From: Sinohyriopsis cumingii
Taxonomy: Eukaryota; Mollusca; Bivalvia; Unionida; Unionidae
Length of the DNA stretch: 64,000 nt
Assembly: GCA_028554795.2 (NCBI GenBank)
Contig: JAPYKE020000281.1
Coordinates: 243,501 to 307,500 of the forward strand
Direction of reading: 5' to 3'
A model generated the notes under the pieces. That model saw only the letters and a list, made by a program, of their open reading frames with translations. It was not told the origin of the DNA and did no database searches. This document shows, in pieces, positions 1 to 64,000 of the stretch. Positions within the stretch are counted from its first letter, which is position 1. The number at the start of each line of letters is the position of its first letter. A program made the translations under genes and the position numbers.

Positions 1-49
1 ATCTTATACATAACATTAATCAATGATATACTATTGTCTAATGAGCCTT

Positions 50-520
50 TTAATGTTGTTGCCATATAATACTTTCTCCCCATAAAGTAAGAAAACTACC
101 AGTATTAAAATCGTTATTAATAGGTGTTGCTAACAAGTGTGTGATAAGTGGCATTATATACTTGAACAGGTCAATTCCTATCCCGTCTGGGCCGCAATCC
201 ATTCGAGATTTGAGTCTAAGCATACGGTGTGCAATTTCCTCTTTAGACATAGGTTCACTTAGAACATCGCAGTATACATGATGTCTATTTAAAATATGTT
301 CCTCATCATTAACGACTTTTCTGAACACTGTAGGTTCTTAAAATAATTATACCACTCTGGGACAGATCTGTTAGATCTGCCAAAATAGACCCTGTTACCA
401 CAGGCTCTGAACGTTTTCCAAATCTCGTGTGGATTATCTCTCAGAAAAACAAGAAACTCTTCTGTTTCTTCTCATATATCTTTCTTTACGTTAAAAAAGT
501 TTGAATTTCTATTTTGAGCA
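50..520 (-). pseudogene. LINE (non-LTR retrotransposon) reverse-transcriptase fragment
   Basis: The minus strand reads as the linker and early reverse-transcriptase region of a non-LTR retrotransposon. Visible pieces are EIWKTFRACGN and PEWYNYFKNL upstream, then SKEEIAHRMLRLKSRMDCGP, which continues into DGIGIDLFKYIMPLITHLL and ends at LWGESIIWQQH. The two parts lie in different frames near position 325, so the copy is frameshifted, and it stops where RT motif A would follow. The pattern of alternating helix residues followed by GPDGI is characteristic of LINE RT domains. It is a dead 5'-truncated or internally cut copy and the clade cannot be fixed. Confidence 0.7.
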
Positions 521-672
521 TGTTTATATAATTCAAGATTCACTGGAGTTATTTACTTTAACACTGTTTAACAAAGTATTTGTGCCATCTTTACTATTTT
601 CATATTTAATATCCCATAAAACAATTTGAGATGAACCTTTAATGGAAGAGCCCGTGTCAAACGTTTAAAAAT

Positions 673-675
<3 letters not shown>

Positions 676-706
<31 letters not shown>
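676..706. repeat. (CA)n microsatellite
   Basis: About 15 CA dinucleotides in a row. Short open frames through it are repeat artefacts. Confidence 0.95.
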
Positions 707-708
<2 letters not shown>

Positions 709-906
709 CTATAAAAGGTACATCTATAATCAATGTTGGTTCTGTCCTCTGCAATATTATGAGGAAAACGTAAATTACATTTTAATGAGAAATGTACGCT
801 TTCGTCTCTTTCCTGAAAGTATGTTATAAGCTGGTCAAGTCCTGAGGAAAGAACCGTGTAGTATACAGTGCTCGCACCTTTGACATGTAAAATTGCCATT
901 CAATCA

Positions 907-2008
907 TCACGCAACCTGCCATTTAAAACTTGTATTCCAAATGTACAGCACATTTGTATTTTAGCTCTCAAACTCTTTGCTTATTCTTGTAAGTGAAAAA
1001 AATTACTTTCAAACAGTACATCACCAAAAACTAAATTCTAAGTCATCTTCAGGGATAAAGCTACCAAATGTTTAATGCTTGCATTAAAATAGTAAGCAGT
1101 AGTGATTAAAAAGATATTTTATTCTCGATAATTATAATTCGAACAATTTAGTTCTATCCTTTTCTTCACCTTAGTCCTATATAGGAGTGCCTTCCGGAAA
1201 AAAACAAATGTATACAAAACATAGAGTTATATCTTTAATAATAAGAAAAACATTACATTCAAAATGTATAATCACACAATGATCGAACATAGTGAGTATG
1301 AGTCCCATACCACCAAATGCCATTGACTTATCGTTAACAAAACAGACACCATCGCTGTTTCTACCCCTAACGGAATGCTTTGTCCTAATACTATTGAAAT
1401 GTTTATATACATGAAAAAATTAAATTCGTCCTTTCTACTCCCCGTGTTTCACATAAACCCCACAATGTCGAATTTAGAATAATACTGAAGAAAACGATAT
1501 TACTGATAATAAGTTGAAAGACCTTCAATGTCCCAAGATAAAATATCAATATTTGGTGAATCAGAGGTTTACTTAGCAACCGTACATGAGCTTATGCCGA
1601 CGTCCAATGAATTTTCTTTCATCTCAGTTCATTACTAAGCTCTTGGCCCCGTTGGCCAACGGAAACGTTACCCGTTTGCTTCAAGAGAATTGGTCGATCA
1701 CAGACACTATTATCGTACCCACGGCATTGCACGTGTCCCCTGCCAGTGAAAAAACCACGTGCACTTTGTTTATCAACATATATCAGATTACAATTATCCT
1801 CGACATACATAAACATCCAGCCATCAATCACTAGTTTGTCCTATTTCTGAAATGCTAATTAATTCTTTTTGTAAGCTTAATTTAAACTGGGAATTAAGGA
1901 CTTCCCGGTAGCACGTGCTCTCTGTGTAAAGCCCTCGGATACACTATCATTTCGTTTACTTTGCATTGCCAGGAACAAGCGCAATTAAACCGATTCTAGA
2001 TAATACCG
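907..2008. other. Host intergenic DNA, no gene seen
   Basis: AT-rich unique sequence. Two opposed short open frames around 1586-1834 show no family resemblance or splice context and look like chance frames. Confidence 0.6.
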
Positions 2009-3370
2009 TTAGTTCAGCATTCTCAAATCTCTTTCAGGCCTACGTTTTTTAACACATCTGCAAAATAACCTTTTAATCTCCCTGCGAAACTGCTGGTTGA
2101 CAAGTCCATAAATAATTGGATTTACAGCACTGTTCATGAAGTATGAACGTAAGAAAAAGTTATATAAACTTTTCTCTGTGAATGTCATTTTCAGATCTGG
2201 TATTACATATCTCATTGTAACTATGACTAAATAAGGTAAAAAACTTAGAACAAAACACAACGTTACGATAAATATCATCAACGTAGTTCGTCCCGCTCTT
2301 ACTTTTAAACCGCCATGTTTCCTTCCCATTTGGGCGCCAGGTTTCCTTCCCATTTGGGCTTCAGGTTTCCTTCCCATTATGACCCGGACACTTCCACTAC
2401 CGGGCCTTACATCTGCATGTTTACAGGCACATTGTTTGCACTGAATAGCATTGGATATTTGACAGGAAGTGACACTATAGGCCCTAGAATGGCGTTTTTG
2501 AATTCCTCTGAAGAATTTTGTTCTCCACACTGCACCGGCGCGAAGAGAGTCACCGATGTCCGTGGAACTATGAGCAAAAACAGTAAATGATGCACGTTTA
2601 GCACCAAGGGGGATTTTTGGTTCCGATCCGAAGTGTTTTCCCCTGCAGACTTTCCTTCCCACAAGAACGTACAAAATCGACAATGTTATAAATATAATTA
2701 GATTTCCAGTAAAAATAAACATAGTGAAAATAAACGGGTATCTTTTACTTTCCATTTTATTATCTATAAGACAAGTCTTCTGTCCTGGCGTTGGCTGATA
2801 TGTTCCGTAAATCAGAAGAGCCGGAAATGCGGAACTGACTGCAATCAGTATGGCGATTGCGGAGGCAATCTTTGAATCAGTTAGGGTGAATTTAGGTTTT
2901 AGCGGCCGACAAATGGTTCTATAGCGGTCTATAGCTATGCCAAGTAACACAAAAGACGTTATATTGTTCATGAGAAAGGTGGAAAATCTGGAAACTTTAC
3001 ATAAAATTGGGTTATCGAAGTCCCAGAAATTGGTCAAGATAGCGATTTCCACTGGCATGGCAAAACAACAGTTGATAATATCAGGAATAGCTAGAAGGAT
3101 GATGAACTTTTTCGATCGCCGTCTTCGCATTGTGGAACAGTAAATGGCGATCACTAACATATTGCCGGGTATTCCTACCACCATGAAAAATGATGTCAGC
3201 ACCATCGAGGGAATTAGTATGTGATACATCTGGTCCTTCGTGGTCATCATATGTGACAATGTTGTCATGGAAATATTAATTGCTTGAACAGTCTCATAAT
3301 CTATTGTTATAAAGCTGGTATCCTCTGTATTATTGTGAGGCACAACAGCTGGAATCGACATATTCTCCAT
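2009..3370 (-). CDS. Class A (rhodopsin-like) G-protein-coupled receptor, single coding exon
   Basis: A 453-residue protein with seven hydrophobic segments (about 50-79, 88-112, 124-146, 168-190, 212-240, 362-388, 402-424). Class A hallmarks are in place: GN at 69-70 in TM1, D97 in TM2, the disulfide pair C124/C200, DRY at 148-150 ending TM3, FVLSFLP at 373-379 in TM6 and NPIIY at 417-421 in TM7. The N-terminus has NxT/S sequons at 13 and 32, and the tail is Cys/Arg-rich. It should sit in the plasma membrane and couple to G proteins. The ligand is unknown; the general look is that of lophotrochozoan peptide/amine-type orphan receptors. Intracellular loop 3 is long (about 120 residues) and holds an 8-residue repeat (MGRKPEAQ, MGRKPGAQ, then MGRKHGG) at 332-354. 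The CWxP motif of TM6 is changed. The coding region is uninterrupted, so any introns lie in the 5' UTR. Confidence 0.9.
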   Translation of the reverse strand: MENMSIPAVVPHNNTEDTSFITIDYETVQAINISMTTLSHMMTTKDQMYHILIPSMVLTSFFMVVGIPGNMLVIAIYCSTMRRRRSKKFIILLAIPDIINCCFAMPVEIAILTNFWDFDNPILCKVSRFSTFLMNNITSFVLLGIAIDRYRTICRPLKPKFTLTDSKIASAIAILIAVSSAFPALLIYGTYQPTPGQKTCLIDNKMESKRYPFIFTMFIFTGNLIIFITLSILYVLVGRKVCRGKHFGSEPKIPLGAKRASFTVFAHSSTDIGDSLRAGAVWRTKFFRGIQKRHSRAYSVTSCQISNAIQCKQCACKHADVRPGSGSVRVIMGRKPEAQMGRKPGAQMGRKHGGLKVRAGRTTLMIFIVTLCFVLSFLPYLVIVTMRYVIPDLKMTFTEKSLYNFFLRSYFMNSAVNPIIYGLVNQQFRREIKRLFCRCVKKRRPERDLRMLN

Positions 3371-3379
3371 ATTTAGGCT

Positions 3380-4400
3380 GCAGGCGCTGGAAGTTCAACG
3401 AGAGGAAAACAATGAGCATTAGGACCTTTACTTACGAGAGCTAAGCTTCCTGTGACCTGAAGAGAGAGAAAGAGAGACGCAGCATGAAAGAATGTGACAT
3501 GTCTGGTTTTGTTAGCTGAACAATAAGCCGTCAGTAATAATAGTCATGACAAACAACCCGCCATGAAAAAGTTACAAAAGGTGAGATACAGTGACTAAGG
3601 TGTCATTAAGTTTAGGATAATGTTAATACATATAATATTAATACATTAATTTTATTATGGTTATTTTATTATGGTTACATATTTAGCAGATGCAAATTTT
3701 CCACGTGTCCCTCGTTGAAATAAGGAGGAGCATAAGTTTAGGTAAGAAGCTGCACACATTTAAAATATCCGGAACTTCTTAAGCACCTTAGTCAAACAAG
3801 ATTATTATATGCGTACTGGTACCTATTCCTTACCAGGCACTTATAATAATACCCAGTCATTACGAGCGTCATACAAAACTACACTAAGAAATAGCGAGAA
3901 TTTAAATAGCAAATTTACTACTCCGCCAAGACAGCAAAACGTAAAGCACTTCTAAACGTATACATGGCGGGGCATGGCTCATGCATGGATATATTTTAAG
4001 TGGCACGTACAGTTTTGACAATTACTTGTTGCAAATACAGACGAAATCGAGATTTTCGGACTTCAGTTACCTGTATCCAAATGGTATCCCTCAAAATGAC
4101 CCTAAACCTATTAAATAGTTATTTGGCATGCGCAATTGCTACGATTTATTGTTAACTTACAGAGTAACAGCTGTTATCTCACTCAGATCTATTTAAAGGT
4201 CAAGAAGAAAAAACACAACGGAATATACAGCTTAGGCGCTACACTAGATAGTATAGGCAGAGAGAGAAAGAAAGAATGACAGATGCATAGTCGAGCCTGT
4301 ATCTAAATTCTACTCTAAAAATTCCACACTGGATATATGGTAGTTTACATGCTATGTAATTGCATACTCTCATTTTCGTCGATGTTCAAACTATCGGACA
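3380..4400. other. Host intergenic DNA upstream of the GPCR
   Basis: Probably holds the 5' UTR and promoter of the minus-strand receptor gene. I see no clear TATA box, no other gene and no long repeat here. Confidence 0.5.
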
Positions 4401-4402
4401 CT

Positions 4403-4406
<4 letters not shown>

Positions 4407-4480
<74 letters not shown>
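4407..4480. repeat. (TA)n microsatellite
   Basis: About 37 uninterrupted TA units, directly abutting the inverted-repeat element that starts near 4482. Confidence 0.95.
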
Positions 4481-4481
<1 letters not shown>

Positions 4482-4488
<7 letters not shown>

Positions 4489-4860
4489 CGGTAACCTTAT
4501 TATCCCTTTTTTCTTTTCGATCTCTTTAGTGTATGGAGGTTGCGTTAGAAACATTTCCGGTAGGTATTGCCGCTGGTCGACATTCACTCATTGCAAAAGA
4601 GAACGAAGTGAAGGAAATTACATTTCGCACCAAATGCAAAATTTCCAGTTAAACACCCTAAATAAATGCGCGATGAAATAATTAGTGAATAATTGTTAGG
4701 CACAATGGATAAAATCATATATCAAAGAGTATGTGGATAACCTGTGCAGATACATGCAATTGAAAGTTTTAAAAAAATGTAGAAGAAGATAAATTAGGAA
4801 TAAGGAAGTAGTGAACACGCAATTCCTTGCATAGAAATAAAAGTATAAAAAAGTGTAAGG
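4482..4860 (+). repeat. Left arm of a 1.7-kb inverted-repeat (foldback-like) element
   Basis: This stretch recurs in reverse complement at about 5810-6215. Shared blocks include CTTTCGGTAACCT, ATTGCCGCTGGTCGAC, AAATAAATGCGCGAT and CCTGTGCAGATACATG, with many substitutions between the arms. The outer ends meet flanking TATA sequence. It is either a decayed non-autonomous foldback transposon or two inverted copies of one dispersed repeat. Confidence 0.7.
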
Positions 4861-5809
4861 TATATAAGTTGTACCAACTATGTGTTGTGATGGTTCTACT
4901 ATATCGATCTAATTTCTGAGGAGGGAAGATTGTGTCATAAGGAAAGAACTAGGAAGGAAAACAAAGGGTCTAGCTCCAGGAACCTTGTGTGTACGACACA
5001 CCGTACAAAATAATATGCAAATAGCAATGAGCAAACCTTGAACAAAAATAATAAATTCTTTTTTTTTCCTTCCAAATTCTTTTTGATTTGTTAGAGAAAA
5101 CCAGAGACCTACACTATGAGGGATACAGAAACTCATAAAAGTCGTAAACATTTTCGGATGGCTGTAAGGGGTTACTTTAAAGACCGTTAGCTTAACGTAG
5201 CTAAATGACGTACAAGTGTCCACACACAAAACATTATACAGTTTATCGTTTGTAGAAGAACTTTGATTAGCGGCCTAGCTGTTGTATAATGTGATCAGTA
5301 GATTATAGATTGGTATGACTAGAATACGCAATGATAAATGGAACGCAATTTAAAAATAATAAGAAATGGAAATTATTTCTGCTTTTTTATATTTTAAATT
5401 CATTGAAAAAATCAAAAGCTTTTAAGTTTTAAACATCAAATGTATACATATGTGTTTGAATTGCACAAGAAAAAGTAGAATTAATGTTCAAACTGACGAT
5501 ACTAATTGTGTAAAACGTGCCATTTGGAGAAAGTATGAAATCGACGTATTGAAATAGAAACTTAAACAATGTTCATTGCCAAATTAAAAAAGAATATATT
5601 ATACAGCTTTAGGGCTGGAAACAAACTACGCAGTGGAAATATTTTTTTATATTTTTAAGTAATTTGTTTAACTAAGGAAGTTTAACAGAAGGATTTCATC
5701 ATCAGGTACATATTCTAACCGTATTCCATAACATAGAACACATCATCATGAATAAAGGTTCATAATCAACTTTCTTAACTAAAATGCCACTTTCAACATT
5801 CAGTTTAAT
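4861..5809. other. Spacer between the two inverted arms
   Basis: AT-rich sequence with no recognisable coding content. The open frame at 4909-5229 (minus) has no family features. Confidence 0.5.
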
Positions 5810-6215
5810 CGTAATTCATTTGTTGTTTTTATATGTTTGTGTTGTTATTGTTGTTGGCTTGCCAAGGAATTATGTGTTCAATAATTTATTCTTCCCACAT
5901 CATCTTCTTCTACAGTTAAAAAAGAAATTCAAGTACATGTATCTGCACAGGATATACACATGCGCTTTGATATTTGATTGTATCCATTGAATCTATCAAT
6001 TATCCGTTAATTACTTTATCGCGCATTTATTTTGGACGTTTAATTGGAAAGTTTGACCATGGCGAGATATATAATTTCATTTCTTTTCGTTCTATTTAGT
6101 AGTCAGTGACTGTCGACCAGCGGCAATGCTTACCGGAAATGCTCCTAGTGCAACCTCATACACTAAGCAGTTCGGAAAGAAAGGGCAGGTAATGAGGTTA
6201 CCGAAAGGGGCTATA
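5810..6215 (-). repeat. Right arm of the inverted-repeat element
   Basis: Reverse-complement partner of 4482-4860, ending at the motif AGGTTACCGAAAGGGG. See the left arm for the shared blocks. Confidence 0.7.
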
Positions 6216-6239
6216 TAACATCGACCTGCCATAGTTCGT

Positions 6240-7060
6240 GAACTTAACGTGATTTGTAACGTTTATATTTTAATATTGCGCGAAACTATTAAACTCGCCA
6301 TAGAAAGTGTCCAACAAATGTTTTGCCAGCTACCAATTTGATAAACGTGTCAAGATTTGTTTATTTCCGGAAGTGTATCAATGGTTCGTGCCCCTGAAAT
6401 AAATGCCAAGTGACGTAAGATTGTAATGTGACAATTAGACCAACATGTATAATTCGATCGTTTATGGTAGCATGTAACATTAAACATTTGCATCTATAAT
6501 GTATTTCACTTCTTGTACATGTATTCGAACAGCGATAAAACAACGATGGTTAAAAATATCTAAGAAATAACTAAGATGTATTTATTATTTTTTTTTCTTT
6601 CAAAATTTCAATAAATTTATTTACACATGTGGTAAATTTTTATTAGATTTTATTTTTCAATGTTATTAAATAAGAAATTTTTTTCCCTATATTCAATTTT
6701 TTCAGTAATTTTTTTTATTCCATATAGGTATCAATTTCAATAATTTTTCCTAACATAGCATAAGAAGTGCATGGTACGGAAACCAAGTATTTGCTTTGCA
6801 TCTGCTGCCACAAAAATATGTCTTGGTTTTCCCACTAATAAAAAGGGGAACAGCGGTCCCAACTTGAACAGCTAAAATCGCCCCAGGGCCATAAAAGTGT
6901 GGCAAAAAATGGCATTAGTTAAACCGGAAATTTCTATTGTACTTTCTTCTTTTTGAATTCTTGTTAAGTCTTAAATTTTAATTTCATCGAATATTTCTTA
7001 ATCATTACTTACTGTCGCTGTCGACGAAAGTATTGACCCAGCTAATGACATCAGGATCTC
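6240..7060. other. Host intergenic DNA, no gene seen
   Basis: Very AT-rich with homopolymer runs. No coding, RNA or repeat feature is recognised. Confidence 0.6.
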
Positions 7061-7186
<126 letters not shown>

Positions 7187-7302
7187 ATCTCTTTCTCAGA
7201 TCATTACTCTTTCAATGCTTATTTTCAATTAAAAAATCATTGTAATTATGTTGCATTTTAAATATAGTGTTACAAATACCGTCAAGAAAAATTCGCAATC
7301 AT

Positions 7303-7303
7303 T

Positions 7304-7376
<73 letters not shown>

Positions 7377-7395
7377 AGAGAGACAGACACACATA

Positions 7396-7431
<36 letters not shown>

Positions 7432-7449
7432 AGAGGAAGAGAGAGAGAA
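7303..7449. repeat. (TA)n then interrupted (GA)n microsatellite
   Basis: A TA tract to about 7372, then purine-only GA-rich sequence to about 7449. Confidence 0.95.
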
Positions 7450-7799
7450 TTATAAATATAGATCAGAAAGAACGGAAAGTGCTATCCCTGGATTCCTATA
7501 GAAGAATGTTTGATAATCGAGGGCATAATTAATATTTTAATACAAATAATTCTTTCATATAGAATGGAGATTTCTTAATTCGTACTTTACGGAGATTAGA
7601 ACCCAGGTCCGCGGGTAAACGGCACCTATCGCCTTGCCTGCATACACGAGCCCATATTCCCTCACGACTAAGCACACATCACCAAAAATGATGTAACTCA
7701 GTCGGTGTTATATTTACTCGTGTGTAGCAGACACACTCGCATGAAGACCTAGTAATTAATTCTCATGTATCCATATTTATAAGACACACAGCCAGCCAG

Positions 7800-7801
7800 A
7801 C

Positions 7802-7849
<48 letters not shown>
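7800..7849. repeat. (GATA)n microsatellite
   Basis: About twelve tetranucleotide GATA units. Confidence 0.95.
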
Positions 7850-7850
<1 letters not shown>

Positions 7851-7859
7851 TACGCACAC

Positions 7860-8527
7860 CATAACACGTTTCCCTACAAAGGAATGGTAAATATTGCCTT
7901 CAATAATTGGTTACAGAGTTGAACATAAGTAAAACGACACTGAATGATAGCAAAATTGATCGTTTTTAACACTGCATTGCCATCGACGTTTGTAAGAATA
8001 TCTCCTTTCTAGAATGTCTTCAACATCTGTGAGTTACAAAGGACTGTACAGACACAAAAGAATGTACAAACACACCCAACTGACTGTAAGACACGTACAA
8101 ATGAGTGTAGAGACACATTCAAATGGCTGTCTAGACATACGAATAACGAACTGTACAGATATATACAAATAACTGTCCACATACACACACACACACACAC
8201 AACTGAATGTGCAGATGCATATAAATGACTGTACACGTTAAACTGAAAACAATAATTTGAGCGACGCATCTATTTAAGAGTAGTATATCTGAAGTGAAGA
8301 TTAGCATTAGATTTCTAGACATCGTAACCAATGTTAAGATAAAATCATGCAACTCAGCGGCAGAGATGTCCTTCAACCTTTAAGATTCCTTTTGTTTCTC
8401 GACAATTTAATACCCTCCCTTTTAAACATGTTTTTTTTTCTTCTTCTTTAAACCAATCTCCGTCATTTAAAATGATCTAAGTTCACCAAAAAATTCACGT
8501 CAGTTAAATAAATGTTATTTCTTCACA
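7860..8527. other. Host intergenic DNA with repeated ACTGTACAGA-like motifs and a short (CA)n
   Basis: Between 8035 and 8240 a loose period of about 30-35 bp is visible, built on GACTGTACAGACACA-like words, with a (CA)n tract at 8180-8201. No gene is seen. Confidence 0.5.
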
Positions 8528-8628
8528 TAAGCTAAGAAAACTTCTTGTGATAATAGTATTTTTATCGGGCTAGAATTATATCCTGTTTGAACCGGAGTAA
8601 ACACCACTCAGTGCTTACAAATAATAAC
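8528..8628 (+). repeat. Dispersed direct repeat, copy 1
   Basis: About 100 bp beginning TAAGCTAAGAAAACTTCTTG. It recurs at about 10998-11097 with roughly ten differences. Confidence 0.8.
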
Positions 8629-10767
8629 TATTGTGCATTTTTAGAAATTGTGAAATGAATGCATGTAGACAAGATAAAATAAATTCATTGTGTAAGTATA
8701 TCAATTAGTTATATAGAAATAAAGGGAAAAAATATACAAAGTTTCAGTCAACTTACGCGTGCTACTTGAAATTGTCTATGGTAAATCCCGCATACACTGA
8801 CTGATTGACGCTGCGTTTCAAATAAACGTGCTGAGTGGTTATTGAACGGAACACGACTGCAACATAATCTCGTTTTCAGTGGTTTTATTACCCGGGTGTA
8901 TTCGCCTACAGGATCTATAGTCTGCCACGTGAATTAGGAATGTGCTGAATAAAGTTTACTATAATGGAGAATAATCGAATCGAATGTTGTTGTGGGCTTT
9001 TTGGTGTTACTTTTCTTCCATCTTTCAAGAAGTAAAGTTTCGATTGCTCGAGGAGGATTGTAACGCGCATTAGGATAGTTAGACATGTTTCAATTGTATG
9101 AAATACCAGTCCATGTGAATTTAAGCGATGCTAGCTCTTATGGAGCCATATTCAAGGTATATCACCTTCAATCCTTTTTATAGAAACTTATTTCAAATAA
9201 ACTTGTTTATCTTTGTTACCAATGAATTCAAATATTCTTTTAATATAATGTAAGAGTACAGAATTCGTGTTCGAAGAAAAATATAAATAAACAAAATGCG
9301 TGCAAAAATAATTTACCTTCATATTGGGCTTATCTGGTGGGATACTGTAATTTTGCTGGGTTCTGTTTATTTAAATATAATCTCTTTAAAGCCTTTTGAC
9401 ACTAAAACATTACGTAATTAATGATTCCCTTTTGCCTGTTTCTGCAGTCATTAGTAAAATACAACTTTATTTTCATTATTATTTGGCGCGAATCCAACTA
9501 TCGTCAATATTCTTTAATAACAATCTTATAATCTTTTGATAATTATCCCGCTCGGGGTCCGGGATACTAAAGTGGAAAAATATTATCCCTTAATAAATGT
9601 GTTTATTACGTGCGTTCGCTCCTTAATGATCAATTAAATCAAAGGCAATGACAATACGGTCATCAGAATCACTGCAAATGGATTCTAGTCGGGTTTCATG
9701 ACCATACATGTCCCAGAAGTCTTGTAAATGGTCTGTAGCTGGGTTTCGTGTTGGTCACAATATAAATTGTGTCTGACCTCACGTGGGGTCAAATGCAATT
9801 GCTATTGTTATGACACCAAAATGGCGCTTCTTCAAAATGTAAATCAACAGGTGCAGAAAGTTTCCTGATTTCTGTGGGTAATAATAAACGATATTATCAT
9901 CTCCCTGAGAGTTTTGTTTACCAAGAAATGTGACCCATATACTATATTTGTTCAAACGTATGACAACAACATCGACATTAATGAACAGTATTCGTGTAAC
10001 CCTTATGAGTCGTCGATTTTCTCCATCTTTGGTTATTACTATTTTATTTGACTGTCTGCATTTGCTGGCAAAAGGTTAGTCACAAAGATTGGACTATGTA
10101 TCATATTTGACTGGTTTCAAAGGTTGGTAATTACTTTAATATTTGACTGACGTCTCCCTCTGTCGGCATAATACTGGTTGCAAAGATTGATAATTACTAA
10201 AATATTTGACTGAAGGTGTCAGTATACCACTAATTGGAAAGACTGGCAACTTCGAAATTATCTTTATATTAATTCAGTACATTTGCTTGTTTTTTATTTT
10301 TAATTTTTTTAACATATATGACCTTTGATATTTTAATAAATATGTATCGATTCCAGAATCATATTAGCTTAACTGTATTATATTTGACTCCCTGATATTA
10401 AAAATAAAAACATTTTAATAATACATAAATAATTTAAGACTTGTGATATTTTATTTGTAATGACGTCAATTCAAGGCAATAATGAACATCAAACTCTGAC
10501 GTCATTGGATGCAAGGGTTAATCCCTAAAAACTGGACAGTGACTCAGCGACGAATGCTACACCAATATTACTAAAATTGCTCAAATGAGATAAAACATGG
10601 ACGTAAAATGGTGTTTTTTTTTATTATTCAGCACTGATAAACTACAAATCTTTCCTGCCCGATGAAGTGCACAAGATGAAACGGGAATAGATATGAACTA
10701 AATGACCGCTGCTTCGCTGCTTGAAACTGGTATTATCAAGCCAATACCGAAAATCCATTGGCATAAA
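8629..10767. other. Host intergenic DNA, no gene seen
   Basis: AT-rich sequence with only short local repeats, such as the TATTTGACTG words at 10047-10215. No ORF of note. Confidence 0.6.
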
Positions 10768-11330
10768 TATCCTCTTCTAAAAGAGCAAATAACAATGATG
10801 ACGAGAACGACGATCATAGTAAAATATTGGTAGACAAACCACTTTTACTTTGGGCAAACTAAATGTCGAAGTTCTTGACTTAAAATGAACGTTCCTATGT
10901 TAATTGAATGATTTTTAAAATAAATGGCATTTATACGGATAGTCTCAATTTGGTATACCTACTTCCATTAATCCAGTTAAATTATTTTTATTTCTTAAGC
11001 TAAGAAAACATCTTGTGATAATAGTATTTTTATTTGGCTAGAATTATATCCTGGTTTGAACCAGAGCAAACACTAATCAGTGCTTACATAAAATAACGGG
11101 ATATATATAACAGGACTGATATGTCTCTTTTAAAAGAGCCAATAGTAATGATGACGATAGTGATGATTATTGGTAGACAAACCTTTTTTATTTTGGGCAA
11201 ACTAAATATCGTAGTTCTTGACTTAAAATGTATGTCCCTATGTTAAGTACATGATTTTTAAAATACATTTAAATGTCATTTATATGGGTAGTCTCAATTT
11301 GATATATTTACTTCCATTAATAACCCCCTG
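10768..11330 (+). repeat. Diverged tandem duplication of about 350 bp
   Basis: Sequence at 10768-10980 (ATCCTCTTCTAAAAGAGC onward, including ATTGGTAGACAAACC and GGGCAAACTAAAT) recurs at 11117-11330. The second copy of the 8528 repeat lies between them at 10998-11097. The unit is substantially diverged. Confidence 0.75.
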
Positions 11331-11832
11331 CATTAACAATCCCCTGCATTAATAAGAACGTCCTGCATTAATACAACCACCTGCGAGCGCAGGGATATAT
11401 AACATGTCTGATACGTCATTCTTCTTGTCGTGCATGGGGACTAACGGAGACAATGGCGTCTGTTGTTCAGTTGCAACTATGCTGGACGTGCAAGCGAAAT
11501 GGTGTGGGTTCTTGTCTGGCCATCAAACCTGTCCGAGTAGGCCACTTTTGTATGTCATTGGTCAGCTGCTTTAATTGCCTAGGCACAAAATAACCTACAT
11601 TTGTTGCTGTGCCGAAATACACCTATCATCAAACCATTAATAAAAGCATGGCAGATAGAAATACCATAAATACATGATCTTACATGCGTGCTAATTTCAA
11701 ATGAGATGTATCGCATTGAATAATATTAAAGTGAGATAACTCTGAAATATATTCGGATGTACTTCATTCGTTACTCCTTTTGCCCTGCATAACGACATGG
11801 CTTTTGATTTGTGACGTCATGATGTGTTAATA
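11331..11832. other. Host intergenic DNA, no gene seen
   Basis: Small repeats of CCCTGCATTAATAA near 11325-11380. Nothing else is recognisable. Confidence 0.5.
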
Positions 11833-11908
11833 TACATGTTACATGTCATCAGAATCATTGCTTAAGGAAATACATGTTACATGTCATCAGAATCATTGCT
11901 TAAGGAAA
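11833..11908. repeat. 38-bp tandem duplication
   Basis: Two perfect copies of a 38-bp unit starting TACATGTTACATGTCATCAG. Confidence 0.95.
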
Positions 11909-11957
11909 ATTAAGACGTACTAGTATTAAAATAATTAACACAGTAGTCGTTTGGTAA

Positions 11958-12085
11958 GGGGGCGCTCACCAGTTATTATGTACTTTTGAGAGAGTGACGT
12001 ATGTAAGTTGAAGCTGCTTGCATTTAAAACATGCACAATGGAGAGAATGGTGGCATACCTCAATTCCACATTAATGTAACGTGGA
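11958..12085 (-). mobile_element. Left piece of a MITE-like repeat split by the Polinton
   Basis: Begins GGGGGCGCTC after the trinucleotide TAA. It is the reverse complement of 40534-40659 in the intact copy and its other part lies at 32188-32716. The reunited copy would be about 651 bp with ends GGGGGCGCTC/GAGCGCCGCC and a TAA duplication. A 3-bp duplication with short TIRs suggests a Harbinger-type non-autonomous DNA transposon, but no transposase is present. Confidence 0.85.
12080..12085. repeat. Polinton target-site duplication, left copy
   Basis: CGTGGA, repeated exactly at 32188-32193. The intact MITE at 40 kb has one copy of this hexamer region (TGTGGA in reverse complement), so it is a true duplication. 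Confidence 0.95.
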
Positions 12086-12138
12086 AGTAGTGAAGTGGGG
12101 CACCCTACGTACAATGGGAATTCCACTCAAAACACCCC

Positions 12139-12309
12139 TGGGTCACTCTACGTACAATGGAAATTTAACATGGCGAAAAATCGTGGGTCACTCTACGTAC
12201 AAGGGGAATTTAACATGGGAATAAATCGTGGGTCACTCTACGGACAAGGGGAATTTAACATGGGAATAAATCGTGGGTCAATCTAGCGTCAAGGGAAATT
12301 GAATATAGG
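12139..12309. repeat. 45-bp subterminal tandem repeat in the left TIR
   Basis: About four units beginning GGGTCACTCTACGTACAA, the last one diverged. A mirror copy exists in the right TIR. Such subterminal arrays can be transposase or replication-protein binding sites; here that is inference only. Confidence 0.85.
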
Positions 12310-12374
12310 ATTTTTTTTAAAAAAATAAAAAAAATAAAAATTTTTTTTTAAAAAAGGGGTAGGCAATTCAAAGA

Positions 12375-12414
12375 CTATCTCTTTTCGAGATATATGGGGG
12401 CCCTGAAAAGGGCC
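12375..12414 (-). terminator. Histone-type 3' end signal no. 1 (in left TIR)
   Basis: On the minus strand 12414-12399 reads GGCCCTTTTCAGGGCC, a 6-bp stem with TTTC loop, preceded by CCCAAA and followed by CCCA. A purine-rich GAAAAGAGATAG follows about 13 nt downstream (12386-12375), where a U7-pairing histone downstream element is expected. It lies 17 nt after the stop codon of the 126-residue gene. No AATAAA is found between. Processing as a histone 3' end is inferred from sequence match. Confidence 0.75.
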
Positions 12415-12430
12415 TTTGGGTTTTCTTCTT

Positions 12431-12811
12431 CTAATTTCTTCTTTTCCTCCACCAACTTCTTATTTTATCTCCAACACTCTTTCTCTTCTTTTTTTTCTCC
12501 TTCTCTTCTTTCTTCTCTTCCTCCTCCTCTTCTTTCTTCCTCTTCTCATTTTCCTCTTCTTTTTCAATTTTTTCGTTCCATGTTCTTATTCTTATCTTTT
12601 CCTCTTCATCCTCCTTCTCCTCCTTTATTTCTTTCAACAGATCACTGATGATTACCTTCATTTTTCGTAAATTGTTTATCTCCATCTTCACTCGATGGGG
12701 ACTATATGAATAGTGATCCTCGTTTAGGTTAACCAACATTTGCTCTATCATTCCTAAATTGTCGAGGACGTTTTGCAATTTTTCCATTTTGTCCATTTGG
12801 TTAGAAGCCAT
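12431..12811 (-). CDS. Charged coiled-coil protein A (126 aa), histone-type 3' end
   Basis: Unknown family. Residues 1-65 are predicted helical with a heptad-like pattern (MEKLQNVLDNLGMIEQMLVN). Residues 66-115 are almost pure Glu/Lys, and the C-terminus is basic (SWWRKRRN). The N-terminal helix resembles those of the two neighbouring genes at 13236 and 14098, so the three look like tandem paralogues. Upstream, a TATA-like TATAAG (about 12862) follows the shared promoter motif, here present twice (12873-12900 and 12942-12969). The stop is followed after 17 nt by a histone-type stem-loop in the TIR. A nuclear or chromatin role would fit its charge, but no function can be assigned. Confidence 0.7.
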   Translation of the reverse strand: MASNQMDKMEKLQNVLDNLGMIEQMLVNLNEDHYSYSPHRVKMEINNLRKMKVIISDLLKEIKEEKEDEEEKIRIRTWNEKIEKEEENEKRKKEEEEEEKKEEKEKKKKRKSVGDKIRSWWRKRRN

Positions 12812-13189
12812 CTTCTTTGTATTCTTTGCAGAATGGTTTGAACAACGAGCACTGTGGCTTCTTATACGAAAAGCGCGAACGTGAAGGAAAACATCCCCCT
12901 AAAACATAAAATGGATCTTACCTAGATGATGACCCAACATCGCGCGAACGTGAAGGAAAACATCCCCCTACTTTCTCATTTCATATAATAAAACCCTAAC
13001 TATACTCTTCACATACGCTAAGAAACCCATAATCTACTATTCACACTAACATACCTGAGCTCTTACAAACACAAACACACAAACTCATACCCTCACACTA
13101 TCTAAAATAAGAGTTAGTGTTTATATACACACTACTCTACCTACACACATTGGCAAATTAATAGTTATTTCTTTTCTAGACTATTGGGT
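12812..13189 (-). promoter_or_regulatory. Promoter of protein A gene, with duplicated 28-bp motif
   Basis: On the minus strand the motif GGGGGATGTTTTCCTTCACG, followed by TTCGCGC, occurs at 12969-12942 and 12900-12873. It precedes a TATA-like element at about 12862 and the ATG at 12811. The same motif stands in the same place before the other two paralogues. Further upstream, 13040-13180 is similar to 13920-14045, showing that gene and spacer were duplicated together. Confidence 0.7.
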
Positions 13190-13205
13190 AGCCCTGAAAA
13201 GGGCT
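13160..13205 (-). terminator. Histone-type 3' end signal no. 2
   Basis: Minus strand 13205-13190 reads AGCCCTTTTCAGGGCT (6-bp stem, TTTC loop), followed immediately by ACCCA and then AGAAAAGAAATAAC as a candidate downstream element. It lies 30 nt after the stop of protein B. The outer A-U pair replaces G-C, which the fold tolerates. Confidence 0.78.
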
Positions 13206-13235
13206 GTTTTTGTTTGGAACTTCATGGACACCTGG

Positions 13236-13619
13236 TTAATGGTGGCACCTTCCAGGCCTGGCGCCACATACACATCTTATCCCCCAGTTACTTTTTACCT
13301 TTTGGGGGCAGAGAGCAGAGGCAGGATATGTCGCTTCAGAATCCCAATTTTCGCTCTCTGGGATTTTGAAATTTCTTCTCTCCTTTTCCTCCTCCTCTTC
13401 TTTGTTTCTTCTTTCCTCTTTATATCTTCTTTCTTCTTCTTCTTTATATCTTCTCTCCTCCTCTTCTTTCTTTCTTCTTTCCTCCTCTCTTACCCTTCCC
13501 TCCTCGACAATGGCTTCCGCGGCCAGTTCATTTAATATGCGCCTGGCATATTCCAGATGCACATGAAGCTCCAACAGTTTCTCAAGTCTCGTGTTCATTC
13601 TTCTGGCTGTGTTGATCAA
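13236..13619 (-). CDS. Charged coiled-coil protein B (127 aa), histone-type 3' end
   Basis: Unknown family, paralogous in layout to proteins A and C. An N-terminal amphipathic helix (TRLEKLLELHVHLEYARRIL) is followed by Glu/Arg/Lys repeats with the period EEERRYK at about 45-78. The C-terminal 40 residues are not charged in this way and end with clustered Cys and His (CVCGARPGRCHH). The promoter has the shared motif at 13668-13695 and a TATA box (GTATAAATT, about 13657-13663). The 3' end is stem-loop no. 2. The EER repeats are encoded by a purine-rich microsatellite-like stretch, so their length may vary between copies. Confidence 0.65.
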   Translation of the reverse strand: MINTARRMNTRLEKLLELHVHLEYARRILNELAAEAIVEEGRVREEERRKKEEEERRYKEEEERRYKEERRNKEEEEEKERRNFKIPESENWDSEATYPASALCPQKVKSNWGIRCVCGARPGRCHH

Positions 13620-14053
13620 TCAACAAGGGTAGCTGGACTGCCGAACGAGTTTCAATTTATACTGAAAGCGCGTACGTGAAGGAAAACATCCCCCTAATAA
13701 CATAAAATTCATCTTACCTAGATCATGACCAAAAAAACAACAACGCGCGGACCTAAAAGAAACACTCACTTACTTTTTATGCTACCCATCACTATTTTAA
13801 AATTTTTTATAAATCACTTCAATAGACTATCCACATACGCAAAGCAATTCAATCTAACTCCAAATATACACCTCTAACACTAAGAAAAGATATCATTTTA
13901 ATCTACTATCCGCACCAACATACCTGAGCTCTTACAAACACACCGACTCATACACTTCCACTATTAAGAAAGAGTTAGTGTTTATTTTCACACTACTCTA
14001 CCTACACATACATTGGCAAATCTATCGTTACTTCTTTTCTAGAGTATTGGGGT
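13620..14053 (-). promoter_or_regulatory. Promoter region of protein B and duplicated spacer
   Basis: Holds the conserved motif (13668-13695), a decayed second copy starting GCGCGGACC at 13745, and a spacer (13920-14045, CTGAGCTCTTACAAACAC onward) that matches 13040-13180. Like the first unit, the layout is gene, motif, decayed motif, spacer. Confidence 0.65.
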
Positions 14054-14069
14054 AGCCCTGAAAAGGGCT
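14030..14069 (-). terminator. Histone-type 3' end signal no. 3
   Basis: Minus strand 14069-14054 reads AGCCCTTTTCAGGGCT, followed by ACCCCA and, 13 nt on, AGAAAAGAAG. It lies 28 nt after the stop of protein C. Flanks are shared with signal no. 2, consistent with duplication of the unit. Confidence 0.77.
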
Positions 14070-14097
14070 GTTTTTTTGTTTGCTATGGCATTCTTTT

Positions 14098-14487
14098 TTA
14101 GTTTCTAAGAATGCGATTTCCTCTGAGGATAGACTTTCTGGCGATAGGTCTGCTTCTTCGGAAAGAGAAGAAGAACTCTTTGGTGTCGATACGGCAATCG
14201 ACAAAGCCTCTGTCAGGTTCAGGTTGCTGCTGCTGCTGTTGTTGTTGTTGTTGTTGTTGTTGTTGCTGTTTTTGAAGTCTGTACTTCTCTGTCCATTCTT
14301 CTTTCTCCCTGTTCACTTCTTCTCTGAAGAGCTCTTCTATCAGGTCTTCAGTGATTTTTAACATTCTCACATTCTCTATTTCTTCTGGCTTCGGTATCAG
14401 ACTGTGTCTGACCCTATGCAAATTCACGTAGGCTTCGTTGAGCTTAGCTAGTTTGGAGCACATCTTCGTAGGAGGATGAGTCGACAA
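14098..14487 (-). CDS. Coiled-coil/polyglutamine protein C (129 aa), histone-type 3' end
   Basis: Third member of the terminal paralogue group. It has an N-terminal helix (CSKLAKLNEAYVNLHRVRHS), an acidic-basic helix at 36-70, a run of 16 Gln at about 72-88 and a basic C-terminus (FRRSRPIARK). No known domain. The shared promoter motif is at 14529-14555 and a TATA-like TTTAAGA is at about 14518-14524. The gene ends with stem-loop no. 3. The Gln tract is coded mostly by CAA, typical of repeat expansion. Confidence 0.65.
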   Translation of the reverse strand: MSTHPPTKMCSKLAKLNEAYVNLHRVRHSLIPKPEEIENVRMLKITEDLIEELFREEVNREKEEWTEKYRLQKQQQQQQQQQQQQQQQPEPDRGFVDCRIDTKEFFFSFRRSRPIARKSILRGNRILRN

Positions 14488-14785
14488 TGGATGGTTAGAC
14501 TGGAAACAACCCGGTTCTTAAAGTGAAAGCGCGGACGTGAAGGAAAACATCCCCCACACGGTTTTCGAGTCGCAACGTTCATGAGAGAGATAGTAAGAAA
14601 TGAAAGAGCATCAATCCAACATTCTTATAGCTAAACAAACCACAAAGGCATTTTTTTTTCTAAACACAACATTTTTTATTCAAAAAATCACTTAACACTA
14701 AACAGCAACATTTTTAACAATAATACAACATGATAACATCAAACAATTTTTTTCAAATCACAAACATTTTTTCTTCAAATACAAT
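14488..14785 (-). promoter_or_regulatory. Protein C promoter and poly(A) signal of the capsid gene cluster
   Basis: The shared motif lies at 14529-14555. On the minus strand AATAAA occurs at 14680-14675, about 105 nt after the protease stop codon, so the large minus-strand cluster appears to end by ordinary polyadenylation here. The contrast with the histone-type ends just beyond it is marked. Confidence 0.65.
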
Positions 14786-15346
14786 CTACTTTAAACAAGG
14801 CTGACAACGTTGTGAATGAAATTGTGATTTCCACTGTTGGAAATCATTAGGCCATTGATGGACACTACGTTTCCTAGCTTGAGACAAAAGATAAGCATAA
14901 TGGTCACAAAACCATCGATCTACTTTCACATCGTTTCTAGCAGAAGAACGAGGATCAAAATGAGTCACTAAATGTTCTAAGGAATAGCCCAGGCTGCGAT
15001 GATGCAGAAAATACACACAGTACTGTCCACACACCAAGGAATCTGTGCCTTGTAATTTCACGTTATTGAATCGGGTGGTTTGAGCATTTCTTCTCATAAA
15101 GTCGATGATATCGTCTTCCAAAGGGGGCAATCCGTACGAATCGAAATATTCCAAACATCCTTCTTGAGGAAAGTAGACGGCTACCCAGTGGGTTCCTGGG
15201 AGATGACTTTCGTCCGTGTTGATCACGTAAGCTTGATGGTCTTTAGGTTTGCGATGAGGGAGTTCATCTTTAGCACAGACGACAGGATTCCAAGAAGCCG
15301 TATACGAACTATGGTTCAAAAGGTAATAAAGTTCCCAGGTATCCAT
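14786..15346 (-). CDS. PRO: Adenain-like cysteine protease (virion maturation protease)
   Basis: A 186-residue C5/Ulp1-clan cysteine protease as found in Polintons, adenoviruses and adintoviruses. Catalytic residues are visible and correctly spaced: H53 in GTHWVAVYF, D69 in EYFDSYG, the oxyanion-hole Gln Q99 in KLQG and nucleophile C106 in LVCGQYC, seven residues after Q99 as in the adenovirus enzyme. Length fits the family (about 180-210). It would cleave precursor core and capsid proteins during particle maturation; candidate GG-containing sites occur in three small basic proteins of this element. It is the last gene of the tight minus-strand capsid cluster and appears intact. Confidence 0.93.
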   Translation of the reverse strand: MDTWELYYLLNHSSYTASWNPVVCAKDELPHRKPKDHQAYVINTDESHLPGTHWVAVYFPQEGCLEYFDSYGLPPLEDDIIDFMRRNAQTTRFNNVKLQGTDSLVCGQYCVYFLHHRSLGYSLEHLVTHFDPRSSARNDVKVDRWFCDHYAYLLSQARKRSVHQWPNDFQQWKSQFHSQRCQPCLK

Positions 15347-15368
15347 TGATTTGTGTTTTTTTTCTTCT

Positions 15369-15872
15369 TCACAGGTAATAATAAGTCGTCAATTCGATCC
15401 TGACTTTTTGCTTGAAAATGTCTGACGAATAAACGGTTATTCGTTCTGTTTCCTCACTCTGATTCAGGAGAGCTTCGATACGATGGATCTCTTGAGTGGT
15501 TAATGGTGGACAAGAATGTTCACGCAAGTCTTTATACCACTGGTGCAACACGTCTTTGTTTGAGATGAGACTCCAAGCTTCGTCCAGATACTCGTCCAAT
15601 TTTTCTTCTTGACTCAACATCAGGCATTTATCGTGTTGAATTTGACTGGGATGATCGTTTTGACATCCATAACAATTTTTCTTGATCAATTCCGTCATTT
15701 TGTCGACCAAGTGTTTGGCAAAACAGGAGACTAAATGAGCTTCTTGTTCTGGCCATCTCGACTTCATCATGACAATTTCTTCGTCTTTGTCTTGGGATTC
15801 TCCTTCCACGGTCTCTTCACATTTCATGTCCAAAGTTTCTTCACTAGGTAAAGAGGGATAACAGTCTTCCAT
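15369..15872 (-). CDS. Conserved Polinton-type protein with a Cys/His cluster
   Basis: A 167-residue protein of unknown function between the protease and major capsid genes (22 and 5 nt gaps). The N-terminus is acidic. Residues 42-62 form a helix, followed by C67-x2-C70-x3-H74-x5-H80-x2-C83 (CYGCQNDHPSQIQHDKC), a plausible metal-binding knuckle. The rest is helical. I believe similar Cys/His proteins are common in metazoan Polintons and adintoviruses, but I cannot name a characterised homologue. Position suggests a late virion or assembly role. Confidence 0.75.
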   Translation of the reverse strand: MEDCYPSLPSEETLDMKCEETVEGESQDKDEEIVMMKSRWPEQEAHLVSCFAKHLVDKMTELIKKNCYGCQNDHPSQIQHDKCLMLSQEEKLDEYLDEAWSLISNKDVLHQWYKDLREHSCPPLTTQEIHRIEALLNQSEETERITVYSSDIFKQKVRIELTTYYYL

Positions 15873-15877
15873 GGCTT

Positions 15878-17203
15878 CTAGTAATCTAGAATGACTTCTC
15901 TCAAACTGTTGATTTCTATCGTATTGTCAAATTCTGCATACAGGATCACGTTCAACGTTGGATCAGCAGGGTCTCGATTTGCAAACTGAATTTCCACACG
16001 AATCTGGCCAGATTTTATAGGGTGGAAATGTCCCTCGTCGCTGCCTTGGTCTGGAGTGAAATCAAAGGCCCACAAAGCATAGCCTCCTGCATAATCTTCG
16101 TACGTAATACCGTGACTGGTATTGGTTCCTAACTGTCCGGTGGCTTCGTACAGGGACAAGTACGATCTCAAGTAATTGTTCTGGGCAAAGTTAGGCTCAA
16201 AGGGTCGTGTACACAAGGTCTTGCCGTCACGACTGACTTCGATTTTGGACACGCTAGAGTGTCGAAACTCAAAAGGATTTTCGTTATGAAGTCCATTGAA
16301 AGCTGAATTCCTGACGATACCAACGATCAAACGCTTGGGTAACTGTCCTTGGAACAGATGATCTTCGATCATGGATCGCTGTCCAACAGGAATGGTGAAC
16401 GTTTTCACTTCCACACGTCTTATGGGATACTTGGCGGTCGTTCTGCTCAACGTCTGACTGATGTCGTTTCCCACTTTAGGTAACACTTCCACACGGCGTA
16501 CGTAAAGTCTGGCTTCTTGGATAACAGTTTTGTATTCGTTGGCATGGGCCATCAAATGGAAAGCGGCAGTGCTACGATTCAGTCTCAGGCGAATATCAAC
16601 TCCGTTCAGTAAATACTTTTCTTGTAACCACATGTCCAAATGCAAACGATCCATCAGTTCTAAACTACGTCCTTGCAAAATTTTAGTTCTACGTGTGTTA
16701 AACCCCACATTGTGAGGATTGTCATCTTCTGTCAGGGCTGTGTCGCTAAACGTGCCTGCACCTGCCGTGTCAGGTTTCCATACCACGCAAGCATCCAGAT
16801 GAGTATTCTTGGCTTCTTTTCCGTACGTCAAGAGATTTTCCAAGTAGGCACGATATGGGTAAGTATCCATGCTGCTGCTGACCAGTTTGTTATTCAAGTA
16901 CAAGTCCACTTCGCTGAACAAGGAATGCATGAAATTGTTGACGGGCGCTACCCTATCATTGGCTCCAGGATTGGTGTTGTCAGTTTTGATCACTTTGACT
17001 TTCAAATACAGGTAACTGCTATTCAGATCGATGTAATCTTCGGGTTGTCCTTTGATTTCGAACTCGATGGGAGCGGAATCCGTCAAAGAGGAGACGGGAT
17101 GAAATTCCACCCACTGGGATTCTTGCATCGTCATCATGGTGGGGGGCATGGCAAACATATCCAGTTCCGTCTTGGAACAAGCACATGACTCTCGGTGCAT
17201 CAT
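15878..17203 (-). CDS. MCP: Major capsid protein (double jelly-roll, hexon-like)
   Basis: A 441-residue protein. Its N-terminal beta-strand block (IDLNSSYLYLKVKVI), then NNFMHSLFSEVDLYLNNKLV and DTYPYRAYLENLLTYGKEAK, is the signature of Polinton/adintovirus major capsid proteins of the double jelly-roll lineage. Length is within the family range. It would form the trimeric capsomers of an icosahedral shell. The first ATG at 17203 is followed at once by a second, either of which may be used. It lies 12 nt after the basic 138-residue gene and 5 nt before the Cys/His gene. No TATA is seen, so it is probably expressed from a longer, possibly spliced, late transcript. Confidence 0.88.
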   Translation of the reverse strand: MMHRESCACSKTELDMFAMPPTMMTMQESQWVEFHPVSSLTDSAPIEFEIKGQPEDYIDLNSSYLYLKVKVIKTDNTNPGANDRVAPVNNFMHSLFSEVDLYLNNKLVSSSMDTYPYRAYLENLLTYGKEAKNTHLDACVVWKPDTAGAGTFSDTALTEDDNPHNVGFNTRRTKILQGRSLELMDRLHLDMWLQEKYLLNGVDIRLRLNRSTAAFHLMAHANEYKTVIQEARLYVRRVEVLPKVGNDISQTLSRTTAKYPIRRVEVKTFTIPVGQRSMIEDHLFQGQLPKRLIVGIVRNSAFNGLHNENPFEFRHSSVSKIEVSRDGKTLCTRPFEPNFAQNNYLRSYLSLYEATGQLGTNTSHGITYEDYAGGYALWAFDFTPDQGSDEGHFHPIKSGQIRVEIQFANRDPADPTLNVILYAEFDNTIEINSLREVILDY

Positions 17204-17215
17204 TTTTTCTGTGTC

Positions 17216-17632
17216 TCAATAATCGAAAACGTCTAAGTCTCGAACGGTTCTTCTTTTCTTGGCTTTTCTAGCTTGAAGTCTGGTGAAAGGGTGTTTTCTT
17301 CGTCGTCTCTTTCTGCCTTGTCCTTGCTGAATGCCTGACTCGGTAGCGTGCAGGGCATTTATAGGTGTGTCTCGTCGGCCTAAAATGTCTTTACCCGTTT
17401 GCAGCAGGACATTTTTGCCTGCCCTCATGAAGGCTTCTTTAGGGTTTTGTTTGTCGATGATGACATTTTGGAGAAATTCTTTGCCTTGCGTCAGTGCTGC
17501 ATCTTTCAAGGCGTGCAATCCGCGTGTCACCATCGGTTTCAACACCGGGGCCACCGAACGAAAGGCCGATTTTAACATGTCTCCTAAACCGTGTCCTCGC
17601 TGTCGAGCAACCCCTTGGTACACTGGATACAT
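17216..17632 (-). CDS. Basic virion core-like protein (138 aa)
   Basis: Residues 14-45 form an amphipathic helical stretch rich in Gly/Ala/Val (HGLGDMLKSAFRSVAPVLKP). The C-terminal third is strongly basic, with GRKRRRRKHP and ARKAKKRR, and ends in an acidic DLDVFDY. The layout recalls the small basic core or pVI-like proteins of adenovirus relatives that bind DNA or lyse membranes after proteolysis. It lies between the major and minor capsid genes, where Polintons usually carry such a gene. Function is inferred from composition and position. Confidence 0.75.
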   Translation of the reverse strand: MYPVYQGVARQRGHGLGDMLKSAFRSVAPVLKPMVTRGLHALKDAALTQGKEFLQNVIIDKQNPKEAFMRAGKNVLLQTGKDILGRRDTPINALHATESGIQQGQGRKRRRRKHPFTRLQARKAKKRRTVRDLDVFDY

Positions 17633-17639
17633 GACTTGC

Positions 17640-18569
17640 TTACGAATCGTGAGAGAACCGTTTTCGAAAATGGAGTTTCACCGTGACTTTTCCTTTGGTG
17701 AATGGAATATTTTGTCCCAAATCTCCTTTTATAGTAATGTTGACCGTGTCCAAATACGACTTGCTGACTGGCAAATAGTGAGGATGGACAAATTCGCGGT
17801 GAACGTGGTAAGTGTTTCCACCTTCCTCGTCAGCGTTTGCGGCAGAATCCACTTTGAAAGGAATGACACGCAGTAACGGTACGGAGGTGTGTCCCACCAC
17901 GTTATACTCCACCGCATCGGAGTACACGAACATCAAATTCAGTCCTTGGTTCAGTTCTACTGGGGTACGAAACAACTTGCTAAAAGACTCGTTGTCGTAA
18001 ACGATGGGTAATTCGTTGTTCTTGAGTATGCTCATTCTCAGGTTCATGTCTCCGCCCAACATGTCAAACAATTCAGGACAAAATAAAATGGACATGATTT
18101 TACTCCGCTCAAATCTCATCGAGAAGCGACGAGCTACTTTGTGGTACTCCATGGTGACACTTATTTTGGCATGCTCCAAAGCTTTCCCAAACACGCCATT
18201 AAACTTGGCAGATATGACGTTGACCAAATGTTGACCACTGAAATAATAACCTGGGGGAATGAAAAAGTGGTAGGTCCATTTTTGAGTTTTCTCATTATAG
18301 ATTTTATTGTCATACATGACTTTCTTATTCAACTCCTGTTGCAATGACTCGTCATGAACTTCCACATGAAAAAAATTTTGATTGGGAAGGACATTGAGGA
18401 CTTGGGTTGGGTGAATGATTTCCACTAAAGCCACTTCCCAATGGGCTTCGTGATCTAAGGGGATGGCCTGAGGTAATTTGGCCGTGTAACAGCACAACGT
18501 GTTGTGGGGAAACACCTCCATGGAACTGTCACTGGGTAAGGTTAAGTAAAATTGGTTTTGGTGACTCAT
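17640..18569 (-). CDS. Minor capsid (penton-like, single jelly-roll) protein
   Basis: A 309-residue protein beginning NQFYLTLPSDSSMEVFPHNT, then YTAKLPQAI and HWEVALVEIIHPTQVLNV. This N-terminus is highly characteristic of the Polinton/adintovirus minor capsid (penton) family. The remainder is beta-rich with a C-terminal PFTKGKVTVKLHFRKR strand. It should occupy the fivefold vertices. Its start overlaps the stop of the two-TM gene by four bases (18566-18569), a compact arrangement that suggests coupled or spliced expression. Confidence 0.88.
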   Translation of the reverse strand: MSHQNQFYLTLPSDSSMEVFPHNTLCCYTAKLPQAIPLDHEAHWEVALVEIIHPTQVLNVLPNQNFFHVEVHDESLQQELNKKVMYDNKIYNEKTQKWTYHFFIPPGYYFSGQHLVNVISAKFNGVFGKALEHAKISVTMEYHKVARRFSMRFERSKIMSILFCPELFDMLGGDMNLRMSILKNNELPIVYDNESFSKLFRTPVELNQGLNLMFVYSDAVEYNVVGHTSVPLLRVIPFKVDSAANADEEGGNTYHVHREFVHPHYLPVSKSYLDTVNITIKGDLGQNIPFTKGKVTVKLHFRKRFSHDS

Positions 18570-18991
18570 AATTCCAGAGTTCTGTGGCTGTCCGAGGGGA
18601 TATTAGTAGATGTCAGAGGTGTGTCTCCGCCCAAAATGGGGTTCTGGTTGTTGTTGGAGTGGTGACTGGCACTGGCACTGGACACAACGTTCCCGTTCGA
18701 GGAGAATTTCAGGGAGGGATTGGGAAGCAGGTAACCGATGCAACTGCTCAATAAAATGGTCCACAATTGTTTGTCTCCTTGTTGCAAACTCAAATTGGCG
18801 ATGGCTGCCCCGATGACACAATACACCACGAAGATTTGGCAGAAAAAGACGATTTGCGTTTTAGGCACACGTTCTCCACACCACACCCACAAGGGTTGTT
18901 TTTGTAAATCTTGCACAGAAGAACTAGGGGAAGAAGGACTGGTCGACGTAGCTGCGTCTGCTGCTGTTGTGTGAAAGGGCATGATGGTCAC
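18566..18991 (-). CDS. Two-transmembrane virion-associated protein
   Basis: A 141-residue protein with a Ser/Thr-rich N-terminus, then two hydrophobic segments at about 46-67 (QIVFFCQIFVVYCVIGAAIA) and 75-90 (LWTILLSSCIGYLLPNP), and a polar Ser/Asn-rich tail. Comparable two-TM proteins sit next to the penton gene in many Polintons; their role is not established (envelope, entry or assembly are possible). It overlaps its neighbours by 4 nt on both sides (18566-18569 and 18988-18991). Confidence 0.8.
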   Translation of the reverse strand: MTIMPFHTTAADAATSTSPSSPSSSVQDLQKQPLWVWCGERVPKTQIVFFCQIFVVYCVIGAAIANLSLQQGDKQLWTILLSSCIGYLLPNPSLKFSSNGNVVSSASASHHSNNNQNPILGGDTPLTSTNIPSDSHRTLEL

Positions 18992-20136
18992 TTCTTCTTT
19001 TTATAGTCGATGACTTGCGAAGCGTCGATCCAAGAATCGAAACTGGGTGGATATCCTTTCCAACGTACTTTGACTTCTTTGACACGTCGTTTGCCCACTT
19101 TACGGGTTCTGCGTTCGAGAATGCTTTCGATGTCGTACACGTCGTCTTCTTTTTTGGTGACACGTTGTAACTCGGGCAAATAAAACGTTCCTTTGAGTAC
19201 TTCTCCGTTCATGTCTTCCAATTTATAGACGGCAGGATGACGGCCATGCACTCGTCCAGTGACGCGAAACAATTCGGTCGTCCAGTTAGGTAAGTAACCT
19301 TTGTCGAAAGTGCGTTTGGTTTTGCCAATGCGCACCCAATCTCCTACGGTCAACTCTCCACTTTTCTTGGGGACAGCCCTCGTCGGGGACGTACCGAACA
19401 GGCGCTCGAACACCAGCACTTCGTTGTCGGGAGTCACGTCTTGCGGGGCACGTCCGATGCTTCGATGGTAAGATTGGTTGTACGCTTGCACCAGGTGCGG
19501 TAAGATGTCGATGTACTTCAGAGTGTGGTGATGCGTAAAATATTTCCACATGCGTTCTTTCAAAGCACGTTGAAAACGTTCCACGATACTGGCTTTGGTT
19601 TCGGGATTCTCGGTGGTAAAAAAATGAATGTCACGTTTCTTTAATTCTTTTTGGAAAGCTTGGTTCAGAAATTCGGTGCCTTTGTCCGTTTGCCATCGAA
19701 GAGGGCGACGACCGCTTTGTTTCAACACCCGTTGCAGGGCTCGCACTAACTCGCTGCTCGATTTGGAAGTCAAGGGCACGACCCAGGCAAATTTGGAAAA
19801 GACGTCGATGACACAAAACAAATATTTGTAGCCGCGATTGTAGCTGGCCAAATGAGAGACATCGGCTAAATCGGCTTGCCATTGATGATCGATGCCTTCC
19901 ACTCGGGTGCGACTTCTGGCAAACTTGCGTCGAATGGGTTTGTGTAAAGTGTAGGTAGCTTGTTCTTGTAACCATCGTTGCACTTGAGGTAAACGGAGAC
20001 TTTTCAGTCGAGTTTTGGCAGCACGATACAATTTTTGAACTCCTGCGTAACCTGCAGGATGGGAGGGATCGTAGTAAATGCTGGCTAAGACTTTTTCCAT
20101 TTTTTGTGTTGGTTGATGTGTTAATAAGGCACCCAC
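18988..20136 (-). CDS. INT: Retroviral-type integrase with C-terminal chromodomain
   Basis: A 382-residue rve-family integrase that would catalyse insertion and produce the 6-bp duplication. Catalytic D89 (WQADLADV), D151 (WQTDKGTEF) and E186 (SIVERFQR) give D,D(35)E spacing. Upstream residues 14-60 resemble the integrase zinc/helical N-terminal region but lack a clear HHCC. Residues 262-325 form an SH3-like segment. Residues 333-377 (DIESILERR...VKVRWKGYPPSFDSWI) are a chromodomain that may steer integration to modified chromatin. The ATG at 20136 overlaps the previous gene by 16 nt. The in-frame ATG at 20100 (residue 13), 20 nt past that stop, is an equally good start. Confidence 0.93.
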   Translation of the reverse strand: MGALLTHQPTQKMEKVLASIYYDPSHPAGYAGVQKLYRAAKTRLKSLRLPQVQRWLQEQATYTLHKPIRRKFARSRTRVEGIDHQWQADLADVSHLASYNRGYKYLFCVIDVFSKFAWVVPLTSKSSSELVRALQRVLKQSGRRPLRWQTDKGTEFLNQAFQKELKKRDIHFFTTENPETKASIVERFQRALKERMWKYFTHHHTLKYIDILPHLVQAYNQSYHRSIGRAPQDVTPDNEVLVFERLFGTSPTRAVPKKSGELTVGDWVRIGKTKRTFDKGYLPNWTTELFRVTGRVHGRHPAVYKLEDMNGEVLKGTFYLPELQRVTKKEDDVYDIESILERRTRKVGKRRVKEVKVRWKGYPPSFDSWIDASQVIDYKKKK

Positions 20137-20741
20137 TCTTGGAAGAGGCTACTCTTTTTCTCTTGGGGTATTTTCTTGGATTGCAAGGCTTTGCGTGTGC
20201 GACCAGCAATAGGTGTCGAAGAGGAGGAGGATGTCTGTGCAGGGGATATCGGTTCTTGTTTCACTTCTGTCTTCACTTTCTTTTTCTCTTGTGATGAAGA
20301 AGGGGTGGCCATCATCTTTTTAATCCATCCAATTCTGGAGGTAGGTGGTGTTGTTAACTTGCGTACTTTTTCTGGTGGAGTTAGAAACCCTTCCTCTTCT
20401 TCTTCTCCTTTTTCTGTCTTGACCACTGGTACTGGTACTGGTACTGGTGATGGTGCTGGACTTTTCATCAAGGTCTTAAAATCTTTCAGAGTGGGTAGAG
20501 CTGTTTCGTCTAAAGCTTTCTGGTGAAAGAGTTGCAATCGTTGCAAGAGTTGACCGTACTTTTGCGATTTTTCTGTTTCGGACAAATCTTGGCGATCCAT
20601 CAAGGACTGCAATTCGTGTTGTAACTGGGACATTTCGCTCAAATTGGGATTGGGAGGTAAATGCGGGGTGCGTTGTTCTTGCCACCGATGGTATTCCATC
20701 CATCGTTTGTAAGGCACTAAAGCTAGTTTTCGTCCTTCCAT
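20121..20741 (-). CDS. Polinton-type hypothetical protein with helical N-terminus and basic tail
   Basis: A 206-residue protein. Residues 1-25 (RKLALVPYKRWMEYHRWQEQ) start a helical domain to about 92, followed by a Pro/Val and acidic linker (SPVPVPVPVV, EEEEEG), then a Lys/Ser/Pro-rich basic tail. Proteins beginning with a basic KL-V-P motif occur beside integrase genes in other Polintons, without known function; a scaffold or core role is possible. A TATA-like GATAAAAAGG (minus, about 20796-20787) overlaps the end of the upstream gene and puts the start site about 15-20 nt before the ATG. Confidence 0.75.
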   Translation of the reverse strand: MEGRKLALVPYKRWMEYHRWQEQRTPHLPPNPNLSEMSQLQHELQSLMDRQDLSETEKSQKYGQLLQRLQLFHQKALDETALPTLKDFKTLMKSPAPSPVPVPVPVVKTEKGEEEEEGFLTPPEKVRKLTTPPTSRIGWIKKMMATPSSSQEKKKVKTEVKQEPISPAQTSSSSSTPIAGRTRKALQSKKIPQEKKSSLFQEWVPY

Positions 20742-20790
20742 GGGGTTGTCAGGGATGAATTCTGAGATCTTGGGACTTCCGAAGGCCTTT

Positions 20791-21201
20791 TTATCTTGCT
20801 CCCATCAGTCCTCCCAACATGGTTCCCAAGACTCCTTTTAGTATGGGGCCTAACAAGAGAGGTAAAATGCCTCCACGTTGGACCAACATCTTCTTTTTTT
20901 GACGAATGGGAATTTTCTTTTGAACCATTTTCCGAAGAACGTGACGATGTTTGCCTAAGCATTGTTTCTGGTGTTTGGACAAAGGGATCGTGCCTTTCAA
21001 AACGTTCAAACAACATTCGCACACGGTATCGATGACCTCTTTGGAGGCCGTTTGAATGAGTTTTTTTCGTAGGGGTGGAGAAGCTTTGGACAGGACAGAT
21101 AACAGGTCCCCATGTTTGGCTAAACGTGGTGGCAGTCCTTTCCTTTTTTTTCCTTGGGGTTTTCTGGAGGGTGACATTTTTGCTTGTGGGTTCCGGGACA
21201 T
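20791..21201 (-). CDS. Small basic GG-motif protein, putative membrane-active or core protein
   Basis: A 136-residue protein: a basic N-terminus (1-30), an amphipathic helical core (33-70, DTVCECCLNVLKGTIPL), a basic stretch 85-105, then VQRGG at 108-111 followed by a Gly/Leu-rich hydrophobic C-terminus (ILPLLLGPILKGVLGTMLGG). This arrangement recurs widely in Polintons/adintoviruses and resembles adenovirus pVI/pX-like precursors. The GG could be a maturation-protease site releasing a membrane-active peptide (inference). An alternative start is M9. A TATA-like AGATAAAAGG lies at 21250-21241, about 45 nt upstream. It is partly homologous to the N-terminus of the 321-residue protein. Confidence 0.82.
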   Translation of the reverse strand: MSRNPQAKMSPSRKPQGKKRKGLPPRLAKHGDLLSVLSKASPPLRKKLIQTASKEVIDTVCECCLNVLKGTIPLSKHQKQCLGKHRHVLRKMVQKKIPIRQKKKMLVQRGGILPLLLGPILKGVLGTMLGGLMGAR

Positions 21202-21263
21202 TCACCGAACAGACACTAACGTCGATGACTTAACGCACACCCTTTTATCTTTTTTTTCTGGGA

Positions 21264-21452
21264 CTATCGCTTTGTCATAAAGGTGACAATGTTTTTCCGA
21301 AAATCGCCAAGGAATCCTCCCCTTTGTTGACGCCTCTTTTTCTTGGAACGACTGTGTCTTTTTTTAGGGTAACGTCGATGCTTGGCTAAGCGCTTTGTCG
21401 GATGACGCGTCTGCCTTTGTCTCTTTCTTTTGTGGCTTCTTGGAGGTGACAT
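21264..21452 (-). CDS. Protamine-like short basic protein with GG motif
   Basis: A 62-residue protein in which about half of residues 1-44 are Lys, Arg or His, followed by QQRGGFLGDF (GG at 45-46) and a short hydrophobic end. The layout matches condensing peptides of the adenovirus mu/pVII type, with a possible protease site at GG. It should bind and neutralise packaged DNA. Its own TATA (TATAAAAAG, minus 21501-21493) lies about 45 nt upstream of the ATG and overlaps the end of the next gene. Despite its size, promoter, composition and the shared GG motif support it as real. Confidence 0.78.
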   Translation of the reverse strand: MSPPRSHKRKRQRQTRHPTKRLAKHRRYPKKRHSRSKKKRRQQRGGFLGDFRKNIVTFMTKR

Positions 21453-21496
21453 CTTTTACAAGTTCACTGATACCCCCGACTTGGTCACAGGTCTTT

Positions 21497-22462
21497 TTAT
21501 ACTGGAACTCGTCGCCACTGATTGTCTTTACGTTTTATCAGTTTGAGGACAGGCATGACACGTCGTGCAGGATTACGTAACGGACTAAATCGAGCCAGTT
21601 CTTGCTTGGACAAATCCAGTAAACTTTGTAACATGCCCGATCTTTCATGGACTTTGATTTTGGGAGAAGGTACTTTGTGAGCAGCAGCCACTGCCGCTAA
21701 ATTGGAAGGTCCTGCCACTGGGGAAGTTCTTTTGGGGGTCATCAACGGAGAAGTTCTTGGTGTGATCAACGTCTCCAAGTACTCTTCAGTTCCTGGTGAC
21801 ATCAACGGAGAAGTGGACAAACGTGAGGCTGCCGGAGACGCTGTGGCAGGTCGTGGCTTGCGAGTGTAAGGTTGCGTCCTGGCCGAAGTGCCTCTCTTGC
21901 GACTAGTTTTCTTCTTCTTCTGTGGACTTTTCTTTTTCTGGGGACTTTTTCTCTGTTTCTTTTTCTGGGGGCTTCTTTTCTTTTTCCGGGGTGATGGTGG
22001 TGGTGTCTGGTAAGAGGAGGGTCCTGCCACTGGAGAAGTTATTCTTCTTGGGGACTTGGTCTTTTTCTTTTTCTTCTTGGGGCTTCGTTGGACTTTTGTC
22101 TTGGGGATAACTTTGGGGGCATTAGGATCCCATCTTAAGAGTGAGCGAATGATGACCCCTCCTAGAGTACCGCTCCCTCCAGGTTTCAAAATGATTTGTT
22201 TTTTGGTTTGAGTGTCGATGCGGGGATCGGCCAGTTGGACCAAAGCGACTTTGTTTCGATCGAAAAAGCGTTGGGTTTGATGAGGAATCTGAATGATTCC
22301 TTGGAGTAATTGACGTGCCGTCACCGTGAACCATCGTAAGACTTCTTTGAGACTAGCTTCTAAGACACGAGCTCGTGTTTGTGGATCTTTTTCTCGGCTG
22401 ATGCCATACAAGGCACGAATCAATTTGACGGGAAGATGTGACTGAAGGGACGTCATGTTCAC
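21497..22462 (-). CDS. GG-motif protein with H1-like SPxKKK-rich tail
   Basis: A 321-residue protein. Residues 8-102 share the plan of the 136-residue gene: a helical core, a LLQGIIQIP segment like VLKGTIPL, a basic/helical linker and a GG pair (KPGGSGTLGG at 93-102). Residues 115-205 are an extended Lys/Ser/Pro region with many SPQKKK and SPRKKK units, as in histone H1-type or SPKK minor-groove binders. SPVAGPS and TSPLMSP repeats follow, with a further basic C-terminal domain. It likely condenses DNA in the particle or nucleus. A TATA (CTATAAAAAC, minus 22503-22495) lies about 35 nt before the ATG, inside the 3' end of the ATPase gene. Confidence 0.8.
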   Translation of the reverse strand: MNMTSLQSHLPVKLIRALYGISREKDPQTRARVLEASLKEVLRWFTVTARQLLQGIIQIPHQTQRFFDRNKVALVQLADPRIDTQTKKQIILKPGGSGTLGGVIIRSLLRWDPNAPKVIPKTKVQRSPKKKKKKTKSPRRITSPVAGPSSYQTPPPSPRKKKRSPQKKKQRKSPQKKKSPQKKKKTSRKRGTSARTQPYTRKPRPATASPAASRLSTSPLMSPGTEEYLETLITPRTSPLMTPKRTSPVAGPSNLAAVAAAHKVPSPKIKVHERSGMLQSLLDLSKQELARFSPLRNPARRVMPVLKLIKRKDNQWRRVPV

Positions 22463-22497
22463 ACTGTGTGAGACAGACGAAAAAGGGTCTGAGGTTT

Positions 22498-23256
22498 TTA
22501 TAGATTTTTTTCATGGGAGGAGTGAAATGAAGTCGAGGACGGAGACGTGTACAGGACAGGCCCTCCGTCTTGGCACCAGTGGTGAAACAAGTGGGTACGA
22601 AATCGCAAATCCTCGGGAGTCGTAGGTTTCAAATCGACGAGTAAATAGGCGTGTGGCGTTTGAGTGGCATCGTCGTACGCCTGAGTCAGCCAAGGCGTTC
22701 CTAACTGTTTGGCTAAGACTTGCACTTGCGATTTATCTCGAGGGCTTTTAAACAAGACCACGTAATGCGCATTGAGACTGATGGTGCGATGGGCTTTACT
22801 TTGTTGAAACAAATTTTGGGTGATGTAAACGACACTGGCATTACGGTGATGCCCTTTGCGCGTGAACCACAATTTAATTTCTTCTTCGTCTTCTCCTAAC
22901 ATGTCGTCGAAAATGACCAAATGGGTTAGACGGGAGTCAGAGACGATGCCATCGTCTTCTTTAGGAATGCCTTCCACAAACACGATGGAATCGCCTTGAC
23001 TTTCTCGCAAGAGGTTGTACGCCGATTGCCACTCTTTGTAACACCACACGATCCGTTGAGGGGGTCGATCGATCAAATGATGTTTATGTTCGATCAAACG
23101 TTTGACGAATTCGGTTTTGCCTGAACCGCTAGGTCCAGCAATGAGCATGTTAAAGGGATGGCGAAGATACAAAGCCTCCCAACTGGCACGATCTAAGTGT
23201 TCGTCGATGACTTTGACAGTAGAGGAAGAGGGAGCAGAGACAGCAGAGGTAGCCAT
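22498..23256 (-). CDS. ATP: FtsK/HerA-type DNA packaging ATPase
   Basis: A 252-residue P-loop ATPase from the ATG at 23256. Walker A is GPSGSGKT (residues 41-48), followed by a basic helix. Walker B is LVIFDD (113-118). A conserved VVYITQNLFQQ segment corresponds to the sensor region. This is the genome-packaging motor of Polintons and related dsDNA viruses. An open frame extends 15 codons upstream to 23301, but a strong TATA (AGTATATAAAC, minus about 23314-23304) places the start site near 23280, inside that extension, so 23256 is the better start. The promoter decides the call. Confidence 0.93.
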   Translation of the reverse strand: MATSAVSAPSSSTVKVIDEHLDRASWEALYLRHPFNMLIAGPSGSGKTEFVKRLIEHKHHLIDRPPQRIVWCYKEWQSAYNLLRESQGDSIVFVEGIPKEDDGIVSDSRLTHLVIFDDMLGEDEEEIKLWFTRKGHHRNASVVYITQNLFQQSKAHRTISLNAHYVVLFKSPRDKSQVQVLAKQLGTPWLTQAYDDATQTPHAYLLVDLKPTTPEDLRFRTHLFHHWCQDGGPVLYTSPSSTSFHSSHEKNL

Positions 23257-23327
23257 GGCATGAGAAATGTCACTTGTGACACGAAAAAACAAACAAGACA
23301 AGAGTTTATATACTTTTTCAGAACACG

Positions 23328-23333
23328 TTTATT
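23328..23333 (-). terminator. Poly(A) signal for the overlapping small-gene cluster
   Basis: AATAAA on the minus strand, 7 nt beyond the stop of the TM protein and just upstream of the ATPase TATA box, giving a compact gene boundary. Confidence 0.7.
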
Positions 23334-23340
23334 GAATGTT

Positions 23341-23751
23341 TCAAATATGAACACGAAAGACAAATATACATACAACCCAAATAGTGATGTACAGGAATAT
23401 AAAACACAGCAAAGCGATCAAAGTGGAATATAAACAAGTGTCTGTACAACATGTTTTGGTTAACCAAGATGTCCTAGGGACAGTGTGTAATGTTCTTACA
23501 GTCTCTACATGAGGTATTGTCACACAAGTGTCCTCCCGGAATGACCTTTCAGGCATGTCCATGACAGTCCTGTCCTGAAGCGAGTGGTTGTTCTCGGTGA
23601 CGGGTTCTTCTGGCACCGTCACTAACACGGGTTGAAAAGTAACTTTTTTCCTTGAACAACTCTTGTGCATACTGGGCCACTTCTTGGGTCCAAGCCTCAA
23701 AACCCCCCTTTTTCCAATCACGAACATCTGTCCAATGAGGGTGTAAGTCAC
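23341..23751 (-). CDS. Putative tail-anchored membrane protein (overlaps next ORF)
   Basis: An open frame of 136 codons whose last 30 residues form one hydrophobic segment (LYSTLIALLCFIFLYITIWV) ending in FVFRVHI. The upstream half reads in a second frame over the 3' part of the gene at 23890-23549, so the true start is uncertain. The ATG at 23670 (MHKSCSRKK...) would give a 109-residue tail-anchored protein. An AATAAA follows the stop directly. It may be expressed by splicing, leaky scanning or reinitiation. No family is recognised. Confidence 0.5.
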   Translation of the reverse strand: MTYTLIGQMFVIGKRGVLRLGPKKWPSMHKSCSRKKVTFQPVLVTVPEEPVTENNHSLQDRTVMDMPERSFREDTCVTIPHVETVRTLHTVPRTSWLTKTCCTDTCLYSTLIALLCFIFLYITIWVVCIFVFRVHI

Positions 23752-23890
23752 AAGCTACACACACATCGTCATACACGTCTTGGGTCGCTAAAAGTTGACG
23801 AATCTTTTTTTCCTGTTGAGGTCGAGAAGTATCCAGATGAAAACGCAAGGCTTTGAACAAAAGGAGTTTTTCGTGACCATTTAAGGCCAT
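23549..23890 (-). CDS. Small hypothetical protein overlapping two neighbours
   Basis: From the ATG at 23890 (MALNGHEKLLLFKALRFHLD) a 113-residue protein: helical N-terminus, then DDVCVACDLHPHWTDVRDW and a helical EVAQYAQELFKEKS. The open frame extends further upstream to 23974 but without clear support. The start overlaps the stop of the 74-codon ORF by ten bases, and its last 40 codons overlap the TM protein ORF in another frame. The C-terminal part (after about residue 87) has odd composition and may not be used if the transcript is spliced into the TM frame. Unknown function. Confidence 0.5.
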   Translation of the reverse strand: MALNGHEKLLLFKALRFHLDTSRPQQEKKIRQLLATQDVYDDVCVACDLHPHWTDVRDWKKGGFEAWTQEVAQYAQELFKEKSYFSTRVSDGARRTRHREQPLASGQDCHGHA

Positions 23891-24105
23891 GGAGGTGGTA
23901 AGTACTGATCGTAAAGAGTCCACAAAGAATCGGCTGGTAAACGAAATCCCAGAAAACAAGTCACTAAGACACACACCACTTGTCGTCCAAAATTGAATGG
24001 ATACAGTTCTTGTAATAATTGATGGTAATGATCCACGGTTTGAATATGGTCATTGAGTTCCTTCCACGGAATCTGTTGGATGACATGTGACATAAACCGT
24101 GGCAT
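23881..24105 (-). CDS. Small hypothetical protein (74 aa)
   Basis: Helical N-terminus (MPRFMSHVIQQIPWKELNDH), then a hydrophobic VVCVLVTCFLGF segment and an aromatic/Pro end. A TATA-like AATATAAAAAC (minus about 24124-24114) is so close that the true start may be the second Met (24093). It overlaps the 3' end of the 172-residue F-box-like gene by 56 nt. No known family; promoter and packing suggest a gene. Confidence 0.45.
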   Translation of the reverse strand: MPRFMSHVIQQIPWKELNDHIQTVDHYHQLLQELYPFNFGRQVVCVLVTCFLGFRLPADSLWTLYDQYLPPPWP

Positions 24106-24568
24106 GGCAGCCTGTTTTTATATTCTCTTTTTTTCGGATGCAATAGACGTACTTTCTAGCCAGAGATCTTCGTTCTCCAGTAGGGAATCTAAATCTTGCA
24201 TACTGTAACCGAAACGTCAGAGTTCGTTTAGGTGTTTCCTCTTCCTCTAAGTAGATTCCACGTAAAATATGTTGGTAATCCTTTAACTTGTCTTCCTCAA
24301 TGTATTGCTGTAGGTGAATCTCGAAGTAACCATAATTATGAACATGTCGATCATTAGCGACCTCAAAGTGTTGAACAATGTCTGACCATTGAAAGAATTT
24401 CTGACGAATCAGTTCTTTTATACCATTCAAGTACCAGTGGTTAAAGATCTGGTGACGTATCGGATGCAATTGTTCTTTACGTTTCACTTGTATTTTCACC
24501 AGCTCTCGGTAAATGCGTTCTCTCAACTCCACAGGCAAAGCACGAATGTTCTCTTGTAAAGTATCCAT
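24050..24568 (-). CDS. F-box-like accessory protein, paralogue 2
   Basis: A 172-residue protein starting MDTLQENIRALPVELRERIY. The LPVELRERIYREL segment has the look of the first helix of an F-box, which binds Skp1 in SCF ubiquitin ligases; the match is short and the call tentative. The body has conserved Trp/Tyr positions shared with the next gene (HWYL, W.DI, and a C-terminal R.RF..GE...C..Y..C pattern). The first 40 residues and their DNA are almost identical to the neighbour at 24581-25036, showing a recent tandem duplication or conversion. The downstream halves are much more diverged. Confidence 0.65.
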   Translation of the reverse strand: MDTLQENIRALPVELRERIYRELVKIQVKRKEQLHPIRHQIFNHWYLNGIKELIRQKFFQWSDIVQHFEVANDRHVHNYGYFEIHLQQYIEEDKLKDYQHILRGIYLEEEETPKRTLTFRLQYARFRFPTGERRSLARKYVYCIRKKENIKTGCHATVYVTCHPTDSVEGTQ

Positions 24569-24580
24569 GAATAGGTCATA

Positions 24581-25036
24581 CTAAATCCTCTTTGGTCTGA
24601 CACAAGAAATGTACTCTTTGCACAAACATGGTTTCACTTCAGTGTCGAATTTAAATCGTTGAGTCACTAATCTACACATTACAATTCGTTCAGAAGTTTC
24701 CTCTTTCACCAAGTTGACATTGTGTTCAAAAAGTTTGTAATTCGTTAACTCTTCCTCTGGAATTCGATGCAATACGTTTACAATGTAGTAACTACAATCG
24801 TCCATACCAAACCATTCCTTTTTATAACCAGAAGGTCGTTGATCAATGTCTGTCCAATGGAACACTTTCAATTGAATCAGTCCTTGTATAGCCTTCAGGT
24901 ACCAGTGGTTCAAACACCGGTGACGTATCGGATGCAATTGTTCTTTACGTTTCACTTGTATTTTGACCAGCTCTCGGTAAATGCGTTCTCTCAACTCCAC
25001 AGGCAAAGCACGAATGTTCTCTTGTAAAGTATCCAT
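24581..25036 (-). CDS. F-box-like accessory protein, paralogue 1
   Basis: A 151-residue protein from the ATG at 25036, the start aligned with its tandem copy; an in-frame ATG two codons upstream (25042) also exists. The N-terminal 40 residues (MDTLQENIRALPVELRERIY, then RELVKIQVKRKEQLHPIRH) match the neighbour almost exactly. The rest has diverged, with about one residue in three shared. No catalytic motif is seen. A virus-like element with F-box-like proteins beside an IAP-like gene suggests an accessory block acting on host ubiquitin or cell-death pathways (inference). Confidence 0.65.
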   Translation of the reverse strand: MDTLQENIRALPVELRERIYRELVKIQVKRKEQLHPIRHRCLNHWYLKAIQGLIQLKVFHWTDIDQRPSGYKKEWFGMDDCSYYIVNVLHRIPEEELTNYKLFEHNVNLVKEETSERIVMCRLVTQRFKFDTEVKPCLCKEYISCVRPKRI

Positions 25037-25064
25037 GAACAAATGATTATGGTAAGAAGTTACT

Positions 25065-25808
25065 TCAATGTCTCGGTCCCACTAAAGGTAAGTAATGACA
25101 ATTCGGTGACCATCGAGCATGTTCAACGAAGGCCGAATCTTGCGGTTCCCAGTGGTGAAGTGACACACCGCAACTGAAGCACTTGACTTTATCTCCTTCG
25201 CCCAAGTAGAAAAATCCGGCTCTGGCTAATTCTTCGGGGGTCGGTCCTCCCAGATACTTTGGCCATTTTCCTTTGAACGATTGAAGACGATTTTCAAAGT
25301 CGCAGTATTCCGACGAACGCACAGGAAACGAATATTCGTTTTTCACAGGTTCGTTTCGATGAGGGTTGAGTGAAATGGGTAGGAGTTTGCTCAGGGCTGG
25401 ATGACATCCGTAGGGAGGTAAACGTGAAGGTCGACATTCCCCTTTAAAACGAAACCCAGTAAAATGTCCAAGAGGACGAGCAGCATCGCTTTCGCATCCC
25501 ACAGGTTTGACACGCACAGCATCACTTTCCATGACAGGGGTAGGGGCACTAAAGTTCCCATGATGCTTTACGGCATCGCTCAGGTCACAAGGTACAGCAT
25601 CGGTCCCATCGCAAGGCTCACAATCGCACTCGTCTGCAAACTCCGTTACGCAATTACAATGGTAACCACATGGACAATCGCAGTTTCCTTCCGGACATTT
25701 TCCGTCACAATGCATGGGTCTTATCCATCCAATATTAGTCACACTAGAGGAAGATACAACTTTTTTACAATCCCCAAACTGGAACGATGTCTCTTTCAAA
25801 GTATTCAT
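25065..25808 (-). CDS. BIR-domain (inhibitor-of-apoptosis-like) protein
   Basis: A 247-residue protein. Residues 171-240 are a type II BIR domain: ENRLQSFKGKW, then ELARAGFFYLGEGDKVKCF, and zinc ligands C210-x2-C213-x16-H230-x6-C237 with EHARW before the last. BIR proteins bind caspases or IAP antagonists and block apoptosis. No RING is present, so it lacks its own E3 activity. The N-terminal part (34-75) is very Cys-rich (CPEGNCDCPCGYHCNC), followed by SDAV/SDAA repeats. The TATA box TATATAAAAA (minus 25874-25865) sits about 60 nt before the ATG. Likely captured from a host and kept by the element; intact. Confidence 0.93.
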   Translation of the reverse strand: MNTLKETSFQFGDCKKVVSSSSVTNIGWIRPMHCDGKCPEGNCDCPCGYHCNCVTEFADECDCEPCDGTDAVPCDLSDAVKHHGNFSAPTPVMESDAVRVKPVGCESDAARPLGHFTGFRFKGECRPSRLPPYGCHPALSKLLPISLNPHRNEPVKNEYSFPVRSSEYCDFENRLQSFKGKWPKYLGGPTPEELARAGFFYLGEGDKVKCFSCGVSLHHWEPQDSAFVEHARWSPNCHYLPLVGPRH

Positions 25809-25853
25809 CTTGTTTGCTCGGTCTTGGTAGTCACAATGAACTATCGATCTTGC

Positions 25854-28800
25854 CTAGGGTTCCTTTTTTATATACAGACCAATACCGACGTGACCGTACG
25901 GTAAGGTGAAATGATTGGGAAGTCGAACTCGCTTCTGGTATACAATTTGATAGACTTTCTCCAAGGGTCGACTGACGATGTGGTGAGTGGGTAAACGTAC
26001 AATTTTGTTCGGTTGATAGGTGGTCACTATAAAGTTTCCATCCTCTCCCGATTGCAAGGCTTCTTTCAATACCCCAAAGTTGACCACTCGACTGGTACGA
26101 TAATTCAGAGTCAGTCCTTTCACTTTGCACGTCGTGTGCACTTCTCCTTGTTTGTCCCGGTATTCGTAGCCGTAATTTTTGGGACCGCCACTGACGAAAC
26201 TTAGAATCTTGTCGTCGGGATGTTCGTCTGTCCAGGCTCCTAAACGGTCTCCTTCGATGTTAGGGTGATGTTGAATCGGGTGATGGATGTAAATGCAACT
26301 GTCCGTGTCAAAGTACAGGACGCGTTCCCCTAACAGTTCTAAAGCTTCGTACAATTTTAAGCGAGCATGGGCTGTCACGTAAGCCGCAATGATGACATTT
26401 CCAAAAGGGTCGTCTTGTACGAAGTCCAGATCTTCTTCGTAATTGACCAAGATCAAATTCTCTCGAACGACGTCCACGTGTTTCATGTATTTGGTTTTGT
26501 CGTGAATCATCTGGAAGTAGCGGGAAGGTTCTGTCAAATATTCCGTCTTGGGTTAACACGGTCGTTGTGCCATTTTACCCCACAAGCAATTTAACATCAC
26601 TTTGGCAAACGATCGCCTGCCTTCGTTTTTCTCGATGTGGTCTAAAGTGATACCTTCTTGTTCGTAATATTTCTCTTTGAATTTTATTTGGTCTTGGGGA
26701 GTGTGACACCAGGAAGGATAGCCGCTGGCTTCTTGCTTCAGTTTCAAAAAGGCATCCACGTAGTCTGCGAAAATGCCTTTCTGCGTGGGGTCACCCTTGC
26801 GGTACTGTTGTGTCTTGGGAAAGTGGCAAATTTCGTACACTTCTAACAGTTGGTATCCCATGTCCAGAGCTTTGAACAATTCCACGCTGACCCAGGTTCC
26901 CGTCAAGGCCTGTTCTTCCTGGCTGTGCTGACAAGGCTGGTCTTGGTTGCACGTTTCGGCACAAGTACGGCACAAGGGAAACATCAGTTTGCCTTGACAA
27001 TGGTGAGGTAAGACGGGATGGTATAGGTTCGTGGGAGGCAAAACTTTGCACTTGATCAAGCCTTCGTATTGTCGAATGTTTTTCAGGTCGATGTGTTCCG
27101 TCAGCAATTGCGGGTGCCCTACGGGAAAGCGACAATATTTGCACACGTAGGGATACAGCGAACACACGTCCAAGTATTTGATTTCTTCTCCTTTCTCTTC
27201 GTCGGCTTGGTACAGCAAACAGGTGGCATTGGTCCTTCCTCCGTACAAACTATCCCTCGGGTTCAGCGGGTCCATGAACTGGTAACTTTCCACGAGACGT
27301 TTAAACTCGGGATCGGTTTTCATACGGTGATCGTACTCGTGTTCCCACATTTCCACCACTTGGTATCCTTCCTGTTCCAACTTTAGGCGTCGCTGACAAG
27401 TGTCCTGGTACAAGTCTTCCATGGTTCGTTGCAAAAACTGATTTTTAGTACCACGGTCAGGGTAACAGACGGGACATCCGTGAAATAAGCAACCGTTAAA
27501 CTCGTACACGATCTTGGGGTTTTCTAAGTCCCAGCCATCGACCGAATATGTTCCGATGGTCTTTTCGCCCCCTCCGTTGCGGGCATGCTGAATCCACTTG
27601 TCTTCCTTGTCGCACAAGTAATGTAACCAACGTAGGGCTTTGACCGAGTACTGACGTTTGACAAAGTGGGTCGTTTGAGGACTGATGACAGCCACGGTGT
27701 TTTCAGGCATGAATCGTTGTCGATACACTAAGGAACACGCTTTGGCAATGGTGCAAGCTTCTTTCAAAGGATCGACCCCTCCGTGTTCCATGAACAGTTC
27801 TCGAAATTTTCCACAGCAACGCCGTAAAATGTCCACGTCGGAACGACAATACTTTAGCATTTCTTCCTGAAAGTCGAAAGGGTCCGAAGCGTGAGCCTGG
27901 TACCAAGCGTAGAAAGCTTGTCGTTGTTCGGTACGCATGTTGTCGGGGTCGTAATAGTGAGCCTCAGGTAAATGGGGTAGAACGGCGTGTTGATTGGCTT
28001 CCGTATTGAAAAAGTGTGGAAAGTACCCTTTAGCCATTTCTGTCATTCCAAACGTTTTAGGCATTCGACTCAAAGGCATGGCCAAATAGCTCATCGAATC
28101 TTTAAACTGTACTTGTCCCACTTGCATGAAAATGATTTTGGCTCCGTTCAAAGTCACTTTAGGACGCTCGGTGCCTTGTTCCGTATAGTACCTCAAAAGA
28201 AACTGTCCATCGTATCCGGAGAAATTGTGAGCCATCACCGTGTCATGACGATGACAATCTCCGTAACGTTCGATGTCCTCTTGGCTCCACGTCTTGTCGA
28301 TGGGGTCTAAGACCCATCGAGCAAAATCGGCTAACGTGTTCGGTCCCCGAAAGATTTTTTCACGTCCTCCAGGAATCTTGCTGCAGTGAGGGCAATGATT
28401 GAAGATAGGTTCTTGAATGCACTTCTCGCACGCTCGATGAGCCACGCAAAAATTAGGAATGTGAATGCCGGTCTCTTGCATGCATTCGAAATCGAAAAAG
28501 ATGAAATTGCCTTTCTTCTTGTGACCGTCCTCTTTCTCTGGTGAGGGTTGGTATTTTTGCACGTAGCATTGGTGTTCCAAGTCCACGATGTGGTGACAAA
28601 TGTGACATTTTTTCTTTCCTCGACATACGTGTGCCTTGGCATTATTGGTAAGTATGCCTTGTCCACACGTAGGGCACAATCTCAGGAGTTGACAAGCGCA
28701 TTTCTTCTGTGAACCTTGCGTCTTCAAATGTTGTTGGTAACAGGTAGGGCTGACAAACGTGCGCAGACAAGTGGAACAAGGCACTGGTTCTTCGCTCAGA

Positions 28801-29903
28801 CAGGGTGGAGAGGCCAAACATCCTGAGCATTTCCATCCACAATGTTTGTGTTGCTCTCGATTATTATAACCATAGTCACATTTCTCACAATAATAAACAT
28901 ATCTCAGGAATCCAGTGATACTGGTAATGGTATCGAAATGGTCATCGTGATGATAAAGGTGAATGTATTTTCCGTCCTTAAAATCTTGGCCTCGAAACAA
29001 TAGAGGCCCGCGCATTTGTTGAGGGTGCACTTTCAAGGTGTATCGTGGAGCTAGGACATCTTGCAATTTTTGCATCTCGGGAATGCCACAAGGTGTGTCT
29101 TTGGGCAGTCCGGCTTGTTGTAACAGGAGTTCTGCTTCGTTTCGTTGTTTGGCTCGGTCGGAACGTTGAATAGTGTTCCAGGTTCTTTTCCATTCTACCG
29201 TGTCGTTCTTGTTGGCATAGGTTCGTCCCACCACGATGGCACGGGCTAAACACATCTGGTCATGAGGGTTGTTAATTCGGACGAGACTCGTTTTGGTGTT
29301 GCGAAGGTCGTCCACCAATAACATCTTTTTGCGTCCAGTCCCTTGAGGAGGAGAGACGTGGGTCATGTCCAGTGTGGCTTTACCATCGGTGATGTCAAAC
29401 TGATCATTAGATTGTTGTACGTGTTGAATCTTGTCCATGACTTTGGAAGCAGTTAATTCTGCAGGGGTGCTAAACTCGATCCAAACAGGGGATTTCAAAC
29501 CGTCGTGTTGTATGGAAAGTCTCAAGCGATCGTCTTCTTTGGGTTGACATTGTCGCTTGAGTGCAGTGAGCAAAGAATCCCACACCTCGGTGATGAACCC
29601 TTCTGCTTTCTCTAACGGCACTTCAGCCTTGAAATCTTTAAACTTCACCGTGTATTTGTAAGCCGTGGTTCTAAATTTTCTAGAGGAGCGCTTTTCCGTC
29701 TCTCGAATGGAATAGTAATTTTCAGGGTTAACTAAGGGTGATGAACTTGGTTTAGAGGGTTCGGATTCTGGTTCACTCATGTCCTCTTCAAAATCACTGG
29801 CATGAATTTGTGCCAAGATCTCAGCCCTGGTACGAGGCGATAGATCACGTTTCTGCCTCTTACTTTCTTCTTCTTTCTTCTCGAATGAATGGGATCGTTT
29901 CAT
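25854..29903 (-). pseudogene. POLB: Protein-primed family-B DNA polymerase, interrupted by one in-frame stop
   Basis: The reading frame runs 1,116 codons from the ATG at 29903 to a TAA at 26555-26553, then continues in the same frame for about 230 codons to 25854. Residues 340-450 hold a Cys/His zinc-finger cluster. Exonuclease motifs are ExoI FFDFE (about 470), ExoII HNFSGYDG (about 560) and ExoIII YCRSDVDIL (about 685). Polymerase motif A is LDVCSLYPYV (about 910), motif B KVMLNCLWGKM (about 1100), and motif C YFDTDS lies only after the stop (about 1195). The product ending at the stop would lack a catalytic Asp and be inactive unless the stop is read through or is a sequencing error. The TATA TATAAAG is at about 29958-29951. 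Confidence 0.92.
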
Positions 29904-29909
29904 CTTGAA

Positions 29910-30037
29910 AGCAAATTGTCAAATGACTCAAGTTCAAACACCATAAACTACTTTATAGTCATAGCAGACCAGCGTATATAAAAGGGTGTGTGTCTTGTCC
30001 TTTCACTATTCATTTCACTCTCGAGCCGAGCACAACG
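29910..30037. promoter_or_regulatory. Divergent promoter between PolB and the zinc-knuckle gene
   Basis: Two TATA boxes lie about 20 bp apart facing outward: TATAAAG on the minus strand (29958-29951) for PolB and TATATAAAAG on the plus strand (29975-29984) for the zinc-knuckle gene. The plus TATA predicts transcription from about 30005, which excludes the upstream ATG at 29990 as start. Confidence 0.75.
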
Positions 30038-30508
30038 ATGGAAGAGACTGACCAGATGGAACGTTTCGTCAGAGCTTTGCGAGGGGTCATTAGAAAATTC
30101 TCTTCAGACCAGCCTACGGACTACTCTCCTTCCTTTAGAGATAAAAGTCAAGATACTTGCTATATCTGTCAGAAGAAAGGGCATTGGTCTTCAGAGTGTC
30201 CAGACCGTCAAAAAAGAAAAAACACAGGGGATAAAAGAGACAAAAGTCAAGATACCTGTTATTATTGTAAAGAAAAAGGACATTGGTCTCCAGATTGCCC
30301 AAAAAAGAAACAAGAGGAGTCAGAAGAAGAGAGGAATTCTTCAGAAGAAGAGAGGGATTCTTCAGAGGAAGAGAGGGATTCTTCTGAGGAAGAAAGAAGA
30401 CAGGTGAAGAAAAAGAAACAGGAGAAAAAAAGAAGAAGGGAAGAAAGCGAGGAGGAAGAAGAGGAAAAGAGTGTGACGGTGAAGAAATTCAAAAAACAGA
30501 GAGACTAA
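30038..30508 (+). CDS. CCHC zinc-knuckle protein with Ser/Glu/Lys-rich tail
   Basis: A 156-residue protein from the ATG at 30038. Two retroviral-nucleocapsid-type knuckles are perfect CX2CX4HX4C: C41, C44, H49, C54 (CYICQKKGHWSSEC) and C74, C77, H82, C87 (CYYCKEKGHWSPDC). Each is preceded by RDKSQDT, so the second arose by internal duplication. The tail is SSEEERDS repeats (candidate CK2 sites) followed by Lys/Glu-rich sequence. It should bind single-stranded nucleic acid. The frame opens at 29990, but the TATA box at 29975-29984 puts that ATG before the start of transcription. It is one of only two plus-strand genes. A poly(A) signal AATAAA is at 30595-30600. Confidence 0.8.
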   Translation: MEETDQMERFVRALRGVIRKFSSDQPTDYSPSFRDKSQDTCYICQKKGHWSSECPDRQKRKNTGDKRDKSQDTCYYCKEKGHWSPDCPKKKQEESEEERNSSEEERDSSEEERDSSEEERRQVKKKKQEKKRRREESEEEEEEKSVTVKKFKKQRD

Positions 30509-30757
30509 ACAAGGAGAAAAGAAGAAATTAATGAACTTTTTATTAAAGTGTTGTGTTATAAATTGTGAATTGGATTGTAAAAAATGGAGAAAAGAATAAA
30601 TGAATGATATAAGGTAAGTGTCTTTGAGTTGTGATTTTAAAATAAGAAGCTACACTCACGCACTCATACACAGACACGTATTAAAAGGGTAACATGGGTG
30701 AGTTTTTTTTGAGTTATTGGCAAATTGAAATTGTATTTCTTTTCGAGAAATGTGGGT
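30509..30757. other. Intergenic region between convergent genes
   Basis: Contains AATAAA on the plus strand (30595-30600) for the zinc-knuckle gene. On the minus strand it holds the downstream part of histone-type signal no. 4. The segment TTGGCAAATT near 30717 is shared with the flanks of signals 2 and 3. Confidence 0.6.
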
Positions 30758-30773
30758 GGCCCTGAAAAGGGCC
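30728..30773 (-). terminator. Histone-type 3' end signal no. 4
   Basis: Minus strand 30773-30758 reads GGCCCTTTTCAGGGCC, followed immediately by ACCCA and then CTCGAAAAGAAATAC as a candidate U7-pairing element. This is the closest match of the five to a metazoan histone gene 3' end. It lies 27 nt after the stop of the 192-residue gene. Confidence 0.8.
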
Positions 30774-30800
30774 TTTTTTCTTCATGGTGTAGGGGTGAGT

Positions 30801-31379
30801 TTAAGCAATCAATTTTAACTGCCTTAAGCCTTTGCCACGGCCAAGGCCTACTTCTGGACTGCGTAATGTTGATGATAATGATTGGGTTGAAATCACTAAG
30901 GGTGGTACGGTAGGCTTAGTCACAGGGTTGACATGTTTGGCTCGGGAAGATCGTATTCTCTTCGGTCGTGATAAAGAAGTCTGATACATTTGTTTCAGAC
31001 TTCTTAACTCCGCTAAAATGTCCAACAGTACCGTGACCGTTTGATTTTCACCCTCTTGTTTCTTTGCTGCTACTTCTTCTTGCTGTTGTTGCTGTTGTTT
31101 TTTTCTTACCTCTTCTTCTTGTTGCTGTTGCTGTAGGAGAAAAGTCTGTTCCGCTTCCTTTTGTCGTTGTATAAATTTCTCCAATTCTTCTTTCTGTCTC
31201 TGTCTAAAATTCTCCACTTGCGGTAATGAAGAAAGTAACGAAGGTTCCGGAACAAATTCTTGCGAGGAGAGAAAATCCACAAAATCCCAATTCACCTCTT
31301 CTGAAAGTAAGTCCGGGTTCCCTTGGGCAGTCTCCCCTGCTGGTGCACCCCACTGGATCGTTTTCTGAGTTTCCGTCAT
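30801..31379 (-). CDS. Coiled-coil, Gln-rich protein (192 aa), histone-type 3' end
   Basis: Acidic N-terminus, then a long helix about 55-110 (NFRQRQKEELEKFIQRQKEA) with two Gln runs, a second helix about 115-140 (VTVLLDILAELRSLKQMYQT), and a basic Ser/Pro-rich C-terminus (SRPKRIRSSRAKH) that could be a nuclear localisation signal. No known family. It shares with the left-end proteins a charged coiled coil and the histone-type 3' end, but not their promoter motif. A TATA-like AATATAG (minus about 31433) lies upstream, in a control region shared with the divergent 77-residue gene. Confidence 0.7.
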   Translation of the reverse strand: MTETQKTIQWGAPAGETAQGNPDLLSEEVNWDFVDFLSSQEFVPEPSLLSSLPQVENFRQRQKEELEKFIQRQKEAEQTFLLQQQQQEEEVRKKQQQQQQEEVAAKKQEGENQTVTVLLDILAELRSLKQMYQTSLSRPKRIRSSRAKHVNPVTKPTVPPLVISTQSLSSTLRSPEVGLGRGKGLRQLKLIA

Positions 31380-31598
31380 GTTGAATCACTGTCGCATAGA
31401 TTGACTGCACACAAGCGCTAGCGAATCTATATTGACTACGTGACGTCACAGACTGCTCTCTTCGGATTGGATGCGAGCTGACTGAATTCTGTAACGCGTG
31501 TTCGGATTGGTAAATGAACTCAATCCGTTTCAATCCTTCCTCCGCCTATAAATAAGTGCCGTTCAATGCATTGATTCACCTGTTCTCGTCGCTTCAAG
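31380..31598. promoter_or_regulatory. Divergent control region with CRE, CCAAT and TATA motifs
   Basis: Contains a palindromic TGACGTCA (31441-31448), two inverted CCAAT boxes in TTCGGATTGG (ATTGG at 31466-31470 and 31506-31510) and TATAAATA (31547-31554) facing the plus-strand gene. A weaker TATA-like element faces the minus-strand gene. CCAAT plus TATA with a short leader is also the usual layout of replication-dependent histone promoters. Confidence 0.65.
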
Positions 31599-31832
31599 AT
31601 GTGGACTACAGTTGAGTCATCCACCCTTGTGTCTTCCATGATGTTTCGGACAGACTTGCTCATGTATGTCCGATCGAAGTGGACCGTTGTCCACAGGACA
31701 AACACCAGCCTGTGGATACGTAGGATCTACGTCGAAAGACAAGGATGCCTGAAAAGAGTGCTGATGTACGGACCAACAGTAAGACGCAGCCTAAGGACAA
31801 GAAGAAGACCAATGCGGTGCCATTTATGTTAA
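31599..31832 (+). CDS. Short Arg-rich protein (77 aa), histone-type 3' end in the right TIR
   Basis: The open frame starts 45 nt after TATAAATA, leaving a leader of about 20 nt, and its stop lies 25 nt before a histone-type stem-loop. This complete layout (CCAAT, TATA, short ORF, stem-loop, downstream element) is the main support. The protein is basic toward its end (RVLMYGPTVRRSLRTRRRP, then CHLC) and has no recognised domain; a DNA- or RNA-binding role would fit. Another frame overlaps it on the minus strand, so the coding call is moderate. Confidence 0.5.
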   Translation: MWTTVESSTLVSSMMFRTDLLMYVRSKWTVVHRTNTSLWIRRIYVERQGCLKRVLMYGPTVRRSLRTRRRPMRCHLC

Positions 31833-31847
31833 TGAATACATTAACAT

Positions 31848-32187
31848 AAAACCCAAAGGCCCTTTTCAGGGCCCCCATATATCTCGAAAAGAGATAGTCT
31901 TTGAATTGCCTACCCCTTTTTTAAAAAAAATTTTTTATTTTTTTTTATTTTTTTAAAAAAAATCCTATATTCAATTTCCCTTGACGCTAGATTGACCCAC
32001 GATTTATTCCCATGTTAAATTCCCCTTGTCCGTAGAGTGACCCACGATTTATTCCCATGTTAAATTCCCCTTGTACGTAGAGTGACCCACGATTTTTCGC
32101 CATGTTAAATTTCCATTGTACGTAGAGTGACCCAGGGGTGTTTTGAGTGGAATTCCCATTGTACGTAGGGTGCCCCACTTCACTACT
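31848..32187 (-). repeat. Right terminal inverted repeat of the Polinton
   Basis: Mirror of 12086-12424, with the same 45-bp subterminal tandem units (31980-32135). The differences I find are lengths of A/T homopolymers at 31918-31962. Confidence 0.95.
31858..31897 (+). terminator. Histone-type 3' end signal no. 5 (in right TIR)
   Basis: Plus strand 31858-31873 reads GGCCCTTTTCAGGGCC, preceded by ACCCAAA and followed by CCCA, with GAAAAGAGATAG at 31886-31897. It is the TIR mirror of signal no. 1, so each end of the element carries one stem-loop facing outward. Confidence 0.75.
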
Positions 32188-32193
32188 CGTGGA
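32188..32193. repeat. Polinton target-site duplication, right copy
   Basis: CGTGGA, identical to 12080-12085. Confidence 0.95.
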
Positions 32194-32716
32194 TGATATT
32201 TCTTTGGATATTGTACTTTTGGAAACTGTACATGGTTTAAACACACTGCTAACTAAAACGAATGCTCTCTTGTGCTAAAAAAATCAGCCTGAATTTGTCT
32301 AAAGTACAATATCCATAGCAGCTATTAAGATAGGGAAAATGAATTTTGCCAGACTAGACAATACCGGCTTCTGAAAGGGCAATGAATGAATTACCAAATA
32401 TATAAAATGTAAAAAAAGTTATCGGCTCTTTTTTAATACAATTTACCTCTGAATTTCAGGAAGTGAAAATGACCAAGTGGAGCTAGCACTTTTTTGAAAG
32501 ATGCACATCTGCAGTAAGGCCAAGCTGTATACTCTATGACCCATATTACACCCATTAATCATACACCAAAATAAAGGGAATTAAAGGTTCTTTGAACTAA
32601 ACCTAAGACATACAATGTCATTTTTAAATAGGCAGTAAAACCAGTGAGGAAGCCGTGGAAATTCTTTTTCTTTAAAATCCTAACCCATGCAAAATACGAA
32701 ACTGTAGAGCGCCGCC
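32188..32716 (-). mobile_element. Right piece of the MITE-like repeat split by the Polinton
   Basis: Continues the element begun at 11958, matches 40006-40540 in reverse complement with moderate divergence, and ends GAGCGCCGCC followed by TAA (32717-32719), the duplicate of 11955-11957. Confidence 0.85.
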
Positions 32717-32719
32717 TAA

Positions 32720-33355
32720 GTCAAGAAATATGATTGGTATGCACGATAACAGGAATCATTATGGCTCGGCTATTAGAAGGCGAGACTCGTGACCAGTACA
32801 GTGTGGGTGCTAATCCTATAAACGGATCAATCTGGACTGGTTGATGTGATATATCTCGGGCAAAGCACCTTTTTTTGCAATACAGATTCAGATGCAACCG
32901 TAGGCCAAGGTCGACAAGATCACGCTGAAACATGCTGAGAGAGAAATGATTGTACTTATATACTGAACGAATCTAGGCTCGTGTCGAAAATGTTCAGAAG
33001 ATTTTGCTATTGATTATTGGATGTCATTAGCACATAAAGACAGAAATCCAATAAGATTTTTTTTCCACGCGCGAAAAAAATGTCGATCTTCGATGTGAGT
33101 AGAATGAAAGAATAAAGGAACGTCGTTACCCAGGAATTTCAAGCACGATGAGAATGATATTATTCGAGAGAAAACCCATATGTGGAATATTATGGGTTCA
33201 TGAATTTATTCCATTTCTATTCCTATTACCTGTATAATGGCCTGTCTAAAGGTATCGATTAAGGGATCTAAGTGTATTTACAAACATAGAGTATCAACTT
33301 AAAGCAAGTCCCCTCAGGATAAAAGAAATAATTATTCAAATATGTCTTTCCTTAG
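32720..33355. other. Host intergenic DNA, no gene seen
   Basis: No coding or repeat feature recognised. Confidence 0.5.
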
Positions 33356-33356
<1 letters not shown>

Positions 33357-33437
<81 letters not shown>

Positions 33438-33540
33438 TATCACAATTAGCATTCTAATCCCCCCCTTTCTCTCTCTCTCTCACACACACACACGCGCGCA
33501 CGCACGGACACACACTCACACAAACACACGCACATTATAG
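33357..33540. repeat. (TA)n microsatellite plus CT/CA-rich tract
   Basis: TA units to about 33435, then a pyrimidine tract and (CA)n-like sequence at 33469-33535. Confidence 0.9.
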
Positions 33541-33960
33541 CTGTGACGATTTGAAACACGATCTACGTGAACACAGTTTATGATTGCCTTTCATTGTTTT
33601 GCAATCATGTTGTGCATTTCATTCTAACAAGAAAAACAATAATTTACTTCATCTATGCGGGTCTCACATTCATGGTTGAAATGATATAGGAAGTGTGTTA
33701 CCATGCCATTACTGCATCGATTTTTCAATAACTATTTCATATTTCATTCAGAATATTTGGTGCACTTAGCAGCTTGAAGACTTCTAGACTTGCCCAGAGA
33801 ACGCACAACGTGTACAATAAATATATTTAAACACTGATAGCGTGTTATTGCTCATCATTGACAAAGCTATCTAATCTATTCTTACCTAATCAATATGACT
33901 ATTCAGTTGTTGTGAGAGGTTGTATTATATGCATGTATGTATGGTCAGTAACCTATCAAT
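33541..33960. other. Host intergenic DNA, no gene seen
   Basis: Nothing recognised. Confidence 0.5.
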
Positions 33961-34044
33961 TTTGCCATGCGCATGGGAAAAAGTTGCCATTTGCCATGCG
34001 CATGGGAAAAAGTTGCCATTTGCCATGCGCATGGGAAAAAGTTT
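33961..34044. repeat. 29-bp tandem repeat, three copies
   Basis: Period 29 with unit start GCCATGCGCATGGGAAAAAG at 33964, 33993 and 34022. The core CCATGCGCATGG is a perfect palindrome. Confidence 0.95.
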
Positions 34045-34739
<695 letters not shown>

Positions 34740-35696
34740 GTTACTTGTTTAGGCTCGAATAAACAGTAACACAAGAATGAATGAAAACAACAAGCTTTTA
34801 ATAAATTGCAATAATTTATTTCCCTGGAAAAATTCAGTAAAAATGAAGAAAAAATATGTACTTACGGTTTTATTCTAGAATCAAATCCAAAAATAATCCA
34901 AAACTAATCCGAGAATAAAATTTTAGTAATCCTAATAACAAAATGTTTTTCTGATTTCACGTTTGAATCCCGACGAAGAATCCAAGATGGAAGACGATGA
35001 CGTATGTTGCAATCTGTAGTGTTGAAGTCTACAGTTCCTAGTAGAAATGAAAATTATCATTCCGGTTTCTGATAGCTGAATATATTTTTTTATTAAAAAA
35101 CTGTCCTTGTTCCACAATAATATATTAGCACACGTATTTTCCAGAAAAATAACGGAATTAATCCTTTTGAATCCAAGTAATTTGAAATAACTCCAAACAG
35201 CACAACATACAACTAACAGTTTAATAGCCCAGCTTCTACTGAGATTAATTCTCCAAAACATGGGTTATATGGGCTTTCAAACGTAAACAAAGGTCACGTG
35301 ATCATCTTCTGGAAGTTTATAGAAGCAAATACTTGTTACATATCACGTTTACCCAGTGTGACCCTCACGAAAACCAATCATTTTTACTCTAAGAAATAAT
35401 TTTTTGTTATATATATATATCTAAAGGACAAAGTCCCATCATGACCTTGGAAACAACGAATCAATTTAAAATAAAATAGAACTTGTTTACGAAGATTGCT
35501 ACAAATTCTGAAAATATTTGCATAATTTACATCAACACCTGGTGTTTATAAACTAGCAGTCAAGGTCAAACTATTTTCTAAAAAAGTATCATCTCTAGTA
35601 AATACATTAATATTACAATTTCATGTAATGAAAAATAATTTGTTTTTAAAAACCGACAAACAATTAAATTGAAATAAATATATTAAATCGGATATA

Positions 35697-35698
<2 letters not shown>
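34740..35698. other. Host DNA, possible decayed solo LTR at 34739-35340
   Basis: The segment TGTTACTTG...ACTTGTTACA (34739-35340) has TG...CA-like ends, but its flanking duplication is imperfect (TATTA/TATCA) and no partner LTR is present, so it is not called as an element. No gene is seen. Confidence 0.3.

Positions 35699-35777
<79 letters not shown>
35699..35777. repeat. (TA)n microsatellite
   Basis: About 39 TA units. Confidence 0.95.
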
Positions 35778-35782
<5 letters not shown>

Positions 35783-38700
35783 CTGGAAATGTACTGATAC
35801 GCCAATAAGCGTGACATTGTTAAGATGGCGTTGTCCAGAGTTTCTTTGAATAATTCACAACAATTCCAGAATAATATCATAGTCCAAAAGACGAGAACTT
35901 TCTTAACTTATACATTTTTACTACTATATTTCACAACATACCTCACCTGACGGATCTTACAACTAAATTTATCTGATACTATTAATGTGACCTAATCCAA
36001 CATATGGGAAGTTATTAAGTTTTTCTAGAACCTTCCAAACCCAATCAGCCATCGAAAACTTGACTCAAAAATGTCAAGTCTTATTATAAAGATTATTATT
36101 AGTAGTAATTGTCAACCCATACCATAGCATAGATCCTCTGTAATATCAAAGAATCAAAACAGAGAGGCACAAAGAGTATCTGGAGAAAACGACCTATCCA
36201 TTACATGTAAACGATAGAAGTTAGTGCAGCTCTAGTTACTGATAGGAAGTCATGTCGTTTTCTTTTATCTTGTTATGCGTACAAGAGAGCAAAACTGCTT
36301 ATAATCATAATGCCCGATAGAATACCCAAAACTAATAAATGAACATAAGAACAGCCATCTGTTTCCAGAAATATTGTAAAATTCTAAGAGATAAACAACA
36401 TAATTCACACTATAAGATTAAACTCAACACTTTTTTGTCTGTCACATCATATAATCGAGAACAGGCTGGAGTTAATAATTAATTCACATCAAACTGATTA
36501 TTCCATCTGCATTGAGTCAGTTTACATGTGGCTACTTGATAGCAAGCGCTATCCAAAATTAAAGGAATAATACAGTAGTTAAGTAATTAAATAATGCATG
36601 TACGAAGAATCAGAAACCCTTATATATTTATTTTAAATCCTGTCTCTACGTTTTCAGTTTCCTGCCTTTAAAATGAAAGCAAGTGACAATTGCATCGCCT
36701 TTCAATCCAGCACTGACGACATAAATTCAGATTACAAAACATAAAAGAACTTAAGAAAAAATAAGTTTAATCAGCTGAATAATTTGTTGGCTTTTAGCAT
36801 TACGTGCAACTATAATGTTTTGTGTGCAAATTCTTTTAAGGAAAGGTTGATGCACATAAACTCTGAAGACACGATAATAAAAAAACCCCAACCCATTTAT
36901 GTTGTAATTTAAACAGTGCACATGTTATGGGGTGAGTAGGCAAAAGCAGTTAGAGAAAAGGCATTAATAAACTTTATCACGGGGAATGTAATATGAGTGT
37001 TACTGGGTATAACAGATAAACGGACATCATGAATACGATCAAGACGGAAGAACATAATATAAAATCAATACATGTATGCACATTTTAGAGGACAGGAAGA
37101 AAGAAAGGGTAATAGGATTTGGAGACGATCTCTGCAAACAGGAAATCATAACTGTTTAAATTGCAAGTCATATTGACAAAAAAGCATTACCTCTTTAGAA
37201 AATCATTTTGATCATTCCTTTTAATAACTCAAACTGCAAACTACTCATTTCATTGCAGATAACGCATATTGTCAGTGAGGATGTTTCCAATCTGGTGTAT
37301 ATCCCATTGGAAATGGAAAGTCAAAGTTTAGCTTACTCCATAGGTGTTAAAAGGCAATATAATTACAGGAATTATATCTAGAAGAGAACTTAACTTTAAT
37401 GATAGGTATCGTTATACGGCCATGAAACCAATTAGAAAGACATTAAGATCAATTAGAAAGATATTACAACCAATGTGAAATACCTTAGAACCAATTAGAA
37501 AGACCTGACAATCAATTCTGCCTTAGGTAAAATCATAAGCAATAACAGATTGCGCTTTCACAAAAAGGTATTTAAATTTATTGAATATGTTTATTGTCTG
37601 GTTAGTTTAAATTAAATAGAGAAATTAAATTATAAACTGTCATGTATGACTTTTGCACACGTAAAACCATACAACATAAAAAAAACACATCATAACTTAA
37701 ATCATAAATAATTAACATGTAATAAATTTCTTTGTTAAATCGAAGGCAACAACACGATAAATTCTGATACATGATTGACAATAGTTAGATCTAACCCCGT
37801 TATCCATACACACGCTTAAGTTTTATCGACAACAATATTATGTACTTGAAAGATCGTATGATGTGGTGTTGCAACATGTGTAAAATCAATATTTCAACTA
37901 AATATTGTTGAAATAGAAATTAAGAACCTTTTTGACTATATTGTCATAACTTGTCCAACCATAATGTGCAGCAAAGACTTACACCATAAACAACAAGGAA
38001 ATTTAAATTGATCCTGGTAGCAAATTAGTCAAATTCTCTGAGATGCGTTTTGATGATTTGTCAGATAATTGAGCTAACTTAGAGGATGCAGAGAAGACCA
38101 TTAATGTAACTAAGGTAGCATGTAATGGTAGACATTGCTGAAAACCAGTGTGTGTGATTGTACAAAGATTTCAGAAAGATTGCACTCGCTTCGTTTGTCA
38201 GCTTTTGAACAGATATGAAAGCATTAGACATCGTTGTGGAAGAAAATTATGTAGCATTTGATTGTATGTGAGATAGATGAAATTTTAAAAGAGAACACGT
38301 AGGACAAGCTATTATCCGTCGCAAATATGGCATTTGGTTACAAAGTTAAAGAGCAAACACGTGTATTGATGTTTATGTTATCCGCTAAATATTAGTCCAC
38401 AATTTAAATTCATCTGCTAAAATATTTTATAGTTCTAATTCAATGTTTGACGACAGTTTATTGCCAACTGATTTTTTTCCCTGTCTCATCTATCAAAATT
38501 CGTCCGTTTAAAGCGTTTGCGCGACACAAAATTCCATATCACTTACTGATTTTGTATGCATTAATTTCATTCCTTGTACTCTTTTCTTTGTGATGTCTCA
38601 GACATTCGTAATGTTGACTATAATACTTTCTCTCAATTTTTACTTTGTAATAGCTACACCCTACAACAATTATTACATATTTCACTATCCATTTTTATGC

Positions 38701-39873
38701 CGTCATTTTTAATTTGTATTAGTCATATGGTATTGCAGCGAGGTTGTTAATAAAGCAAATCTTTTCATCACATGCAGACAAAGCGACCTTATCTAATGCG
38801 ATGAAATATCATTTATGATGGCAACAATTTTATTAGTTAATCTTTTGGCAATTTACATTTTGCTTGACATGGTATTCATTATAATGCGAAATTTGAGACT
38901 GTGTATATTCACTTTACCTTTGTAGTTTTAAACTGTATGCTATCTTTTATGTCACGAAGACATCAGTCGGTAGATGGATACATACATATATACATACATA
39001 CATACATACATACATATTTTCAAATTTAGGCCCATTTCATTTTGTTTTTTTTTCTCTCTCACTCTCAGAATGAACAGATTTTACAATGTGTTAAAACAAG
39101 TATTAATTTGTTTAATCAATAAGAAGGCGAAATAAAATGACTAAAAGAACACCAAATAATACAAGTATTTCCTTTCATAATTTGTTCTCCACGTGAATCC
39201 TGCAAACTATTAGTGAGCGAACATAAATGAATTGTTGCGTTGCTGTTAGATATAACGTCACCAATAGTATACATTCTACACTCTATGAAAGAAACATATT
39301 TATAAAAAAAAAACTTTATAAAATATAGTAATGCAGTTGTTTAAGTAGCGATTCTAACTCGACGCAGTTTAAATAGTGTCTGAAAACGATGAGATCGGGC
39401 ATTGACGACTGCTGATTGCAAGCCGAAATAAAATGGCAAGCCAAAGGTGTGTGCAACTTCTGTTAAAATACTAGACTAGATGGTTGCCATGGCCATAATT
39501 TCATATTTGAATGCAAAAATGAACCAAAATCTATCATAGTAAACACACAATCATTGCAATTATGATTGTTATTCTTGCAAATGATAGCTATTTCACGTTT
39601 TATTCTCCCAGTTTTCTTACGGTGATATTATGTCTGTTTCCCTATGTATGAGCCTTAGAAAATCTTTTACAAATGTATTGATTGCTTTTTCCCATGAAGT
39701 TGTCAAGGAACACTGTATATGTGTTGGTTACTTCAGAGGCTTGTCAGACTGACATCGTCTATCCTTAAGACAATAAAAGCGACTAAAAGTTATTTGTTTT
39801 AAATGTTAAAAGCCCGGTCTGCAAAAATGACATCATTTGGGGAGACGGATTTAAGAAAACCCAGATTTCAGCA
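35778..39873. other. Host intergenic DNA, no gene seen
   Basis: Four kilobases of AT-rich sequence without an ORF above 60 codons. Minor items are loose repeats of CAATTAGAAAGA at 37428-37505 and a (CATA)n tract at about 38983-39015. Confidence 0.6.
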
Positions 39874-41430
39874 AACAAACATTATTGGCCCATATGATTC
39901 ACAAACATTATTGAAACATATGACTCACAAACATTATTAACCCATATGACTCACATACATTATTGGCCCATATGACTTACAAACATTATTAAGCCATATG
40001 ACTCAGGTGGCGCTCTACAGTTTCGTATTTTGCATAGGGGTAGGATTTTAAAGAAAAACAATTTCCCCCGATTTCCTCACTGGTTATACTGGCTATTTAA
40101 AAAAAGACATTGTATATCTTAGGTATAATTCAAAGAACCTTTAATTCCCTTTATTTTGGTGTATAATTGATGGGTGTACTATAGGTTATATAGTATACAG
40201 CTTGGCCTTACTGCAGATGTGCACCTTTCAAAAAAGTGCTAGCTCCCTTGGTCATTTTCACTTACTGAAATTCAGAGGTAAATTGTATAAAAAAGACCCG
40301 ATAACTTTTTTTTTTACATTTTATATATTTGGTAATTCATTCATTACACTTTCAGAATCTGGTATTGTCTAGTCTGGCAAAATTCATTTTCCCTATTTTA
40401 ATAGCTGCTATGGATAGTGTACTTTAGACTAATTCAGGCTGATTTTTTAGCACAAGGGAGCATTCATTTTAGTTAGCAGTGTGCTTAAATCATGTACAAT
40501 TTCCAAAGGTACAATATCTAAAGAAATATCATCCACATTACATTAATGTATCATAGAGGTATGCCAACATTCTCTCCACTGTGCATGTTTTAAATGCAAA
40601 CAACTTCACCTTACATACGTCACTCTCTCAAAAATACATACTAACTGGTGAGCGCCCCCTCACATACATTATTGAAACATATGTCTCACAGACATTATTG
40701 ACCATATCATTCACAGACATTATTGACCATATCACTCACAGACATTATTGACCATATCACTCGCAGACATTATTGACCATATCACTCACAGACATTATTG
40801 ACCATATCACTCGCAGACATTATTGACCATATCACTCACAGACATTATTGACCATATCACTCACAGACATTATTGACCATATCATTCACAGACATTATTG
40901 ACCATATCACTCACAGACATTATTGACCATATCACTCGCAGACATTATTGACCATATCACTCACAGACATTATTGACCATATCACTCACAGACATTATTG
41001 ACCATATCACTCACAGACATTATTGACCATATCATTCACAGACATTATTGACCATATCACTCACAGACATTATTGACCATATCACTCACAGACATTATTG
41101 ACCATATCACTCACAGACATTATTGACCATATCACTCGCAGACATTATTGACCATATCACTCGCAGACATTATTGGCCCATATGACTCACAGACATTATT
41201 GACCATATCACTCGCAGACATTATTGACCATATAACTCACAGACATTATTGACCATATCACTCACAGACATTATTGACCATATCACTCACAGACATTATT
41301 GACCATATAACTCACAGACATTATTGACCATATCACTCACAGACATTATTGACCATATCACTCACAGACATTATTGACCCATATCACTCACAGACATTAT
41401 TGACCATATCGCTCACAAACATTATGGACC
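39874..41430 (+). repeat. 25-bp satellite array interrupted by a MITE
   Basis: About 36 units of roughly CACTCACAGACATTATTGACC plus ATAT, running 39874-40005 and 40663-41430. Left-edge units are more diverged (CACAAACATTATTGGCCCAT). Variants ATTCACA and ACTCGCA recur at intervals of several units, hinting at higher-order duplication. Confidence 0.93.
40006..40659 (+). mobile_element. Intact MITE-like repeat (empty-site copy)
   Basis: A 654-bp copy with ends GGTGGCGCTC and GAGCGCCCCC, flanked by TCA (40003-40005 and 40660-40662), inserted in the 25-bp satellite. It is the uninterrupted relative of the copy broken by the Polinton and reads through the target with a single hexamer. No ORF. Confidence 0.88.
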
Positions 41431-43430
41431 CAGAAATTATGAGATTGTATATAGTTTGCTTGTTATAACTTGTATGTAATTTGCTTATTTGTCTGTAGGA
41501 AAAATAAGTGCATTGTGGGTAAATTAAATCAGGGTGACCTCATAACCCACCGTATTGGCTCCTTCCTTAGTCATAAAGGTTCTTTGCACTCTGGGCCCAT
41601 AATTGACTGACCTTGACCATAACATTTGTTATCTCCATCCGCTTTCATCTTACATTCATTATTGAGACATTATTCATGATTTTTATTAACCCTATCTACC
41701 CCTTACAGTACTAATTCCTACTCTAATTTCGTGATTCTATTATTGTAAACATACTATAATCAGTAAGTTATTTAATCCTACTTTACCTATTTTCAGACTA
41801 GTTAAGAACTAGTTCTTGTGCTCTCTAATAATGGGAATCATATAGTTTATAACGATTTATGAAGAGATTCGTAAACGTTTCGAAAAATGTCACGTGACAT
41901 TAAAGTATATTTCTTGACATTTAATTTTAAGACATCCTTAAGACACAGCTAATCTCCTTCTGCTCGTCTCACCCTTTTGATAATGAAATGGGATCTCTCC
42001 TTAGGTGTTAATCTTGAGTGATCAACTTTTCAAAGCCATCCATCTACACGTGTAGGTCAATGTCTTTTCTGAAATAATTGGGTTCTTATGTTTCAATATA
42101 TTTCAAGGTTTGTGTAAAATTATTATCGTCGAGATTTTTTGCAAGTTATTCTAACTATTGTCACATAAGCCCAAAGCTACTTGAGAGAAACTATTCCATG
42201 AACCTGAAACTGTTTGTGCAACTGTCGCATGAATCGGAAGCTATCTGGGAATATGACGGTCCTCTAAACAAAGTAAGTCTTTATCATCCGTTTAAAACTG
42301 TATCGACTCTAAAATACATGACAAAAAAAGTGTAGATTTTAGTATTTTTTTTTTTGTATTATAGTTATTTCTTGATGAGAGTAATGCTTAACCAATGTAT
42401 TAATACGCAGATACCATTGTTGATGAAAAGTGTTACATACGTTAAATCTCCTTAATTGCAGTTACGCTCATTATAAACATGTTATATGCACTTACCAATT
42501 AAATACATGTAATCTCCCTCTATAACATTGTTTCATTCGTCCATAACAAATATGGCATGTCTGTCACGTTGAACATTTTTTCTGTCTTTGCTTGCAAATG
42601 TTTACTTACAATGTTAATTAATTTGTCGAACTTTTTCTGACACACTCTTTACTTCTAATCAACTTTTCAATGAAGTCTTTACTCCAGACTTATAATCTAT
42701 GTGTGCTAAATTGATTTGCAGGATAAATCCAGATGATATATTTTCATAAACACAAGACCATTCATTCGTCTTACAGGTAAGCTATTAAAAGTTCTAGTTG
42801 TAGAAGATTTTAAATATTAGTCTGTTATTTTCACCCCAGAATGATTTGTTATACGTAAGTTACCCATTATAGGATTTATTGTAGTTGATCCCTCTGTGTG
42901 AAAATACTTACGCAATTAAATGTTAATACCATTAGATTAACTGTCTTTAATGATTATTGAAAGGTTTCTTATAGAATACATCGCACTATGCAGCTAGGTA
43001 AATATAGTGTAAACTGCGAAGACCCGAAATTGAATATTAGCTCTACAATTAGTCTGCGTAACTAAAATTACACTTTCTACTCACTCTTGCGAGAAAATGT
43101 ACTTGTAGACCTTGCAGTGGTGTCAAGACTAACTGGTGATCAAAATACTATCAAGTCATTCCGTACACATGAGTTACAACAGTTTCTCGTCAAGCTAAAT
43201 GCCGATTTTATCTACACTTTTCAGCTGTAGAAGATTATCACCTTTCATAATAATAAGAACCCAATTAATGTTCACTTTGTACTGGAGCCTAAATCAGGAA
43301 ATATAACTCAGTTTATCTCATCTGCTTTGGTTTATTGTTATGTGTTTCAAGGCTTTTGAACACATAATTTTTCTTTCTTTATATGGCATTTAGTATTTAG
43401 ATGCCAATTTGTATGACTTCCACGATTAAT
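41431..43430. other. Host intergenic DNA, no gene seen
   Basis: AT-rich. The open frame at 42078-42335 shows no family features. Confidence 0.55.
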
Positions 43431-43740
43431 TTTCTCGCAAATCTCCTTCATACTATGTATGTTAACGGATACGCCTTAGACTGACACGCAACACACAGTT
43501 TTCTAGCGAATCTCCGTCATACTATGTATGTAAAAGGATACGACTTTTTGACATGCAACACACAGTTCTCTCGCAAATCTCCGTCATACTATGTATGTAA
43601 AAGGATACGACCTTTTGACATGCAACACACAGTTCTCTCGCACATCTCCGTCATACTATGTATGTAAAAGGATACGACCTTTTGACATGCAACACACATT
43701 TTTCTGGCGAATCTCCGTCACACTACGTATGTAACAATCT
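43431..43740 (+). repeat. 67-bp tandem repeat, about 4.5 copies
   Basis: The word ATCTCC followed by GTCATACTATGTATGT recurs at 43441, 43510, 43577, 43644 and 43711, a period of 67-69. Confidence 0.92.
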
Positions 43741-44300
<560 letters not shown>

Positions 44301-44540
44301 CGAGTGGCCGAGTGGTCTAAAGCGTTCTCCGTTACGGATCACTGCCATCTCACCTCTGTCTGCGTTGGTTCGAGTCTTGGATTCAGGCAATGTGGGTATG
44401 TGAGAAAGCTTGCCAGCAGCTTCTCGTGGGTCTCTGGTTATTCCCGGGGTTTTCCCGGGTTCTTCCTCCACCATTAATACTGGCCGCCATACATAGCCTA
44501 TCGAGTGCTGAAAAATGGCGTTAAACCCCACAACAACAAC

Positions 44541-44541
<1 letters not shown>
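44301..44541 (+). mobile_element. tRNA-derived SINE, full length
   Basis: A-box TGGCCGAGTGG (44305-44315) and B-box GGTTCGAGTC (44367-44376) form a Ser/Leu-tRNA-like head. An unrelated body follows, with a 3' end GGCGTTAAACCCCACAACAA. The CAACAAC tail and body type are common in molluscan genomes. A reverse copy is at 62420-62590. Confidence 0.85.

Positions 44542-44578
<37 letters not shown>
44542..44578. repeat. (GA)n microsatellite following the SINE
   Basis: About 18 GA units; a second short (GA)n tract is at 44672-44703. Confidence 0.9.
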
Positions 44579-44580
<2 letters not shown>

Positions 44581-44667
44581 TGAATCTATATGGATGGATC
44601 ATAGAAACATAACTTATGTGTAACCTAGATATTTTTGTACATGTATTTTAATGCATTATCATTGACT

Positions 44668-44709
<42 letters not shown>

Positions 44710-44997
44710 TATGGCATGCCTATCGAAGACTGAATGAAACGTTTTACTGGAAAATGTCCAACTGTTTACGACATGGTTGGTAATGCTGACAGAACAATAA
44801 CATCAACAACATAAGGTGTATTAATCAATGTCAGATGTTAATGATTTTTGCTTGATCTGGTTCCAACTATTGTGTGAACCTATCAATTTAACACACATCA
44901 GGAAGAACTTGGTATAATATATAGTTTAACTACATCCATAACAAATAACTGAATAGAGTACTGAGTAAGTTGACCAGAATGAATAAGTTAAAGGACA

Positions 44998-45121
<124 letters not shown>

Positions 45122-45184
45122 AATGGATTCAAAGGTGCATGTGGAAATGGATTGACGGAGGAGTGGATGAATATTAGATACATA

Positions 45185-45415
45185 AATTCATGTTTGTACA
45201 TATATTTTAATGCATAACCTTTCACTTCATGTGTACCCTGGATATCGTATATACATGTATTTTAATGCATTACCTTTTGCTTCATATGTACCCTGGATAT
45301 TGTGGGTACATGTATTCGAATGCATTACCTTTGACTTCATGTGTACATGTATTTTAACGAATTACCTTTGACTTCATGTGTCACCTAGATATGTTTGTAC
45401 ATGTATTATTAAAAG
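45185..45415 (+). repeat. Diverged tandem repeat of about 55 bp
   Basis: Four units built on GTACATGTATTTTAATGCAT and ACCTTTGACTTCATGTGTAC, with a related piece at 44615-44670. Confidence 0.8.
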
Positions 45416-48400
45416 TACTTTTACATTCAGGGTGTGTTGTTGGCCATTTTAAATATTTTGTAGCAAAGTCATTCGTAGAAGCAGATATCTTGACCGATGA
45501 AAAAGAGACATATAACAGTTTTCACTATTTCCGGTTGCAACTAATTTGCGCAGAACCTAACAAATCATGATGTCTCCAAGTAACCTGAAATCTGACGAAC
45601 AATAAAGGGTCATATTTAGCTAGTAACTGTAAAGTAACCTCTTTAAATAGAGTCGCTTCCTTGCCAAAAATGTATTGGGGAATAAGTGCGATGTTTGAGT
45701 AGTGATTGTACCTCAAACATATTCAAGGTGATTAATCCATGAAAAAAATCTATTTTTAAGTTGTACCAGTGTTTAATTTTTCAACCTTTTTATTACTTTC
45801 AATACTTTATAGGTCAAGAGAACTCCAACATACACAAGTTTTTACTTCACTCGCTGACAGCAAATTGACTCAGAAGACTGTGCACGTGACCGAAATGGTC
45901 AAAACGGGTAAAACAGACAGTTTTCTTTTCTTTTATTGTATACAAAAATCAAATCCGATATAAAATGTTGTATGCGACGACGTGTTTGTATTTCCATGGC
46001 CATGAGAGATTAATTTTTACATTCGTTTGTGATGGTTGATCAAACTTTTGTATGAGCAAAGGATTTGGCATATTTTGTAAGCGAACAACGTTTAATTGTC
46101 ATTTGACTTTGGCATTATTTACAAGTAACACTTTCATTTAGTCAAGAACAGTGTAATAATGTGTATGTTCGTTGGCATTGCAATAATAAATATTTTAGAG
46201 AATGTTGAAGAGGAGATCTTACGTGAAATATTTTGTGAAAACGTATAAACTCTGTCAGAAAGATTGATTAGATCGGCGAAACAAATATAATTTCCAATAC
46301 TTGTATTTACTCATAATCCATCATTGGACAAACTTGTTACTGGAATTTCCAAGATTGATGCATCTGGCGAAGATGAAGATCTGGCTGATATGAGTGTCAG
46401 AAGTCTAGTCTAAGATTACCATTTTTTAAAAAAAATCCGGCCTTGTTGATAATTATTTTTCAGATTCATTTTTCATGGATGTTAACACAGTTCTGACGAC
46501 TGGTAGTATAGTATACATTAATGGCTGCAAAGGGGAGTGTATGCATCAGTCTTTCAAATAATGATCGATCACATTATAAATCCCTTTGCACATTGTCAGA
46601 GAAAGGGGCGTTTGCTGTAAAACTGAATATAACTGCATATCGCGTAAAAATATTTCGAAACTTTTAATTGGACATTTCGCAGCCGCGAGTCCATCACGTA
46701 CGCAACGATTTAAATGTTGTAATACGCTACCATTACCATTTCAGAGTCCCCGACCCTTCAGTATCCTCGACTCCTGGTCTTTATGAGTGCTTGTATGTGT
46801 TATTACGTAGCACGTCTTGGTCTAAAAACACTATCCGCGTACAACATTTGCAATTATCAATCGTTCTAAAAAGAAAAAATGCAAAGCAAACATTAAAAGT
46901 CTTTTTAACAATGCGGTGACTATGATCTCTTAGTGCCAAGAAATTATATCTCAGCTGTGGTTATTGCTATTCTTAGGAAACGCATAGAGATGTTATCTAC
47001 TTCTATTCGATTAGAAGGTAAGATATTTCTCGAAATGTCCGTGAAGAAATTCAAGCTGAATCTCTTTAGTGCAGGATTGTTGAAGGCAGCTTTTCAGGTG
47101 TTTATGGACTTGCTTTTAGTCGTTGTTTTAAAAATAAGTCATCATCTTGTATATAAATAGAAATTCAAAAATGTTCAGTCAGATGAAATTACGTAAGCAA
47201 ACATAGCGTGCATTTTGGCTTGGACAAATTTTCATTTGAGTATTGAACATAAAACGAATGATAAATGGGCGACTTTTGTACATGTGAATTATTGCAAGAC
47301 ACACTGGGCGACTTTTGTACATGTGAATTATTGCAAGACACACTGATACTAACCCCAACCATTGATTATTGACTTACAATTGACAATTGCAGTATGGTGA
47401 CACATAACAGCACAGTTATAATGACGTCATTATGTTTCTTCTTATGTTGCCTCTAGGTTTGGTACAGTAGACCAATAACACTGTGATAGCCATGTGCTAA
47501 ATGTTCAACATTATCAATGTCTCATTTAATGCTAGGCTCGGGGGTGGGGATTCCGTGCAATTATAGATGCTGGAGACAAATTGCAACAGCTGGGACTATT
47601 ATTTAAATAAATATTTGTCAAAGTTTTATTAATTGAAAAGTTTGTTTAATTTACGCTTTGCCCTTACAATAGTTTTGCATCACCATTTTCTTTACAATGA
47701 GAAATACATATCTTTGCGATAAACACTAAGCCATCAATTCCTTTGTTTATACAAAGTTTTCTTTTTCTTGTGCAATTCGTATCATCATGGCTAAAGTAAG
47801 GACTCATCCATATCGTTAATTCAAGGACCCATGGCCCTTTGTACAACATAACGAGATGTGAAGACATGATTATTTTCATCACGAGCTGCAAGCGTCTCCA
47901 TCAGCAGAGCATACGTTTTTTATATATAGAAAAAAAAACCACTTTACTGGAGGCGTTGTAACGGGGATATCCCAATAAGCTCCATATACCCCTACCATTT
48001 ACAATTTTGCCTATATTCTTGTTTATACAGAAATGATGGTGAAAGATGGCCCATGTCGATGTTTATGCAAATGATGTTTATTCAAATAATGCTTATATAA
48101 TCACTTTAAACAAGAAATAATGACAGTTAGTTATTTCCCTTGATTACGATCTATTTATAGATATACTCAGATAAAAATGGGTCTAACCATAAGCTAAGAA
48201 AAGTGGTTGATTTGTTATTCATATATAAATTGCAGTCTGTTTATATATAGTTGTGGAAATGTCTATTGTCTCATGGGGTTGACAACAATGTCGTGATATT
48301 CTGTCTGGGGTCCATTCCGAGATCCTGAAATAGTAATGAGGCGTGCATCCTAAGCCGTTTACACTTGTGACCGAGTGCAGGTGGATTAGCTGTTCCTAAA

Positions 48401-48640
48401 TGCTGAGGAACGTAAAAATTTAGCAGGGCTAGAACACAGCTCGAAACTTGGTTTTTGCAAAATTTATTTCGTGCGCATATGGCCTCACCTGAAAAATTAT
48501 ATTAGCCGCCTCTTAGATACTATCATATTTTTAATACCGAATTAAACAAACAATATAGTCACAAACTATATTTGAACTCTACTCGGAACTATTTCACGAA
48601 AGCGCATAAAGGAGAAGTCAGCAGACTGGTACCCAGTTAT
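45416..48640. other. Host intergenic DNA with little recognisable content
   Basis: A 38-bp perfect tandem duplication lies at about 47268-47343 (GGGCGACTTTTGTACATGTG). Around 46195-46410 the plus strand reads short peptide-like pieces (LENVEEEILREIFCENV; KIDASGEDEDLADMSVRSLV) broken by stops, which may belong to the coding fossil further right. No intact gene. Confidence 0.45.
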
Positions 48641-50200
48641 GCCGACCCTATTATACAACTCTGAGTTGGCCACAGTTCTTTTTCTTACTTTGCATCTCCT
48701 GACGACGCAGCCAAAAAAGAGCATGGCGAGAATAAAGATTACATAAACTTGCCCTGCCTCTGGTGAAAGTTATTAGAGCCAGTCATCAGAGACCATTAAA
48801 GGTGAGAAAAGCATTTGCAACAACATCTGCATCAGAACTACAGACGGCTTCAAATATAGTCCAGCTGGTTATATTGCAGACGGCAATATATAATATTTCT
48901 TGAATTCTCGAGTCCTTTCATCAGAGATTTAAGAGGCTGCGTGATTATTATTTACTTCAAGTATTATTGGGTCTGGAATTTCTGTCACAACATTACACGA
49001 TCTTCATGTAGACATGATTATTAGCCCAGTATCGCTGAGCCAACTTGGATTCTAACCGTAGAATGACAAAAGACTTGACAAAAGACTAAAGCAGACATGA
49101 GAGGGATTGAATCATTATAGACATCAGAGGATTCTTTGGTTACTAAAATGATTTTATTGACTTAGGCAAATCTAACAAAACAGAATTATCACCGTTCTTG
49201 AAAAAAGAGTTGCATAAAGAATACGACTACGTTATCGCAAGCGTGTATCCTGAGGGAAAGATAGTTCTCGTCTTGCCTTGAGAAATTTGTAAAATGACAT
49301 CCCATTACATTACGCGCGTACCAGGTTATGACAAAAATTTAATAGCATTATATATCAAAATTGCGACAGATTGTATTTGTATATAATGTACAGTATTGAC
49401 TCTGAATGAATAAATAAGGGCGGCATGTGTATAATATATAAGTAAAATTTCGCCCAGGATTAAAGGTTAGCTAGACGATAAAAGACATCCGGTACCTAAC
49501 AAGTACGAACATTGTCTAGGACGCTTTAAAATAATGTATCTGATATCAAAAGAACATCTTGATCACTTTAATTTTTACGTTGAGATCGCTTTTGAACTAG
49601 AAAGACCTAGCCAGATACTATGAGAACAATACAACAAACTGGCAGCAGGAAATCTTTGTACGATTTTGTCAAGGCTATTATGGACATCAGCAAATTATAA
49701 GTCACATTGCATGTATTAATCTCACAAAGTTTATAAAACCACGACCAGCTTTAGTGCCAGCGCTTGTATTTTCAATGTTGTGGTACTGATATTTTCATGC
49801 AAAGTTTGTTTCATAATTTGAAAGTAACAATTACTTCGTTCTACCACGATGTTGCGTACTATTCTGAATTCTTAGAACAAATCTGCCATGTTGAATGTGG
49901 CGCCATGCAAGCAGGTCCTGATCAGATTTAGAATTTGTGTGTATATTAGGTAAAAGATATTTGAACATAGCCTCTTTGTTTTGAATTCTAGGCCCCACTT
50001 TTCTAAGGACAATTTTCAACACGACCCAAGCTTCATAAATAATCTAAAAAATGGATTTAGAAATGGCCCCGTTCCAGCAATACCTGCAGAGATTTGTAAT
50101 AATGGAACAGGAGACAAGAAAATAATAATCGTTTGTAAAGTCTTTTGGATTTCGCGAAGCAGAAGTCTAGTTTGTAATAATATGCGATAAGTTCGGCGTT
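48640..50200 (+). pseudogene. Degenerate coding fragments of unknown family (plus strand)
   Basis: Several stretches read as protein without being open over any length: RPLKVRKAFATTSASELQTA (near 48795), LSPFLKKELHKEYDYVIASV (near 49190), FKIMYLISKEHLDHFNFYVE (near 49530) and MDLEMAPFQQYLQRFVIMEQ (near 50051). They are separated by stops and frameshifts. Amino-acid composition and length suggest old genes, possibly of a viral element adjoining the polymerase fossil at 52.6 kb. Identity is unknown. Confidence 0.4.
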
Positions 50201-50339
50201 CTGTTCCTTTTCATTATAGCTGCTAATATGCTTACAGTCTTTGATATCTTTAATCGTATGTACCATTGCAGGTTCATTTGCTGCAAGCGATTAATTAATT
50301 GGCTTGACCAAAGTTAGATTTACTCGTACATTATTCGTG

Positions 50340-52266
50340 AAAAAGCTGTAGTCAATTTTTCCAATCCTTCAATATGTTTTAATCTGATGATCAGCTTCTT
50401 GAGTACCCGTTAAGGCAGCACTTTGTTGCACCTCTGTGAAATGTCTACCTTTTGACTGCGAATATTTTATAACATGAACAAGCGAACTGATATCTACATC
50501 CAGTCGCATCAAATATCTCACGGTCAGATAACAGTCGTCATCTAGATTTGATATTTTCGCACATAAGCTACAAGGTCAGGTTTTGGCTTTCCTGCTTGTG
50601 GTTGTAGAACATCATGTTGAGGCTGTTGCAGCTGAAGTCGTGACTGCGTATTTTCGGCTTCCATTTTGCTGATGCCTTATTTATGAAGATAGGGCAATTT
50701 TTCCTGATAACCATTATGGTATACTCGCATGTCTGCGTAATCTAAAATTATGTTTCATGAAATTCTGATGCCCCTGGATCACCAACACATTTTTTTCTCG
50801 TGGTATTTCTGTTGTGACCGATGTTTGCTCCTTAAGCAAACTATTCGGCCATCAATTTTGGATCTAATAAAATCAAAAGCGATTCGAAACTCGTTGGCAT
50901 CATGTGCTTATAGTAATACCTCACCATAAGATAATGAGCCTTAAGTATTTGTTGCAGAATAGGCTTAAACTCGACATCTAATTTGTCATTGATCAGATCT
51001 AAAAGATTGGTTTGCATTTTCCTCATGATCTTCTTGTCACATTTGATGTCTAGAAGATGATTTATTACTTTCACATTTGTTTATCCTAGACCTGAAAAAT
51101 ATCCGCTAAGTATAATTTTAATATTATCATCAAACACTTCAAGAGCTAATTTGTCTTCTATCATTGGTTTTCAAATATGCTTTAAAGTCGAGCTAAGAAA
51201 CCTGCTGTCATACTCGTCATTGTATTTTTGATGAAAAATTAAGCTTCAACGATATTTTTGTACGATTGAAATTGATCTTCATGTCATCGTTCAAGTTATG
51301 GCTGTGGTTGTTGAATTTCTGCTTTAGGCTTAGGCTCCTCTTCATCGTATGAATGTAGTTACTAGGTTACTAGTTTTCATAATTAGACAAATTCATCACC
51401 GGTATCATCATATTCTGACTCAGGTGGTGTAGAACCTTCCTCTGCTGATGCGTTATTGCCGTTTTTGTTTATGTTTTTGGATTTTTCTAGTCAGACTTGC
51501 TAGCAAATACAATCACGATCTTCGCTAGGGTCATTTAATTCTTTCGCGTTCATCGTTTGGATTTTTGTTATTAAAAAATTGCTTTGCTCCGATGATTGAT
51601 TCTAAGGCTTCACTACTCAGCTCATTTATTACACTTTTTACAATCATATCGACCTTCTTGTCAAGGTAGCTGACACTTTATGATTGATATATTGTTTTAA
51701 ATTATTATAATTATCACGTTCGTCGTATAGCTGATTTGCTCTCATCGTATGTATTGAAAATAATCTTGTTCATATCAACGGCTAGCCTAAACGCAGCTGG
51801 ATTTAAACTAATCGGCTTCAATAAGTTTATATATATACGAGGCTGCTTACTAAAATCATCCAGCGTAACATTTGAAAGTAACTTAGGTAAGGCTTTATTT
51901 GGAAGCGCAAACACAAAACAAAACAAGATGAATGAAGAAATTTGTTTGTGCTAGATTTAGCTAATTCATAAGTGTACAAAACATACTTATTACCTTTATG
52001 CTAGCATAAAGAGTCCATTGCACCCAGAAGTTAGTGAAAACACCTGCAGCAGAAGACTCGTTTCCAGGCTCTACGTTAGCGACGTTGCTGGTAAAGGTGT
52101 AAAATGCTTTCTTTGGTAAAGATATTAAATGCTTTCTAAACACTCCTGTATTCATTTGACCCACATACCTGAAATGCACTTGTTTGTGTAATTGTACAAC
52201 AGCGGTGGAATATGACCAATCATAAAGCTTCACTCGTTTTACATTGACAATTTCTTTCTTACGCAT
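50340..52266 (-). pseudogene. Degenerate multi-gene coding segment of unknown origin (minus strand)
   Basis: Read on the minus strand from 52266, coding-like pieces follow each other: 52266-51961 (including AVVQLHKQVHFRYVGQMNTG), 51926-51714 (LPKLLSNVTLDDFSKQPRIY), about 51680-51540 (YLDKKVDMIVKSVINELSSE), an acidic end near 51440 (STPPESEYDDTGDEFV), 51074-50841 (INHLLDIKCDKKIMRKMQTN) and about 50660 (MEAENTQSRLQLQQPQ). Stops and frame changes separate them. The acidic, Pro/Gln-rich termini and order suggest two or three former genes. I recognise no family. They might belong to a dead Polinton-like or other endogenous viral element. Confidence 0.45.
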
Positions 52267-52759
52267 CTGAATTATCAGCGCTTACATATTTTACTGACAG
52301 TTCACATGCATGCGATTCTGAATCCATCTGGCGCCTGAATAATGATTGGACTATATGCCACCGCAAAAGCCTTAAGAAATAAAAACATAACCTGCCACCC
52401 GAAAGTAAATCAATTGGAATTATCCTTAGATAAATCTGATGTCATTCCAATATAGATATTTCTCGCAGTCGTGTCACTACCTAGCATTCTGCCAGAATGA
52501 AATTTGTATCCGCATACTGATTATGGCTGCGTTTACATTTTTTTCTTCGCGTTGGCAAATCTATACTCTTCATTGCTGCACATTGCTAAAGGAACATTTG
52601 AGGTCATGCCAAAGCGACTTATCAAAAATCGCTGCGTGTTGTTGCCACCTGCGCCACGTGGTCAGTCATATTTTGAGCTGCCTGCTGTATTCAAATCAGG
52701 TCAGAATTGTATCAATGTGCAGAATAATGACAGCAAATTTTGTATGTGGTCCGGGAATC

Positions 52760-53495
52760 GGTCAGAAATTCATAATCGATAATCGGTTCCACTTAACCAA
52801 CTGATAATCGATTATAATCGGTTACTAAGAGCAAATTATAATTTTTGTCTGTTATTCAGTTATATCTTTGATCAATAGTTCAAGATGTTAGAAAATGTAC
52901 AGGAGTAATCTCTTTTAATGACATGTATACTTTAACCTGATAATATTACATTTTTGTCTATTGTGTTGTGTTATTTTTGTACTACATCTTTGTTAAATGA
53001 ACGCAACTTTTTATGGCTGATAAGTCATATGCAACTGAAATACTGCTACAATCCCCCAAAATCCTTTCATTCATATGTGATGTGTCTATAATTTTAAGTG
53101 TAGAAGGACATGGTTTTCTTGTTTGACATTGTTTACAAATACTACAAATAATGTTGCATTTAAAACTGAAACAAATCATCAAAATGTGTTTAAATTTATT
53201 AACTCAACTATTTAACAACTTGATCATGTAATAATGGCTATAAGTTCCTAATTATGAAATTTTGCACCTATGAAATATTATATGGTTTTATATTTGTAGT
53301 TGTGAAGGGAATTAATAAATTTCAGGTCAACTTTAGTGGCTGGGAGTTTTACTAACCTTTGTGCTTTACATACAACTAAAAAGTAGTCTCCCTTTACACA
53401 AATCTATTATGGAGTTTCACAATCGATTATCTTATTGGTTCGCTCAGCCAACTGATGATCGATTATAATCGATAATCGGAACAACACTAGGCCCG
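52760..53495. repeat. AT-rich repeat with palindromic termini inserted in the fossil polymerase
   Basis: Both ends carry clusters of ATCGATTATAATCG-type palindromes next to CCAACTGAT (52795-52830 and 53420-53490). The inner part is AT-rich and non-coding. It separates two consecutive pieces of the polymerase fossil, so it probably entered as a small mobile repeat. Confidence 0.55.
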
Positions 53496-53714
53496 TCTAT
53501 CCAACAGCAAAAAAGAAAATTAAACAGAGCGAGCAAGTCTGCTCCGGGTAAACATTCCTTTTTCAATTAAGTACCTAAATCTGAGGTTCCAAATATTATT
53601 TCAGTACTTTTTTTTGACGCTATCGACACCGCACGTGTTTATATGCCCCATAAACCCTGCCGACATGTGAAAATGAAGTAGATTGGCTTTATGTACATGA
53701 TGATACAAAAGAAG

Positions 53715-53800
53715 GCCACTACATCTGGATTAAGACGGCCACTACCTATGGATTAAGACGGACATTGCATATAGATTAAGACGGCCACTACATCTGGATT
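53715..53800. repeat. Short tandem repeat of about 25 bp
   Basis: Four imperfect copies around GGATTAAGACGGCCACTA. Confidence 0.85.
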
Positions 53801-54111
53801 TATAATGGCTTGATGTTTGATGAATGACCAATAAAACAAGCGATTGAAAATGTATTACTGCAGAAAGCGTCTCCATGGTTTTACTACCAAGGATTTACTT
53901 GTCGAACACGACAGAATATGTACCAAAGTTGTAAGAGCGATCAGGTCTAATAAAAATAGTTACTCTAAATTTGAAATCTTTTCCCGTATCACCGGAAAGC
54001 CTTCTATCGTTCACGTAGATTTCAAGTAGCTGCTGGCAACTATATCATGTGTCATGTTGATCCAAATAAATCCTCTACGATACAATATCAGGAGCATGTT
54101 CCATGTGACTA

Positions 54112-54660
54112 TGCTTATAACCTCGTCTGCTTATAACGTCGTCTGCTTGTAACATCATCGGCTTATAACGTCGTCTGCGTTAATAAAGAGCTGAAAAAGC
54201 CATATGCTTATAACGTCGTCTGCGTTAATAATGAGCTGAAAAGCCATATGCTTATAACGTCGAATGCGTTAATAAAGAGCTGAAAAAGCCGTATGTTTAT
54301 AACGTCGACTGTGTTAATAAAGAGCTGAAAAAATGATATGCTTATAACGCCGTCTGCGTTAATAAAGAGCTGAAAAAGCCATATGCTTATAACGTCGACT
54401 GCGTTAATAAAGAGCTGAAAAAGCCATATGCTTATAACGTTGTCTGCGTTAATAAAGAGCTGAAAAAGCCATATGCTTATAACGTCGTCGTTAATAAAGA
54501 GCTGAAAAAGCCATATGCTTATAACGTCGTCGTTAATAAAGAGCTGAAAAAGCCATATGCTTATGACGCTGTCTGTGTTAATAATGAGGTGAAAAAGCCA
54601 TATGCTTATAACGTCGTCTGCTTATAACGTTGTCTGCGTTAATAATGAGGTGAAGAAGCC
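54112..54660 (+). repeat. 45-bp in-frame minisatellite within the polymerase fossil
   Basis: About eleven units, most of 45 bp, containing GCTTATAACGTCGTCTGCGT then TAATAAAGAGCTGAAAAAGC. Since 45 is a multiple of three, the polymerase frame reads through many units as repeats of AYNVVCVNKELKKPY. Some units are shortened to 39 bp, also a multiple of three. Confidence 0.9.
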
Positions 54661-54764
54661 AATAGTGGCGCTAACTGCGGTTACAGTGTCATACAGAGTG
54701 TGCTAGGAGAGACTGGTTACATCAATCATATTCAACTTGAAAGAATTGTTTTGACAGCGTCACC

Positions 54765-55005
54765 ACTCCGGTGGCCAAGTGGTTAGAGCGTCGGGAGGTC
54801 GCGGGTTCGAACCCAGGCGAGTCATACCAAAAGACTTACAAAAATGGCACTAACAGCTGCCTCGCTTGGCGCTCAGCATTAAGAGTTTGTGTTAGGACTG
54901 GTCGGCCTGGTGTCAGGATAACGTAACTGGGTGGGATATCGTGCTGCATGTCTGTGGCATGATGCTCCAGTGCTAGACATCACTATAAACTGTCACACTG
55001 CAAAC
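54765..55005 (+). mobile_element. tRNA-derived SINE of a second type
   Basis: A-box TGGCCAAGTGG (54772-54782) and B-box GGTTCGAACCC (54804-54814) are closer than in a real tRNA, so the anticodon arm is shortened. The body includes GCTTGGCGCTCAGCATTAAG and GGACTGGTCGGCCTGGTGTC, a conserved central domain seen in SINEs of molluscs and other invertebrates. It interrupts the polymerase fossil. Confidence 0.8.
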
Positions 55006-55709
55006 GTCATAGCGATATGACTGAAAAATTGTTAAAGCTACGTTACAAAATCTAAATCACACACACACTGTTCCGACAGTGAAAACTTGTTGTAGGCTAA
55101 CTCTTGTTGGATTTGCGCAGAGCCAGATTCCGACATCACTGTCACCACCCTGGGTGCTATCGTGGAGCTGATCTAAACAAATGCTACCTGCTGTTATTCA
55201 TGATCTGCGTGTCTACGTCTCGAACATCATCTAAAATTTGTTTAAGAATTTAAAAATAAAATAACGTTCATATAAAACAACCTAGATACATATCTGGCGT
55301 TTTCTTTGGAAAAGTTGCTTTTTATTGCCAGCCTGCAGTTGATATACACATCGGCTGAAGCATAAACAACCTGTTTTTTTTTTTTTAACGCGCAAGGGGA
55401 TTTACCCTTATAACTTCATGTCTTCGTGGTTAAGAGTGGATAAGAACACTCTGCCACTAAAAGACGAATTCTACAGCAAGTTGGAAGGAGCTGATGTTTC
55501 TGATAAAGACGCGGCAGGTGTTTGGGTCAAATTTGGTATAAAGAACTGGGCTGGCTGATATTGTGTAAAAATGTCGCGATCTCTACTTGTTCTATTAGAA
55601 TTTGAAATCTGTTTGGTATTAGTATAGTCCTGGACTGTTTTATTATGCCATGCTCAGGATGACAAACCTTAGGCTAGATCTGCTCAATGACACTAATGTG
55701 TAGAATTTT

Positions 55710-57415
55710 AACGAAACAATATTTATCTGCCAGGATATGATGAGACACTGGTTATAATTACGAGGTCTGTTTGATCTGTCTAAAATAGCTACATAACGCA
55801 CACAACGATTATTCTTTGGCGACGGAAATTATGCTAGTGGGTGATTGTAATGCTAAGTCAGTATTCGACAACCTGTAATATGAAATTTTAATGCGCCAAA
55901 GCTGATTCCAAATCTACTGGAAAAAACACGAACCTCAGACGATGGATCTGCTTAGAATAGCAGCGGGTCAGAAACCCCTGTTTTGCTGAGAAATCGTTAT
56001 GAGCTTGTACTGAAGCAGGACTAATTTGAATATTTTATGACTATTGGAGCATTAAATGAGAAAATAATGTACACGGTGGCATTACTCCCAGTGCTGCGTT
56101 GAATTGCTGCGGCTTCGATCCCATACAATCACAACGAGCGGAAACAATGTTCTTTAACAAGAAAGTTGGTCAGTAAGAACAGGTGTTAAAGAGTTTACAA
56201 ACACGGCATTTTCAATTAACGGAAAACAGGATTCAGGGGTCGATAGGTATGACATTCGATAATTCTATCCACACCGCCTATCTATTTTAATTATGTCCCT
56301 TGATTGCTTTCAAATGTCTAGAAAATGTATAAATTAAAATTATAACATGTCTAAGCAAATGTAGGATAGAAGTGTTATCACTAATTTATGCATCCTTCTG
56401 TCCCATGATCCTCGATAACAGTTTAATCTAACATAATAGGGGTAATTAAATGGTGAAATTTTTCAAAATGAATGGATGACCAGAGTAAAGGTAAACAACA
56501 AAACAATAAAGACATAAAACAATAAAGACATAAAATTATTATGTATTATGTATTATCGGTACATCGTAACCGATAAATTTACCGTATAATGTCTAAAGGG
56601 TTTGCAAGATTGTATCATTGATTATATGAACACTATAGATAAATTCCAAGGAAAGTGTACACATACCATTACGACGAACCACATTCTTGTAGGTTACTTG
56701 GTGTAAGTTCAATTTTAAGGTTTTCATCCGGCTAAAATTATTTTTCTTTCTCATAAATAGGTTATGTGCCACTGAAAACTGGAACTGGCTGCCTGACGTC
56801 TTCATTGCTCCTCCCATATAGCGAAACTTCATTCCATGAAACTGAGATAGTGCAAGTACTCAGATTTGAACAAATGTTGTAATTTTTCTAAGAATATAAC
56901 TGAGTTTTAGGCAACATGAATCTTACATCTTAGCACACATTTTATATTGTCGACCAAATTACTATTTACATCTATTACAAATCCAACTAAATTTGAGCCA
57001 ATGATTACCGACACATTTTCAAGGGAGGTAAATCTGTCTGAAATTAAAATCGTTCTTTACATGCATCTACCATTCCAGTTTGTAGATTGTGCGTGATGTG
57101 TCATTTTGTGCGATACTTTTCAACATCAATTTTATGTTTTAATTTCGTAATAATTAATCCATATAAAAATGCATATTAAATGGAAGTAAATATTGTTTCC
57201 GAAATTCGCCTTGTTGTCTGACATTGATTTGGTCTATTCAGGTTAGACGTACGAAGTTCTAGTTTGTGAGGAAGTATGGGGATGAATATTTTAATTGACA
57301 GCTTCTTTTTAAGTCTTTTTGTTCGGGTTATCTGATGGGAATTAATATGGTGGCCAGTTAAGAAAATTTCCATTCAATCTGTGTGACGTTCTGTCGTATT
57401 GGGGTGGGGTTCTCC
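55710..57415. other. Host DNA, no clear gene
   Basis: Possible further decayed coding traces before 56000. Beyond that AT-rich unique sequence. Confidence 0.45.
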
Positions 57416-59320
57416 CAATATAATTTAATTAAATTAAATTGAAAGTTCCACCCTGGCTCGTTAGGTTAGAAAGTTAAATTAGTGATGATGTAGATTTACA
57501 ACTCTGAGCCCCCAGTCAGCAATGCCGACGGTTAAATTATAGAGAACACGAAGATGAAATTCAATCAATAACAATTTAATAAATGTGATAATTTAAAAAC
57601 GATAACTTCCAATCACTCGTCTTTCCCTCGACCAAGTGACAGCCTAATTCATCCCGTGATTTACAGTGTGAGTTCGATTTTCCCCTGTCCTTGCATCTAC
57701 TCATCTATTTCTTCCCGCTGATTCCTTCCTTCTTTCCGTTCCTCTAACTCCTTCTTTGTCTCTGTTCCCTCTCTACTATCTCCTCCAGCTTCGCTCCAGA
57801 CTTCAGCTTCTCCTTTCTCCTCCTTTTATTATCTCCTCCAATTCCGTTCCCAGACTTCAACTCCACCCTCTTCTTCCCTCCTTTCCTCCGTCTCTCTATC
57901 TGAGACAACGGGACCAAACTTTAACTGGTCTGTCCCTCAAAGCTTCCTGTGAAAAACCACAAGGCGTTAACAGATGTTTTATCGAACCTCACCTCACACT
58001 ATAACGACAATTAACCATCAGATAGCTGTCACTGTTTCGGCCACGCATGCATACACATCGAAATTCCCACACACTTCTTGCTGGGTAAACAATGGCGTAA
58101 TAACACAGTATCAGCGAATGGTTATACAGACATCAATACATTGCGTCACGTCAGTATATACACATATATATTTAATCTCATCGTACTACAATCTGACAAA
58201 ATCAGACGCATGTCTGTACATTACAAATATTCAACAATGGCAAAATCTATAAACATATGAACATATGTGTTAGTCTACTATAAAATACCCACATAGTAAA
58301 TTACAATATTAACTCTTACGACGGCTAGTAAGCTATATAATTCTTTACAAATATCAACTCATTTCTTCAAAATATGCAAACAAATTAACAAAACAAAGTA
58401 ATTCTTCGTACTACGATTCTAGTAATAATAAAGTATACATACGACCTACAATTAAAATGCAGTCGCGTTCCACAAAGACCGAACAAATATCTACTGACCT
58501 TTTGAAGCTTTCTGTACTTAGACCTTCCCGCTCTAAGATTTTCCCGCCAATAACGAATGGCTATTCGGAGTTGCGCTAACCTCTTCTCTGGGTAATTTCT
58601 CTCAGCGAACTAACTTTTGCCGGAAAACGCAGGGATATCATTCTACCCAAATCAAGGTCTCCCCCCCATCTCGATTCTGATTGGGTGGCGCTGTGCTCCG
58701 GTCCAATCGTCTTAGCGGCCATTTCAACCTGTCTGTCTGTTTGCAGGGGAAAGAAGTTAGGACACTCCCACTTCTTCAGGCAATTTCTTTTGATCTTGGA
58801 AACATTTCGACACCTAGGTGATAATTGGCTGTCTGTGACTTCGCAACTCCAATGTCCGGTCCTTCGAATCTAGCCACAACAATCTTACGTAACGGATTAG
58901 TGCTAGCCTTCGGCAATGTTCGACATCAAACAATGACCCGTCAGAATTGCCTTGATTATACATGTTTCAAACTGGGCTACTCTGGGTCGGGGTAAACATG
59001 ACAATCTGCACAGATTTTCGGTGGTCATCATATAACGTTATTCAAACCAAGTCAAACTGTCGTAAAAAATCCTTTTCGTGAACAAAATTATTTTTGTTTT
59101 ACTGCAAACAATCTAATGAAAAATCCATATATTTATTGAAAACTACATTATTCCATTAAATTAAAAATTGATCATTTACCGTCTGTACTTGTTTTTGGTT
59201 TGCCTCAAAGCGTACGATGATTTTTTTATACTTCAGTCCTTGTATATCTCTGACAACCACGAGTTGTCCTTCTTTGCATTGTTGTGGATCTTGTTAATTC
59301 AATTTTCGTTCAAAAACGTA
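57416..59320. other. Host intergenic DNA with a pyrimidine-rich block
   Basis: 57680-57900 is strongly C/T-biased (TCCTTCTTTCC, CTCCTTTTATTATCTCCTCC). 58500-58990 is more GC-rich than its surroundings. Open frames here have no recognised domains. Confidence 0.45.
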
Positions 59321-59321
59321 G

Positions 59322-59324
<3 letters not shown>

Positions 59325-59368
<44 letters not shown>

Positions 59369-59394
59369 TCAACATTAACAACAACAACAACAAC

Positions 59395-59447
<53 letters not shown>
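59325..59447. repeat. (ATA)n-(ACA)n-(ATA)n microsatellite
   Basis: About 15 ATA units, a short ACA tract at 59370-59395, then about 17 more ATA units. Confidence 0.95.
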
Positions 59448-59448
<1 letters not shown>

Positions 59449-59672
59449 TAGTGACGTCTATGTAGTGTCGACTTTTATTCATGAACGAAAAGTACGGATA
59501 TAAACGCACTGGACCACCAAACTAATGGCTCTCATTATTCACAGAACACAAATTTGGATTTGTGAACATTACATAAGGTCCTGTACAAAGAGTTACTATT
59601 CTGTAACTGTTTCATCTCAGCATAGTTTTCTGTTTTCCTCATGTATTACATTTCAACATTTACTTTTTTCAG

Positions 59673-59871
59673 CGTGGAAGCCATAACTGTTAAAAGATAT
59701 TGTAGAAATCACAAGCTGCTGTTGGCTGTACAATTTGCCAGTCCTGATACGTGCGAGGATGCGATGTCCGCTCGAATCTCCAGTGTAACACTTACAGAAG
59801 GATTTGATCAAATCTTCCTTCTGGGGAATAATATTGACGATGTTATCAACAGAATGTTGCTATTGTCATGA
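59673..59871 (+). CDS. Possible orphan exon (unknown gene)
   Basis: A coding-like stretch after a good acceptor (TTTTTTCAG at 59664-59672) reads VEAITVKRYCRNHKLLLAVQ and ends MLLLS with a stop at 59869. Composition is ordinary for a protein (clustered hydrophobics, Cys, acidic residues). It might be a last exon on the plus strand or a piece of a dead gene. A second candidate lies about 300 bp further. No family is recognised. Confidence 0.3.
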
Positions 59872-60172
59872 GTGCAAAATACAGCTTTTACTGAATTTTC
59901 GGCAAAATGTTTGAAAAGAAATTTCTTTGCAAATGTCAAATTTGTATATTATGAAATAAGTTTCAGAAAGTTTACTTATATGGTGCTTGTATTTGAATAT
60001 TTATCAGTTGTATACTAACACGTAGTTTTATCTTTAAAATATCTTTAAGAAACTGAGTTATTGTTTGTTTGAAAATTGCAGGTCCCTGCATCGAATCCTA
60101 AATTTGTTTTTGAAAAAATCTTATCTTAATAGTCATTTTTCTTTTTATATTTCCAACATCTATTTTATCTAG

Positions 60173-60300
60173 GGATAACAGCTGTTCCAGTCAAGAGAAC
60201 TGGAATGACAGTTGCTTTGTTAACAGGAATACAGGGTCGGGCGGTTGAAAAGTGGGGCCAATATTGTCCGGAACTTAATGAAGAAGCCGTTACGTCATCT
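60173..60300 (+). CDS. Possible orphan exon (unknown gene)
   Basis: After an acceptor-like TTTTATCTAG (60163-60172), the plus strand reads ITAVPVKRTGMTVALLTGIQ and EKWGQYCPELNEEA, ending near a weak donor GTCAGT at 60301. Together with the preceding candidate it may represent part of a host gene extending outside the window. Unknown function. Confidence 0.3.
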
Positions 60301-60309
60301 GTCAGTTTT

Positions 60310-61112
60310 AGTTACCGATATGGTCCTGCTTATAAATTATTTTTATTTAACTTTGCAACTAAGTAAAACAATCTCACTTTTATTCTAGATACATGAAAGT
60401 TATGGAAATTAAATAGTTTTATCCTATACAATTTTAATGGTAGAAATTATTATTACCTGTGTATATTTATGTTCAGCGTCATTTATTACAGATATGAATA
60501 TCCGATACAGCCTGCAGCGAACGACACTATTATGTGCGTATAAATCACAAATAATTGTTAGTTTAAAACACTGATACTTTTTTATATCAATCTTAACTCC
60601 AACAGTCTTTGGCTATACGTTTGAAAACGTCAAAGAAAAGCAGAATCAGAACTAATTTAAAATAAATCGATCTCGTGTGGTTACCTAGAAAAAAGCGCCT
60701 CCATACCGATTTACTAGTTTATCTCCACCGAATTTCAAAAACGACGGCAACAGCATCAAATATGGAGTGGCAAAATTATATCATCATGATCACAAATTTA
60801 TCGGAATCCTTTCTTTCTTCCATTCCCCTCTCCCCATTCATGCGTAAGGGACAAAATAAGGAAAACTCTGGAGTGAGACAGAAAAACGTACATGTTTTTG
60901 CAATAGCCAGTCGACACAAACTAAGCATATATCTTAAATTTCTCGGTTACGCGGCACACATACTTTAGAGTATTTCATACTTTGTCCCCCCACCCCCCCC
61001 GTAGCTAGATACGGGCGAAAATCCAAGAAAATACGAGAGTTGGGGATTTTCTTTTGTGTCATACGACTATGTATCTGGACCGATGAATGATGGTAAAGTT
61101 TAGTCAAACCGT

Positions 61113-61115
<3 letters not shown>
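60310..61115. other. Host intergenic DNA, no gene seen
   Basis: A C-homopolymer lies near 60988. Nothing else recognised. Confidence 0.5.

Positions 61116-61116
<1 letters not shown>

Positions 61117-61195
<79 letters not shown>
61117..61195. repeat. (TA)n microsatellite
   Basis: About 39 TA units. Confidence 0.95.
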
Positions 61196-62419
<1,224 letters not shown>

Positions 62420-62590
62420 AGTGGAGATAGAGCCCAAGAACAGCCACAAAACCACGGGAATCTACTGGTGAACTTTCTCACATGCCCACGATGGTCGAGC
62501 CTGAGACTCAAACCAACGCAGAGGAGGTGAGATGTCAGATTCTGTAAAAGCGAATGCTTTAGACCGCATGACCATGCGGGATCATAAAAC
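62420..62590 (-). mobile_element. Decayed copy of the 44.3-kb SINE, reverse orientation
   Basis: The minus strand reads GCGGTCTAAAGCATTCGC, then ATCTCACCTCCTCTGCGTTG and GGTTTGAGTC (B-box at 62513-62504), then CATGTGAGAAAG, matching 44313-44440 with substitutions. The A-box is damaged and the 3' tail is missing. Confidence 0.75.
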
Positions 62591-62599
62591 TGTAAAGGG

Positions 62600-63112
62600 C
62601 AGACCATTTAAATTTTTTATTTATTTTTATTCTTATTTACTTTGGTGACTTTCTGTGTGGGTGGGGTGGAAGAGATAACATGTGGGATTTCATTCTCAAA
62701 TAGCTTTCCGGTCCCAACCAGCTTGACAAAAATCTTGATCTGATTTGTCGAAGGGTGTACTATTATATTACTTGAAAACTAAAAATTATCCAGAGGTGGA
62801 AAAAACCCACCCCTACAATTCCAACAAACCACCCGCTTCTCCTCGGAAAATTTAATGTTCTGTCCCAGAATGATCACTACACAAAAGCGTGGGTCAGGAA
62901 CCAATTCCATGTTTTGAGTGAAAACTTTCCCAACTTGTGCGATGTGTGTCCCTCATGAGCTTCCGACTTCAGTATGTCATTTGCTGAAATTTTTATGAGA
63001 TATTTCCTTCACTGTACATAAGGAAAATAATGGCATTAGTATGATCGGATACTTTACCAACAAAAATGATAAATGCATCAGTATACTTTATAGGATACTT
63101 TACCGACAAAAA

Positions 63113-63113
<1 letters not shown>
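62600..63113. other. Host intergenic DNA, no gene seen
   Basis: Nothing recognised apart from a short direct repeat (GATACTTTACCAACAAAAAT / GATACTTTACCGACAAAAAT) at 63047 and 63089. Confidence 0.5.

Positions 63114-63163
<50 letters not shown>
63114..63163. repeat. (CA)n microsatellite
   Basis: About 24 CA units. Confidence 0.95.
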
Positions 63164-63168
<5 letters not shown>

Positions 63169-64000
63169 GCCCGCTGTATTGGATCAAAGATGACTCCTTA
63201 AATTAAATTTCATTCGGAGTCATTTTGACATTTTCCATGCAAGTATTGAGAAGTAGGTGATATTTTTAGCAGTTATCAATTGTACGCACCCATTTAACTT
63301 TAGCGTCATAACGCATAAGTCTTTGACAAATATCATGAAAGTAACAAATGGGCGCAGTGTGTCGTATTTCGTGCAGTTCATTGCAAAATTCCGTATAAGT
63401 CGTCTTCACGTGGAACAATGGAGGTCAATTAAATTTGTTGCGACTGATTAATCGTTGCGTGATCAAGTATACATTCTATGAAATCCTCGCTCAGGGTTTG
63501 TATTAATATGATACGTAATGGCTAACGTAACGCCTTCAATTAGGCCAGTACTTCATAACATTTCTTGTCCGTTACAAAGAATGACGTCGAAATTCGAAGA
63601 TGAATGTTTTCTGCAATCGATCATTATCCGCAAATAGACTTCCATATCCAACTATAGTACATGCTTTCGTCATCAGTAAATTAAAAATGTCACCTTTAGT
63701 GCATGCTTTCGTCACCTGTAGGCAGCCAAATCAATTAGAAACGTCAGTATGAACAATACTCTTCTTTTCATTGAGAAAACATGCAGGTGGGTTAGAACAC
63801 AAAATAAACTATCCAATAAATAGATACAGATGTATATATCATTTTTGCTATTAGAATATCAGGAAAATTATAGAGATTATGTTTTTATTGGTAAAATATC
63901 CTATAAAATATACAGATGCATATATCATTTTCATGGCAATGTACCCAATAAAATATACAGATTTATATATAAGTTTTGTTGGTAAAGTATCCTATAAAAT
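63164..64000. other. Host intergenic DNA, no gene seen
   Basis: The last 150 bp repeat words such as AAAATATACAGAT and TATCCTATAAAAT about every 50 bp. No gene. Confidence 0.5.

Follow-up and report, generated by a model that had tools for sequence, protein, structure and literature searches.

The 64,000 nt stretch of Sinohyriopsis cumingii DNA analysed here (the window; contig JAPYKE020000281.1, positions 243,501 to 307,500) contains a Polinton, the features of which are given in Table 1. CGTGGA abuts both of its termini, at 12080-12085 and 32188-32193, and can be read directly as a 6-bp target duplication. Given the inverted repeats and the CGTGGA copies outside them, the extent of 12375..31897 in the first-pass annotation was too small. 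Pfam searches identify the Polinton markers DNA_pol_B_2 (2e-40), rve (2.4e-14) and Pox_A32 (1.4e-7), as well as a chromodomain with the rve integrase and a BIR domain, while the match of the adenovirus-type protease to Peptidase_C5 is weak (E 0.012, 15.7 bits, under the cut-off of 21.3). The polymerase B of the protein-primed type, the rve integrase with its chromodomain, the A32-like ATPase, the long inverted repeats and the 6-bp target duplication are those of the Polintons/Mavericks, and are likewise a point of similarity to the adintoviruses. The ORF at 15878-17203 was assigned as a putative capsid from its size and position; it has no Pfam capsid match. The Polinton is a virus-like mobile element with very many copies in the host genome.

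Table 1. Coordinates of the Polinton and its features, numbered from the first base of the window.
Feature	Position	Strand	Basis or remark
Polinton, 20.1 kb	12086..32187	.	Inverted repeats, Pfam domains, target duplication
Left terminal inverted repeat	12086..12424	.	Contains 3' end of gene A
Right terminal inverted repeat	31848..32187	.	Contains 3' end of gene E
Gene A, 126 aa, rich in lysine/glutamate	12431..12811	-	ORF; homologues in other copies
Gene B, 120 aa	13236..13598	-	ORF; homologues in other copies
Gene C, 121 aa	14098..14463	-	ORF; no match at 28 other loci
Gene D, 192 aa	30801..31379	-	ORF; homologues in other copies
Gene E, 77 aa	31599..31832	+	ORF; homologues in other copies
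Core genes, 18 ORFs examined	14786..29903	-	No stem-loop within 400 nt past any stop
Stem-loop of A (inverted repeat copy)	12399..12414	-	Pattern, Rfam, host-trained model
Stem-loop of B	13190..13205	-	Pattern, Rfam, host-trained model
Stem-loop of C	14054..14069	-	Pattern, Rfam, host-trained model
Stem-loop of D, exceeds Rfam cut-off	30758..30773	-	Pattern, Rfam, host-trained model
Stem-loop of E (inverted repeat copy)	31858..31873	+	Pattern, Rfam, host-trained model
GAAAAGA downstream of A	12380..12386	-	12 nt past stem
GAAAAGA downstream of B	13170..13176	-	13 nt past stem
GAAAAGA downstream of C	14033..14039	-	14 nt past stem
GAAAAGA downstream of D	30738..30744	-	13 nt past stem
GAAAAGA downstream of E	31886..31892	+	12 nt past stem
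Host-histone promoter element upstream of A	12873..12895	-	21/23
Second element copy upstream of A	12942..12964	-	21/23
Host-histone promoter element upstream of B	13668..13690	-	21/23
21 nt identical to host H4 promoter, upstream of B	13742..13762	-	E 3.8e-6
Host-histone promoter element upstream of C	14529..14551	-	22/23
TTCAATCC-N10-TATAAA upstream of E, as at host H2A	31529..31552	+	Suggestive only; noticed by eye, later counted

The first-pass annotation had placed five GCCCTTTTCAGGGC stem-loops on the terminal genes, and all five were recovered as exact matches in a pattern search, each in sense and shortly 3' of the stop (16, 30, 28, 27 and 25 nt from stop to stem in A to E), with GAAAAGA about 13 nt past the stem as it had described. 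A sixth match, at 19727, has 3 mismatches, and as a count alone six matches at up to 3 mismatches are mildly unusual, being reached in 3 of 100 shuffles. A perfect 6-bp stem with a 4-nt loop, followed after exactly 13 nt by [AG]AAAAGA, is found twice in the window (D and B), and 60 resamples contain no such case. The stem-loops of A and E fall within the terminal inverted repeats as copies of a single sequence, their 3' ends being without the A of ACCCA, while B and C share one variant in which, unlike in replication-dependent histone genes, the outermost pair is A-T. The five stem-loops are therefore not five independent cases.

The presence of two of the five hairpins in the terminal inverted repeats, and the proximity of all of them to the ends, would fit a role in DNA, as integration, replication or packaging signals at the Polinton termini. 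This is, however, scarcely credible when every hairpin is in sense relative to the preceding gene, the purine element and ACCCA are kept, B, C and D are outside the repeats, and the hairpins match host histone genes.

With the Rfam Histone3 model, which the first-pass annotation had put forward as a check, the gene D site (30734-30778, minus strand) scores 41.2 bits against a cut-off of 34; the four remaining sites, at 32.1, 32.1, 31.5 and 27.7 bits, are below it, with E-values of 2.4e-5 to 1e-3. The tandem histone genes of the host (H3, H4, H2B, H2A and H1) end in a stem-loop with GAAAAG 13-14 nt past the stem. When trained on these five 3' ends alone, a covariance model ranks exactly the five Polinton sites 1 to 5, at 47.3-53.3 bits, with the next hit at 18.5. 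The downstream element of the Polinton equals that of the host histone genes at a similar spacing (12-14 nt in the Polinton), and the distance from stop to stem is 16-30 nt as against 27-38 nt in the host. The stem GGCCCT/AGGGCC, the TTTC loop and GAAAAGA at host spacing are as in metazoan replication-dependent histone genes (RF00032), and the AAAGAG core and ACCCA of mouse H2a, as given in PMC7026596, are likewise seen in the Polinton 3' ends. Wholesale copying of a histone 3' region is rejected, as BLAST finds similarity nowhere but in the block of stem-loop and purine element, in the promoter elements and in short stretches that are AT-rich or of low complexity. No host U7 snRNA was found, none of the 15 inspected out of 23 pattern matches having a convincing U7 3' stem, nor was a host SLBP in intron-unaware searches, both being made without a working positive control.

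Conservation was assessed at 28 other Polinton ends, all in the same host genome. The stem-loop with [AG]AAAAG at exactly 13 nt is kept in all 44 C-terminally complete homologues found there, 27 of which had not selected their own locus. Partial conservation between Polinton copies extends past the purine element as well, so that shared descent adds to this signal. Single-sequence queries with the capsid-type and polymerase ORFs, by which distant relatives could be missed, found none in viral_contigs; two stem-loop patterns had no matches in the same collection, and the Polinton ATPase had no relatives in the phages collection. Conservation is therefore demonstrated within one host genome only. 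Chance hairpins are ruled out by the 44/44 conservation, the resampling and the scores of the host-trained model. Taken from the sequence, the covariance scores, the conservation and the host-like downstream element argue for the histone-type 3' ends originally proposed.

The sizes of the ORFs suggested that A to E might be captured histone genes, but this was ruled out by a Pfam search, in which the five proteins matched no histone family. Unlike replication-dependent histone genes, they encode non-histone proteins from within a mobile element, and their products are probably early or regulatory proteins.

Like the core ORFs, the plus strand zinc-knuckle ORF has no stem-loop in the 400 nt after its stop. 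The earlier claim that the other transcription units carry AATAAA holds 106 nt past the protease (the last core gene), 8 nt past ORF 23341-23727 and 87 nt past the zinc-knuckle ORF. Genes C and D have an AATAAA as well, beyond the stem-loop, at distances of 112 and 257 nt from the stop. LXCXE-type motifs are present as relaxed matches only, in three core ORFs.

It is likely, on this evidence, that the terminal genes mimic host replication-dependent histone genes, with A to E being processed by SLBP and U7, lacking poly(A) and belonging to S phase, and with the core genes being polyadenylated. The SLBP/U7 snRNP/CPSF73 machinery would cleave the A to E transcripts 3' of the stem-loop, and the resulting mRNAs, ending in the stem-loop without poly(A), would be produced, translated and degraded in step with S phase, while those of the polymerase, integrase, capsid-type ORF and protease would end at AATAAA. 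A likely advantage would be that the terminal proteins are produced while the replication machinery of the cell is at hand.

The same 3' sequences would fit SLBP/U7-processed ends that are merely a compact means of termination for short genes near the termini, with expression not tied to S phase, and the promoter regions bear on this. The element GATGTTTTCCATCACGTCCGCGC is about 105 nt upstream of the ATG of host H2B and H1. It is present 84, 92 and 88 nt upstream of the ATG of A, B and C, with 21, 21 and 22 of its 23 bases, and, apart from the second copy upstream of A, nothing elsewhere in the window exceeds 16/23, which is also the best of 20 resamples. Among the other host genes, H3 (126 nt upstream examined) and H4 are below 16, and H2A has it reversed, at 19. 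Genes D and E are without this main element, as might be expected if the 3' ends served termination alone. The occurrence of the H2B and H1 promoter element upstream of A, B and C points to shared transcriptional control too, and makes termination alone an improbable explanation. This histone promoter element on three of the five genes goes beyond what the first-pass annotation had claimed, and is new here.

The form of the promoter element seen in the Polinton occurs 24,126 times across the host genome, numbers that would suit decoys, in which Polinton stem-loops or promoter elements titrate SLBP, U7 or a histone promoter factor and thereby upset the supply of histones, and do not serve the mRNAs of the Polinton itself. 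This is very unlikely, as every site is in sense and at a histone-like distance behind a conserved ORF, neither of which is necessary for a decoy. We lean instead towards a Polinton that runs its terminal genes as members of the histone regulon at both gene ends, switched on at G1/S by histone-promoter factors (possibly HiNF-P/NPAT and the histone locus body), with SLBP/U7 processing making, protecting and destroying the mRNAs with S phase.

In the literature searched, neither Polintons/Mavericks nor adintoviruses were reported to have histone-type 3' ends. Animal DNA viruses are linked to histone biology in a further way, by the histoid genes of adomaviruses and a tailtomavirus (PMC11071296); one histoid-bearing virus has virion proteins resembling those of adintoviruses. 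There it is the protein that is histone-like, whereas in the Polinton it is the regulatory signals and not the proteins.

If this is true, a second class of stem-loop-ended mRNA would exist among the protein-coding mRNAs of animals, dispersed over a great many copies, and it appears to be held by a selfish element. Such transcripts would be missed by poly(A)-selected RNA-seq, which may partly explain why they have been overlooked. The many divergent Polinton copies are natural variants in which the SLBP/U7 signals and the histone promoter element can be studied. The Polinton probably borrows the gene programme of the cell's DNA-replication phase, which would show how such an element can make some of its expression coincide with DNA replication in the host.

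The five histone-type stem-loops described in the first-pass annotation are all present in their reported places, where a pattern search finds five exact GCCCTTTTCAGGGC sites, and each lies shortly 3' of the stop codon of a different small ORF, as had been claimed, at a measured 16–30 nt. These ORFs, here genes A–E, are the terminal genes of a Polinton, directly outside both ends of which CGTGGA can be read in the sequence. The sites are not five independent cases, as those of A and E, like those of B and C, are mutually dependent; indeed the A and E stem-loops are the two copies of one terminal inverted repeat sequence. In both of these the ACCCA 3' of the stem is without its A. In single-sequence folding the B site favours a different structure, and compared with shuffled sequences neither B nor C folds notably better (z -0.7 and -1.5). 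For A, D, and E a second small hairpin can form across the U7-type purine element, GAAAAG(A), and might regulate access of U7; judged by eye, it is not preserved in all Polinton copies.

Features of the Polinton, its terminal genes, and the promoter element GATGTTTTCCATCACGTCCGCGC
Feature	Position	Strand	Details
Polinton	12086-32187		20.1 kb; inverted repeats, target duplication, Polinton genes
Inverted repeats	12086-12424 and 31848-32187		
Gene A	12431-12811	-	stop to stem 16 nt; stem to GAAAAG 12 nt; GATGTTTTCCATCACGTCCGCGC score 21 twice, 84 and 153 nt upstream of ATG
Gene B	13236-13598	-	stop to stem 30 nt; stem to GAAAAG 13 nt; GATGTTTTCCATCACGTCCGCGC score 21, 92 nt upstream of ATG
Gene C	14098-14463	-	stop to stem 28 nt; stem to GAAAAG 14 nt; GATGTTTTCCATCACGTCCGCGC score 22, 88 nt upstream of ATG
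Gene D	30801-31379	-	stop to stem 27 nt; stem to GAAAAG 13 nt
Gene E	31599-31832	+	stop to stem 25 nt; stem to GAAAAG 12 nt
BIR (inhibitor of apoptosis) domain ORF	25065-25808	-	Pfam
Polymerase B region	25854-29903	-	seemingly over two ORFs, 26553-29903 and 25854-26510
Zinc-knuckle ORF	30038-30508	+	two CCHC zinc knuckles, acidic tail; between polymerase and gene D
Small AU-rich hairpin over purine element	12374-12398 (A), 30734-30757 (D), 31874-31898 (E)		fold

In the proposed check against the Rfam Histone3 model, which has a cut-off of 34 bits, gene D scores above it (41.2 bits) and the other four sites below it, at 27.7–32.1 bits. The histone genes of the host itself were used as a reference. 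In the 2.9 Gb genome, which its histone genes suggest to be that of an animal, an H4 query gave 114 matches, mostly in arrays repeating about every 8.3 kb; one array unit (loci L060 and L079) carries H3, H4, H2B, H2A, and H1. The ends of these five genes score 35.0–39.4 bits with Histone3, below gene D, and have GGCCCT/AGGGCC stems (GGTCCT/AGGACC in H1), with 27–38 nt from stop to stem and 13–14 nt from stem to GAAAAG. A covariance model trained on these five ends alone, with which the window was scanned unfiltered, ranks the five Polinton sites first to fifth (53.3, 52.0, 50.4, 47.5, and 47.3 bits), while the sixth reaches only 18.5 bits. PMC7026596 describes, for mouse H2a, the same AAAGAG core and an ACCCA preceding the cleavage site.

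A genome-wide Histone3 scan scored 75 sites among 589,472 first-look candidates, from which the total number of sites cannot be inferred, and 28 of these loci, all other Polinton ends, were examined: the 8 at the head of the list, the 6 with the lowest scores, and 14 more from it. Genes of the A–E types are present in all 28; gene C has no match within them and no histone gene was met there. Using A–E and one A-like ORF of locus L004 as tblastn queries gave 67 matches, of which 44 distinct places reaching the C-terminus were kept and 23 that did not were left out. The conservation looked for in related elements is borne out within this one genome, with a stem-loop within 130 nt in all 44 homologues (16/16 positions matching in 30, 15/16 in 11, 14/16 in 3) and [AG]AAAAG exactly 13 nt past the stem in every one; 27 of these 44 sites differ from the site by which their locus was chosen. 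The commonest base has a share of 0.91–1.0 in the inner stem and loop, 0.95–1.0 in ACCCA, and 0.98–1.0 in AAAAGA; in the 30 columns 5' of the stem it is 0.30–0.64 in 23 and 0.68–1.0 in 7, the latter mostly A immediately 5' of the stem. Columns past the purine element are partly conserved too, up to 0.98. The outermost stem pair is G-C in 30, A-T in 9, A-C in 3, and G-T and C-C in one each. The host-trained model finds 57 sites across the 28 loci and none in 30 loci of the capsid-type gene, these being near-identical copies and effectively one core stretch.

Within 400 nt past the stop there is no such stem-loop in any of the 18 core minus-strand ORFs examined, nor in the plus-strand zinc-knuckle ORF. 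Other units of the Polinton were first described as having AATAAA. It stands 106 nt past the protease ORF, 8 nt past ORF 23341-23727, and 87 nt past the zinc-knuckle ORF, and polyadenylation of the core genes is thus probable; another AATAAA, 258 nt past ORF 18566-18982, falls within the next ORF.

The likeness to histone genes extends to the promoter, beyond what the first-pass annotation had claimed. When Polinton regions and window flanks were compared with the host histone unit by BLAST, the A–C region matched the promoters of H4 (21 nt exact, E 3.8e-6), H2B (24 nt, 1 mismatch, E 1.5e-5), and H1 (26 nt, 2 mismatches, E 2.3e-4), its remaining matches being the stem-loops and one AT-rich 15-nt match. 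The D/E region gave stem-loop matches only, with no promoter match, the core region a single 16-nt match (E 0.027), and the flanks none at 0.05. The element GATGTTTTCCATCACGTCCGCGC lies 107 nt upstream of the ATG in H2B and 105 nt in H1 (22/23), and is reversed in H2A (19/23); it scores below 16 in H4 and in the 126 nt examined upstream of H3. It is absent before D and E, and the rest of the window holds a single score of 16, at 13767, and otherwise none of 16 or more. The best score in 20 resamples was also 16, which is a check and not a blind test, as the element was recognised through the host–Polinton comparison itself. Copies of the element's core GATGTTTTCCTTC number 17 across the other Polinton ends and are confined to loci that have an A-type gene, 10 out of 13; the remaining 15 loci have none. 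Upstream of E, as upstream of H2A, TTCAATCC-N10-TATAAA was noticed by eye; a looser form has a single occurrence each in the window and the histone unit and is present in 16 of the 28 loci, and this likeness is suggestive only. ACGTCCGC is similar to the HiNF-P (MIZF/HINFP) motif, and TTTTCAATC..GTCCG to human H4 site II. PMC5706932 describes the recruitment of NPAT by HiNF-P, which binds to the promoters of H4 genes.

The CTTCACG form of the element has 24,126 exact 23-nt copies genome-wide and none in a backward control. Many of the 100 places listed come in twos or threes spaced about 0.7–2 kb apart, the pattern expected from A, B, and C. At least 95 genome copies of the capsid-type ORF 15878-17203 encode a 100% identical protein, a lower bound as 95 were scored among 31,291 candidates, and the family is therefore young and abundant. 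Together, the promoter-element and capsid-type copies point to a very large, recent expansion.

By Pfam the Polinton encodes polymerase B, an rve integrase with chromodomain, an A32-like ATPase, and a BIR protein, perhaps an anti-apoptosis gene acquired from a host; an adenovirus-protease match scores under its cut-off. Polymerase B may be interrupted in this copy. The adjoining minus-strand ORFs 24050-24568 and 24581-25036, neither with a Pfam match, are near-identical in their first 40 residues and divergent afterwards, and form a tandem duplicate. A repeat unit with a step of about 45 nt has copies within the terminal repeats, at 12139-12310 and 31963-32134.

The first-pass annotation knew of no report of such 3' ends in Polintons or adintoviruses, which agrees with a literature search, in which titles and abstract beginnings held no report for these, for viral genomes, or for transposable elements; the search covered mainly non-subscription literature, so that an earlier report may exist. 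No host U7 turned up among the 65 Rfam candidates scored out of 801,960, in a search blind to introns and with no working positive control, and a U7 pattern gave no more matches than chance (23, against 42 in a backward control), none convincing among the 15 examined; SLBP was not found in intron-blind searches, likewise without a working positive control. Points counted against mimicry of host histone genes are the four sub-cut-off Rfam sites, the ACCCA of A and E, D and E being without the main promoter element, the A/E and B/C dependence, the folding of B and C, the second hairpin of A, D, and E, and relatives from one genome only.

The terminal genes have, as read from their sequences, a 3' signal and a promoter element in common with host histone genes, kept in divergent copies. 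On the mimicry reading, SLBP would bind the stem-loop of A–E transcripts, U7 would pair with the purine element, and CPSF73 would cut between the two, so that the mRNAs of these genes would be without poly(A) and follow S phase.
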